Below, one piece after another: positions 1 to 64,000 of a stretch of DNA of 64,000 bases. The stretch's first letter is position 1; each line of letters opens with the position of its first letter. The notes beneath the pieces are model-generated. The model did not search any database and was not told the origin of the DNA. It was given only the letters and a program-made list of their open reading frames with translations. The translations under genes were made by a program, and so were the position numbers. Where the stretch lies: the NCBI RefSeq assembly GCF_000208745.1, contig NC_030854.1, forward strand, positions 9,665,428-9,729,427. Direction: 5' to 3'. This DNA comes from Theobroma cacao. Its lineage: Eukaryota > Streptophyta > Magnoliopsida > Malvales > Malvaceae.

Positions 1-845
1 CCAGCCCTTGATATCACTTTTTGATCTCTCTCCTCAAGCATGCTTAATGAAAATAAAGGCATAGGAAAGGTAGAAATCAAGCTAAAATAAAAAAATCTTA
101 CCGTTAGACGCGTAAATTTCCCCTTTAAATTTTCTAGTTTTCCTTTGTTTTTCTCTTTTCTTCCTTTCCTCTCTATTTTCTCTCTTGTTCTTTCCTTATG
201 GCCGGCCATCACTTAATATGGGGTTTAAATGGGCTGACTTTTCATTAAAATAATATTAAATCATTAAAAAATGCCATGTGTCACTTTCTCGTTGGCCCGT
301 TTTTAAAATTTCATCTTTTAAACTTCAATTTTTCACCACTTGAAATACTATAGTTATTCATACCAAAAATAAATAAATCCTATGATTTTGACAAGTTTTG
401 GGTGGTGAAAATTACGGTTTTTACCCTGGAACGACAAAATTACTGTTTTGCCCCTATGTTCTAAAAATTGCTGGAATTGAAATTTTTCACTTCCTATCAT
501 TAAATTATACTCCAAATAGTTAATCTTGGTCAAAAATTTCACTCCATGATCAAATTATTATCTTAGGTGGTAAAATGACGATTTTACCCTTGAACATCAA
601 AATTTTCAATTTTTCCCTAAATGAACCCTCGAACTCCGAACAATCATTTTTAGTCATTCCTGGACTATAAAATATTAAATTTTATCATACGATTCCTATT
701 TGAACTAGTTCGAGGTTAAATCAACTCAAGTGTACCGTTAGGTACAATACAGGGTTTTGTCTATTCTTAGGGACTTTCCTAGCGTAATAACATGCTAGTC
801 AGTGCATGTATGTCATGACATGTATTTATAGGGTCGTGTTTTACA
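1..845 (-). repeat. 3' LTR of family A element, partial
   Basis: Bases 1-845 align with 7781-8640, differing by scattered substitutions and a deletion of about 16 bp near base 105. The inner border reads TTACA on the plus strand, which is TGTAA at the LTR start on the minus strand. It abuts a polypurine tract, so this is the 3' LTR. The rest of this LTR lies outside the window. Confidence 0.92.
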
Positions 846-859
846 ATTCTACCCCCTTT
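846..859 (-). other. Polypurine tract of family A element
   Basis: On the minus strand the sequence AAAGGGGGTAGAAT directly precedes the TGTAAAA start of the 3' LTR. This is the expected position and composition of the plus-strand DNA primer of an LTR retrotransposon. Confidence 0.85.
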
Positions 860-884
860 AAAATAAAATTTTGACATCAAAATT

Positions 885-2451
885 TCACTTACCAAATTCG
901 ACAAATAGATGCGGGTATTGGTTCCTTATCTGATGCTCTACTTCCCATGTTGTTTCCTCCATTCGAGCACTTTTCCACAACACTTTGACCATTGAAATAC
1001 TCTTGTTCCTCAATACTCGATCCTTTCAATCTAAGATACTCACAGGTTGCACCTCGAACTTCAAATCGTCATGTAACTCGATCGGAGGTGCTTCGAGGAT
1101 GTTAGAGGGATCCAGTACATGTTTCTGAAGCATGGAGACATGGAAAACGTTGTGGATCTGATCTAACTCCGGAGGTAGTTCTAACCGATAAGCCACTGAT
1201 CCAATTCTATCAATGATTCGAAATGGTCCAATATACCTCGGGTTAAGCTTTCCCCGCTTCGCAAATTGAATCACACCTTTCCACAAAGAAACCTTAAGAA
1301 AAACTCTATCATCAATCTCAAACTCCAAGTCTTTTCTCCGTTTATCTGCATAGCTTTTCTACCTATCTTGGGCTATCTTTAGCCTCTCTCGTATAACCTT
1401 GATCTTGTCATTAGTTAGGTCAATCGATTCCACATTAGCTAGCTTTCTTTCACCCACTTCATCCCAACAAAGTGGAGTACGACATTTCCTTCCATATAAA
1501 GCTTCGTACGGTGCCATACCGATGCTAGACTATAAGCTGTTGTTGTAAGCAAATTCCACAACGGCAAGTGTCTATCCCAACTCCCAAGGAAATCCATGAC
1601 ACAAGCCCTCAACATATCCTCCATAGTTTGAATAGTCATCTCTGACTGACCATCCGTCTGTGGGTGGAAAGTAGTACTAAATTTCAATTTGGTTCCGAGA
1701 GCTTTTTGAAATTTCGACCAAAATCGAGAAGTGAATCGAGGATCTCGGTCTGACACTATAGAAACGGGAACTCCATGTAGCCTCACAATCTCATCTATAT
1801 AGAGCTGAGCTAGCTTCTCAATAGAGTATGTACTATGGACAGCTAAAAAGTGAGCGGACTTAGTCAACCGATCTACGATCACCCAGATCGCATCCTTTCC
1901 CCTTTGTGTTCGCGGCAGTCCTAAAACAAAATCCATAGTTACATGCTTCCATTTCCACTCGAGAATAGGTAAAGACTGAAGTGTACCTACTGACCTCTGA
2001 TGCTTCGCCTTAACTTGTTGACATACGAGACACTTTGCTATGAATTTTGCTACGTCTCGCTTCATACCTGGCCACCAATAATTCTCCTTGATAGTCCTAT
2101 ACATCTTGGTGCTTTCGGGATGTAATGCATAGGCAGAAGAATGGGCTTCTTCCATGATCGCCTGTCTCAGTTGGTTTCCCTCAGGAACACAAACTCGGTC
2201 TCTAAACACCAAGACGTTATCCTCTCCGAATCTAAACTCACTAACTCCCCTATCAGTCAATTTTTGAATTTCTGTTTTTAACTCATCATCAGACCTCTGA
2301 ATGTCCTTGATCTGATTGAGTAACGAAGGTCGCACAATGAAGCTTGCCAATAAGGATCCATCCTCACCATTTCTCAACTGGACCCCAAGAGATTTCATCT
2401 CTAATAATGTTGGAAAATAAAAACTCTTAAGTGTGGCTAAAGACGATGAAG
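885..2451 (-). pseudogene. Integrase with C-terminal chromodomain (family A element), broken
   Basis: Integrase inserts the cDNA copy into the host genome. The HHCC zinc-binding region is visible (EEAHSS...H, then CLVCQQ), followed by the catalytic core with the first Asp in MDFVLGLP, the second in SDRDPRF and the Glu in TDGQSE. After the core come a GPY/F-type module (RYIGPF...VAYRLELP) and a chromodomain (FEVQPVSILD, then VKVLW and EETTWEVE) ending at a TGA at 885-887. The reading frame shifts near 1560. A TAG near 1355 probably replaces CAG, and a TGA at 1026-1028 probably replaces the CGA codon of the chromodomain. Chromodomains of this class are thought to guide insertion toward particular chromatin; that role is family knowledge. 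Confidence 0.9.
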
Positions 2452-3142
2452 ACTTACGACTTAAGGCATCAGCTACAATGTTCGCCTGTCCCAGATGATA
2501 GTCTATCACCAAGTCATAATCTTTTATCAACTCCAACCATCGCCTTTGCCTCAAATTAAGCTCCTTCTGATTGAGCAAATATTTTAAACTCTTGTGATCC
2601 ATAAATACCCGACAATGCTCACCATACAAGTAATGCCTCCAGATTTTTAAAGCAAACACCACTGTTGCTAACTATAAATCATGGGTAGGGTAATTTGCTT
2701 CATGCCTCTTTAGCTGTCTAGAAGCATAAGCCACAACTTTTTCATTCTGCATCAGTACGCACCCTAACCCCAACTTTGAGGCATCACTATAAACTACAAA
2801 TCCCTTACCACTCACAAGAAGTGTTAAAACGGGAGTAGAGGTTAACCGGTTCTTTAGCTCCTGAAATCGATTCTCACAAACATCATCCCACTCAAACTTA
2901 ACTCCCTTACGAGTTAGACTGGTCAAAGGAGCTGCTATTAAGGAAAAACCCTGAACAAACCTCTGATAATAACCGGCTAATCCGAGGAAACTACGAATCT
3001 CCGTCACTGTCTTAGGTTGCTCCCATTGTAAAATTGCCTCTATCTTCTTGGGATCAACATATATTCTAGCTCCCGATACTACGTGTCCCAAGAATACCAC
3101 TTCCTGTAACCAAAACTCACACTTCGAAAACTTTGCATACAA
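2452..3142 (-). pseudogene. RNase H domain (family A element), broken
   Basis: RNase H degrades the RNA strand of the RNA-DNA hybrid during reverse transcription. The stretch starts in the RT thumb/connection ([28 protein letters not shown]) and continues into RNase H with [12 protein letters not shown] carrying the first catalytic Asp, then [20 protein letters not shown] and [10 protein letters not shown] stop between 2662 and 2672 splits the domain where related copies read ELATVVF. The domain is otherwise easy to recognise. Confidence 0.9.
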
Positions 3143-3168
3143 CTATCTTTCCCGCAAAGTCTGTAATA

Positions 3169-3840
3169 CTATACATAGTGGGTAGCGTGCTCATCATTAT
3201 CTCTCGAGTAAACCAGGATATCATCAATGAACACAATAACAAACTTGTTCAAGTAAGGGTGGAACACCTTGCTCATGAGATCCATAAAAGCTGCCGGTGC
3301 GTTAGTTAACTCGAAAGGCATGACCAAGAACTCATAATGACCGTACCGAGTCCTGAACGCTGTCTTGGGTACATCATGTTCTTTAATCCTCAACTGATGA
3401 TACCCAGACCTCAAATCAACCTTAGAAAACATTGTAGCTCCTTGTAATTGATCGAAAAGATCATCAATCCTCGGCAACAGATACTTATTCTTAATGGTCA
3501 TTCTGTTAAGCTGTAGATAATCTATACATAACCGAAGTGTATCGTCTTTCTTTTTCACAAATAAAATCGGTGCTCCCCACGGAGATGTACTAGGGCATAT
3601 AAAACCCTTGTCCACTAACTCTTGCAATTGTACTTTCAACTCCTTCAACTCTGCCGGAGCCATTCTATATGGAGGAATAGAGATAGTAGCAGTACCTGAA
3701 AGTAAGTCAATGCTGAATTTGAACTCATGATCTGGAGGAAGTCCCGGTAATTCATCAGGAAATACATCAAGGAACTCACTTACTACGGGGACATTCTCTA
3801 ACTTAGGTTCCTCCCTCGATATATCAATCACGTGAGCCAA
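3169..3840 (-). pseudogene. Reverse transcriptase (family A element), broken
   Basis: The RT palm and fingers are well preserved: [73 protein letters not shown] and the catalytic box [13 protein letters not shown] frameshift just after the catalytic box (near 3175) disconnects it from the connection domain. Upstream the frame is continuous with the protease linker ([15 protein letters not shown]). It is one domain of a former gag-pol polyprotein and not a separate gene. Confidence 0.93.
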
Positions 3841-3951
3841 ATATGTCGGATATCCCTGTCACACTAATTTGAAAGCTTTGAGGGCCGAGATTACACAATA
3901 CGGTAATACTCGACACTCCCCCGTAAATACAACTTCTGCTCCCTCTAAACT

Positions 3952-4281
3952 CTAGAGAATTACTTCTTTCTTAAAACAATCCACCTTTGCTTGATGAGTG
4001 GACAACCAATCCATACCCAAGATCAAATCAAAGTCCCGAATCTCCAAAGGAATTAAATCACCCATAAATTCTTCTTCCCCAACTTTAATACCACAGTCTC
4101 TATAATACGTATTTCTTACTAACCGCTCGCCTAAAGGAGTATGCACTAGAATCTCTTCCTCTAATGGTGACAGGTTCCTATCTGAGAATGATGCAAATGA
4201 TATGCTCACGTATGATCTATCAGAGCCCGAATCTATCAAAACATGTGCATCTCTATCAAACACAATCATAGTACCTGTCAC
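3952..4281 (-). pseudogene. Aspartic protease domain (family A element)
   Basis: The retroviral-type aspartic protease that would process the polyprotein. The active-site motif DSGSDRSYVS lies near the N-terminus, with the typical downstream FDLILGMDWLS. This domain itself looks uninterrupted. It is joined in frame to gag through a TGA at 4291-4293, so gag and pol were originally one frame. Confidence 0.9.
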
Positions 4282-4290
4282 TGTGCTAGG

Positions 4291-5673
4291 TCAAACTCGA
4301 GCTTCATCCTCAGTCACTACAAAGACCCTGGTCAAAATTTGGGGCTGCGGTTTGGAAGATGGCTGCTCTGGGGTATTACTCCTCATGCTTGACTGTATCA
4401 CTGGGCTCTGTCTAGATTGTGATCCCGAAGTGTGTCTCTGCAGTATACTAGGACGAGTCAGAGGAGTAGAAGTAGCTACTGTACCCCGTCTCAACTGAGG
4501 ATAATCTCTCTTGATATGCCCTTGTTGGCCACATTGAAAACACTTTACAAGCTGTCTACATGACCCAACATGAAATCCTCTACAATTACGACATTTGTTT
4601 AATCCTCTTGAAGTCCCTCCCTGACTACTCCTCACTGGCCTATCAAATCTAGAAGATCTCAGCTGTGACTGTTGAGATGGAGGTCTAGTGGATGCCATAG
4701 ACGCTGAAGTAGTACTTCCTATAGCAGATGTTAAATCCCTACCTCTCTTTGAAGACTGACTTAGGAACGTAGGCGGATTCCTTCTCTTTGTAAACTCAGC
4801 TCGGATCTGTCTATTCTCACTGGCGAGCTTCTCAGCCCGTAAGGCCATCTGCACAACTTCCTTATATGACTCCTTGCCAGTCACTATCATACGCTCTCGT
4901 ATCTCATTACGAAGTCACTCCTCAAAGTAGTTTACTTGGTCTTGCTCCAATCTCACCAACTTAGGTACATAAAGTATCAGCTCGTTAAAACGAGTTTCAT
5001 ACTCCTCAATGGTCATGTTCCCTTATTTCAAGATTAGAAATTCTCTCTTTTTCTCTTTCTGATGGAAATAAGTGTAGTACTGACCATCGAACTCTCGAAG
5101 GAAATTCGTCCAAGTCAGCGGTGTAGGGGAGCGAGACTTTACTGAACTCCACCAAGTACGGGCTCTCTTCTCAAATAACCGTGTAGCCACCTTCAATTTC
5201 ATCTCATCATCTAATCCCATATCTGCCAGTGTCTCCGATACCTGAATAATCCAATCCTTAGCTGCGGTCGCATCCAACTCACCAGTAAACGAGACGTAAT
5301 CTAACTGTCTAGCTTCCTTCAATTTCTTAGAAATGGAGACGTCCAGTGTTTGGGGTGGAATAGGAGGTGGTGGTACTAGGGCTGTTACAGGGGAAACAAC
5401 GGGTGGAACTGGACTAGCCTAAGCCTGGCCTATAAGAGCAGCGAGAAAAGTCACTAATGCCTGAGCTGCCTCGGGTGACATGGCAAGTACGCCAAGAGTA
5501 GCAACAGGTGGTGGAGGAGGTATAGGAATGTCAGTAAACTCAGTAGTAGGAACTGCTCTAAAAGAAGACGCAGTCGACTCCTCTTTTATGGAATCCGATC
5601 GACTCTGTTTGGGGTGACCTCTTCCCCTACCGGTAGATCTAGTGATATGTGGTAGCTCACGTCGAGGAGGCAT
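4291..5673 (-). pseudogene. Gag (capsid/nucleocapsid) of family A element, broken
   Basis: Gag packages the element's RNA into particles. The start is the ATG at 5673 (MPPRRELPH), followed by a Pro-rich stretch, the capsid-like region (DYVSFTGELDATAAKDW, TRLFEKRARTWW, FLREFDGQYY) and a CCHC zinc knuckle (CFQCGQQGHIKRDYP). The last Cys of the knuckle is replaced by Tyr, which should abolish zinc binding. In-frame stops are a TAG at 5419-5421, a TAA at 5023-5025, a TGA near 4914 and a TGA at 4291-4293; each is one C-to-T step from a plausible sense codon (CAG, CAA or CGA). Confidence 0.9.
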
Positions 5674-5853
5674 AATGATCTACAAGAAGAATGGAATTGG
5701 TTTATACGACTTAAGACTCTATATGCAACTACATGCAACTAACTAATCTTAATTGGGCCACACTGACATTGTAAATTATTTTAAAATAACTTTAAATCCA
5801 AGAACTTTAAAAATCAAAAGCTTCTTTCAAAACCATAAGCTTTTAAACAAAAA

Positions 5854-5865
5854 GCTCTGATACTA
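5854..5865 (-). other. Primer binding site (initiator tRNA-Met type) of family A element
   Basis: On the minus strand the sequence TAGTATCAGAGC lies just downstream of the 5' LTR. It matches the plant initiator tRNA-Met primer site TGGTATCAGAGC with one change. Bases 5674-5872, between LTR and gag, are the leader; I see no other feature there. Confidence 0.75.
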
Positions 5866-5872
5866 ACCGAAT

Positions 5873-8640
5873 TGTCACGATCCGGAACCTCCTTCAGGCC
5901 CATAACAACCGCCACGACGTCCCAATTGACACTCATTACCTGGAATGCCAATTAGAACCCCGCAAGGCTTACATATCAGTTTCTTGCCTTTCTTGTGAGC
6001 AATCATTTTTAAATATTCCGTTTTAAACAATTACCAGTCGTTTTTGGCTCAAGTAAATCAAAAGACAAAAATATATTATTTTTTATATAAAACAATATAA
6101 AATAGAAACACGTGTAAATAATCTTTTGTAACGTGAAAGTAAAATAAATTCATACATACAAAAATTTACAAAGTAATAATGTACAATAATAATTACAATG
6201 ACAAGTGGCCCNNNNNNNNNNNNNNNNNNNNNNNNNNNNNNNNNNNNNNNNNNNNNNNNNNNNNNNNNNNNNNNNNNNNNNNNNNNNNNNNNNNNNNNNN
6301 NNNNNNNNNNNNNNNNNNNNNNNNNNNNNNNNNNNNNNNNNNNNNNNNNNNNNNNNNNNNNNNNNNNNNNNNNNNNNNNNNNNNNNNNNNNNNNNNNNNN
6401 NNNNNNNNNNNNNNNNNNNNNNNNNNNNNNNNNNNNNNNNNNNNNNNNNNNNNNNNNNNNNNNNNNNNNNNNNNNNNNNNNNNNNNNNNNNNNNNNNNNN
6501 NNNNNNNNNNNNNNNNNNNNNNNNNNNNNNNNNNNNNNNNNNNNNNNNNNNNNNNNNNNNNNNNNNNNNNNNNNNNNNNNNNNNNNNNNNNNNNNNNNNN
6601 NNNNNNNNNNNNNNNNNNNNNNNNNNNNNNNNNNNNNNNNNNNNNNNNNNNNNNNNNNNNNNNNNNNNNNNNNNNNNNNNNNNNNNNNNNNNNNNNNNNN
6701 NNNNNNNNNNNNNNNNNNNNNNNNNNNNNNNNNNNNNNNNNNNNNNNNNNNNNNNNNNNNNNNNNNNNNNNNNNNNNNNNNNNNNNNNNNNNNNNNNNNN
6801 NNNNNNNNNNNNNNNNNNNNNNNNNNNNNNNNNNNNNNNNNNNNNNNNNNNNNNNNNNNNNNNNNNNNNNNNNNNNNNNNNNNNNNNNNNNNNNNNNNNN
6901 NNNNNNNNNNNNNNNNNNNNNNNNNNNNNNNNNNNNNNNNNNNNNNNNNNNNNNNNNNNAATTACTCAATTTTATAATCAAAAGTTTCTTATTTCAGAAA
7001 ATCAAGACAATATATTTATTTGTCACATTTATTTCTAAAACATCAAAAATTCCATTTTAATCTCATTTTCGTTTCATAAAATCTATGAAGAGCATTTAAA
7101 AATAAACTCTAGATAATTTACAATAATAATAGGTTTACTCACTGTTTGTACAAACTAATTGCCTTTTAGGTGCCCCGATCCCTGTTCGTCGGGTACGACT
7201 TCCTTGCCTTTACCAAAAGGCTCTCCTCCTAAACACATTGCAAAATTTACCCAATTCACCACATTGATGCTAAATCACTATATAATTGACTTAAATCCTA
7301 TACTAATGCATGGTATGAAATACAACAGCCTAAAACGGCTTAAAGGCGGTATTAACCTTTTTTTGGCACTTTACCCGATAAATTGCTAACGCGCTCTATT
7401 TTAGCTCTAAATTGTCCCATTTTCTCTCCAACATTTCTAACTATTAAATATCAGCCAATAATCCTCTAAAATCACCAAAATCAGCTCACTTTTTTCCTTG
7501 GAAAATTCGGCCAAAAATGGGACGTTTGCTCGGTTAATTTTCCACTTTGTTTTTCTATCACATTTAACCATTTTTCATCATTTTTTCTTCATTTCTCTTA
7601 GAATAAAAATCAGTTCATCATCATTGTACATCAATGCATATTCGGCCAAGGGTGGGTATTGTGAGAATTTCATGCTTTCTTGCCCAATTTGATTTCTATA
7701 CACATTTAACTAACTAAAATGACTCATATAACTAAGAATCAAAACCTAAAAATTCTAAAATTTCTCCCCTAGAATTTCGGCCAGCCCTTGGTTTAACTTT
7801 TTGATCTCTCTCTTCAAGCATGCTTAATGGAAATAAAGGCATAGGAAAGGTAGAAACTAAGCTAAAATCGAAAAATCTTACCGTTAGACGCGTAAACGGA
7901 CGAAAAACGTGATTGCCCCTTTGAATTTTCTAGTTTTCCTTTGTTTTTCTCTTTTCTTCCTTTCCTCTCTATTTTCTCTCTTGTTCTTTCCTTATGGCTG
8001 GCCACCACTTAATATGCGGTTGAAATGGACGACTTTTCATTAAAATAATATTAAATCATGAAAAAATGCCATGTGTCACTTTTTCGTTGGCCCGTTTTTA
8101 AAATTTCATCTTTTAAACTTCAATTTTTCACCACTTAAAATAAGATAGTTATTCATACCAAAAATAAATAAATCCTATGATTTTGACAAGTTTTGGGGTG
8201 GTGAAAATTATAGTTTTTACCTCGGAATGACAAAATTATCGTTTTGCCTCTATGTTCCGAAAATTGTTGGAATTGAAATTTTTCACTTCATATGATTAAA
8301 TTATACTCCAAATAGTTAATCTTGGTCAAAAATTTCACTCCATGATCAAATTATTATCTTAGGTGGTAAAATGACGATTTTACCCCTGAACATCAAAATT
8401 TTCAATTTTTCCCCAAATGAACCCTCAAACTTCGAGCAATCATTTTTAGTCATTCCTAGACTATAAAATATTAAATTTCATCTTACGATTCCTATTTGAA
8501 TTAGTTCGAGGTTAAATCAACTCAAGTGTACCGTTGGTACAATACCGAGTTTTGTCTATTCTTAGGGAGTGTCCTAGCGTAATAACATCCTACTCAGTGC
8601 ATGTATATCATGACATGTATTTATAGGGTCGGGTTTTACA
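5873..8640 (-). repeat. 5' LTR of family A element
   Basis: About 2.77 kb including an assembly gap at 6212-6959. On the minus strand it runs from TGTAAAACCCGACC to CGTGACA, so it has the TG...CA ends of an LTR. The outer 860 bp are repeated at 1-845. The inner border is followed by the primer site. The ORFs that span the N run are artefacts of the gap. Confidence 0.9.
6212..6959. other. Assembly gap (748 N) inside family A LTR
   Basis: A run of N with no sequence. It lies inside the 5' LTR of the family A element, so what is missing is probably LTR sequence. Confidence 0.99.
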
Positions 8641-9712
8641 AAGAAAGTGCACGGTGGTGGCGTGCCAGGGGGAATAACGAGCGATCGACAAAGAGAATAG
8701 CTAGATACGCCTCCGAACAAATAGTGATGTAATATCCCGCTATCATAAGGTAAGTGAACGCACATTTCAAAATGTTTTGGGGAAATGTTTACGTGTTTCA
8801 ATGAATCATTTAGGAAATTTATCGATTTTTGTTTTAAAATTTCCTGGGAACAAGCCCTTGATAAAATGTTTGATGTTGTGAAATGTGAAATGTGTAAAAG
8901 GATGAATCCATATGTTTTTGTATAATGTTGATATATATATATACTATGTCATAAATGGTACCATTGTGTGACAAATGCAACCGTGCATGTGCTGGGTGAG
9001 TGTGCACTTGCCGGTTGTGACGGTGGTGAAGGAGATGGATGGTGGTGTTGTTCGGCTATGTGCACGATGTGGTTGGATGCACATGAGCTGGGTGAGATGG
9101 GATGTCTGGCTATGTGCACGATGTGGCGGGATGCACATGAGCTGGGTGAGATGCACATAATGAATATTGAAAATTTACCGTTTATTTGTAAATTGATTTT
9201 ATTGCAACGAGAAACATTCTGTTTATACTGCCTTGCTTGGATAATTGCTGGAAATTTCCTCTATTTCTAATTTCATACTAAAGATGGTTCCTTCATCATT
9301 AAATGATTTAATAATCAGGGGTTTAATGGAGGGATTTTAATAAGAACTTGAACTAAGTTGCATTGTTTTCAAATAAGTGCATCATGATTATCAACTTTTC
9401 TTATCGTTGCTTGTTCCGTTCCTATGTTCACTCACTGGGTTTATACTCACTGTTTTTAAACTTAGTGTTTTTAGATTCAAAGGCAGTTGAGACCTAGATT
9501 GAGTGTCCACGTATGCTCGTCTTCTTGGTAGATACTATGGCATCTTAGTAGTGGTACCTTCACTTAAAGTCACTCCGCTGATAGTTGAGAGTCTTTTGTC
9601 AGTGCACACGCATATGTAATGTAAACTACTAAGAGTCATGTTATAAATGAAGTATGTATATGTTGGATTGATAATAATGCCTTTATGAGATGGCAATGAA
9701 TGACAATACTTT
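8641..9712 (+). repeat. Family B LTR fragment (host of two insertions), left part
   Basis: The middle-to-3' portion of a family B-like LTR: a splice-donor-like AAG|GTAAGTGAAC at 8757-8769, hairpin repeats at 8990-9160, one decayed GCTGCAGC word near 9203, and an acceptor-like TTTTTAG ending at 9474. Its 5' part was cut off by the family A element ending at 8640. The family B element starting at 9713 interrupts it, and it resumes at 22611. Confidence 0.8.
8990..9160 (+). repeat. Tandem hairpin repeats of family B LTR
   Basis: About three units built on the stem ATGTGCA...TGCACAT with a G-rich loop (CGATGTGG...), separated by TGAGCTGGGTGAGATG-like spacers. The overlapping ORFs in several frames come from the repeat and are not genes. 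Confidence 0.8.
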
Positions 9713-10102
9713 TGTGAGACCTCAACCTCTATAGGCTCGTAACTAGGCATAGACGCAATAACACGGGCTAGGGGTAGTTTCATCATTTTCTTAGTAAGCC
9801 CCTAAAAGTAAGTTTTAAACAATATTAAGGCCTAAGTAGGCCTAAGGCATAAATGAATGATGAAAATATGGGTAAAATGATGAAGGAAATAAAAATGATG
9901 ATGATTTCAATGATAGGGGCAAAATGGTCATTTTTCATCTTGGGTTAAAATTTTTAAGTTTTCGCGAACCCAAGCATTTTAGACCATTATGGACTTTGTT
10001 TCAGTGTCAAAAGAGTAAAAAGATTGCATAAAGAATTGGAGGAGAACAACCTAACTTATTGAGGGCATTTTGGTAATTTAAGTGGAGTGGATAAGCTTGA
10101 GT

Positions 10103-10110
10103 TATAAATA
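10103..10110 (+). promoter_or_regulatory. Putative TATA box of family B LTR
   Basis: TATAAATA in the context GAGTTATAAATATC. The same sequence occurs at the matching place in the solo LTR (15794-15801). It has decayed to TGTAAATA in the 3' LTR near 20358 and to CATAAATA in the LTR at 45745. Transcription would begin about 30 bp downstream, in a CT-rich stretch. Confidence 0.6.
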
Positions 10111-10951
10111 TCATCTTCCAGCAGCTTTTTCTCCGATTTTCCAACAGCTTCTTCTTCTTCTTCCTTTTTCTCTTTCACATTGCTTTCATCCTCCATGGAA
10201 GCTTGATGTGAAACCTCCATAACTTCTCTCAAAACAGCTCTAATTTTCAAGCTTTTGTGCACTTTTGCATAGAACCCTTGTGCTCTTTCACTTTCTCACT
10301 TTAAAACCCTTAATAAGTCTTACTTCCATACTATCTCTCACTAGCTAGATGTTTTAGAGAGAAAGAAAGAGGGAGCTTTAATAAAAGCTTGAAAGTTTTT
10401 GGAAAGAATTTTAATTTCAAAGCTACCAAGGTGAGTTGTAAATTAGAGTTGAATTTTAAGTGTTGAGAAGGGCTAGAGATTAGACTTGTGAATATTTTGT
10501 ATTTGAGGTTGTTCATTCATTTTAAAGTGATTAGACTAGTGAAAATAGATAACCAATTAGATGTCAATTGGAAGCTAGTTAAAAGATAGCTTTTAGAATT
10601 TATAAGTATCAGAATTGATTTAATTGTGATGCTAATATGATGATTAGGTTCCAACGAAGCCCCACTGTCCCAATTGAACCATTAGGGAAGTTAGAGTCGA
10701 CTAAAGGTTCAACAAAATGCCGGTGACTGAACTTGCATTTCAAAATTATTTTGGGAATGTGAATGTATTTGCATAAAACCTTTGAATGATTTTATACAAC
10801 TTTTCTTAAAAACGGGTGCCTTGGGAACAAGCCCTTGATAAATTGTCTCTATGTTGTGACTTGTGGCTGTTATGGATTCATGCACTATTACATTGTGTTA
10901 GTATATATATATATATGTGCATGGATGGTTGATATTGTGTGATAACGATAA

Positions 10952-11149
10952 CTGTGCGTGTGAACGATGTGGGGGGATGCACATGCCGGTGATGATGGTG
11001 GTGAGGGAGTTGGATGATGAAAGTGCTTGTGTGCACGATGTGGGGGGATGCACACGATGGCACTAATTGTGCACGATGTGGGGGGATGCACACGATGACC
11101 CCAACTATGTGCACGATGTGGGGGGATGCACATGAGTTGGGTGAGACGA
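10952..11149 (+). repeat. Tandem hairpin repeats, 5' LTR of family B element
   Basis: Four units of GTGCACGATGTGGGGGGATG followed by CACA. Each forms a 6-7 bp stem (GTGTGCA with TGCACAC, or ATGTGCA with TGCACAT) around a G-rich loop. The last three units repeat at about 41 bp. The outermost pair varies between A-T and G-C while remaining paired. Confidence 0.85.
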
Positions 11150-11350
11150 TGGTCATATTGGTGTTTTACTATGTATATATGTGTATATATGTTTATGAAA
11201 TAAAAGTTCATGAATATGGTATATGATTGTAATGCATAAGAAAATTTGGCATGCTGAACTTTGGGAATTTTTAGGTGTTTCATGTTGATTTATCATTTCA
11301 GCAAGATGGCCTTTTTCTTGAGAGAATGGAAACTTTTTTTTGGTGCCCTG

Positions 11351-11741
11351 TTTCTCGTTGTAGTGAGAAACTCTCGGGTTTAAGAGTTTTGCCTGACCTG
11401 GTTCTCGCTGCAGTAAAAAATTTGCTAGAGCTTCTTTCTGCAGTGAGATTTATTCTAGCTGCAGCGAGAAACATTCTGTTTTGGCCACTTGAATTTTGCT
11501 GCAGCAAGGAAAAATCTCGCTGCAGCAAGAAACTTTTTATCCTGTATGCTATCTTGCTAATCCTTGCCATATTTTTCCATTTCATCTACACCATAGTTGA
11601 TCATGGACTCCCAACATTTAGGGGTTTATTTAATTAAGTTTGAAATGAGGAATTTTAGAGAGAAACCCTTGCCCAGCTAATAACTTTAGCCAATTTTCAC
11701 TGCAGCGAAAATTCATTCTCGTTGCAGCGAGGACCTGTCGT
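11351..11741 (+). repeat. Palindrome array (GCTGCAGC words), 5' LTR of family B element
   Basis: About eight words related to TTTCTCGCTGCAGCGAGAAA, several in pairs 21-22 bp apart (for example near 11439 and 11460, 11508 and 11529, 11700 and 11722). The first word reads CTCGTTGTAGTGAG, differing from the consensus by three C-to-T changes, all in CG or CHG context. The array has more words than the matching region of the 3' LTR. Confidence 0.85.
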
Positions 11742-12357
11742 TTCATATGACTAGCTTGTGTATCATTGAAGCTTTAATTCTTCAAATTCTTTGTTATATA
11801 TGGAATCATTACTATCAAGTGATTAATCATTTAAGGGTTTAACGAGGGGTTTTAATAAGAATGAAACTAAATTGCATTGTTTTGAAAATAAATGCATCAT
11901 GATTTCTTTGAACTTTCCTTCTTGTTTGCTTGTTCCCTTCTTATGTTCACTCATGGAGTTTCCACTCACCATTTTCAACTTCATGTTTTCATATGAAGAG
12001 GCAGTAGATGACTAGGTCCAAGTGTCTTCGTAGATTCGACTCTTGGTAGGTGTCTCGGCATTCACTAGCTATACTTTCGTCCGAGTCTCTCCGTTGGAAA
12101 TCGAGTCTCCTTTTTTAGATGTATAGACAAATCTGATGTAAATTATTAAGATACATGTTGCAAACAATATATGTATATTTTGATGGGTAATGCCACTACG
12201 AGTTGGCAATGATTAGCATTATTTTGATCCAAAATTATGAAATGTGACTTTAGTAACTTTGAAGGAATAATGAACAAGTCACATAGATAGGCTTAATGGG
12301 CTTTGTCCATTGAGTCCATACGTCGGTCATGGGTTGGGATTTAGGTCATGACAGACT

Positions 12358-12573
12358 TGGTATCAAAGCAAAGGGTTGTAACTCGATCCTTGGGAACTTT
12401 TGCATGTGAACAGTTGCGAAGCATGATTCTCCGCCCAGGGGCTTATAAGGGATGGTGCTTCGTGATCTCCCACCTTATGAGTGCTTTGATAGGTATCATT
12501 TGTTGCCACCATAGCGAAGGGGAAAGGGTGCTTTGTGGTCACCCACCCCTAGTGACAGACTTGGTATTAGAGC
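12358..12573 (+). other. Duplicated primer binding site
   Basis: TGGTATCAAAGC at 12358-12369 follows the 5' LTR by four bases. A second site, TGGTATTAGAGC, is at 12562-12573. Both are preceded by TGACAGACT and followed by related sequence (GGTTGT...TCCT.GG), so the LTR/primer junction was duplicated 204 bp downstream. Each copy has one mismatch to the initiator tRNA-Met primer site. Bases 12574-12784 are leader with no other feature seen. Confidence 0.75.
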
Positions 12574-12784
12574 CCTAGGTTGTCTAGGTCCTAGGACTTC
12601 CTTTTGTTGGTCCAGCGGAGTGTCGAGTCTTTATGTGGAAAATTTAGTTGTGAAGTGTGAACCACGACACATTTTACAACCAAGGGACCGCATAGATTTC
12701 CTCTCTTAGAAACCACCTTTTCCTTTATGTATGATTATAGAAAAATGTGTTTGATAATAAGTGTTTGCTCTTGTCTAGGTAAGA

Positions 12785-13700
12785 ATGCCGCCTAAGACAC
12801 GAGCTACCTCAAGACGGATAAGGGAGCAAGATGCCCCTAATGAGATGATAGATAGGCCACGGGCATCCACCTTTAGGGGCCAAGGTAGACGTGGCAGGGC
12901 CACTAGACTAGTGAGGGCGGATACATCTGTGAGTAGCTGAGAGGAAAGACAGTCTTCGAGTGATGTAGATAGACAACCAACCGGGGGTGTTACCATTGAG
13001 GATTTGGCAGCAGGCCTACAGGGAGTCAATCAGGTTGTAGAGATGATGACGACCTATATGGATGATATACAGAGGGTAGTAGAGGGGAGACCTGCAGTAC
13101 AAGAATCCCCTAGCTCCCAAGGACAGGCCGACCGCCATCATAAGGTTGAGAGGGGTTATCTAAAGATTTCTTTTCCTTATTTTCTCAAGCTTAAGCCTTC
13201 ATCATTTTCGGGGTCTGATGCATCGAAAAAGCCCCAGATTTTCTTAGATAAGATGGAGAAAATTTGTGAGGCCTTGGGGTGTTCTAGTACTAGATCAGTT
13301 GAGCTAGCTGCCTTTCGATTAGAGGATGTGGCACAAGAGTGGTATGGCTACTTGCGTAGAGGTAGGCCAGTGGATGCAGAGCCGTTGACTTGAAAGGAAT
13401 TTAGTACAGCTTTTTTAGATCGATTCTTACCACTCAGTATATGTAATGCTAAAGCTAGAGAGTTTGAGGCTTTGGTACAGACCTCGAGTATGACGGTGTC
13501 AGAAAATGACATCAAATTCACGCAATTGGCTCGATATACACCCTATTTAGTTTCCACTAAGGAGATGAAGATTGAGAGGTTTGTGGATGGGCTAGTGGAG
13601 CTGTTGTTTAGGGCTGTGGTACCTCGACATTTCAATACCTACTTCTGCAGCAGTGGATTGCGCTCAGCAGATTGAGATGAGGACAAGTGAGAGTAGGGTT
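12785..13700 (+). pseudogene. Gag of family B element, broken
   Basis: Starts at the ATG of MPPKTRATSRR, with an Arg-rich N-terminus like that of the family A gag. The capsid-like region follows: [36 protein letters not shown] and [13 protein letters not shown]. In-frame stops are a TGA at 12938-12940 (a likely former CGA) and a TGA at 13391-13393 where related proteins have Trp (TGG). A frameshift near 13640 moves the rest ([13 protein letters not shown]) to another frame. The basic, Gly/Arg-rich linker to the zinc knuckle runs from about 13680 to 13970 in shifting frames. Confidence 0.9.
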
Positions 13701-13973
13701 ACAAGGGATAGAGTAAAAAGGGCCAAGAGAGGGGTTATCAAGGCCGTAAAGATTTCAGCAGTGGAATGTCATTTTCTAGCCATCAAGGTTCACAAAAGGA
13801 CTCATGACTACCCCAAAAGGGGAGTGACGTCACTAGTGTCAATACTGGATCAGGGCAGAAAACTTTTTAGTGGAGGAAGATAGCAAGATTCTAGACAGGG
13901 TAGTCAAGTTATCCACCCTTGTGATACTTATGGGAGACGACATAGTGGACAATGCTTCCGTACTGCGAGAGTT

Positions 13974-15402
13974 TGTTATGGGTGTGGTCAACTTAGACAT
14001 ATTAATGTTACCCACTTTTTTATCTCTCCATATTTTCATTTGGTTTGGATAAAGATCGTGTTAGGAGAAAAGAACAATTAGTAGTGTCTACTCTTTTAAA
14101 GGAGGTATTTGTGGCTGAATGGGAATACGAGTCCTGTGTAGTACGAGTCAAGGACAAAGACACTTCAGTGAATCTAGTGGTAATAGACACCTTAAACTTT
14201 GACGTGATCTTGGGGATGGATTGGCTATCACCCTGTCATGCTAGTGTGGACTGCTATCATAAATTGGTTAGATTTGATTTTCCTAGTGAATCATCATTAA
14301 GTATTCAGGGGGATAGGAGTAAGGCTCCAACTAATTTGATATCGGTCATGTCTACCAGAAAGTTATTAAGATAGGGTTGTTCAGGTTACTTGGCTGTGGT
14401 AAGGGATACTCAGGCAAAGGTTGGAGATATAAGCCAAGTGTCGGTGGTGAATGAGTTCATGGATGTATTTTCTAAGGAACTACCAGGTTTGCCTCCCGAA
14501 CGAGAGATTGAATTTTGCATAGATTTGATTCCCAACACTAGACCTATATCCATAATCCCATATAGAATGGCACTTGCGGAGCTTAAAGAGCTTAAGGATC
14601 AGTTAGAAGATTTATTGGATAAAGGCTTCATCCATCCTAGCATCTCACCATGTGGAGTGTCGGTGCTATTTGTGAAGAAGAAAGATGCGTTGCTTAGACT
14701 GTGCATTCATTATCGACAGCTTAATAAAGTGACGGTGAAGAATAAGTATCCCCTTCCAAGAATAGATGATTTATTTGATCAACTACAAGGAGCACAATGT
14801 TTCTCTAAGATAGATCTGTGATCTGGGTACCATCAGCTGAGAATCTGAAATGAAGATATACCAAAGACTGTATTTCGAACAAGATATGGGCACTATGAGT
14901 TCTTGGTGATGTCGTTCGGGCTCACGAATGCTCTTGCGACCTCTATGGATTTAATGAACCGAGTGTTCAAGCCCTATTTGGACAAGTTAGTGGTGGTGTT
15001 TATTGATGACATCTTAATATACTTAAAGAGCCGAGAAAAGCACGAGCAGCATCTTAAGATAGTGCTCCAAACTTTCAGAGAACATCGATTGTATGTCAAG
15101 TTCTCCAAGTGTGAGTTTTGGCTTGGAAGCATAGCATTCCTAGGGCATGTAGTATCCAAGGATGGGGTACAAGTTGATCCAAAGAAAGTTGAGGCAGTGG
15201 AAAATTGGCCAAGGCCAACATCAGTTACGGAGATTAGAAGCTTTTTGGGTTTAGCTAGCGATTATCATCGTTTTCTGAAGGACTTCTCCAAAATAGTCGC
15301 CCCTCTAATTAAGCTGACATGTAAAGATACAAAATTTGAGTGGTCTGATGCTTGTAAGGATAGCTTTGAGAAGCTTAAGGCATGTCTCACCACAATTTTA
15401 GT
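13974..15402 (+). pseudogene. Zinc knuckle, protease remnant and reverse transcriptase of family B element
   Basis: A degenerate knuckle ([10 protein letters not shown] at 13974-14003, last Cys lost) runs straight into protease sequence that begins after the active site (THFFISPYF). The DSGA motif is therefore deleted. The rest of the protease is present (FDVILGMDWLS). RT follows with [59 protein letters not shown] and the catalytic box [12 protein letters not shown] near 15000. Stops are a TAG near 14372, a TGA at 14819-14821 (ahead of SGYHQLRI) and a TGA near 14847. The connection domain ([12 protein letters not shown]) is cut by the solo LTR at 15403. Confidence 0.92.
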
Positions 15403-17956
15403 TGTGAGACCTCAACCTCTATAGGCTTGTAACTAAGCATAGACACAATAACACGGGCTAGGGGTAGTTTCGTCATTTCTTCTAATAAGCTCCCCAAAGT
15501 TGGTTTTATGATATTTTAAGGTCTAAATAGGCATAAGATCGCATAAATGATGTGTAATGATGAAAACATGAAGAAAACTAGAAATAACAATAATTTTCAC
15601 AATAGGGGTAAAATGGTCATTTTTCACCTCGAGTCACCATTTTTGAAGTTTCGCAAACTCGAGCATGTCTAGACCATTATGGACCTTGTCCTAGTGTCAA
15701 AAGAGTAAAAAGATTTCATATAGGGGTGGATAAGGACAAGTTAACTTACTAAGGGCATTTTCATAATTTTTAAGGGAGTGGATAAGCTTGGGCTATAAAT
15801 ATTTTCTCCTTCAAGTAACTTCTTCTTCTTCTTCTTTTCCCATCTCACATTGCTTCCATCCTCCATGGAAGCTTGATATGGAGCTTGCATAATTTTCTCT
15901 CTCTAGCTCTAGTTTTCATACTTTTGTGCCCTTTTGACTAGAACCCTTGTATTCTTTCACTCTCTCACTTTAAAACCCTTGAAAAATCCTACTTCCATAC
16001 TTTCTCTCACTAGCTAAGTGTTTAGAGAGAGAAAGAGAAAGAAAACCCTATAATAAGCTTGGGAATTGTTGGAAAGAATTTCAAAGTTATAAAGCTAGCA
16101 AGGGGAGTAGTAAATTAGAATTGAGTTTTAAGTGTTGATAATGTTTAGTGATTGATTTGTGAGTTTATTGTTGAGATTGTGTATTGACTTTAATGCGATT
16201 AGGTAGTGAACATAGATAGCCATTTAAAATAGCAATTGAAGGCTAGTTAAAAGATAGCTTTTAGGGTTTATAGTGTGTGAATTAACATAATACTGATGCT
16301 AATGTGATTCTAGGTTCTAACGAAGCCCCATTACCCCAATTGGATCATTAAGGGAATTAGAGTCAGCTAAAGGCTCAACAATATACCGGTGAGTGAACTG
16401 CATTTCAAATTCGTTTTGGGGAATGTGATTGTTTGTACAAAGCGGTTAAATGATTTTATACAACTTTTCTTAAAAATGAGTGCCTTGGGAACAAGCTTTT
16501 GAGAAATGGGTTATGTTGTGATATGTGGCTATTATGGATTCCTACACTACTACATTATGTTGATATATGTATATACGTACGAATATATTATTGTGTAATT
16601 ATATGGACTCGACTATGTGCGAGTAGGGAGTGCGCATAAGCTGATGATGACTCGGTTATGTGCGAGTAGGGAGTGCGCATAAATCGGTGATGACCCAGCC
16701 ATGTGCGAGTAGGGAATGCGCATGAGCTGGTGATAATGGGATGGTGTGCATGATGATGATGATCGGATGGTGTGCATGATGATGATGGGTATATGTATAT
16801 ATATATATACATATGTAAACATGTGTGTTATAAGAAATTTATGAGTAATAGTATATGGTTGTAATGTATGTGAAATTCGGTATGTTAAACTTTGGGAAGC
16901 TATTATGTGTTTCTTATTGGTTTTGGACATTTCAGCAGGGTGGTTTTCTTTAGGAGGAAGGGAAATTTTTCATTGGTGCCCTATTTCTTACTGCAGCGAG
17001 AAACTCTCGGGTTTTTGGAGGGTGGCTGGCTGGAAACTCGCTGCAGCAAGAAAATACTATAACATTCTCGCTGTAGCGAGAAAGCTTTTGTCTTGGGGTA
17101 GACATTTTGCTGCAGCGAAAAACTTTCTATTTTGTCTGACATCTTGATCAATTGTTGCCCTATTTTCCACTTCTTTGCTACCATATTTGAGTATGGATTT
17201 CCAACATTACGGAATAAATGATTTAAGTTTAAAATGAGAAGGTTTGGTGAGAAACCCTTAGCCAGTTGAGAAACCCTCGTTCGACTACTAACTTAAATCC
17301 CAATGAGAATGCCTTTCCGCTGCAACGAAGATTCGTTGTCGCATTTGACTTGTTTGTGTATCATTGAAGCTTTCATTTTTTTCAAATTGTTTGTTATGTA
17401 TGGGTTTATGATTTCAAATGATTAATTATTTATGGGTTTAATGAGGGGTTTTAATGTGAACGAAACTAAATTGTATTATTTTAAAACAATTGCATCATGA
17501 TTTTAAATCCTTGCTTAATGTTACTTGTTCCCTTCCTTGTTCACTCACTAGGTTTATACTCACCGTTTTCAACTTCATGTTTTCAGATCACGAGACTGTT
17601 GGTAACTAGGTCGAGGTGCCCTTGTAGACTCGACTATTGGTAGGTGTCTCGGCATTCAGTAGCTATGCATTCGTCGAGTTTCTCCGTTGGACATCGAGTC
17701 TCCTTTTGATATGTATAGACAAACTTAATGTAAATTATTAGAATACATGTTGTAGACAATGTATGTATATTTTAAATGAGTAATGCCAGTACGAGTTGGC
17801 AATGTCTATCACTATTTTGATTCAAAGTTATGAAATGTGACTTAGCAATATTTGATGGAATGATGAGTAGGATAAATAGATAGGCTTGCTTGGGCTTAGT
17901 GGACTACGTCCATTGGGCCCTTACGCTAGTCATGGCCTGGAATTTGGGTTGTAACA
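15403..17956 (+). mobile_element. Solo family B LTR inserted in pol
   Basis: A 2,554-bp LTR, starting TGTGAGACCTC and ending GGTTGTAACA, with no internal region. It is flanked by a perfect 5-bp duplication TTAGT (15398-15402 and 17957-17961). The host reading frame continues in phase across one copy of the duplication, which shows the exact insertion point. It contains a TATA box at 15794, hairpin repeats at 16613-16745 and about five GCTGCAGC words at 16985-17330. It was left by recombination between the two LTRs of a younger insertion. Confidence 0.96.
16613..16745 (+). repeat. Tandem hairpin repeats, TATGTGCG type, in solo LTR
   Basis: Three units of about 50 bp built on TATGTGCG...AGTAGGGA...TGCGCATA. 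The arms pair throughout if G-U pairs are allowed. The word differs from the GTGCAC version in the flanking element's LTRs, but the unit layout is the same. Two shorter GATGGTGTGCATGAT units follow. Confidence 0.8.
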
Positions 17957-19900
17957 TTAGTATTAAGCCTACAGCAAGGCATAGGGGGTTATACGGTATT
18001 ATGTGATGCATCGTGGGTTGGTTTAGGGTGTGTACTAATGCAGGATGGAAAGGTGATTACGTATGCATCAAGGCAACTTAAAAGGCATGAGTAGAATTAC
18101 CCCGGACACGATTTGGAAATGGCAACAATCGTGTTTTCCTTGAAGATTTTGAGGCATTATTTGTATGGTGAGACTTGTGAGATATATACAGACCACAAAA
18201 GTCTTAAGTATATATTTCAGCAGAGGGATCTTAACTTGTGGCAACATAGGTGGATGGAGCTGCTAAAAGATTATGATTGTACTATTCTCTACCATCCCGG
18301 TAAGGCAAATGTAGTGGCGGATGCCTTGAGTCAAAAATCGATGGGAAGTTTGGCACATATTTCCACAGATAGGAGATTCTTGATTAGAGAGATGCATAGT
18401 TTGGGAGATATGGGTGTGCACTTGGAAGTTTCAGAAGCAAATGCATTGCTAGCACATTTTAGAGTGAAGCCTATCTTAATGGACCGGATTAAAGAAGTAC
18501 AAAGTAAAGATGACTTTGTAGCTAAGGCCTTAGAGGACCCTCAAGGAAGGAAAGGGAAAATGTTTACTAAAGGCACAAATGGAGTGTTGAGGTATGGAAC
18601 TAGACTTTATGTGCCCGCTAGTGATGGATTGAGGAGAGAAATATTGGAGGAAGCACACATGGCAGCCTATGTGGTACATCTAGGGGCTATAAAGATGTAT
18701 CAAGATCTGAAGGAGATGTGTTGGTGGGAAGAACTCGAGAAATATGTAGCTGAGTTCGTCTCCAAGTGCCTGGTTTGTCAGCAGGTTAAGGCCGAGCATC
18801 AAAGGCTTGCAGGGCTACTACAGCCATTACTAGTGCCCGAATGGAAGTGGGAGCATATTGCAATGGACTTTGTAATGAGTTTACCTCGGACTAGTGGGGG
18901 TTACGACTCAATCTGGGTCATAGTAGATCGGTTAACGAAATCAGCTCACTTCATTTCGGTTAAAACTACATACAGGGTCGCCCAGTACGCCTAGCTTTAT
19001 GTAAACGAGATAAAACGACTGCATGCCATTCCTATTTCTATAGTATCCGACAGGGGGGCACAATTCACCAGTAGTTTCTGGGAAAAGCTACAACAAGCAT
19101 TGAGCACTAAGTTGGATTTTAGCACAGCTTTCCACCCTCAAATAGATGGGCAGTCTGAACGGACGATACAAATATTGGAAGATATGTTAAGGGCCTGTGT
19201 AATAGACCTTGGGGTCAAGTGGGATCGATATCTACCCTTAGTAGAGTTTTCCTACAACAACAGTTTCCAAGCTAGTATCCAAATGGCACCATTTGAAGCA
19301 TTATATGGACGGCGATGTAGGTCACCCATTGGATGGCTAGAGGTGGGAGAAAGGAAACTCTTGGGGCCTGAGTTGGTGCAGGACGCCATCGAGAAGATAC
19401 ATATGATTCAACAGAGGATGTTGTCAGCACAAAGTAGACAAAAATCATATATTGATAACAGACGGAGAGACTTGCTGTTTCAAGTAGAAGATCATGAATT
19501 TTCGAAGGTCTCACCAACAAAGGGGGTAATGAGATTTGGCAAGAAAGGAAAATTGAGTCCTTGGTATATAGGACCCTTCGAGATCTTAGAAAGGGTTGGA
19601 GCAGTGGCTTACCGTTTGGCGCTACCACCAGACCTCTTGAACATTCATCATGTATTCCATGTGTCAATGCTTAGAAAATATAACCTAGATCCATCTCATG
19701 TAGTATGGTATGAAACCATCCAGCTAAACGATGATTTGACCTATGAGGAGCAACCAGTAGCTATTCTTGATTGACAAGTCAAAAAGCTTTGTTCAAAAGA
19801 TGTACCCTCGGTGAAAGTGTCATGGCAAAATTAAACTAGTGAGGAGGTAACAAGGGAGGTCGAGGAAGAGATGCGGACAAAGTAGCCCCACATTTTTTAT
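17957..19900 (+). pseudogene. RNase H, integrase and chromodomain of family B element
   Basis: Continues pol after the solo LTR. RNase H shows a first Asp in CDASWVGLG, then [22 protein letters not shown] and NVVADALS. Integrase has the HHCC region ([17 protein letters not shown]) and core ([23 protein letters not shown]), then YIGPFEIL...VAYRLALPP and a chromodomain (LTYEEQPVAILD, VPSVKVSW). Stops are a TAG near 18090, a TAG near 18993 and a TGA at about 19772 where related chromodomains have Arg. The frame is otherwise continuous from 17962 to about 19770, so this is the best-preserved coding block of the window's transposons. Confidence 0.93.
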
Positions 19901-19956
19901 GCATAGAGGTAAGTTACCTTACAGTTGAATTTAAATTCGAGGATCGAATTTCTTTT

Positions 19957-19968
19957 AGTAGGGGAGAG
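19957..19968 (+). other. Polypurine tract of family B element
   Basis: TAGTAGGGGAGAG immediately precedes the TGTGAGACC start of the 3' LTR, as expected for the plus-strand primer. Confidence 0.85.
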
Positions 19969-22610
19969 TGTGAGACCTCGACCTCTATAGGCTCGTAACT
20001 AGGAACAGATGCAATAAAACGGGCTAGGGGTAGTTTTGTCATTTCTTTAGTAAGCCGTTAAAAGTAAGTTTTAAACAATATTAAAGCCTAAGTAGGCCTA
20101 AGGTATAAATGAATGATGAAATATGGGTAAAATGACGAAGGAAATAAAAATGATGATGATTTCCACGATATGGGCAAAATGATCATTTTTCATCTCGAGT
20201 TAAAATTTTTAAGTTTTTACGAACCCGAACATTTTAAACCATTATGGACTTTGTTTCAATGTCAAAAGAGTAAAAAGATTGCATAAAGGATTGGAGGAGA
20301 ACAAGCTAACTTATTGAGGTCATTTTGGTAATTTAAGTGGAGTGGATAAGCTTAGGTTGTAAATATCATCTTCCAGTAGCTTCTTCTCCCATTTTCCTAC
20401 AGCTTCTTCTCCCATTTTCCAGTAGCTTTTTCTTCTTCTTCCTTCTTCTCTTTCACGTTGCTTTCATCCTCCATGGAAGCTTGATATGAAACCTCCATAA
20501 CCTCTCAAAAAATAGCTCTAATTTTCAAGCATTTGTGCACTTTTGCATAGAACCCTTTTGCTCTTTCACTTTCTCACTTTAAAACCCTTAATAAGTCTTA
20601 ATTCCATACTGTCTCTCACTAGCTAGATGTTTTAGAGAGAGAAAAAGAGGGAGCTTCAATAAGAGCTTGAAAGTTTTTAGAAAGAATTTCAATTTCAAAG
20701 CTACCAAAGTGAGTAGTAAATTAGAGTTGAATTTTAAGTGTTGAGAAGGGCTAAAGATTAGACTTGTGAATATTTTGTAGTTGAGGTTGTTCATTCATTT
20801 TAGAGTGATTAGAATAATGAAAATAGATAGCCAATTAGATGGCCATTGGAAGCTAGTTAAGAGATAGCTTTTAGAATTTATAAGTATTGGAATTGATTTA
20901 ATTGTGATGCTAATGTGATGATTAGGTTCCAACGAAGCCCCACCGTCCCATTTGGACCATTAGGGAAGTTAGAGTCGACTAAAGGTTCATAAAATACCGG
21001 TGACTGAACTTGCATTTCTAAATTATTTTGGGAATATGACTGTATTTGCACAAAACCTTTGAATGATTTTATCCAACTTTTCTTAAAAACGGGTGCCTTG
21101 GGAACAAGCCCTTGATAAATTGTCTCTATGTTGTGACTTGTGGCTATTATGGATTCATGCACTATTACATTGTGTTAGTATATATATATATATGTTGTGC
21201 ATGGATGGTTGATATTGTGTGATAATGATAACCGTGCGTGTGCACGATGTGGGGGGATGCACATGTCAGTGATGACAGTGGTGAGGGAGTTGGATGATGA
21301 AAATGCCCGTGTGCACGATGTGAGGGGATGCACACGATGGCACTAATTGTGCATGATGTGGGGGGATGGACACGATGACCCCCGCTATGTGCACGATGTG
21401 GGGGGATGGACATGAGCTCGGTGAGACCATGGTGGTATTGGTGTTTTTCTATGTATATATGTATATATACATTTAAGAAATAAAAGTTCATGCATATGGT
21501 ATATGATTGTAATGCATATGAAAATTTGGCATGCTGAACTTTGGGAATTATTAGGTGTTTCATGTTGATTTTGTCATTTCAACAGGATGGCCTTTTTCTT
21601 GAGAGAATGGAAACTTTTCTTTAGTGCCCTGTTTCTCGCTGCAGCGAGAAACTCTCAGGTTTGAGAGGTTTGCCTGACCTGGTTCTCGCTGCAGCGAGAA
21701 ATATTCTGTTTTGGCCACTTGAATTTCGCTGCAGCAAGAAACTTTCTGTCCGGTATGCTATCTTGCTGATCCTTGCCATATATTTCCATTTCATCTAACC
21801 ATAGTTGATCATGGACTCCCAACATTTAGGGGTTTATTTAATTAAGTTTGAAATGAGGAATTTTAAAGAGAAACCCTCAGCCAGTTGAGAAACCCTCGTC
21901 CAGCTAATAACTTGAGCGAAATTTCGCTGCAGCGAAAATTCATTCTCGCTGTAGCGAGAATGCCTTCCCGTTGCAGCGAGGACTCGTCGTTTCATATGAC
22001 TAGCTTGTATATCACTGAAGCTTTAATTCTTCAAATTCTTTGTTATGTATAGAATCATTACTATCAAGTGATTAATCATTTAAGGGTTTAACGAGGGGTT
22101 TTAATAAGAATGAAACTAAATTGCATTGTTTTGAAAATAAATGCATCATGATTTCTTTGAACATTCCTTCTCGTTTGCTTGTTCCTTTCTATGTTCACTC
22201 ATTGAGTTTATACTCACCGTTTTCAACTTCATGTTTTCAGATGAGGAGGCAATTGATAACTAGTCCAAGTGTCCTCATAGATTCGACTCTTGGTAGGTGT
22301 CTCAGCATTCAGTAGCTGTACTTTAGTCTGAGTCTTTCCGTTGGAAATTGAGTCTCTTTTTTGAGATGTATAGACAAATCTGATGTAAATTATTAAGATA
22401 CATGTTGCAGACAATATATGTATATTTTGATGGGTAATGCCACTACGAGTTGGCAATGATTAGCATTATTTTGATTCGAAATTATGAAATGTGACTTTAG
22501 TAACTTTGAGGGAATAATGAACAGGTCACATAGATAGGCTTGCTTGGGCTTAATGGGCTATGTCCATTGAGTCCATGCGCCGATCATGGCCCGAGATTTG
22601 GGTCGTGACA
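19969..22610 (+). repeat. 3' LTR of family B element
   Basis: 2,642 bp, from TGTGAGACCTC to GGTCGTGACA, followed by the duplication ACTTT. It matches the 5' LTR along its length but differs by indels, mainly inside the palindrome array. Hairpin repeats lie at 21228-21425. An acceptor-like ATGTTTTCAG ends at 22240. Confidence 0.95.
21631..21990 (+). repeat. Palindrome array, 3' LTR of family B element
   Basis: Six words. The one at 21631-21652 is a perfect 22-bp palindrome with core CTCGCTGCAGCGAG; that at 21683-21700 is a perfect 18-bp one. The last three (near 21915-21990) are spaced 22 and 22 bp apart. The 5' LTR has about two more words in this region overall, but it lacks one that is present here. 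Confidence 0.88.
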
Positions 22611-22810
22611 ACTTTGAGGTAATACAAATATGAATATTCAGTTGCTATAAAATATTGCTGAAACATTCATCGTCGAGATTTACAACATATAGGTTTAAAG
22701 ATGATGGATGGAATGAGGAACAAGATCTCATAAAGAGGCTTGCTTGGGCCTAATAGGTTACGCTTATTGGGTCCATGCGCTGGTCATGGCCCAGGATTTT
22801 GGTCGTGACA
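22611..22810 (+). repeat. Family B LTR fragment, right part (continues from 9712)
   Basis: After the ACTTT duplication the interrupted host LTR resumes and ends at GGTCGTGACA (22810), with the family's terminal block (GGCTTGCTTGGGCC...GTCATGGCCC). No primer site follows, so this host LTR was probably itself solo or is a fragment. Confidence 0.8.
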
Positions 22811-23333
22811 CTAATAATCTTGGAGTCCGTGGTTTCCATTGTTGGTCCATTAGCATGGAAAACATGTCAATCCCTACGGGCGAGCTAGAATCAAGATCAT
22901 GACAAACTAGGTCTTCAAATGGATAAGTCCTTTTAGGTGGATTATGAGGTGAGACCTCGTATGGAGTTTCACTAAGTAAAAAGCTTAAAAGAATGAAACA
23001 ATGGTTGTTAAACTCATGATGAATTTACTATTAACTTCCCTACGGTAGCTCTGTTAGTAAACTTCATGGACGAAAGGAAAGCGCTCCTCAACCATGTTAG
23101 GTATGAAAATACAAGTAACATAGTTAAGTGGAAAAGTCCCAGTTTACTTGGTAGTAAATTATCACGGCCCACAATTGATTTATTTATTACGAAAAGGTGA
23201 ATGGTCGTCGAACTAATAGTATAATTTAAAGGGTTTTATATATTATCATCGCATTCATGCATCATGAAATGTTCAAAATCCATATATAACTAATATGCTT
23301 ACATTTCAATTGTAATTTCAGAAACATATCCAT

Positions 23334-24170
23334 ATGACAACCATGAATCCACTTTTGATTTTGCTAAACAAATGTACACTCAATGGTGATAACTACACTG
23401 AATGGAAAACAAACCTTAATATCATCCTAAACAATGACAAGATCAAATAAGTTTTTTTTTAGCATGAGCCTACACCACTTGCTATCGAGTCAACTCAACA
23501 AGACATAAAATATCAAAAGAAATGGCAATGTGCAAACGAGTTGGCTAAATGCTATATATTGGCCTTCATGAATAGTATATTATAAAACTAGGACGTGGGC
23601 ATGGGCAATGCTGTTGAAATAATGTTGCACCCACATGAGATTTTTGGTACTAAAACAAGGTTTGCTAAAGTAAGGGTAACCAATGCTTTTAAAGACCTTA
23701 AGCAGAAACTTGGATAACCTATTAGATATTACATGCTGAAAATAATCCCATTCTTAATGAGGTAGAACTACATTGTGCTGAGATAGATGCTGAAACACAA
23801 ATATCTACGATTGTTCATAGCTTGAATTCATCATTTTCATAGTTCAAATTGGATTTTGAACTGCATAGTAGGGATTACACCCTAAGTGGACAAGTGAATA
23901 ATTTGTAAAATGTGGAAAAGGGTCTTGAATTGAGAAAGAAACTTAAAGCACATGTAGTTTCCACTTCTAAACACGAACTTAAGGGTAAAAAGAAGAAATG
24001 TGGAAATGCAAAAAATGCAAAGAGCTTAGTAGGAGCAAAGAAAAAGCCCATGAAAAAGATTATTTCGAAAAACAATACTAAGGGAAAGTGTTTCCACTAT
24101 GGTGAGAAAAGACATTGGAAATGAAACTACAATGTTTACCTTGAAATCTAGAAGAGTAAACAAGTATGAG
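23334..24170 (+). pseudogene. Copia gag, broken
   Basis: From the ATG at 23334: an N-terminal region typical of plant copia gag (LNKCTLNGDNYTEWKTNL). After about 40 codons stops appear. A Lys-rich stretch precedes a decayed zinc knuckle at 24088-24130 (CFHYGEKRHWK, then a stop), with two of the three Cys positions changed to Tyr. Confidence 0.8.
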
Positions 24171-24227
24171 TTTTCTAAATGTATTAGAAGCTTAATTGGT
24201 GGTTGATTCTATGATACATGGATAGTA

Positions 24228-25000
24228 GATTCTGGAGCCACTGACCATGTTCGTAATTCTCTTTAGGGGTTTTAATAAAGGAGAAAACTAACTAAAAGGC
24301 AATTTCAAATGAGGGTGAAAAATGGCACATTTGTTTTAGCACAAGCAGTGGGAGCCATTGTTCTTCAGTTTTCTTATGGTTATAGTTTAATTTTGGAAAA
24401 TGTTTATTACATTTTAGAAACTTATAGAAATTTAATTTTTTTTTTGTTTAATGAAATTTAGATATTTAGTTTATTTTAGTGAGATAGTCAAATATTATTT
24501 GAATAAGGATTTTATTTGTTCTGGAATTGTTAAATATAATCTTTATTTCCTTGAACCTATGACATGTTCTACAAATGATGTAAAAGCAATACGATCTAAA
24601 TTTAAAAGAGTCCAAGAATCTAGCTTAAACCAACACATTTATGACATCTATGTTTGGGTCACATCAATCAACAAAGACTCAATAGGCTTATAAAAGATGG
24701 TACTTGACTAGACATGGTTGAGGGTCCTCTACCAGTATCTCAAGGACAATGGATAATTTCCAATTGGTCAGCACCTAGAAAACCTCAACATAATGGTGTT
24801 GTTGAGAGAAGAAATATGACTCTTTTAGCAAATTTCATATCAATGATGTTAGATGCTAACCTCCTAATCTCACTTTAGAGATATTGCATGCAAACTACTG
24901 CATATTTACTCAACTTTGCACCATTTAAGATATTGCCTAAGACACCGAAGGAGCTGTTAATAGGTCTAAATCATTTGTACGTCATTTGTGAACTTGAGGG
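24228..25000 (+). pseudogene. Copia protease and integrase remnants
   Basis: The aspartic protease motif DSGATDHV is encoded at 24228-24251. Downstream the integrase core is reduced to fragments, the clearest being HNGVVERRNMTLL (about 24788-24826), which carries the catalytic Glu region of copia integrases. The intervening sequence has many stops and frameshifts. Confidence 0.8.
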
Positions 25001-25379
25001 TGTCTTGCACATGTTTTAAAGACTGAGTCCACAAAGACGGAACCAAAGATTGTGGTATGCTTGTTTGTAAGGTATCACAAGGGTACAAAAGGTTATTCCT
25101 TCTATAGTCCTTAAGATAAGAAAGTGTTCATTAAGGCAAATGCTATTTTCTTAGAAGAAAAGTTTGTGAGAAATCACCAACCTATAAGTTAGATAGTCTT
25201 GGAAAAATTGTTTGATTTTTTAGATTCAAGATTTGTTTTTGAAAATGTCATAACACAATCTAGTTCAAGGAATGAATCAAATACACAACTTGAACATGAA
25301 ACAGTGGTGCCTCAACATAGTGTGATGGTTATGAGACAACCTAAAGGATACATGAGTTTGGGAGAAAATATGATTGCAC

Positions 25380-26110
25380 TCTTAGATGAACATGAATATG
25401 ATCCTATTACTTATAAGGAAGCTATTAATGATGTTGATGCCAAAAAGTGGCATAAGGCAATGAAATCTGAGCTGGACTCTATGGACTCAAACAAAGTCTA
25501 GATTTTAGTAGATCTACCTAAAGGGATAAAATGAATAGGATGTAGATTTACAAGAGAAAAAGAGGAAGTGAAGGGAAGGTAGAGACTTTCAAAGCTAGAC
25601 TATTAGCTAAGCATTTTATCTAAAAAGAAGGCATTGATTATAAAGGAACCTCCTCACTGGCTGCTATGCTTAAATTCATCAGGATTGTTTTATCCACAAC
25701 TGCACATCTTGATTATGAGATATGGTAGATGGCTAAACCCTATTGAAAAGAACATTGATTTGGTTCAACAAAAATGTTACATTAAAAAGGGCCACGAGCA
25801 TACAACTTTTGAATTGCATTGGTCCATTTATGGACTTAAGTTAACATCTAGGTCTTGGAATATAAGATTTTATACTATTATCAAATAATATGATTTCCAG
25901 CAAAATGCAGATCAATCTTGTGTTTATAAAAGGATAAAGGATAAGAAGGTTGTTTTCTAGATTCTTTATGTCGATGACATTCTACTCATTGGAAATGATG
26001 TAGGAAGGTTGTCAACAGTTTTGGCTAAAGCAAGAATTCAATATGAAGGACTTGGTAGAAGCTAGCTATGTTCTAAGGATCAAACTTATATAGGATTATA
26101 AGAACACACA
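25380..26110 (+). pseudogene. Copia reverse transcriptase, broken
   Basis: Recognisable by TYKEAINDVDAKKWHKAMKS, a region rich in KGxxKxIGC-type residues, and the catalytic box LYVDDILLIGND at about 25964-26000. Stops and frameshifts interrupt all segments. Confidence 0.8.
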
Positions 26111-26159
26111 AATAGCATTATCTTAGGCAACCTACGTAGATAAAATTTTGGCCATGTTT

Positions 26160-26950
26160 GCTATGCAAGATTCCAAGAAGAGTTTCATGCCCTCTAGACG
26201 TGGAATCAAACTTCTAAAGAGATGTCACCCAAAATTCCATAAGAAATTGAAAACATGAAAAGCATTCCTTATGCATCTACTGTTGGAAGTCTAATGCATG
26301 TTATGCTATGTTCTATGCCAGATATCTGATATGCAGTTGGATTAGTTAGTAGGTTTCAGTTTAATTCGAACATGGAACACTAGACTGTGGTCAAGTGCAT
26401 CTTTAAGTACCTTTGTAGAACAAAGAATTACATGCTTGTGTATTTTGGAAATGACCTTATAGCAATAGGATGCACTGATTTAGATTTTTAGTCTGATGTT
26501 GATTTTAGGAAATTGACATCAAGATCCGTTTTCACCTTGGGAAAAGGAACCATAGTTTGGGTGAGTGTTAAGCAAACTGGTATTACAGACTCTACTCTGA
26601 AGGTAGAGTATGTTGTGTCTTGTGAAGTTGAAAAGGAAGCTGTATGGCTCCACAAGTTCCTTATGGACCTTGATGTGATTCCAGATGTAGACAAACGTAT
26701 TACACTCTATTATGATAATAGTGGACAGTGGTGAATTCAAAAGAACTGTAAAATCATAGAGCAGTAAAACATATTGAGAGGAAGTATCATCTCATTAGAG
26801 AAATCATATAATGTGGAGAAGTACTTGTCATGAAAATTCCAACAAAGTAGAACCTTACTGATCCATTCACATAGACTCTAACACAAAAGAGCTTTGCAAG
26901 TCATTTAAAAGATCTTGGGATGAAGGATATGTCATACTTAGGACAAGTGA
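26160..26950 (+). pseudogene. Copia RNase H, broken
   Basis: Fragments include RSVFTLGKGTIVWVSVKQ, TLKVEYVVSCEVEKEAVWL and KFLMDLDVIPD, matching the usual copia RNase H layout, then LTDPFT and FASHLKDLGMKDM at the C-terminus. Confidence 0.8.
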
Positions 26951-27010
26951 GAGATTATTAGGAATTTGAGAGTATGCTGTCCTGGAAAGCAAGTAAATTT
27001 TCATGATTAT

Positions 27011-27496
27011 ATTCCATTTATTTTATTTGTAATGAAAGTTCATTTTAATAATAAGGCGAATAGTTTGATTTAGGTAAACATTTATTATCTAGTTATAAAG
27101 GTACCATGAGTCTGTTGAGATATTAAAATACATTTATATGAAGAGTCATACATAAAAGACAAGTATTTAATTGAATCTAAAATTGTTCACAGCCTTATAA
27201 TAATGATGGCCAATTTTTTTATGTTAAGGCTATAATGTCAGATTACTTCTAATGAAAATAATATGATTCACTTCAAGGGAATGATGAGTCTCAAATCATT
27301 AAAATGGTTGACTTAGAGTAATGACACTATGACATCAACTGAAATCATGTGAGAATCAAATTTAAGTTTTAACCATTACTTAAATCTTTGTCTCACAGTT
27401 ATGCATTGCTTATGGTATAACTGAAATCTTGATGGATAGTGGACTTGTGTTTTTCTCTCCTTATAATCTTTGTTGTGCCATGGGCATGATGATTTG
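27011..27496. other. AT-rich sequence after the copia relic
   Basis: Possibly the copia 3' LTR, but I found no matching 5' copy and no clear borders. No gene is seen. Confidence 0.4.
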
Positions 27497-27717
27497 TCAT
27501 AACCCAAAACTGAGGGCCATGACTGACGCAAGGGTATCGATGGGTGTGACCCTCTTAACCCTTGCAGCCTAAGATGAACAAATAAAACAATTACTTGGAT
27601 TAACCTTATGGGATTCATCACAATGGAACCTTACATCAAACAAGCATTGACATGTTATATCACATAGGAATATATCATAGTAGTTTGCACACTCACATGA
27701 TCAAAATACAGAAGCAA
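27497..27717 (-). repeat. LTR end fragment related to family B
   Basis: Begins TGTCATAACCC and contains a GGGCCATGACTGACGCAAGGG block resembling the terminal block of family B LTRs in reverse orientation. It is cut off by the LTR starting at 27718. Confidence 0.5.
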
Positions 27718-29079
27718 TGTTGGTCCCATTAGAGTGTTAAAGGTGGGGTGAATGGCACTAAAAATCTTAAAGTCAGCTCCTTTTTACTTGTAGAGCTCTT
27801 AATCAACTAGAGGAAGGAAGGTTTAGAACTTGTTTAAATTAAAGACACCAAGAAAGGAAAGTTAGAGAGAAGTGGACAATGCAAGAGTATTTATAATGTT
27901 TCGGTCCCTTTAGCCTACATCCACTACCTTGATTTCTCAATCAAGGATTTTCAATCCAACTTCACTATACCAGTAGATTTAACAACTTCCATCAAGCTTT
28001 TACAAAGTGAGCTTCTAACCTAAGCTCTAATCATTTATAATAAGCTTTAGAGTGCTTCCCATACTCTAATTTCTTAAAAAAAAAAGGTACAACTTATCAT
28101 CTTTATAGATCTAGAAAGATTATAATCAAGCTCAAACACTTTTCTAAAATAGGAGTGAAGAACAAGTGTTTTTGGTGAAGGTTCTTTGGCTTTTTGTTCA
28201 AAATAGCTCTTTTGTGTTCCAATTTTACTTTTTTGATCGTTAGAGCTTCTTTTATACTTGGGGGGGAGTGCAAATTTTGCTATTCAAATAGATTCTAGCT
28301 GTTAGAAACAACTCTAATGTCATTCTAGCCTTTATTTTGTCTTTTAGTGTTTTAATTCAAAATGGCAGATAAAGTTCGACTAATTGGTTACAAACAAGCT
28401 CTAACTAGTTACAGCTTCTTTGCCTTGCATTGTCTTGTAGCTGCGTACACTGTGTTAATCAATTAAATGAAACTCTAACCGATTACAAACTTTTTGTTTT
28501 CATTTTCCTCTACCTTGTAGTTTTCCTTTAATTGGTTAGCTCTTCCTTTAACTAGTTAAGGCTTCACTTTTCAACCTTAACCGATGACCATCAACTTTAA
28601 TCAATTAGAAAATCTTCTAATTTTGAATTTCTCCATTTTGGCTCCCTTCAACGGTCAACCTTATTACAAATTTGATTTTGGTGCTTGAAGTCACTAGGGC
28701 CTTATGCTCTAACTGATTAACCAAACTCCTTAACTGAGTAACATCACTCTATTTTCAACCTCCAGCACCTCCTTAATTGGTTAAGCCTGGTGCTAACTGA
28801 TTAAAGTTTCTCTGTCTTGCTTTAACTTAGTGCCTAATTATGCCTTAACTAGTTAAGGCTTCCCATTAATCAGTTACAAAAGTTCTATCTTCACTAACCC
28901 ATTTTTCTTTCTCACTTTAATCGATTAACTTTTCCTTAGACTAAGCAAGCATCTTGACTTGCCTCAAGTTACCAATTTTCTTTAGGAAATTAAACTATCT
29001 CCTACACAATTAAATGATAAGATTAAACATTAATGAATAAGGAATGTTTTGTTATTATCAAAAATATATGGAGTCAACA
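27718..29079 (-). repeat. LTR of non-autonomous element (family C-prime), 3' LTR
   Basis: Plus-strand ends are TGTTGGTCCC and GGAGTCAACA. On the minus strand it begins TGTTGACTCC, like the solo LTR at 42316. An A-rich polypurine tract sits just outside its minus-strand start (29080-29098), so it is the 3' LTR of a minus-strand element whose body lies at 29080-31205. It contains the paired-palindrome array at 28381-28960. Confidence 0.75.
28381..28960 (-). repeat. Paired-palindrome array, TAACTAGTTA type
   Basis: At least twelve 10-bp words related to TAACTAGTTA or TAATCAATTA. Six neighbouring pairs start at 28381/28402, 28529/28549, 28578/28598, 28710/28731, 28774/28794 and 28846/28867, which gives spacings of 21, 20, 20, 21, 20 and 21 bp. 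Confidence 0.85.
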
Positions 29080-29098
29080 TTTTTGCTTTTTTTTTTTA
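29080..29098 (-). other. A-rich polypurine tract
   Basis: On the minus strand a purine run (A-rich, with one GC interruption) directly precedes the TGTTGACTCC start of the LTR. It gives the element's orientation. Confidence 0.6.
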
Positions 29099-29524
29099 TG
29101 ATGACAAAACACTTCTAGATTAAGAATGCAATGTTTATATAAGAAAAAAGATTTATCTGCAGCTTTGGGATTACTTCCCCTAAATATGTGCTTCACCTAA
29201 ATATGTGCTCCCCCTAAATATGTGCATTAAGAACAATAAAAATATTCAATATAAAATCATGAAAAGTAAAAGCATTCGATCATGAGAACATATATATATA
29301 TATATACATAAGCATTATTGAGCCATTCAACACAAGTTTTATCATAAAACATAAAACTCAACACAGCATAAAACACATAAACATTGTTTAACACAAAACA
29401 CAACCAAAAAAACATATCTAAAAACAAAGTTTGTTTTTCCTAACAAATTACTTCCTAGCTAATTCCTACTCTTATTCTTTAATTTTTGTCTCCCTTTTTT
29501 TGTCATCATTCAAAAAGGATAATC

Positions 29525-31205
29525 CTATTTAGTTTCAGAAGAGGGTGAGGATTCACCAGTACCAAAATGTGCTTTGAGAGGCTTAGGAGAGGAGCTAGAT
29601 GAGGAATCATAGGATGAAGATGAGGAAGTAGAAGTTGATGAGATAATCTGAGGAGTCTCATGCTTAGAAGGCTGTTGAGTAGTGGTCAGGGCTAGTCTTG
29701 CTGGCTTTTTTATCCTAAAGGTTGTGGTTTTGGTAGCCATTGTCTTTCTGCCTTTGCTAGAAGGTTTTTAAGAAGTTGGTCTAGCAACTGTGATCTTACT
29801 CTTGTCTTGAAATGGCTATGTGATAGTCTCCTCTTATTTCTTTTAGGCTAAGTGGGCCTTTTAATCCATTTTTTCCTTTGCTCTTTGCTAATTAGCTTCA
29901 GCTTCTTTGAGTAATTCATTAATGAATTTAGACACCTTTATCTCTTTTTCATTCAACCTCTCTTTTCCAACTTCTTATTTTTTCTCTACTTCTTCTTCTT
30001 GATAATTTCTCTTTGTGGCTAGTTCTTTTTCTTTTTCCTTCTCTACTTCCATAGCTTTCTTTTTCAAAATTTCCTTTTTCAGTTTGATTCATGTGTGCAT
30101 TTTCAGCTCTTTCATTCTCAATGTCACCTTCACGGTCAGATGAATGTACCTCAAACTACTCTATGGTACTACTTTTGGTGGAAGCACTTGCAACTGTTGC
30201 TTGGTTTTCTAGAGTAGGGAATTTGGTTCCTTTTTCTTAGAGTAGAAGGTCTTCAAGTTATTGTAGCTTTTTTTCAATTTTAACTAGCTTCTTAGCGTGT
30301 TCTGTCAGCTTCCCATCAATTCTCATCAAGAGATTGAATACCATTTCATTGTGAATGGGAGGTTGGATGATTCTTGAGTAAGGGGTAGATGGAATTTCAG
30401 TGTCTGTGGGAAATGATGTGCCTCTTATGAATTTGATGCATTCTTTTTCTTTCCAACTTGTATCCCTTCTTCAACACATTACCCAAGAATATTCCTTGAT
30501 CTTTGTGTTTCATTAAATCAGCTAATCCAAAATCCCTTTTTCTTAATAAGGGATGAGATAATGTTGCCATATGGCAAATTAGCTTTGTCTCCTAAAAATG
30601 TTCCCTTGATTCTTTCAATCATATAACTTGCTACATTTAATGGGATATCATTGAAAGCTAACTCCATCAACCATAGATCTTGCACACTCACACTGTTAAA
30701 GCTACTGCTTCTCTCATGTAGTGTGGTAGTAATAAAGTAGTGAAAATTTCTTAGTTGTGCATTCTTGATGTCACTAACATAGCTCCTAGATGGAAACTTC
30801 TCCTTTTTTCTAGTCGCAATCTCCTAAATATGGTTAGGATCATACTTCTTTGGCATTTTAAATTCACTTACTTCACATTCTATTTTCAAAAATTCTCCTA
30901 AGCTTTTGGCTATGGTCTGAAATTCCTTTCCACTTAGAAAAACATTTAGCCCATAATCTATGTACTTCTCCTGATTAATCAATTCATTTTCATTCAAGGC
31001 AATGCTAGAGTAAAACTCTTTAACCAATGTGGGGCTAAACATCCTATCTCTAAAAGTACTCAAAGTTTTTAGTTTTAATTCATTAAAATATTTCTCTAAA
31101 TCTTTCTTCACAGTAAGTGCTTCATCAAAGCTTAGCTAGTCAAAGAATTTTCCACATGACAAAGTTGTATTTTCTATTTTCTTAAATATATCAGCATGCA
31201 TCCTA
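29525..31205 (-). pseudogene. ORF of a non-autonomous LTR element, possible plant-transposon-protein domain, broken
   Basis: On the minus strand one frame from about 31200 down to 30400 reads, with few stops, a protein with FNELKLKTLSTFRDR, VKEFYSSIALNEN, YIDYGLNVFLSGKEFQTI, then VQDLWLMELAFNDIPLN and LPYGNIISSLIKKKGFW. The layout (FYxx...GxxxxLS...LxxxxLPYGxxI) recalls the uncharacterised 'putative plant transposon protein' domain found in LTR elements lacking pol. Downstream come Glu/Lys-rich, probably coiled-coil sequence and a C-terminal Ser-rich stretch (MATKTTTFRIKKPARLA...SSSS) ending at 29525. Stops include one at 30824-30826. I did not recognise an enzymatic domain. The 5' part is cut off near 31205. 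Confidence 0.6.
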
Positions 31206-31979
31206 TTTCTAAATCGAAAAGTGGAGATGGTACCTTTTCTTGTGGAAACCCTTATAGTGATTGTTGCTTTCTCTATGTGATACCCATGGCATGATGTCCT
31301 CCTTTGTGGATTTGTATGTCATTCGATAATGAGAGTTCCGAATGTTAATTTGATTTAAGGTTGAGTGGAGTCCTACACCCTGTGACCATGTATATGCCCA
31401 CAGGGATGGTGGTAAGTAGGGACTGTGGTTTAATCCCACTTGTGATTCCCGCCTACAATGTAATGATTCCATTTGTTGAGACTACTCTGGATGATGATTA
31501 TGTTTATGATGCCATCCATTGAGATTACTCTGAATGATGATTATGTCTATGATGCCATTCATTGGGAGATTACTTTGGATGATGACTTTGATTCTTCGCT
31601 CGTTGCTCCAGCACGCGTTTGATTTGATTTCGTCTGTTGTCCACTATGTGTGATTTAATTATGTCTAAGGAGGACCACTCAAAGATTGTGATCCAAACCA
31701 TGAGTGATGTAATACTGCCACGGTTGAGCTTAGATAAATTTGATTTGAACTTGATATGACACTCTGGCAACTAAGCATTACCTGTGGACAATAAGCTTGA
31801 ATGGCTTTGAGGATAAGTTCACTGCCATACGTTAGTTGTGGCCACTCCTTAGGGATGCTTGATGTGCCTCTGACATTAGGGATGCTTGTTAGAATATTTG
31901 GTTGCATTGATAGTGCAACATATATATACTTATATATATGCATATATTGTCAATTATATATGTGTATATATTTGATTTA
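31206..31979 (+). repeat. Old LTR-like sequence (family E), left part, with 43-bp tandem repeat
   Basis: No gene is seen. A 43-bp unit (TTGAGATTACTCTGAATGAT...) repeats about 2.5 times at 31476-31590. The segment ends in a TA-rich microsatellite and is interrupted by the LTR at 31980; 34637-35209 may be its continuation. Confidence 0.5.
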
Positions 31980-32679
31980 TGTCACAACCCAAATCTCGGG
32001 CCATGACCCGCGCATGGGCCTAATGGGCATAGCCCACTAAGCCCAAGCAAGCCTTTTTATGCAAACCCGATCATCATTCCCAACCATCATTTCTAAAACT
32101 ACATATTGCAACTCTCAATTTTAAATATTTAAGTAACGTTTTATAGCAATCCAATATTCATATTTGTATTATGCTAACATAGTCTCACTCATTTGCCACC
32201 TTATAGTGGCATCAGTAATCAAATATACATATTTTATTTTTAACATGAATCTTAGTGGTCTTCATTACTTATACATGTACACAAGTATAAGACTCTTGAC
32301 CGTTAGCGAAGTGACCTTAAATGAAGGTACCGCAACAGAGGTGCCATAGTACCTACCAAGAAGACGAGCATATGTGGACAACTCAATCTAGGTCCCAACT
32401 GCCTCCAAATCTAAAAACATAAATTTTAAAAACATGAGTATAAAACTCAGTGAGTGAACATAAGAAGGGAACAAGCAATCAATAGGAAGAATTTAGAAAT
32501 CATGATGCACTTGTTTCAAAAACAATGCAATTGATTTAGTTTCTTACTAAAAACCCCTCATTTCAAACTTTGATCAATAACCTCATAATGTTGCAAAAAC
32601 CCATGATCAGTCCATGAAGTTAAATGGGTGAAAAATATGTCAAAATCAAGCAAGGTAGCAAGCATGGCAGCAAGTTTAT

Positions 32680-33016
32680 CGCTGTAACAAAGTTCATTCT
32701 CGCTGCAGCGAGATTCAAGCAACCAAAAAGAAAGTTTCTCGCTGCAATGAGAAATAGTGTTAGTTTGCATGTGTTTTAATTTTTCTAGTATATATCCCGC
32801 TACAGCAGTCCAATTGACCTGATTTTTAGACCATTAGAAAGCTAAGAGATAGGGCTACAACTTTGATTCTTACTACTTTTCCCAGTTCATAAGGGAAGGT
32901 GGTCAAAATCTTTATCTAAATGAAGGCACTACATCAAAACCTGAGAGTTTCTCGCTGCAGCAAGAAACAGGGCTGGTTTATGCCCTCACCACCCGAGAGT
33001 TTCTCGCTGCAGCGAG
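32680..33016 (-). repeat. GCTGCAGC palindrome words in family B LTR
   Basis: About six words. Those near 32685 and 32706 are 21 bp apart; two more (near 32955 and 33007) lie in the conserved context GAGTTTCTCGCTGCAGC. Confidence 0.8.
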
Positions 33017-33213
33017 ATTCAGGGCAAATGAAAAATAATGGGTTTTCACATGCCACAAAATCCATCCCTACCATATTGCACATCAAAGTGAACACATTGA
33101 TAATAATCAAGTTATCAACATTCAAAACAATCACATATTATAATCATAAACTTGCTATCACATATACATATATAAACATATATAAACAAGTACACCACCC
33201 CACTTCATTCATC

Positions 33214-33375
33214 GTCATAGCTGGGTCATCATCATCATCGGCTTATGCGCACTCCCTACTCGCACATAGCCGGGTCATCATCATCATCAGCTTATGCGCA
33301 CTCCCTACTCACGCATAGCTAGGTCATCATCATTATCGGCTTATGCACACTCCCTACTCACACATAGCAAGGTCA
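33214..33375 (-). repeat. Tandem hairpin repeats, TATGTGCG type
   Basis: Three units of about 49 bp. Read on the minus strand the arms are TATGTG/CGCATA, TATGCG/CGCATA and TATGTG/TGCATA. All can pair when G-U is allowed, and the arms differ between units. Confidence 0.8.
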
Positions 33376-34636
33376 ATATAATCACACAACATTATTCATC
33401 AATGCACAACATATTCATATATATATATATACATACCAACATAATATAGGAGCACATGGATTCATCCTTTTGCACATTTCACATTTTAGCAACATTAAAA
33501 CATTGTATCAAGGTCTTGTTCCCCGACAGACATTTTTAAAGAAAAGTTGGTTAAAATCATTCAAATGTTTTGTGCAAATACATTCACATTCCTAAAACAA
33601 TTTTGAAATGCAAGTTCACTCACCGGTCTTGTTGATTTTTTAATCGATTCTAACTTTGATTATTGCTTCAAACGGACATGTGAGGCCTCGTTGGAACCTA
33701 TACACACACAACATCACAACCAACCCAAATTGGCATTAATAAAATTCTAAAAGCTATTTCTTAACTCAAGTTCAGCTAGTTATTCCTAACTAGCTTTCAA
33801 TCACCATTAGGTGGCTATTTGTTTCACTACTCTAGTCACCTTAAAAATGAATAACAATCTCAACAATGGATTAACTCACCACTCCAATCATCAACCATTA
33901 TCAACAACTTGAAAATTTAACCTAATTCATTACTTACCTTGGTGGTTTTTTGTAGTTGAATTCTTTTTCAAAAGCTTCCAAGCTACTATGGCAAGTCTCT
34001 CTTTCTCTCTCTAAAACTTTCAACTAGTGAGAGAAAGTGCTGAACAAAGACTTTTGAGGGTTTTAAGGTGGGAGAGTGAAAAAGCATAAAAAGTTATATG
34101 AAAAAGTGCTCAAAGCATGAAAATTGAAGCTAGAGAGAGAAAGTTATGGAAGCTTTAAGGGAGGCTTCCATGGAGGATGAAGAAACGTGAAATGGGAGGA
34201 AGAAGAAACAGAAAAAGCTGCTGGAGCTCAGATATTTATGCTTCAAGTTAATCCAAATTTCCATCGAAATTACCAAAATGCCCTTAACATGGTGGCTTTG
34301 TCTTCCTCCCATCTTTTGTGCAACCTTTTAGCTCTTTTAACACCGAAACAAAGTCCATAATAGTCTAAAGGTACTCGGATTCACGAAACTTAAAAATTTA
34401 GACTCGAGATGCAAAATGACCATTTTGCCCCTATGGTGGAAATTATCATTATTTTTATCTTCCTCATTTATTTACCATCATAAACATCATTCATTCATTC
34501 CTTAGGCCTATTTAGACCTTAATAGCATAAAAAAAACCCACTGTGGGAGCTCACCAAGAGAAATTACGAAATTACCCCTATTCTGCATTATCGCATCTAC
34601 TTCTAGTTATGTGCCTATGGAGATCGAGATTTCACA

Positions 34637-35209
34637 AGTTCACTTCTGAATTACCCTTTTAACTCAGTAATCAACCTCAATTGGCATCCGTAAACTTTAT
34701 TAGCCACCGTATCAAAATACAGGGTACTACAATTTATCTACACTCCTCACTGGGTATTAGATGACTTACCTATTTATTGTACCATGTGCAGATAAATAAG
34801 CCATGGGATTGAATAGCAAGGGTTGTCTTTTAAAGGACCAATTTTTTGCCTCCAATAGGTTTCCATTCCAACATGTCCACTTTGCTGAGTCTATAAAGTA
34901 ATAGCTTCTACATTCGATTTAATTGTGATGTATGTAGGTAAGATGTTGCCATTTGAAATTGTGCAAAGGTTTTAAGGTAGCTTGTTGGCCAATGTATGGC
35001 CTTATGAATATTGTACTAAGCATCGTGTATGAACAATATCCCAAATGAAACTCTTATGTTTTTGCATTTAATTTATATTTTGAAACATTTTTCTTCGAAT
35101 CCTTTGGCTAATGACGTATGGCATTGATTCGAATTTCTAAGGCTTGGTCAGGTCTTGTGGGTTTCACCCATTAGCCTCATGCACCAGTCATGACTCCTTG
35201 TTTTTGATC
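34637..35209 (+). repeat. Old LTR-like sequence, right part
   Basis: No gene is seen. Near 35135-35205 a block (AAGGCTTGGTCAGGTC...CACCAGTCATGACTC) resembles the 3' terminal block of family B LTRs, so this is probably the end of a diverged plus-strand LTR. Confidence 0.5.
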
Positions 35210-37215
35210 TATTGGTATATGCCTTTGAGCCAATTAGATTGGTCAAGGAATATATTATCATTTATTGCATAGTTATATGTGATAGAGGTTTTCCTTCACG
35301 TTAGTGCAATAATAAGGAGTTATTAAGTACTAATTGAATGAAGCACATGGAACATGGAGGCCTTGCAAGAGAATTTTAAAGTTGTTACAATTATGAGATC
35401 ACTTTGTATAAAAGCCATATTCCTAAAATTGTTCTTGGTCATTGTATTGTCAAGACAAGGCATTGACAATGCTCAAAGACAAGTACATTTTAAGCCTCCT
35501 TACTTGGGAAGTAAGCTATTGATCTCATCTATTGAAGTATATAGGATACTTAAGGATGGCATGTGGGTGCTTGTTAGAGAACAAGTCCACTGAACTTGAC
35601 CCGCTATGAGAACTCCATTTGGTATTTCACTCAAGTGTTTATGGAATATGTTCTCATGTGATAGTCATACCATTAGTCCTAGAACTTGATACACCAAGTC
35701 ATCTTGTATAGGGAATTACATACTTTGATTTAACCTCTATGGGTCTGGAAATGATTAGATGCCTAAACATGATGTTTTTGGATATGCCATGAAGCATATG
35801 GAGGTAGATGAGTGGTCAAGAGAGGATTCATCACCACAAGTGATATAAGGGGATGTATCTCATTTGTTCTCAATTCTAGATTAACTTGTACAAACTCTTT
35901 GGCCAAATCATGATGACTTTGAGGAAAGTTAGTTTACTAAATTCATAATGTTAGTCATGAATTATGAGCACTAATATGGAATGTCATAAGTAGACACTAA
36001 GCCATGCTTTATGACATATTTGGGATATTTGACGAAAAGACCATATTGCATTTAGAGGCTTATCATTGAAGGGCTTTGTCAAATTCTTTAATTGACTCTT
36101 TAACATTTAGGTGGTCATGATGTGTTGTTAGATACCGCTCATAATCTATAAATATAAATCAATTATCAGATTGATATTGGATTATGATTTATATTTATTG
36201 CCAACATGTTAAAAGCCTAATGGGTCACACGTATTAAGTAAGATGATTGAGATTAAATAAGGATACTCAATTAAGTCAGACTTAATTAAAATAGATCAAA
36301 ATAAATTTGGAAAATTAAATAAGTTCACAAGGACTTAATTAAATAAAAATGGAAATGTTGTATCTAGGGTTACAACTTAGTTTGACTATATAAATATATT
36401 ATGTTAGCCAACTAAACCTTTAAGCCTTTAGCCACTCTTTTTAGCCGAATCATAAGTGGAAGAAAAGAAAAATAGTTTTCTTTGTCTAAGAGAAATAAGA
36501 TTCAGCTAGGTTGGTTTTGGTCTTCTTGTTTTCATAAAACAAAACTTGCTAGCACAAGTAAAATCCTACCTTTGAGAATGTCTTATTTGGTCACTACGTT
36601 GATTACTGTTAGAGGCCAAACACATGGGTGACAAAAGATTTGACAAATCCAAAAGGTGAAGAAGCAAAGGTTTCAGGTATAGGATTTCAGACTGTTTTAT
36701 TCTCTTTTCAGGTTACTTGCTTCATCACAAGCTTTTTTGGATTTAATTGGCTCTTGATTATGATATCTAGAGCATGGTACATAATACTTGAACTGATGAG
36801 TGTTCACAATTATCTGAAAATTGCATTAAAAACACAAACATTGATCTTAAGGGTTTCAGTTGTTTCTTTGACTAAATGTATTTTTATTTTTTCGCATTAA
36901 TATATTGAGTCAAAAAGTTGCCTTCCTCCATATAACAAAATAACTAGGCTATTCTTTTAATTGGAGGCTTGTTAAGTCACTTAATGCCAAACTTTACATG
37001 AGTACATTTGAGTTATTGGTGGGTTTTACTCAACTAGTACCATCTTGAACGGATTTGTCACATTTGACCACACAGTACTAGAGGCGTAGTTAGGCAAAAT
37101 GTATATGATACATTTAGAGGAGGGCAATTATTTTGATAGGGCAATTATTTTGATAAAATATTGAGAATAATCATATAAGATTCTAAAACCTTGTCCTTAT
37201 GATTATATAATTTTG
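35210..37215 (+). repeat. Ty1/copia LTR and leader
   Basis: Begins TATTGGTATATGCC, probably from TGTTGGTATATGCC, because the same sequence starts an LTR fragment at 45502. A good TATA box (CTATATAAATATA) lies near 36389. The LTR end and primer site could not be fixed. The gag region follows directly, so this is the 5' side of that element. Confidence 0.65.
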
Positions 37216-38105
37216 TTAATGACTAATAATCATATATGTTGGTTTATATAGGATGTAAATCGATCACGCCGAACAAGTTGATACTAAGAAGCATACTTGA
37301 TGCAAAAAAGTTGACAGGCCCAAATTTCATTGACTGGTTTCGCTATATCAAGATTGTCTTAAAACAAGAGAAAAAGGCTTATGCCCTAGATGGTCCTGTT
37401 CTTGAAGAACTTCACGATGATACTACGAATGAGGAAAATGAGGCCTATAGAGTTTATATGGTCTTGTTCAAGCCACCTGTGTGATGTTAGCTAGTATGGC
37501 TCCAGATCTTCAAAAGCAACATAAAGATATGAATGCCTTGGATATTATCATAAACCATAGAGAAATGTTCAGTAAGGAAAATTGCACAGAGAGATTTGAC
37601 ATTTTAAGGGAATTATTCCAATGTAAGATATCTGAGGGCAGCCGAGTAAAGCCTTATGTGCTAAAGATGATTAGATATATCACTCGACTAAAGCAGTTGG
37701 GTTAGACCATGGATCATTATTTAAGCATAAACTTTGTACTTTCTTCATTTCTAGAAAGCTATTCACAATTTGTGTTAAAATTTAACATGAACAAGATTGA
37801 GATGACCCTTTTGAGCTTATTGAATATGGTCACACAAGTTGAGAACACCGTTGCGAAGGAGAAGCCTTCAGTTCACCTTACTCTTTTAAGAAAAATAAAA
37901 ATAAGAAAAGAAAATTTTCTAAGAAAAACAAGGGTGAAAAGGCATCAACTTTGAAAGGTATGAAGCCTACTGAATGAGTGAAAAAGGATGAGAATAATGA
38001 CAAATGCCATATCTGTAGCAAACTAGAGCATTGGAAGCACAATTGCAAGGATTATCTTGAATCCATCAAAGGGAAAAAACAAAAGGAAGCTTCCACTTCA
38101 GTATA
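37216..38105 (+). pseudogene. Copia gag with intact zinc knuckle, no pol
   Basis: Three frame pieces make up a copia-type gag: KKLTGPNFIDWFRYIKIVLK, MLASMAPDLQKQHKDM, then SEGSRVKPYVLKMIRYI and LSINFVLSSFLESYSQFVL. A complete CCHC knuckle at 38005-38046 (CHICSKLEHWKHNC) is followed after about 18 residues by a stop near 38103. There is a frameshift near 37480, a stop at 37703 and a further frameshift after 37950. No protease, integrase or RT follows, so this is either truncated or a gag-only non-autonomous element. Confidence 0.75.
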
Positions 38106-38830
38106 AATCATATGATAATTTATTTTTCACTACTTGGTATATGATACCTTACTCTTTATTAATGTTCTGATATGTATGACATATTGTAGGAACTAATGAC
38201 AAGGACTAGTGAAGAATAGGACCATGAAAGCAACAACCATAGTTGATGTTAATTAAGCTTGTCAGCCTAGATTGGATTGTGGAACAATAAATAATTTTAA
38301 ATCATTGAATGTTTTCATGGCATGATTGCCAAGATGAGATGTTCTAGTTTTGAGCCTAAGGTCGAATATTTTGTTTGATGTATAACAAACATAGATTTAT
38401 ATTTTGCTAGCATGAGATGCTTAGCTTATATATTTACATTTGCATCACATCTCATTTGATTTCTAAATTATTTTAAAGATTAAAGGTCATGAAATAATGA
38501 AATCCAATAGATAAGATCTATGCACAAAGATTGATTTAATGGGATGCATAAGGATGCATAATTCATGAGATGAATCCATTAAATACAAACTACTAGTAGG
38601 AGGCATATTGATGCACCACTCATATAAGATGATTTTACTAAATGATCTCACATGAATGATTGCATAACAATTTCTATTCAATGGGATAAATTCAAAGTAG
38701 TTGAATACATTGAATAAGATAAATATATTTTGTGCTATTCATAAGGTTAGTGGGAGTAAGATAACTTACCCACTAAAAGTGTATAAGATACATTTGCCAG
38801 TCTAAAAAAAAAAGTAAGACTAAATAGTTA
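38106..38830. other. AT-rich sequence, no gene seen
   Basis: Stops are dense in all frames. It may be the 3' untranslated part of the gag-only copia element, but I found no polypurine tract or LTR that proves it. Confidence 0.4.
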
Positions 38831-40239
38831 GAGCTTTGATAATTCTATTTTATAGAATTATTTTATTCTAATATTATTATTAAATATTAGTTGAGTCTTT
38901 AAATTTCAATTATAATTTAGTTATTTTTGGTTGTTTTTATAATTAGTTTATTTTTAAGTAAGTTATTTTAATTTTCTGTTTATTTCTTTTAATTTGGTTA
39001 TTATTTATTAGTTTTTATATTTTTGTAAGAACTAATTTGGAAAGTAAGGTGTTGAAAGACCTAGAAGTCTACTTGCATATACTTCAGTGTTTTGACCATA
39101 ACTTGCGCTACACAAATCTAAATGCTGTGATTCTTGAACCATTGGAAAGCTAAGAGACAGAGCTAAAACTTTCATGTTAGATCACTTTTCCTAGTTCTGC
39201 CTCAAAGATAAAGAGCATCTCATCAGAAAATGGTTAGGTGTACTATTCCAGGGATGGTAATTTTAAAACTGACAATTGATATTTGGGCCTCATTACACTA
39301 TTAAGCCCAATAGTTAGAATTAGTAGGTTAATTTAGGGACTTGTAGGTTACGATTGTTAGTATAAATAGGATATTTTAAGAGAAAGTAAAAACAACTTTT
39401 GGAGATTCAAGAAGCTAGAAGTTGAGGCTGAAACTTGGAGAGTAAAGCTACAAATATTTGTTCTGTTTCTTCCTTATCTTTTATTTTTCTTGTTACTCTC
39501 AATGGTTGAAATTTATATAATGTTATTTGTCTTTGCAATTATGAGTAGCTAATTTTCTTTTTCTAGGATTGCAATTAAACTCACATGTAATCTAAATTTT
39601 TAATCTCTTTCTTGCTTATCTTTAATGGGATTATAATTGTTTATTCCGATTTGTTCTTAATGCTTTTAATTTCTTGGCCACCAATTAAATTGATTTAGGA
39701 ACCTAAACAAACTTGGGAAAGGGAGTTTAGTGTAGACCAAATTTGGAATAGCATATGATCATATTACTTATTTTGCGTATAGGATAGGGATATACCTATA
39801 AGCCATATTGTAACTAGAATAGAGTCTGAACTTAATGAATCTGTTTTAATTTCAATTCACATAAGGATATAGTGTTTCGGTTAAAATAGATATTTTTATA
39901 AGATGAGTCGGGAGACCCTTATAAATAATTTAGGACTCTAGATTAGCAATTCAACCCATTGAAATAAGTTAAGGAAGAGAGGTAAGATTTAAATGAAGTG
40001 TGAGGGATGTTTTAATCCTAGGCTTGTTTGATTTGATATTTTCTCAAGTTATTATTATTTTGATTTTTCCTGTTGGTTTAAATTTTAGTTAATTAGTTTT
40101 AGTTAACCAATTAATTTTGAGTGTTTGGATAAGACTAATTTGTTCCAATTTTAGTACCTAGTAAAATTTTAGATCAATTCTCTATGGGATCGATACTCTG
40201 CTTGTTTATATACTATATATTGATACATGTACTTGCATA
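38831..40239. repeat. LTR-like block G, copy 1
   Basis: AT-rich and non-coding, repeated at 41568-43800. It carries a TATA-like TATAAATAGG near 39361 and a terminal GGGATCGATACTCTGCTTG block near 40189, common in plant LTR/leader sequence. A family A LTR cuts it at 40240. The left border is approximate. Confidence 0.65.
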
Positions 40240-41213
40240 TGTCAAGCCCAGCTCTACAATATGTTGATTATGCCATTCCTACATAAGAATGCATGTTTAC
40301 TTACTTAGGTACCTTGGAAATCATTAAAGGACGATATTGTACCAAATGGTACAATTAAGTTGAATTAAGCCTTGAACTAATCCAAAGAGAGATTTTAAGA
40401 TGAAATTGAGAATTTTAAAACCCCAGAATGACTTCAAATGGTGATTCGGAGTTCGATAACCGATTTGGAGTCAAATTGGAATTTTCATGACCTAAGGGCA
40501 AAATGGTCATTTTGCCACCCGAGGTTAAGATGTGAGTGTTGGATGAAATTTTTAACTAAGATTGATCATTTGGAGTATAATTTGAGTTTAAGAAGTGAAA
40601 AATTTTAATTCCGACATTTTTTGAGCATAAGGGTAAAATAGTCATTTTGCCATCCAATGGCAAAATTGTAATTTTACATCACCCAACACTTGTCCAGCAC
40701 ATGAATTTTACCCATTATTATCATGGATAATTAAAGGATTTTATGTGGTGGAGAAAGAAAGCTTAATAGTTAAGAATTTAAAAATGGACCAATGGTAAGG
40801 TGACAAGGGTCAAGCTTTTATTTCTTTATTATTTTCCTTATAAATTAGCACAAAATCAGCCTATTTCTCTTCATTATGGCCGGCCAAAGCAAGAACAAAG
40901 GAAGAAATTAAAGAACAAGAACCCTAGGGTGAAAATTCAAAAGAAAATTGGTGGATTTCAAGTAATCAAGCAATCAAAGGTAAAATTTCTTGATTTTGAC
41001 TTGTGATCTACCTTTCCCATACATTCTTTTGCATTTTCCATGGTTGAATCACAAGATATCATGAAGGATAGTGTGCTGATCAAACCCTAGGAGAGAGAAT
41101 TTGATGATGATTTAGATAGATTTTTAAGATATATGGATGTTTTTAGTTGTTTATGGTGTTAAGTGTAAGAATTAAGCTTGAAATTCACATATTCCTCATG
41201 AGTTCATCATTGG
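40240..41213 (+). repeat. Family A LTR fragment, plus strand
   Basis: Starts TGTCAAGCCC. It is homologous to the minus strand of 1-845 and 7781-8640 and to 57337-58084: a run of 'gggcaaaatggtcattttgcc'-type motifs, the TGGCCGGCC block near 40879 and a TATA-like TTATAAATTAG near 40840. It runs into the assembly gap; the ORF at 40800-41006 is not convincing. Confidence 0.75.
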
Positions 41214-41567
41214 NNNNNNNNNNNNNNNNNNNNNNNNNNNNNNNNNNNNNNNNNNNNNNNNNNNNNNNNNNNNNNNNNNNNNNNNNNNNNNNNNNNNNNN
41301 NNNNNNNNNNNNNNNNNNNNNNNNNNNNNNNNNNNNNNNNNNNNNNNNNNNNNNNNNNNNNNNNNNNNNNNNNNNNNNNNNNNNNNNNNNNNNNNNNNNN
41401 NNNNNNNNNNNNNNNNNNNNNNNNNNNNNNNNNNNNNNNNNNNNNNNNNNNNNNNNNNNNNNNNNNNNNNNNNNNNNNNNNNNNNNNNNNNNNNNNNNNN
41501 NNNNNNNNNNNNNNNNNNNNNNNNNNNNNNNNNNNNNNNNNNNNNNNNNNNNNNNNNNNNNNNNNNN
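41214..41567. other. Assembly gap (354 N)
   Basis: No sequence. It is flanked on the left by family A LTR and on the right by block G copy 2, so the missing part probably includes the rest of the LTR and the start of block G. Confidence 0.99.
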
Positions 41568-42315
41568 AGTTCTGCCTCAAAGATAAAGAGCATCTCATCA
41601 GAAAATGGTTAGGTGTACTATTCCAGGGATGGTAATTTTAAAACTGACAATTGATATTTGGGCCTCATTACACTATTAAGCCCAATAGTTAGAATTAGTA
41701 GGTTAATTTAGGGACTTGTAGGTTACGATTGTTAGTATAAATAGGATATTTTAAGAGAAAGTAAAAACAACTTTTGGAGATTCAAGAAGCTAGAAGTTGA
41801 GGCTGAAACTTGGAGAGTAAAGCTACAAATATTTGTTCTGTTTCTTCCTTATCTTTTATTTTTCTTGTTACTCTCAATGGTTGAAATTTATATAATATTA
41901 TTTGTCTTTGCAATTATGAGTAGCTAATTTTCTTTTTCTAGGATTGCAATTGAACTCACATGTAATCTAAATTTTTAATCTCATTCTTGCTTATCTTTAA
42001 TGGGATTTGAATTATTTATTCCAATTTGCTCTTAATGCTTTTAATTGCTTGATCACCAATTAAATTGACTTAAGAACCTAAACAAGCGTGGGAAAAAAAG
42101 TTTAGTGTAAACTAAAATTGGGATAGCATACGATCATAATAATTGATTTCGTATAAGATAAGGATATACTTATAGGCCATATGTAGCCAGATTAGAGCCT
42201 GAGTTTAATGAATCTATTTTAATTTCAATTCACATAGGGATATAGTATTTTGGTTAAAATAGATATTTTTATAAGATGAGTTGGAAAACTCTTATAAATA
42301 ATGAGGACTCTAGGT

Positions 42316-43493
42316 TGTTGACTCCATTAGTTTTTGATGATAATAAAACATTCCCATTCATTTGTGTCTAATATTTCTACTTGAGTGTGCAGGATAAGAA
42401 TTGTATGCCAATGATAAGTAAATTATTCCAAGGGACATATCAAAAATTATATGAATAAGAAGCCACAATTGATCAACAAAACAGAAGCTCCTTAGTTGAC
42501 TAATAAAGGGTTAGTCAACTAAAATTCAAATCAGAAGATGGCGGGCTCAAGAGTATTGAGAAACAGAAAATACTTCGTCGACCATGAAATAGGTTAGTCG
42601 ACTAAAAGCCCACTGCTAGAAATCTGGACTTCAAGACAGAACCAACTTAATCAACTAAGGAGTAAGTTAGTTGACTAAGTGCTCATTGCCAGAAATAGAG
42701 AACAGAAGATAGAAACAACTTAGTCGACTAAGATATTAGTTAGTCGACTAAGAGCATTCTACTAGAAAATTTGAATTATGCACTAGAAGACAAATTAACG
42801 GCTAGATCTGCCACCAAACTGTTTTCAACGGTCAAAAATTACCTAACACCTATTAGAGCTAATTTTTCAAGTATTTAAAAGGCTCTCAATGGCTAGAAAA
42901 TGTAATTAAGGCTTCCAAGTCCAAAAAGAGCTCAAAAACCAGCAAAAAACCTTTAGCATACTTACTGCACTTCACTCTTTTCTTTGTATGTGAGATAAAC
43001 ACTTCACTTTGTACCACTTAGATCAAGTTAGTGATCATAGGTACACATTTATTTCTCTTCTCCTTGTATACTTAGAGTGTGTGAGACACTCTAAGGGATT
43101 TATTCAAGCTTGGATTGCTTGATTGAGTGTATAGGTTCTAACTTAGCCTAGAAAGTTAGTTTTTGGGTTTTGGTTTATCATAATAAAAACCATTGTGAAA
43201 GGTTTTGGCTGAGCCTAGTAAAAGCCATTGTAAAAGCTTGGTGAAAGCTTGTGAATTTCACCGTTCATAGTGGATGTGTTTAGAAAATCCTTGGTTGAAT
43301 AATCAAGGTAGTGGATGTAGTCCTTGACCGAACCACTCTAAATTTTAGTGTGATTGTCTGCTCTGTTTTTAATTTTTCATTCATCCTTAAATCTTTCTTT
43401 TATCTTGCATTTGTCTCCAATTAGAAGTCAATTTTAGTAAGAGCCAACAAGTGCTATTCACCCCCCCTTTAGCACATTTACTTAGGACCAACG
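42316..43493 (-). mobile_element. Solo LTR, family C
   Basis: 1,178 bp with ends TGTTGACTCC and GGACCAACG (last base pair changed from the expected CA). It is flanked by a perfect 5-bp duplication TAGGT (42311-42315 and 43494-43498), and copy 1 of block G shows the empty site. It is related at its ends to the LTR at 27718-29079. The coding strand is uncertain; minus is inferred from that relative only if the ends are read TGTTGGTCC-first, and a TATA-like TATTTAAAAGG near 42873 points the other way. Confidence 0.9.
42492..42751. repeat. Paired-palindrome array, TTAGTCGACTAA type
   Basis: Words at 42492-42503, 42511-42522, 42577-42582 (core only), 42594-42605, 42647-42658, 42667-42678, 42720-42731 and 42740-42751 form four pairs spaced 19, 20, 20 and 20 bp. 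Pairs are separated by 50-75 bp. The first pair is TTAGTTGACTAA with TTAGTCAACTAA, exact reverse complements. Confidence 0.9.
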
Positions 43494-43800
43494 TAGGTTA
43501 GCAATTCAACCAATTGAAATAAGTTAAGGAAAAGAGGTAAGATGTAGATGAAGTGTGAGGCATATTGTAATTCTAGGCTTGTTTGATTTGCTATTTACCC
43601 AATTGACTTGTTGCTTTAATTTTTAATTAAATTAGTTTTAGGTAAGTAGTTTTTAGTTTAATTAGAATTCAAATATTATTTATTTGAATAAAAGTAAATT
43701 ATTCTAATTTTAGTACTTAGTTAAATTTTAGATCAATTCTTTGTGGGATCGATACTCTGCTTGCTTATATACTATTTATTCGATACGTCTACTTACATAG

Positions 43801-44180
43801 TAGAATTTTAACTGAAAAAGCTTAAAAAGGGACTCAACAAAAGAATTTAGGATGACATGTTAAAGGAGTTTAAAATAGAGAGAATCTTGAGTGTTAAAAG
43901 TGACATAAAGTCATGATTGAGAAGCTATATTCGAATGGTTCCAAAACAAGAGATAACTACATGATTATATCTAGAATCGGGTACAAACCTTTTGCTTAGG
44001 ATACAAAAGGGGAGATATTTGGATCATTGGTTTAATAAACGAATAAATGATTCTGAGTTGTTAAAGTAACAATAAGAGCCATAATAAAGGAATCAAGATC
44101 TCGTTGTGATCTAAATTAGTACTTCTATTATGACAATGGAGATTTTCAAACAGATAAATTAACTGTTAGATTAATAAGCT
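43801..44180. other. AT-rich sequence, no feature seen
   Basis: No ORF, repeat or LTR border recognised. Confidence 0.4.
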
Positions 44181-44882
44181 CAATATGAATAAGTCCAAGA
44201 AGGGGGTAAATTGGATTGTTTTGAAAATTTTGAAAAACCTTTTAATTTTTAAAAAGATAAAATCCTTTTTTAATTCAAATGCTCAATTTGAAGATAAACA
44301 AATTAGTTGACCTCTTAATCAATGAAAGAAATTTGAATTTCAAGTAAAAGTAAGAGTAGAAAAATCAACACAAGTATGTTATAAAGGTTCGGCCTCATTG
44401 CCTACGTCATCTCCCTTAGATTTACTAAGGAGTTTAAAATCCACTTTTTCATCAAGATGCAATACAATGCCTTTTTTGGATCAAACATAACCTTTCAATG
44501 CAATCCCTTTTTACGGTTAAAGCACAACCACTCTACTTTTTCTATTGGTTAAGGTATAACCACTTAAGCAAGTATAATGAGAGCAATATATGAGTAGCTA
44601 ATATGCCTATTAAAGGCTGAATTGAAAATTTGGTACACTGTATAATGAAAAAATGAGAGTTCAATAAATGCTTCGCTAGAAGGCTTTAAGAATTCAAAAG
44701 GAGTACAATAAATTTTTTGTTGATTCTTCTCTCTTAATTTGTGTTTTCAAGTCTTCTAACCTCCATAAATGCTGAAGAAGCTTGTATTTATAGTTGTTGA
44801 AGCTTCAAGTGTAGTTGGAAGTGCATTTATTATGAAAATAGTCATTCTTCTTTTCATTCAAGGCTCCAATGGTCATATTGTA

Positions 44883-44911
44883 TTGATATATATATATATA
44901 TATATATATAT
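44883..44911. repeat. (TA)n microsatellite
   Basis: About 13 TA repeats, directly before the palindrome array. Confidence 0.9.
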
Positions 44912-44915
44912 GGAT

Positions 44916-45214
44916 GTATTGATACATTCCTTTTTATTTTTTAATTCTCACTAAGATGCATCGATACATTTGAACTTGTTTGTAAAGCTCTTGACATTTT
45001 GTTTAAAATGTATCAATACTTTTGAAACAGTAAGCACTTCTATTGAAAATGTATTGATACATTTGTGAGATGTATCGATACATTTGAAAATGTATCGATA
45101 TATTGAGTTTGACTTTTTGAATTTTAACTCTGCTGAAGAACATGTATGGATAGATTTTGAAATCTATCGATACTTATCCAAATGTATCGATACATGTGGA
45201 ACATGTATCCATAG
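44916..45214. repeat. Phased palindrome array, GTATCGATAC type
   Basis: Ten-bp words start at 44916, 44958, 45010, 45051, 45072, 45092, 45144, 45164, 45184 and 45205. Consecutive spacings include 42, 41, 21, 20, 52, 20, 20 and 21, close to multiples of 10.5 bp. The word at 45144 (GTATGGATAG) and its neighbour at 45164 (CTATCGATAC) both depart from the consensus in a way that keeps them complementary at 9 of 10 positions. Confidence 0.88.
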
Positions 45215-45501
45215 ATTTGGACTAGAATATGTTTTTCAGAGCCTTTTTTATTCCTTTTCTTTTTCAAACTCATTTGACATTGTTTGGGGATTCGAAAACT
45301 TTGATACTTCAACATTTGGAAAATTTTTGGTCATTTCTTTTTGTCATTTCAAAGCATAAAAATGATTTCAATATTGCAAAGCTAACATTAACATATTCCC
45401 AAATATTGCAATTTGAGTTGTCCTAGTAGAGATACGGTTGCTAAGCTAAAAAGTTCGATATTAGATACACTAGTAATTGACTAAAGTACAAGCAAAAGAT
45501 T

Positions 45502-45618
45502 GTTGGCATATGCCCTTAAGCCAATTAGATTGGTCAAGGAATATGTAGTGTCATTTAATGCATACTTAGTCACATAACTATATATGATAGAGGTTTTCCT
45601 TTATGTTAGTGCAATAAT
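45502..45618 (+). repeat. Copia LTR 5' end fragment
   Basis: TGTTGGCATATGCC followed by sequence nearly identical to 35210 onward, cut off after about 117 bp by the TGTAACGACC start of repeat D. Confidence 0.75.
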
Positions 45619-45959
45619 AATGTAACGACCTTCTCCCTGATCGTTACCGTCATTCGAGACTTGCGAGAAAACTCATCAAATCCCGAACAAGCCTTAGTTG
45701 AGATTTCAGATAATTATAAATTAACTGATAATATTAATACTATCTGTGAGACCTTGACCTTTATAGACTCATAGATAGAAATATACGCGATATCCCTAAT
45801 CATGGGTAATTTCGTCATTTTCTCAATAAGCCCATAAAAGTAAGTTTTAAACAATATTATGGCTTAAGTAGGCCTAAAGCATAAATGAATGATGAAAATA
45901 TGGGTGAAATGACAAGGAAATAAAAATTTTGATGATTTTCATGTTCTAGGGGCAAAATG

Positions 45960-46285
45960 GTAATTTTGTCACTCGAGAACAAAATGGGAATTTTGGAATT
46001 TTACATCACCTGACACTTGTCATGCCCATGGATTTCAGCCATTAACATTTTACATTGTGGATAATTGAAACATTTTATGTGGTGGAGAGAGCTTGCTTAA
46101 TGGATAAGTATTACACATGGACCAATGGAAACATGCCATGTGTCAAGCTTGGATTATTTTAGAATTTCCTTGTAAAATCTATTTAAAACTCTCTTAGTCT
46201 CACCCATATGGTCGGAAAGAACACAAACCCTAGGTGGGAAAATTGAAGAAAAAACGTGGGATTTCAAGGGATTAAGCTAATTTGT
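45960..46285 (+). repeat. Family A segment inside family B LTR (recombinant)
   Basis: Starts at a shared GGGGCAAAATGG and shows family A features such as TTTTACATCACC, ATTTTATGTGGTGGAGA and AACCCTAGG. Family B sequence resumes at GGAGGGGCATTTTAATAATT. The switch at a shared short sequence suggests template switching during reverse transcription. Confidence 0.75.
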
Positions 46286-47127
46286 GGAGGGGCATTTTAA
46301 TAATTTCCAATGGAGTGGATAAGCTTGGGCCATAAATATCCTCTCCTTCTAGCAGCTTCCTTTTCTTGTTCTCTTCCCTTTCACATTTCTTCAATTCCTC
46401 CATCGAAGCTTGATGTGAAGCTTCATAACTTTCTCTTTCTATCTCTAATTTTCATACCTTGGTGCCCTTTTGACTAGAACCCTTGTATTCTTTCACTCTC
46501 TCACTTTAAAACCCTTAAAAATGATGAAAATCTTATTTCCATACTCTCTCACTAGTTAGGTGTTTTAGAGAGAGAAAGAGGAAGCTTTATCAATAGCTTG
46601 AGAGCTTTTGGAAAGAAGTTCAAAGTTATAAAGCTATCAAGGTGAGTAGTAAACTAGTATTGGGTTTTAAGTGTTGAGAATGACTAGAGATTTGATTCGT
46701 GAATATTTTGTAGTTGAGATTGTTAATTCACTTTGGAGTGATAGGAAAGTGAAAATGGATGGCCATTTAAATGGCAATTGAAAGCTAGCTAAAAGATAGC
46801 TTTTAGGGTTTATAGTATGTAAATTGACATTATGGAAATGTTAATTTGATGGTAGGTGCTAATGAAGCCCTATCACCCCAGTTGGATCATTAGGGGGATT
46901 AAGAGTCAGCTAAAGGCTCAACGAATACCGATGAGTGGACTTGCATTTCAAACTTGTTTTGGGGAGTATGAAAGATTCCATCCAACTTGTCTTAGAAAAT
47001 GTACCTTGGGAACAAGCTTTTAGTAAAATGATTTTATATTGTGAAAATGTGTTATACAATGGTTTATGTGTTATCACAATATGATAAAATTCATGATATG
47101 CATTGGATGCTTCTTTGCATGTTGATG

Positions 47128-47300
47128 TGGACCCGGCTATGTGCGAGTAGGAGTCCACATAAGTCGCTGCTGACCCAACTATGTGCGAGTAAGAGTGCAC
47201 ATAAGTCATTGCTAACCCAGCTATGTGTGAGTGGGAGTGCACATAAGCCATTGCTGACCCGGCTATATGTGAGTGGGAGTACGCATAAGTCGTTGCATAT
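47128..47300 (+). repeat. Tandem hairpin repeats, TATGTGCGAGT type
   Basis: Four units with arms such as TATGTG/CACATA, TATGTGC/GCACATA and TATGTGT/GCACATA around a GAGTRGGAG loop, followed by CCCAGC/CCCGGC spacers. Unit period is about 42 bp. Confidence 0.82.
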
Positions 47301-47497
47301 GAGATGATGATGATGGGAGGGTGTATATGATGATTGATATACATATATACATATATGGTATATGGTTGTAAACGCAAATATGTGAGCATTTGATTTGTTG
47401 AAATTTGGGAGTTTACATGTGTTACATGTTGCTATTGTTATTTTAGCAGGATGGCTTGTTTTAAAGGAAAATGAGACTTTTTCCTTGATGTTCTGAC

Positions 47498-47595
47498 TCT
47501 CGCTATAGCGAGAAACTCTCGGGTTTGAGGGCCTTCACCAGACCTGGTTCTCGCTGCAGGGAGAATGAAGTTCGCTGCAGCGAGAAACTTTCTAT
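47498..47595 (+). repeat. Palindrome words in mosaic LTR
   Basis: TCTCGCTATAGCGAGA at 47498-47513 is a perfect 16-bp palindrome although its centre has changed from CTGCAG to CTATAG by two mirrored changes. Two further words near 47555 and 47576 are 21 bp apart. Confidence 0.85.
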
Positions 47596-50383
47596 CCATT
47601 TTGGCTAACTTGTGGGTTTTGCTATATTTTTCGATTCTTTGGTACCATAGTTGAGTATGGATCTTTTAAGTGATTTAGTCATGAGGGGTTTACATGAGGG
47701 GTTCTACTAAGAACTAGAACAAATTGCATTGTTTTGAGAAAATGAGTGCATCATGATTTCGATAAACATTCCTAATGGTATGCTTGTTCCCTTCTTGTTC
47801 ACTCACTAAGTTTATGCTCACCGCTTTCAACTTCATGTTTTCATGATTAAGAGACAGTCGATAACTAGGACAAGGTGTCATCGTGGACTTGTATCCATCT
47901 TTTGGTAGGTGTCTTGGCATTCAGTAGCTGTACATTTGTCCGAGTCTCTCCACTGGACATCGAGTCTCCTTTTATTGTGTATAAACGAACCTAATGTGAA
48001 TTATTAAGATACATGTGTAGACAGTGTATATACATCTGTTTGGTATGCCAGTATGAAGTGGCAATGCTTTATATTATTTTGATTCTAAGTTATGATATAT
48101 GACTTAGCAATTTATGATGGAATGATGAACATGTTAGATTAATAGGCTTGCTTGGGCTTAGTGGACTACGTCCATTGGGCCCATGCGCTGGTTGTGGCCC
48201 AAAATTTGGGTCGTGACACTATCGTTTAGTTAAACCAAATAAACATGATATTTAAAACGCAGCATCTAGATACCAATAACAAGATTTAGTAAACTCTAAA
48301 GTACTTTCAAATTACACGTGGTAATCGTTACAAAAACTCTAAAGTTTTAACGAATACATATCCGAAAGACTAATAATGATTTTAAGAGTTTAACAGTTTT
48401 ACATGACGCGATCCTATGCAACAGAGCGACTCAAAGTGGAAGTCTAAGAGATGCCATTACCTATGTTGCAGCAAGTCTCAATGTGCTGAGCAATACACTT
48501 GAGCTACTTACTTATCTGCAAAAGGAAGATAAGGGGGTGAGTCTCACAGACTCAGTGATCATCAACTCTGTGAGTAGGGTGTAGATGGGAAACAACCTAA
48601 GGGTAGAAAATTTGAATGTTAAAACATAAGAGTATGCATGAATCAATTAAAATAAAATGAAGCATTTGTGCCTTATTTGTAAAACCAGGAATTTTAGTGC
48701 AACGTAATTATTTAACAATAAATGTATCTAAACCAGTATAAGTATAGGATTTCCTATCTTTAAAATCATTCAACAACTTTACTCAAATCAATCCATCATA
48801 AACACGCATGCTCCCATGAAATCAAGCAATGTCGATGTTAAAATGCAAGTTTATGAATGATCTCATCCACGAGATATTAAACACAAATCCAACGTACAAA
48901 TAAGGGAGCTGCAGAAAATCTTATAGTTCTCACCATGCGAAAGAATACATATTGGAAACCTAAAAAGATATCACTCTCGAGTAGGTAATTGTAAATAATA
49001 ACCCGTGGATCCACTTCCATGTAATAACATCTGGGAGCTCCACTCCACCGGATCCCATAGCCATGGCAGTCTCGACTATGTTGGCAGACATCGAAGAAAT
49101 CAATAGGTCGTAACCGCGTATATCACTTGTGGCCTAGCCATGTATATCATCTAGTGTCCTTGCCACATATATATCACAGACTATGGCCTCAACCACGTCT
49201 AACAGCTTGTCGGTGACCCAAAGGTTCTCTAGCTAGAGCTCACTTGTGCACAAGGGTCACACTATCCCGATGTGACATTCGGCCTACTCTCGAATCTCCC
49301 AGTTTAGTAAAACCATTTAAAAATCAAGTTAATTCTCAAAAGCTCATTTAAAATCCATTTCAAGAGTACCAATCATCGTGGCATGATAAAACTTCTTTTT
49401 GTATGACTTTGCAATGTAAAACCTTTGCATGAGGTTTAATTATCAAATCAGCATGGTGAATATATGTAATTTGTTCATGAATGCACATCACACAAATCAC
49501 TAAGGCACACTTTGATATAAATCGTGGTAAAAAGCTTGTTTCCTGGTTTAAAATCCTTGACGTATATAACTTACATATGTATATATAGTCAAAACACTTT
49601 CAAACATTAAGGCATTCACAATTTCCTGGCATTTCTACCAACTCATGCTTTCCACAATAATAGTTTATAAATCATTCACGTCTATTAATCGTATATCAGT
49701 ATGTATAGTACGAAAATTTTGAAATCGGCACCCCCTACTCACCTTACAATAGCGAGATACTACGTTGCTATTAACTCATATGTGTATCTAGCTAATTCTA
49801 CTTGCCGGTCACCCATTACCTCCTCAACATGCCACACTTTCTTTACTTATACACTTCCTAGCAACAATGAAAACTTAATACACTTAATTATACTCATGCA
49901 TGGCAGCAAATCAACCAATAAATTCTTAACCAAATCTCAAAGTTTTCATCAACATTATCCACAATCATTTAACACACAATCCACACACTTTCAACTAACC
50001 AAAGCCAACACAATATACTATACTCACATTGCATGCTCACATTTCGGTTTTAGCTTGAGTTCCACACACCTAGCTCACAATTTCTTCACATCCATGGTCA
50101 CCATTGCTGCCACAAACATAAACAATTAGCACACATCTTGTTTCTCCTTTCTACTTGTGATTTCAAGACTAAAACACTTACCCGTTACTCATTTAGCTTA
50201 AAATCACCATGCATTCCAAGATCTACCTATATGCATGCATCTATTTCTTTCAAATCTTGGAGGACCTTTGCTACCACAAACATACTCACACAATTACCAA
50301 CTCATTCCCTCAAGAAATCATTACTAAAATCAACGTTCTACTTACCTTCCTTGTCTTAGGTTCATTGGGCCAAACCTTCCTTT

Positions 50384-50480
50384 CTTATTTCTTATTTCTC
50401 CTTTCTTCCATCATTCCTTTCTTCCTTTCTCTTTTCTTCTTTCTTCTTTCTTCTTTCTCCTTTCTTCCTTTCTCTCTTTG
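50384..50480. repeat. CT-rich low-complexity tract
   Basis: Long pyrimidine runs (TTTCTTCCTTTC-like). They create a spurious hydrophobic ORF. Confidence 0.85.
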
Positions 50481-51196
50481 CTTTCAAGTTGATTCTCCCT
50501 CATTTTGTCTACATGTGTGGTTTTTCCTTTCATTTTTTCTCATGGGCGAATTGCCCATTGTTCTCCAAGCCTTTGCCCATCTTTTTCTTCTTTCTTTTAT
50601 TCCTCATTCCTCATTAGACCATCTCATTCTCCATTCAAGTTTCATGCACAAATTTCCCCCCTTGTGCTTTGGCCATAAATCTATCCTCATATCTTCAACC
50701 CAACATAATGTTAACCATGTCCATCTCATAGTGGCATTACAAATCAAAATAACATATATTGTCTAAGACATATATCTTAGTAATTTACATCGCGTTTATC
50801 TATACACAACAAAAAGACACTCGACTTCCAACGGAGTGACCTTGACGAAGGTACAACTATTGAATGCCGAGATACCTACCAAGGAGACGAATCTACGTGG
50901 ACCCCTCAACCTAGGTTCCAACTGCCTCCTGAGCTGAAAACATGAAGTTAAAAACAGTGAGTATAAACCCAATGATTGAACATAGGAAGGGAACAAGCAA
51001 ACGACAAGGAAATTTTTTAAATCATGATACACTTATAATAAAAAACAATGCAATTTAGTTTACTTCTTATTAAAACCCCTCATTTAAACCCTTAGTTGTT
51101 TAATCACTTGATGATGAAGGATACATGAACAATAAAGAATTTGAAGAATGAAAACTTTAGTAGCATTCAAGCAAGTCAAGCGAAGTAGATTGATCC

Positions 51197-51435
51197 TCGC
51201 CGCAGCGGAAAGGCATTCTTGCTGTAGCGAAACTCGGGCACAAATCATCAGCTGCCCAAGGATTTCTCGCTGCAGCGAAATTCTTGCAAAGGTTTGAAAG
51301 GCAACCACCCAAGGGTTTCTCACTGCAGCGAGAATATATTTTCGCTGCAGCAAGAAGCAGGGCTAATTCACGCCTCACCACCTGAGAGTTTCTCGCTATA
51401 GTAAGAATCCATTTTCACTGCAGCGAGATTCAGGG
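51197..51435 (-). repeat. Palindrome array in family B LTR
   Basis: Seven words, of which three adjacent pairs are each 22 bp apart (near 51198/51220, 51323/51345 and 51395/51417). Confidence 0.8.
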
Positions 51436-51619
51436 TAGATGAAAATAAAAGGGTTTTCACATGCCACAGAAATCCATTCCTGCCATATTAAACATCAAAT
51501 TGAACATATTGACAATAATCAAGTTTTCTCAATATTCAATGCAATCACATATTATTTTCATAACCTTTCTATATAGTAAATATATATATATAAGCATATA
51601 CACCACCATCGCCTCACCC

Positions 51620-51800
51620 AGCTCATGTGCACTCCCACACCGCACATAGCCGGAGTCACCGAGTGCATCCCCCACATCGTGCATAGCTAATACCATCATG
51701 TGCATCCCCTACATCACGCACGGGCAATATCATCATCCACACTCCCACACCCGTCATCACCGGCATGTGCTCCCCCACATCGCGCACATGCACAGCTATA
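51620..51800 (-). repeat. Hairpin repeats, mixed type, in family B LTR
   Basis: Units of both sorts occur together: GTGCACTCCCACACCGCACA and GTGCATCCCCCACATCGTGC. This shows that the two hairpin versions seen in different LTRs are variants of one repeat. Confidence 0.75.
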
Positions 51801-53071
51801 TTTATTACACAATATCACCTCTCAATGCAAAACACACATATGTTTATATCAACATAATAAAGAAGTACATGGATTCATCACAGTCACATTTCACAACACA
51901 ACACAAAAAAAATGTTTCATCAAGGGCTTGTTTTCGTGTGCATTTTGAAGAAAAATCAATTAAAATACTTCAAGTGATTCATTCAAACATATGTACATTT
52001 ACCCAAAACATTTTAATGGAAGTTCACTCACTTGTTTTTGTTAATGTTTTTGGATAGACTCCAACTTTGACTAATGTCCGAGTGAAAGTGTCGGGCCTTG
52101 TTGGAACCTATCACACACAATAATATCACAACCAACTCAATTTACATAAATGTAATTCTAAAAGCTATTTCCTAAATCAAGCTCTACTAGTTTTTCCTAA
52201 CTAGTTTCCAATTGCTATTTGACTAGCCATTTATTTGTATTACTCTAGTCACACTAGAATTAAATAAACAACTCTCCAGAATAAAACAGCCCACAAATCA
52301 AATTATTGACCTTCATCACCAAATTAGAAATAAACCCTAACTCATTACCCACCTTAGGGTTTCTTTGTAGTTGAATTTTTTTTCAAAAGCTTTCAAACTA
52401 TTGTGAAAAATCTCTCTTTCTCTCCCTAAAAAATCCAACTAGTGAGAGAAAGTATTAAGGAAAGGCTTTTGAGGGTTCTTGAGGAGTAGAAGTGGAAGAG
52501 CATGAAACCCCTATGAAAAGGTGTAGAAAAACATGAGAAATTGAGCTAATTTGGGAAAGTTATAAAGGTTTCAAGGGAGGTTTCCATGGAAGGTGCAAAG
52601 AAACATGAAATAGAGAGAATGATGGAAGGAAGAAGAAGAGCTGCTGGAAAAATGAGAAGAAGCTACTGGAGAGTTAGATATTTATGCCTAAAGTTTATCC
52701 AATTTCTCACATAAATTACCAAAATGCCCTTAACAAGGTTACTTTGTCTTCCCCTTACCTTTATACAATCTTTTTACTTATTTGACACTCAGACAAAGTC
52801 CATAATAGTCTAGAAATATTCGAGTTCATGAAAACATAAAAATTTAAACTCGAGATGAAAAAGGATCATTTTGCCTTTACTATGAAAATTATCAGTATTT
52901 CTATCTTCTTCATTCATTTTACCATCATTCATCTATTCCTTAGGCCTACTTAGACCTTAATAACATTAGAAACCTAGTTCTAGGAACTCACCAAGAAAAT
53001 GATGAATTACCCCTAGTCCGTGTTATCACGTCTACTTCTAGCTACGTGTCTATAGAGGTCGAGGTTTCACA

Positions 53072-55363
53072 GTCACAAGGAGCAATTCAAGGATAGACAC
53101 AGCCAGCTTTACCTACCCCACATTTTGTTGCATAACTAGTTAGAAAGAGCAAAGGAGCTAGAGGCCGAGGTGTTAGTAGTTCCTTCTATGGTCGAAGATT
53201 TAGAATCCAGGGTACAGCTAGTCGAGGACAGGCCAAAATTTATGCTTTGACTTCATAAGATGGACAAGCATCCAATATAGTTGTTACAAATATACTACCT
53301 AATTGTTTTATTGATGCACATGTATTGTGTAACCTTGGTGCTACACATTATTTTACATCTCCACGCTTTGCATCTAGATTAGGTATTAAGCGCTCCAAGA
53401 GGGAGCAAGATTTGGTAGTCATCACACCCTTGAAAAAAGTGTTCGTGGTAGTATATGAGCATATATATTGTATGGTCTGGATTGGAAAGACACCTTAATA
53501 AATTTATTTTTACTTGACATGTTGGAGTTTGATGCAACATTGGGTATGGATTGGTTGTCACCCAACTATGCTAGTGTTGATTGCCACTACAAGGTGGTGT
53601 ACTTTAACTATCCGAGAGAGATACCATTTAGCACAATGACGAGTAGTGTGATTTTATCTTTAGAGGCTAGGAGATTGATTGATCATGGATGTTAGGGATT
53701 CTTAGCATTAGTTAAAGACACCTAAATGGTGGTAGGTGAGGTGGTCGATGTGTCAATTGTGAGAGAATTCATTAATGTTTTTCTCGAAAAGTTATCAAGA
53801 TTACCCCTAAATAGAGATATGGAGTTTTGCATCGATTTGGTACAAGATATGAGTCTAATATCTATACCATTACATCGAATGGCATCAGTATAGCTTAAAA
53901 AACTCAAGGATCAACTGGAGGACTTATTGGACAAAGGCTTTATTCATCCTAGTTCATCCCCATGGCTTCTACTGGTGTTCTTCGTGAAGAAGAATGATGG
54001 TTCTATGAGGTTGTGTATAGATTATAGATAGTTACATAAGGCAACAATAAAGAACAAGTATCTTGTATCACACATTGATGATTGGTTTGATCAACTCGAG
54101 GGAGTTCAATGCTTTTCTAAGATTGACTTGAGGTCAGGCTACCATCAGTTGAGGATTAGCCAAAATGACAAGTCTAAGACCACCTTTCGTACTAGGTACA
54201 GGCATTAGGAGTTCTTGGTGATGTCATTTAGGCTTACAAATGCCCCAACTGCTTTTATGGACATGATGAACCGAGTGTTCAAGCCATACTTGGATAAGTT
54301 TATGGTGGTATTTATTGATGATATATTAATATAGTCAAGGAGTTAAGAGGAGCATGAGCAGCATTTGAGGATAGTGCTCCAAACTTAGAGAGAACATTAG
54401 TTATATGCCAAGTTCTCCAAGTGCGAGTTTTGGCTTGATAGTGTTAGATTTTTGGGCACATAGTATCTAAGGATTATGTGATGGTGGACCCAAAAAAGAT
54501 TAAGATCATAGAGAAATGACCAAGGCGTACCTTAGTGACTAAGATACGAAGTTTCCTTGGATTGGCCAGATATTATAGGAGATTTGTTAAGGATTTCTCT
54601 AAGATCACAACTCTTATGACTAAGTTTACATAGAAGGGTATCAAGATTATATAGACAAAAACTTATAAGGAGAGTTGTGGGAAGCTCAAGACTTGTCTTA
54701 CCATGTTTCGATATTGAGTTTGTCTTGTGGTATAGGGGGTTATACAGTTTATTATAATGCATCACGAGTGGGACTGGGATGTATATTGATGCAACACGGC
54801 AAGGTGATTGCATATGCTTCTGGACAACTCAAGAGACATGAGCAAAACTACCCCACACATGATTTAGAGATGATTGTGATAATGTTTTCCTTAAAGATTT
54901 GGAAGCATTACATGTATGGTGAGACTTACGAGATTTACACAAATAATAAAAGTCTCAAGTATATTTTTTAGAAAAGCGATGTTAATTTGAGGCAATGTCA
55001 ATGGATGGAATTACTTAAGGATTATGACTATACGATATTGTATCATCCCGACCAAGCTAATGCAGTAGCAGATGCATTGAGCCAAAAATCTATAGGGAGT
55101 TTAGCCCACATCTCTGTGGAGAGGAGATCATTAGTGTAATGTATCCACTAGCTAGGTGATATGGGCATACGATTTGAGGTTGATGATATCAATAAATTAT
55201 TAACCCATGTTAAAGTGAGACCGATGTTGATGGAAAGCATCAAGGATGCCCAAAGTAAGGATGACTTTATGCCTAGAGCTTTAGAGGATCGTCAGGGGAG
55301 GAAATGATAGATGTTTACTAGAGGCACTGATGGATTACTCAGATAAGAATCTATAGTGTATGT
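53072..55363 (+). pseudogene. Decayed Ty3/gypsy gag-pol fragment
   Basis: Linker, protease, RT, RNase H and the first part of integrase of a Tekay-like element. Landmarks: NLGATHYFTSPRFASRLG (protease with Asp of the DSGA motif changed to Asn-Leu), [82 protein letters not shown] and [11 protein letters not shown]. At least fifteen stops or frameshifts interrupt it. It is cut at 53071 by a family B LTR and at 55364 by another, so it is older than both. Confidence 0.88.
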
Positions 55364-56465
55364 TGTCACGACACAATTTTCGGGCCATCACCGACGTATG
55401 GGCCCAATGGACATAGCCCACTAAGCCCAAGCAAGCCTATCTATATGACCTGTTTATCATTCCATCAAGTTGCTAAAGTCGCATTTCATAATTTCAATAT
55501 GAAATATTGATAACGATTGCCAACTCTTCATGGCATTACCAATCAAAATATACATATAAGGTCTAAGACATACATCTTAGTACTTTACATCACATGTACG
55601 TATTTACAATAAAAAAGACTCTGGGCTTCTAGTGGAGTGACCAAGGTGTAGGTGCGGCTACGGAATGCCAAGATACCTACCAAGGATACGAATGTACGAA
55701 GACACCTCGACCTAGTTACCGGTTGCCTCTTGATCTAAAAACATGAAGTTGAAAACGGTGAGAATAAATCTCGTTGCAGCGAGAAGCATCAGCAACTTTC
55801 TCGCTGCAGCGATAACCAGGCCAGTATTGTCACGACCCAAATTCCGGGCCATGACGGGCGCATGGGCCCAATAGACATGGTCTATTAAGCCCAAGCAAGC
55901 CTATCTATTCATCTTACTCATTATTCCATCAAACATTGCTAAGTCACAAATTGTAACTTTAAATCAAAATAGTAATAGACATTGCCAACTCGTATTGGTA
56001 TTTCTCATTTATTATATACATACATTATCTACAACATGTATTCCAATAATGTACATTAGGTTCGCCTATACATCTCAAAAAGAAGACTTGACTTCCAGAT
56101 GAGGGACTTGGATGATTGTACAGATACTGAATGCTGAGACACCTACCAAAAGATGGACACAGGTCTACAAGGACACCTCGTCCTAGTTACCGACTACCTC
56201 GTGATTTGAAAACATGAATTTGAAAATGGTGAGTATAAACCCAGTGAGTGAACAAGGAAGGGAACAAGCATACCATAAGGAATCTTTAATGAAATCATGA
56301 TGCATTTTTTTTCAAAACAATGCAATTTGTTTCTATTCTTATTGAAAACCCTTCATCTAGCCCTTAAATGATTAATCATTTGAAAATCAAGGACCTATAC
56401 ATAACAAACCATTTGAAGAATGAAAGCTTCGATATTACACAAGTAAATCAAATATGACAACGAAT

Positions 56466-56966
56466 CTTCGCTGCAGCGGAAAGGCATTCTCGCTGCAGCA
56501 TAGCTATAGCGAGAATGAATTTTCATTGCAGCAACATTGGGATTTAGTGATTAGCCGAACGAGGGTTTCTCAACTGGCTGAGGGTTTCTCACTAAACCTC
56601 CCCATTTTAAACTTAACTCATCTAATCCTTAATATTGGAAGTCCATGCTCCGATATGGTAGCAAAGTAGTGAAAGATAAGGCAGCAATTGGACAAGATAA
56701 GAGACCAAAACAGAAGGTTTTTCACTGCAGCGAGATTGAATCTCTCTGCAGCGAAATTCATACCCAGAAACAAAATGTTTCTCGTTGAATCTCGCTGCAG
56801 CGAAATTGCAACCCAGAAAATAGAATGTTTCTCGCTGCAGCGAGAATGTATTTCGCTGCAACGAGAAGCTACAGTGTCATTCTCGCTGCAGCAAAAATGC
56901 ATCCTCGCTACAGCGAGTTTTCGGCTAGCCTACCCTTTCAAAACCTGAGAGTTTCTCGCTGCAGCG
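56466..56966 (-). repeat. Palindrome array, about twelve words
   Basis: Pairs near 56472/56494, 56735/56756, 56837/56858 and 56886/56908 are 21-22 bp apart. The word at 56829-56846 is a perfect 18-bp palindrome. Two words near 56494 and 56505 are only 11 bp apart. Confidence 0.85.
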
Positions 56967-57204
56967 AAATACAGGGCATCAAATGAAAATTTCCCTTTCT
57001 CAAAAAGAAAACCACCCTGTTTGAAATGTTCAAAACCAATATGAAACACATAACAATTTCTCAAGGTTTAACATGTCAAATTTCACATGCATTACAACCA
57101 TAAACCATTATCCATCAATTTCCTATAACACACATATTTACATATGTATATATATATACGCATATACCCATCATCATCATCACACTATCCCATCATCATC
57201 ATCA

Positions 57205-57325
57205 CACCAGCTCATGCGCATTCCCTACTCGCACATGGCTTGGTCATCACCGGGTTATGCGTACTCCCTACTCGCATATAATCGGGTCATCCTCGACTTA
57301 TGCGCACTCCCTGCTCGCACATAGC
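57205..57325 (-). repeat. Hairpin repeats, TATGTGCG type
   Basis: Three units of about 47 bp like those at 16613 and 33214, read on the minus strand. Confidence 0.8.
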
Positions 57326-57336
57326 CGAGTCAATAT

Positions 57337-58084
57337 TGTGAGACCCTGTCAAGCTCGATTTAAAGATGGTATTGTACCGAGTGGTACAACTAAGTTAAAT
57401 CGAGCCTTGAACTAGTTCAAATAGAAATTCTAAGAGGAATTTGAAAATTTTGAAACCCACAGAATGGCTTAGAATAGTGATTCGGAGTTCAAGGTCCAGT
57501 TTAGAGTCCATCAGGAAAATTGACCGATTAGGAACAACACAGTCATTTTACCATTTGATGATAAAATGGAGATTTCTAGTCAAGATTTGATCACATTTGA
57601 CCAAGAATAATTATATGAAATATAATTATGATTATTGGAGTACAAAATGATATTTAGTAGTGAAAAATTATGATTCTCGGTATTTTTGGAGCACAAGGGC
57701 AAAATGGCAATTTTGCCACTAGAGAACTAAACAGGAATTTTTATAAAATAATTTTTTTGCCCCATTTGGTTAATATTGATCAATATTACTATTATTTGAG
57801 GTTGAAAACTAGAAATAATGTGATTCCGATACATTTCGAAGTATAGGGGTAAAATCGTAATTTTTTCATCTCGGGGGCAAATCGGTAAATTTTTTGCCCC
57901 AACAATTGCCAAGAGCAAGGGATTTTAATTGTGGTAGGATTGGATAAATACCAGAATATTTTGGTAGAAAATTAAGAAGAAAAAGTCAAAAAGTTAAAAA
58001 ATTAGGCCAATAAGCATGTGACATGTGGCATGCTTGATTATTTTATTATTTTCTATAGAAATCAGCCCATTAAATCCCCAATTC
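57337..58084 (+). repeat. Family A LTR fragment, plus strand
   Basis: Starts TGTGAGACCCTGTCAAGC. It shares the GTATTGTACCGAGTGGTAC block and repeated GGGCAAAATGGCAATTTTGCC-like motifs with the LTR at 40240 and the element at 1-8640. It runs into the gap. Confidence 0.78.
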
Positions 58085-58734
58085 NNNNNNNNNNNNNNNN
58101 NNNNNNNNNNNNNNNNNNNNNNNNNNNNNNNNNNNNNNNNNNNNNNNNNNNNNNNNNNNNNNNNNNNNNNNNNNNNNNNNNNNNNNNNNNNNNNNNNNNN
58201 NNNNNNNNNNNNNNNNNNNNNNNNNNNNNNNNNNNNNNNNNNNNNNNNNNNNNNNNNNNNNNNNNNNNNNNNNNNNNNNNNNNNNNNNNNNNNNNNNNNN
58301 NNNNNNNNNNNNNNNNNNNNNNNNNNNNNNNNNNNNNNNNNNNNNNNNNNNNNNNNNNNNNNNNNNNNNNNNNNNNNNNNNNNNNNNNNNNNNNNNNNNN
58401 NNNNNNNNNNNNNNNNNNNNNNNNNNNNNNNNNNNNNNNNNNNNNNNNNNNNNNNNNNNNNNNNNNNNNNNNNNNNNNNNNNNNNNNNNNNNNNNNNNNN
58501 NNNNNNNNNNNNNNNNNNNNNNNNNNNNNNNNNNNNNNNNNNNNNNNNNNNNNNNNNNNNNNNNNNNNNNNNNNNNNNNNNNNNNNNNNNNNNNNNNNNN
58601 NNNNNNNNNNNNNNNNNNNNNNNNNNNNNNNNNNNNNNNNNNNNNNNNNNNNNNNNNNNNNNNNNNNNNNNNNNNNNNNNNNNNNNNNNNNNNNNNNNNN
58701 NNNNNNNNNNNNNNNNNNNNNNNNNNNNNNNNNN
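58085..58734. other. Assembly gap (650 N)
   Basis: No sequence. Family A LTR lies on its left and family B LTR on its right. Confidence 0.99.
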
Positions 58735-58840
58735 CGCACATAGTTGGGTCATCATCAGCTCATGTGCACTCCCACACGCACATAGCTGGGTCATCATCAA
58801 CTCATGTGCACTCCCACACGCACATAGCTGGGTCATCATT
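58735..58840 (-). repeat. Hairpin repeats in outer solo LTR
   Basis: Nearly identical 42-bp units, with GCACATAGCTGGGTCATCAT and TCATGTGCACTCCCACAC as their halves, probably more inside the gap. Confidence 0.8.
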
Positions 58841-60103
58841 ATCACATAAAAAAAAACATCCAATACATATTATACATATCAACATATTGTGATAACACAT
58901 GAACCATTATATGGCACACTTTCACAAGATAGAAACATTCACCAAAGGCTTGTTCCCTAGGTAGATTTTTTTTTTAAGGAAAAGTTGGATAAAATCATTC
59001 AAATGTTTTGTGCAAATACATTCACATTCCCAAAATAATTTTGAAATGCAAGTTCACTCATCGGTATTCGTTAAATATTTACTCAACTCCAACTTCTTCT
59101 AATGGTCCAAATGGGGTGGTGGGGCTTCGTTGGAATCTATCATCACATTAGCATCATCACCATCAACCCAACTTGGCATTAATACTATTCCAAAGCTATT
59201 TTCTAGATTGAGTTCTAGTAGTCATTCCTACTAACTTCCAACTACCATTAAATGGCTATTATTTGCACTACTCTAGTAACACTAAAAATGATTAAACAAT
59301 CTCAACAATAACACTCACAAATCAAATTACTAGATATTATCAACAGCTAAAAATAAAGTTTAATTCACTACTCACCTTGGTAGCTTTGTAAATTTGAAAT
59401 TTTTTCTAATAATTTTCAAGCTATTATAGAAACTCCTTCTTTCTCTCTCTAATACACCTAGCTAGTGAGAGAGAATATGGAAGTAAGACTTTTCAAGGGT
59501 TTTTAAAGTGAGAGAGTGGAAGAGCACAAAGCTTCTATGAAAGGGTGCACAAAAGCACGAAAAGTGGAGCTAGCTTGAGAGAGTTATGGAAGCTTGAAGA
59601 GAACTCCCACGGAGGATAAAGAAACGTGAGAGGGAAGAATGAAAAAGAATAAGAAGAAGAAGCTGCTAGAAAATGTGAGAAGAAACTATGGGAAGATGAT
59701 ATTTATAGCTCAAGCTTATCCAACTCCACTTAAATTACGAAAATGCCCTTAACAAATTAGCTTGTTCTCTTCCAATCCTTTGTGCAATCTTTTTACTCTT
59801 TTGACATTGAGACCAGGTCCACAATGGTCTAAAAAAACTCAGGTTTACGACAACTTAAAACTTTGACTCGAGATGAAAAATGACCATTTTGCCCCTACCT
59901 TGGAAATCATCATTATTTTTATTTGCTTTGTCATTTAATCCTCATTTCCATCATTCATTTATGCCTTAGGCCTACTTAGGCCTTAAAAATGTTTGAAAGC
60001 ATACTTCTAAGGGCTCACTAAAAAATGATGAAATTACCCTTAGCTTGGGTTATCGCGTCTACACCTAGTTATGAGCATATAGGGGTTGAGGTCTCACATA
60101 TGT

Positions 60104-60754
60104 ATTGAATAAAACAAACTTTAATGATTTTAAAATTTTGAAATCAATACTCAAAGTTTTGATGTTTAAAACGAGGAAACCTTACCTCTAAAAGCCTTTA
60201 GAATCAAAATTTGAACTTGGATATGTCTTTTAAATTCTTAAAAATGATTGTGAATGATGAGAGAGTGTGGAGAATAAAGAGAGGAAAAAAGGGCAAGGAT
60301 TGTTGAGAGAAACATATTTTCTATTTTAGGAAAATTTTAGGGTTTTAAGCTTTAAAATATAAGAAAAAAAATTCTATTTTACCCTAATTTTTTTCCAATC
60401 TGCGTTAGAGGTATCAATACTTTGATGTAGGTATCGATACTTTTGTTCTAGGCCTGAAGGTATCAATACTTGTTCATCCAGTATCGATACTTCATTCATC
60501 ATATGAATTTCTAAGTTTCAAGTATCGATACCTTACGAACAGGTATCAATACTTTTGTCTAGAATGCACTTTTCAAGACTAAAACTGAAGCATTTGACCC
60601 TTTCAAAGTCCCAACTTTTAAATAAACTCACTTGGCAACCAAAACACTCATTTCTAGGTTGTAAATGTTCAAAAACATAATTAGAAATCATAATTTTTCA
60701 TGCTTACCAAGCTAAGTTACAACTTTAACCTTTTACTAAGTTAGGGGTTTCACA
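60104..60754 (-). repeat. LTR fragment F
   Basis: Plus-strand end TTTCACA at 60754 would be the TGTGAAACCCC start on the minus strand. The other end is cut near 60104. Non-coding. It contains the palindrome array at 60410-60551. Confidence 0.6.
60410..60551 (-). repeat. Paired-palindrome array, GTATCGATAC type
   Basis: Three pairs of 10-bp words: 60410/60430, 60459/60480 and 60521/60542, spaced 20, 21 and 21 bp. In each pair one word is GTATCGATAC and the other GTATCAATAC. On the minus strand the second reads GTATTGATAC, which pairs with its partner through a single U-G wobble. Confidence 0.9.
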
Positions 60755-61900
60755 ACTAATCGATTCATCAATTTACTTTTTTGGCTTAAAGTTAGGTGGA
60801 CCAATGAGATCTTTTGTCAAATGGATTATAGACTATGTCATGTCTTATAAAATTTAACCCAACCCATTTAATAAACGTGCTAGGTTTGTCATGTTGCACA
60901 TTTAATAAATGTATCCATATTCGTATTTTGGATCCTAACACGTTTAATTAATTGTGTCATGTTCATATTTACCTAAATAACTTTTAATACCCTATGTTTA
61001 CATTACATGGTATGTTAAGACACAAGAATCTTGTTTGTCTTGTTCGTGATTTCGTTTGATTCTATTTCATTTTAATTCCATCTTGTTCATGGTCTGTTTT
61101 GCTTTTTGATGGACTGTTTTTTTTTTTTACTTTATTTTTAAGAGTTCAACGAAGAATAAAAAGATAAAAATATATAAAAAAAATTAAACTGCTCATCTCC
61201 CGTATTAATGGCTGCACAAAGTAGTCATTTCTATTAATAGCTTGACCACAAATCAATGTGGCTAAGCTAAAATTAAAAGAAAGGTTCAGTTTTCAATCCT
61301 TGAACTCTGCTTTGTTCCAATCTTGTGTTGTATGAGCAATTGCTTCCAGATTAATAAGTTTATTTTAAATCAATTTTTGTTTATCATAATTCTCAATTAT
61401 AATTATTAAGAAAAAAATAATTAATTGTTGTTTATTGTTGGATAATGATTGGATGTTTTTAATTATATATGCTGGATGCCTTTATTATTTAGCATGATAA
61501 CCTTTATCTATGTATATGTTTTTAGTTATTTTATTATTTAACATATAATATTTTTAATATTAAAAATTAGTCTTTAGATGTCTTTCATAATTAATGAATA
61601 TTGATATTTTTATGTTGTCATGATAAAAATTTTGGAGTAAATTTTTTATGCTGACTAATGGTAGAAAATATTTTTCATAAGATAATCCAAATAATAGAAA
61701 ATATTTTTGGTTATTCATCGAAACAATAAAAAATATTAGATTTTCTAATAAAATATTTTTTACAAAAGATTTTTCTTCAACAAGCTATTCTCTGGTTACT
61801 AAATGGAGTCCTAAACTAACATATTTGTCTCTCTTTTGAATTACGATCATTTTTCACCATCGCAAAATGTGGCATAGAATAATGTTCGTCGAGCATGGAT
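60755..61900. other. AT-rich intergenic sequence
   Basis: No gene is seen. Near 60760-60830 there is one diverged copy of the repeat described at 61900-62420; the rest is AT-rich. Confidence 0.5.
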
Positions 61901-62420
61901 AATATGCCATTATTTTATAAGACTGATCGATTGATCAATGTACCTTTTTGTCTTAGAGTTAGGTGGACAAATGAGATCTTTTGTCAAATTTGACTATTAA
62001 TTAAATTCCATCAGAAGCAAAGCTGACATGCTTCTCTAGCTTATGAACATGGTAATATTTCATCACTCTAAAACGTGGGCAATAATAATGTTCGTCGTGG
62101 ATAATTCACACTTGTTTTTTACGATTGATTGATTAGTTAATATACCTTTTTGTCATGAATTAGGGTGTCAATTTGATCATTAGATTACATCCCAATGACA
62201 ACTAACATGTTTATGTCTCTTTCTCATGTGATAATTTTCTGCTATCACGATCATCTAGGATAATGCGATCTTCTCTTAAACAAAAGATTAATTGATTAAT
62301 TGATTGGCATATTGTTTTATGCTTTTTTGTTCATTTTTTTGTTCATGAATAATGAAGGTGAATAAATGAAATTTTCTATCAAATTTTATTATTAAAATAC
62401 ATTTGAATAAAAACTAACAC
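61900..62420. repeat. Degenerate tandem repeats upstream of the MADS-box gene
   Basis: About three units of 150-210 bp, each starting with a GATTGATTGATTA-like motif, then TACCTTTTTGTC, a TTAGGTG block and an AACATG block. They are diverged and the borders are approximate. Confidence 0.55.
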
Positions 62421-62686
62421 ACCAGGAATGAAACAGAAGTTTTAAGGTTAATGATTAGCACAAATTCAAATCATTTAAGAATACAATTGTCTTCAATATT
62501 AGTCCAGAAAAATTACAGCAGAAAGCATTGAATAATGATTAGTTATTTTACCATACTAAGCAACAAATTAAATTCTCTTCCCAACCATCAGTTATATTAG
62601 AATTTTCTCTTAATATCCAACTTAGTTATATTAGATAACCTCGTTTACCAACTCAGCCCTTCAATGATTTGTTCCATCTCTCTCAC

Positions 62687-62694
62687 TATATAAA
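62687..62694 (+). promoter_or_regulatory. TATA box of the MADS-box gene
   Basis: TATATAAA in CACTATATAAAGACC, 105 bp before the first ATG. Transcription would start near 62720. The region 62421-62686 is an AT-rich upstream sequence with no other clear site. Confidence 0.7.
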
Positions 62695-62798
62695 GACCTC
62701 ATTGGCTACCAATCAGGCAACCCAATTCTCTTCTTTATCCCTTGTTAGAGATAGATAATTCAATAATAAGAGAGACTGCCATTTGCCAAGCAATAACC

Positions 62799-63863
62799 AT
62801 GGCAAGAAAGAAGGTGAAGCTTGCATGGATCGTGAATGACAGTGCCAGAAAAGCCAGTCTCAAGAAAAGGAGGTTAGGCTTGTTGAAGAAAGTGAATGAG
62901 CTGACCACTCTATGCGGTGTCAATGCTTGTGTCATCATCTGTAGCCCGGACGAAACGGAGCCGGTGGTGTGGCCGTCACAGGACGTGGTGCAACAACAGC
63001 TTGTACGTTTCCAAAGCATGCCCGAGTTGGAGCGGCAGAAGAAAATGATGAACCAAGAAACCTACCTCAGAGAAAAGGTTACGAAGGAACAAGAACAACT
63101 GACGAAGTGCCAAAGGAGGAACAAGGAAATTCAGATGACCCATTTCATGCATCAAATCAATCAAGGCAAGGGACTTAATGAACTTAACCTCAGTGAACTG
63201 CTGGGGCTGACTTGGTTTGTGGAAGAGAAAATCAAGGAGATCAGAAAACGGATTGAGTTTTTCCAACAAGTTTCTTTTGCACCTGCAGGCGCCCATCATC
63301 ATCCACATCTTCCTTTTCCTCCCCAGGGCCCTGCAGTAAATGAAACGGCCCGAATTGGCAGTGGCAGCGCCTGCCATGGTGGAGATGGGAGGACTTCCAC
63401 CGAGCCCTTGTTGTGGGACCAATGGTTCATCGATATGATGAACCAGAATGAACTCAAATCTGCTGGCAGCAGTAGCATAAGGAGTGACATGGGCTTACCA
63501 TATCACCCACTTGCTGGGATTGCTGCAGATGATCCGGGGCTACCAAGACACTCATTTGCTGCCGGCTCCAGTGGTTCAGCTTACATGGGGCTGCCGCATA
63601 TGAGTTCTAGACATCAGGGTGCAGGTGCAATTGACATGGGGCTGTCTTGTGGGAGGAGCGTCAGTGGCAGCAGTTTTGGCCCTTTCAGGATTGATACAGG
63701 TCTGGGACTGCATCCTTCCGGTGGAGAGGTAGGAAGTAGTTCTGCCAGGAGTAAGTTAGGGCCACCGCCTCTACGGCGTTTTGAAGGCAGCAGCAGTGGC
63801 GTTGGCAGCGATAACGGACTGCCATTTGATGGGAAAACCTGGCCAAACAACTTCTCTCCCTGA
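62799..63863 (+). CDS. Type I (M-gamma) MADS-box transcription factor, AGL80-like
   Basis: A 354-residue, intronless protein. Residues 1-60 form the DNA-binding and dimerisation MADS domain (MARKKVKLAWI, NDSARKASLKKR, GLLKKVNELTTLCG, VWPS), which binds CArG-like sites as a dimer. The sequence PDETEPVVWPS and the MNQETYLREKV block after it are typical of the M-gamma group around AGL80. Residues 75-155 are rich in Glu, Lys and Gln and probably form a coiled coil. A His-rich stretch (166-170) and a Gly/Ser-rich tail with repeated MGLP-like motifs (231, 263, 280, 300, 339) follow. The start is the ATG in ACCATGG, the first in the transcript; an in-frame extension to 62742 would need TTG. Family members act in the female gametophyte and endosperm; that role here is inference. 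It is the only gene in the window without damage. Confidence 0.93.
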   Translation: MARKKVKLAWIVNDSARKASLKKRRLGLLKKVNELTTLCGVNACVIICSPDETEPVVWPSQDVVQQQLVRFQSMPELERQKKMMNQETYLREKVTKEQEQLTKCQRRNKEIQMTHFMHQINQGKGLNELNLSELLGLTWFVEEKIKEIRKRIEFFQQVSFAPAGAHHHPHLPFPPQGPAVNETARIGSGSACHGGDGRTSTEPLLWDQWFIDMMNQNELKSAGSSSIRSDMGLPYHPLAGIAADDPGLPRHSFAAGSSGSAYMGLPHMSSRHQGAGAIDMGLSCGRSVSGSSFGPFRIDTGLGLHPSGGEVGSSSARSKLGPPPLRRFEGSSSGVGSDNGLPFDGKTWPNNFSP

Positions 63864-64000
63864 ATTTAATTTGCTTAGTTGTTCAGTTGCGTGTGTATGG
63901 GAAGTCATATTCGTGAATGTATATGAGTAGGACCTAAATTAGTTTCCCTATTTTCTTTTGTTATTCATTTATTGGCCAGGTCGTTGTTTTGTTATTTAGT
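63864..64000 (+). other. 3' untranslated region of the MADS-box gene
   Basis: AT-rich sequence after the TGA. No canonical AATAAA was seen before the window ends. Confidence 0.5.

What the first reader, a model, noticed from the sequence alone, without database searches (positions are those of the whole stretch)
28381..60551. Phased palindromic words, about 20-22 bp apart, shared by at least four unrelated LTR families
Families B (CTGCAG core), C/C-prime (GTCGAC or ACTAGT core), H and F (ATCGAT core) show no overall sequence similarity that I can see. All carry arrays of short self-complementary words whose neighbours lie 19-22 bp apart: C-prime 21,20,20,21,20,21; C 19,20,20,20; H runs of 21,20 and 20,20,21; F 20,21,21; B mostly 21 or 22. 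Two turns of B-DNA are about 21 bp, so paired words face the same side of the helix, as a cooperative dimeric DNA-binding protein would need. Alternatively two words can pair as a hairpin with an 8-11 nt loop. Convergence in unrelated elements suggests a function or a common mutational process.
Basis: partly seen in the sequence, partly recalled or inferred. Interest (0 to 1): 0.9.

Follow-up and report, generated by a model that had tools for sequence, protein, structure and literature searches.

The report
Helix-phased palindrome arrays in plant LTRs
Retrotransposon families in this cacao-like plant DNA carry rows of short mirror-image words set close to whole numbers of DNA helix turns apart, as if laid out for proteins sitting side by side on one face of the helix; palindrome clusters of this sort are already known from one retrotransposon group, but the regular spacing and a case in a second group look new.

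Summary
I scored 83 palindromic words in 11 arrays. Of 72 neighbour distances, 66 are at most 70 bp: 19-22, 29-30, 39-43, 48-54 and 63 bp, near 2 to 6 helical turns; none lies between these bands, and 65 of 66 are within a quarter period of a multiple of 10.3 bp. With one value per spacing class and family group the phasing holds (12 classes, p = 2e-5; 9 without the 20-22 bp ones, p = 6e-4), though those 9 alone fit a free period of 11.25 better. 'Four unrelated families' is too many: C and C-prime are one LTR family with diverged words, and H is weakly similar to them; B (Ty3/gypsy) and F stand apart. C, C-prime and H arrays end 126-129 bp before a TATA-like box; B arrays lie downstream of theirs. 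Palindrome clusters upstream of the TATA box are known from Sirevirus LTRs (PMC2829016). New here: the near-whole-turn ladder, word replacement with geometry kept, and a gypsy case. Best reading: cis-regulatory arrays of sites for dimeric proteins on one helix face (0.5). RNA structure and old tandem duplication remain rivals. One window; no binding data.

The parts
27718..29079 (-). C-prime LTR (TGTTGACTCC...GACCAACA), 1362 bp, no target-site duplication seen
   Evidence: aligns with the C LTR on both sides of the array
28380..28928 (-). C-prime array: 15 words TTAAYYRRTTAA; distances 21,54,20,53,20,29,20,112,21,43,20,52,21,51
42316..43493 (+). C solo LTR, 1178 bp, target-site duplication TAGGT; TATA-like TATTTAA at LTR position 557
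42491..42752 (+). C array: 8 words CTTAGTYRACTAAG; distances 19,63,20,53,20,53,20
44164..45387 (-). H solo LTR, 1224 bp, target-site duplication TTAAC; TATAAA at LTR position 596
44914..45216 (-). H array: 10 words ATGTATCGATACAT; distances 42,52,41,21,20,52,20,20,21
60100..60754 (-). F LTR, about 655 bp as delimited here (3' end uncertain), TGTGAAACCCC start; TATA-like TATATTT at position 394
60410..60553 (-). F array: 6 words AGTATCGATACT; distances 20,29,21,41,21
11353..11732 (+). B array in the 5' LTR (9713-12353) of a Ty3/gypsy element; 8 words TCTCGCTGCAGCGAGA
16986..17120 (+). B array in an LTR (15403-17956) nested in that element; 4 words
21634..21981 (+). B array in the 3' LTR (about 19969-22610) of the same element; 6 words
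32698..33017 (-). B array; 4 words scored at the main threshold, further decayed words nearby
47498..47585 (+). B array; 3 words
51195..51428 (-). B array; 7 words
55769..55814 (-). B array remnant; 2 words 30 bp apart
56466..56969 (-). B array; 10 words

Best explanation
The arrays are clustered binding sites in LTR control regions. Each palindromic word is a site for a homodimeric DNA-binding protein (probably host-encoded, possibly a different one for each LTR family). Neighbouring sites are held near a whole number of helical turns apart so that bound dimers lie on one face of the DNA and can touch or act together. In C, C-prime and H the array sits upstream of a TATA-like box and would act as an enhancer. 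In B it lies about 1.2-1.3 kb downstream of the TATA-like box, in what should be transcribed leader, and would act there as an internal enhancer or in another way. Shown: the words, their palindromy, the spacing ladder, and the position relative to TATA-like boxes. Inferred: the protein, the cooperativity and the transcriptional effect.
For: Phasing: 65 of 66 neighbour distances up to 70 bp lie within a quarter period of a multiple of 10.3 bp; at four mismatch settings 50/51, 65/66, 68/71 and 72/80 do. Permuted control words, scanned with looser limits, give 57.7% of 3739 distances. With zero phase, 10.2-10.4 bp fits best (mean deviation 1.0; 10.0 and 10.5 give 1.1; 9.5 and 11.0 give 2.3). One mean per class: 15 classes in four families, 0 of 50000 draws; 11 without the 2-turn ones, p = 1.4e-4; with C, C-prime and H merged 12 classes, p = 2e-5, and 9, p = 6e-4. 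Length without sequence: the short spacers of C-prime (n=7), C (n=4) and F (n=3) are no more alike than shuffles, yet within each family their lengths vary by only 1 bp. Position: last word to TATA-like box 126, 129 and 128 bp in C, C-prime and H. C and C-prime: flanks of the array align at 77-84%, but 7 of 8 C words have G..C where 14 of 15 C-prime words have A..T at one mirrored pair, with the ladder kept. In B, 64 of 84 departures from the word are C>T or G>A, as expected of decay of methylated cytosines, so the source words were probably closer to perfect palindromes.
Against: No binding, expression or footprint data, and no motif database was on hand. With free phase the best periods scatter: all 10.3, non-B 10.75, B 9.6, C-prime 10.8, C 10.95, H 10.55, F 10.05; the classes beyond 2 turns alone fit 11.25, nearer an A-form than a B-form repeat. 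Band edges and words were chosen on the same data. B arrays are not upstream of the B TATA-like box. Arrays fold strongly as RNA. Parts of C, H, F, B and C-prime register as tandem repeats, and the long spacers of C (0.67 against 0.40) and C-prime (0.47 against 0.41), and some in H, B3 and B4, are alike above shuffles. The six distances above 70 bp deviate from multiples of 10.3 by -1.3, 4.9, 2.3, -3.3, -4.9 and -2.5, i.e. no clear phase. In C-prime perfect palindromy of the 4-bp core is no commoner than chance (4 observed, 4.0 expected), and in H 7 of 12 changes are transversions, not methylation decay. C and C-prime are homologous, so their like distance to TATA is by descent.
Confidence: 0.5

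Rival explanations
1. RNA structure: self-complementary words pair in the transcript (hairpins or RNA dimers), serving RNA dimerisation or packaging, or feeding small-RNA production; spacing reflects loop size.
For: 8 of the 11 arrays were folded (B4, B5 and B7 in part); all fold better than 60 shuffles on both strands (z -3.7 to -12.5). In maize, palindrome-rich regions of Sirevirus LTRs are small-RNA hotspots (passages of PMC5311732 and PMC10760457). B arrays lie downstream of the TATA-like box, in probably transcribed sequence. The classes beyond 2 turns fit a period of 11.25. Adjacent words in C pair better than in all but 6% of word-order shuffles.
Against: Low folding energy follows from repeated palindromes whatever their role. 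Adjacent words show no consistent preference (adjacent/other: C-prime 0.667/0.713, C 0.821/0.771, H 0.886/0.846, F 0.833/0.819, B3 0.708/0.771, B4 0.797/0.802, B5 0.750/0.748, B7 0.781/0.851). C-prime cores hold 8 C.A mismatches in 30 core pairs. Loop size does not explain a ladder at 29-30, 39-43, 48-54 and 63 bp.
Confidence: 0.2
2. Mutational origin: each array is an old minisatellite made by duplication of a word-plus-spacer unit; spacing is inherited and has no function.
For: Tandem Repeats Finder reports a 73-bp unit in C, 49- and 21-bp units in B4, 21-22-bp units in B5 and B7, 20-bp units in H and C-prime, and 20/21-bp units in F. Some spacers are alike above shuffles: long spacers of C 0.67 against 0.40, of C-prime 0.47 against 0.41 and of B3 0.45 against 0.34; short spacers of H 0.44 against 0.25, B3 0.61 against 0.28, B4 0.46 against 0.26.
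Against: Short spacers of C-prime, C and F are unrelated in sequence while the words stay 71-88% identical. Duplication does not explain why different families hit the same ladder, nor why the words are palindromes.
Confidence: 0.19
3. Nucleosome rotational positioning: the words are bendable units set at the helical period to fix the rotational setting of the DNA on a nucleosome.
For: The best zero-phase period, 10.2-10.4, includes that of nucleosomal DNA (the nucleosomal value is recalled).
Against: With words masked, A/T dinucleotides in the spacers show no 10-10.6 bp excess over other periods in C-prime (1.4 against 2.08) or F (0.73 against 1.36), a marginal one in H (1.69 against 1.5) and B7 (2.06 against 1.79); only C stands out (2.9 against 2.07). 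The words differ much in composition.
Confidence: 0.05

Closest known systems
Sirevirus palindromic repeated motifs (RMs), Bousios et al. 2010, PMC2829016 (section 9 read; passages)
   Same: Clusters of palindromes (at least 8 per element) in the upper part of the LTR, upstream of the TATA box; the word differs between elements while palindromy is kept. Tnd-1 has ACAATCGATTGT, which shares ATCGAT with H and F; the Vitis RM CGGTCGACCG shares GTCGAC with C.
   Different: 12 of the 13 listed RMs carry a CGG-CCG core, absent here. Section 9 states no spacing rule. It calls the RM Sirevirus-specific; here an array of the same kind is in a Ty3/gypsy LTR, downstream of the TATA-like box.
Palindrome-rich cis regions of maize Ji/Opie Sireviruses (Bousios et al. 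2016, not held; known here through passages of PMC5311732 and PMC10760457)
   Same: Palindrome clusters in the LTR control region that fold well as RNA. [quoted passage not shown]
   Different: Small-RNA evidence exists there and none here. PMC10760457 reports no obvious peak of such structures in Ty3 elements, unlike B.
ONSEN heat-response elements bound by HSFA2, PMC3907296 (passages)
   Same: A plant LTR recruits a host multimeric factor through a symmetric site (nTTCnnGAAn), shown by gel shift.
   Different: Different sequence; HSF trimers; the passages show no long array spaced by whole turns.

Membership tests
Sirevirus palindromic RM (C, C-prime, H) | Repeated palindromic motif, at least 8 copies per element | tested here: met
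   C 8, C-prime 15, H 10 words in the LTR
Sirevirus palindromic RM (C, C-prime, H) | Cluster in the upper half of the LTR, starting 200-400 bp in, upstream of TATA | tested here: met
   Arrays at LTR positions 183-431, 158-695 and 179-468, TATA-like boxes at 557, 824 and 596. Starts are slightly earlier than 200, C-prime runs just past the midpoint of its 1362-bp LTR, and C-prime has TATAAA also at 973, 1041 and 1185; I took the first after the array
Sirevirus palindromic RM (C, C-prime, H) | CGG-CCG core (12 of 13 published RMs; Tnd-1 is the exception) | tested here: not met
   Words TTAGTYRACTAA, TTAAYYRRTTAA and ATGTATCGATACAT
Sirevirus palindromic RM (C, C-prime, H) | Carried by a Ty1/copia Sirevirus (reverse transcriptase phylogeny, linker, ENV) | not testable with these tools
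   LTRs without attached internal region; a likeness of their ends to Sirevirus LTRs is recalled only
Sirevirus palindromic RM (F) | At least 8 copies per element | tested here: inconclusive
   6 words in the LTR; no internal region to count
Sirevirus palindromic RM (B) | Carried by a Sirevirus (Ty1/copia) | tested here: not met
   B element 9713-22610: RVT_1, then RT_RNaseH and Integrase_H2C2, then SH3_Tf2-1 in gene order; its protein hits include ones named Ty3-gypsy
Sirevirus palindromic RM (B) | Array upstream of the TATA box | tested here: not met
   TATA-like box (variants allowed) at 391-403 in 6 of 7 B LTRs, 594 in B2; arrays start at 1592-1768 in six and at 3140 in B4, which carries extra sequence
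Simple tandem repeat (minisatellite) | Spacer repeats together with the word | tested here: inconclusive
   True for parts of C, H, B3 and B4 and weakly for the long spacers of C-prime; not for the short spacers of C-prime, C and F

The most novel reading that the evidence does not exclude
A shared architecture of plant LTRs: arrays of dimer sites indexed to the DNA helix, in gypsy and in other (probably copia) elements, in which the geometry is conserved while the word is free to be replaced as a set (C against C-prime). That pattern would be expected if each family tracks a changing DNA-binding partner, for example in an arms race between activating and silencing factors.
Probability: 0.28. 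Interest if true: 0.8.

Novelty: new variant of a known kind. Interest (0 to 1): 0.6.

Why it matters
Palindrome clusters in plant LTRs were described by 2010 (PMC2829016) without a shown mechanism; cis-regulatory sites and sources of structured RNA have both been proposed (passages of PMC10760457). A spacing ladder is a quantitative signature that bears on that choice and can be tested in any plant genome. If general, it gives a sequence-only way to find LTR enhancers, predicts that 5-bp insertions abolish activity while 10-bp insertions do not, and points to unidentified dimeric regulators recruited by several retrotransposon groups.

Tried and rejected
Wider sample: no plant DNA outside the window could be reached. 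Viral contigs scanned for the B word and for an H word pair: 0 matches. Relatives of the B integrase region: none confirmed in viral contigs (4 pattern stretches) or genome contigs (19). The window's own assembly could not be searched.

Literature (8 searches answered, listings only unless stated): the six words are in 5 papers, none on plant transposons by title. 'Helical turn' with retrotransposon, LTR, palindromic and plant: 1 paper, on a ciliate. 'Helical phasing': 0 occurrences in the 12 papers listed of 6,469 that hold at least three of four terms. Searches on palindromes in LTRs (11, 15, 12, 12 and 12 papers listed) showed no title or abstract start about spacing. Passages of PMC11656987 and PMC12786077: 'palindrom' 0 times in each. 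Bousios 2016 is not held, so a spacing statement there cannot be excluded.

Rejected as main cause: nucleosome phasing; neighbour-specific hairpins. Insertion-site palindromes (PMC6911290 passages) concern target sites, not LTR interiors. Words dropped: those above the mismatch limits (looser settings), and lone LTR hits at C 982 and C-prime 1276. Distances dropped: 6 of 72, over 70 bp. Class means typed by hand were slightly off; one search recomputes them and is the one quoted.
Full report
What the window is. It is plant DNA dense in nested LTR retrotransposons. The host gene at 62802-63863 is a MADS-box gene whose closest named relatives are from Herrania umbratica (89% identity) and Theobroma cacao (79%). 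The best hits of the retroelement integrase region are also Theobroma cacao proteins. I take it as Theobroma or a near relative; the species is not established.

Checking the observation. A scan that knows nothing of the families (12-mers with at least 5 of 6 self-complementary pairs and at least 2 G/C, at least 9/12 alike, 12-130 bp apart) gives 66 pairs in the window, against a mean of 1.4 (sd 1.2, maximum 4) in 20 dinucleotide-preserving shuffles of 1-kb blocks, blocks with N left as they are. At 19-22 bp there are 12 pairs against 0.05 per shuffle.

The ladder. With fixed word models I scored 83 words in 11 arrays: C-prime 15, C 8, H 10, F 6, B 44 in seven arrays (one of the seven spans two LTRs). 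The models are not equally strict: whole-window hits are 112, 33, 28, 13 and 44. Of 72 neighbour distances, 66 are at most 70 bp: 32 at 19-22, 6 at 29-30, 9 at 39-43, 18 at 48-54, 1 at 63; none at 23-28, 31-38, 44-47, 55-62 or 64-70. As multiples of a repeat, 10.2-10.4 bp leaves a mean deviation of 1.0 bp; 10.0 and 10.5 leave 1.1; 9.5 and 11.0 leave 2.3. At four mismatch settings, 50 of 51, 65 of 66, 68 of 71 and 72 of 80 distances are in phase with 10.3 bp, where about half would be by chance. Permuted words scanned in the same regions with looser limits give 57.7% of 3739.

How far independence was taken. Spacings inside one array or family are not independent, so I collapsed them to one mean per spacing class and family: 15 classes in four families, 0 of 50000 uniform draws reached the observed value; 11 classes without the 2-turn ones, p = 1.4e-4. 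With C, C-prime and H merged: 12 classes, p = 2e-5; 9 without the 2-turn ones, p = 6e-4. Bands were drawn after seeing the data, so these p values are guides only. With the phase left free the best period varies: 10.3 for all distances, 9.6 for B, 10.05 to 10.95 for the others, and 11.25 for the classes beyond 2 turns. So a ladder is well supported; its exact pitch is not. The six longer distances show no clear phase.

Families and anatomy. C is a solo LTR (42316-43493, target-site duplication TAGGT) and H is another (44164-45387, minus strand, TTAAC). C-prime (27718-29079, minus strand) aligns with C at its start, just past its array and further on (77-84% identity), so C and C-prime are one family, but at one mirrored pair 7 of 8 C words have G..C and 14 of 15 C-prime words have A..T. 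With arrays masked, H scores 36 against C-prime and 32 against C; the highest of 60 shuffles (bases shuffled within 50-bp windows) was 30 in both cases, a hint of remote kinship. F and B show nothing above their shuffle maxima. In C, C-prime and H the array starts 158-183 bp into the LTR and the last word centre lies 126, 129 and 128 bp before a TATA-like box; C-prime has three further TATAAA matches downstream. In F the gap is 54 bp to a weaker box, and another TATTTAA lies before the array. B is a Ty3/gypsy element: its pieces match RVT_1, RT_RNaseH with Integrase_H2C2, and SH3_Tf2-1. Its 2.6-kb LTR has a TATA-like box at 391-403 in 6 of 7 copies (594 in B2) and its array starts 1.2-1.3 kb further on in six of the seven; B4 carries extra sequence. 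So the B arrays should be in transcribed sequence, if that box is the promoter.

What maintains the spacing. Duplication alone is not enough: in C-prime seven 2-turn spacers of 8-9 bp are as unlike as shuffled ones, and the short spacers of C and F also, while words are 71-88% identical in C-prime, C, H and F. Yet duplication did happen: 73-bp unit in C, 49-bp in B4, 20-bp in H, and spacers of H, B3, B4, the long ones of C and, weakly, of C-prime are alike above shuffles. RNA pairing is possible: the 8 arrays folded (of 11, three in part) have z from -3.7 to -12.5 on both strands. But adjacent words show no consistent preference for each other: slightly higher in C, H and F, lower or equal in C-prime and B, reached by 6 to 91% of word-order shuffles in the five arrays tested. 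C-prime cores contain 8 C.A mismatches in 30 core pairs. Nucleosome phasing finds little support in the spacers. In B, 64 of 84 departures from the word are C>T or G>A, in F 10 of 10, in C 5 of 8, in H 4 of 12: decay of methylated cytosines explains B and F, not H.

Mechanism. I commit to binding sites for dimeric proteins, placed on one helix face, in LTR control regions (0.5). Shown: sequence, palindromy, spacing and placement. Inferred: the protein, its cooperativity and the effect on transcription. That each word is close to its own mirror image is what a homodimer site looks like and is not needed for hairpins between neighbours. Steps near whole turns are what same-face contact would need (general knowledge of cooperative DNA binding, not tested here). 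I saw no sign that B encodes the factor: in 9713-22610 the ORFs of 150 aa or more are three, all on the plus strand and all retroelement pieces; the copy is degenerate, so this is weak.

Against what is known. Bousios et al. 2010 (PMC2829016; section 9 read; passages) described palindromic repeated motifs in 13 Sirevirus elements, upstream of the TATA box, differing between elements, and called them Sirevirus-specific. Passages of PMC5311732 and PMC10760457 report that the palindrome regions of maize Sireviruses attract small RNAs, that Ty3 elements lack an obvious structure peak, and that arrays of sometimes palindromic repeats are common in TE cis regions. The kind of thing is therefore known. 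What I did not find in print (Bousios 2016 not held) is the spacing ladder, the swap of words with geometry kept, and such an array in a gypsy LTR.

Limits. One window, one genome; the window's assembly could not be searched. Word models were chosen on the same data. Sirevirus membership of C, C-prime and H could not be tested because no internal region is attached.

Noticed in passing
window 10428 (B LTR position 716) and 12777-12785: A splice-donor-like AAGGTGAGT lies about 325 bp after the TATA-like box. The pattern set hits 6 of 7 B LTRs, but the B6 form (GGGGAGT) lacks the GT and B3 has none, so 5 of 7 are real candidates. An acceptor-like TTGTCTAG ends 6 bases before the gag ATG (12785); B arrays and the primer-binding site would then lie in a 5' leader intron.
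   Followed up: partly
11030-11132, 16606-16734, 21310-21412, 33216-33375, 47130-47296, 51663-51736, 57214-57332, 58735-58839: A second tandem repeat of 37-49 bp units lies in the same B LTRs, on the TATA side of the palindrome array.
   Followed up: no
11353-11732 against 21634-21981: The two LTRs of one element differ by whole word steps (about 51 and 21 bp in one cluster, 22 bp in another), as if gains or losses ran word to word and so left the phasing intact.
   Followed up: partly
28380-28928: All 15 scored cores of C-prime are pyrimidine-pyrimidine-purine-purine (partly by the model used) with the exact bases free; this could be decay of CCGG or a reader that treats T and 5-methyl-C alike.
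   Followed up: partly
41214-41567 and 58085-58734: Runs of N inside repeats; ORFs listed across them (41147-41635; 57994-58863 and its overlaps) are artefacts.
   Followed up: no
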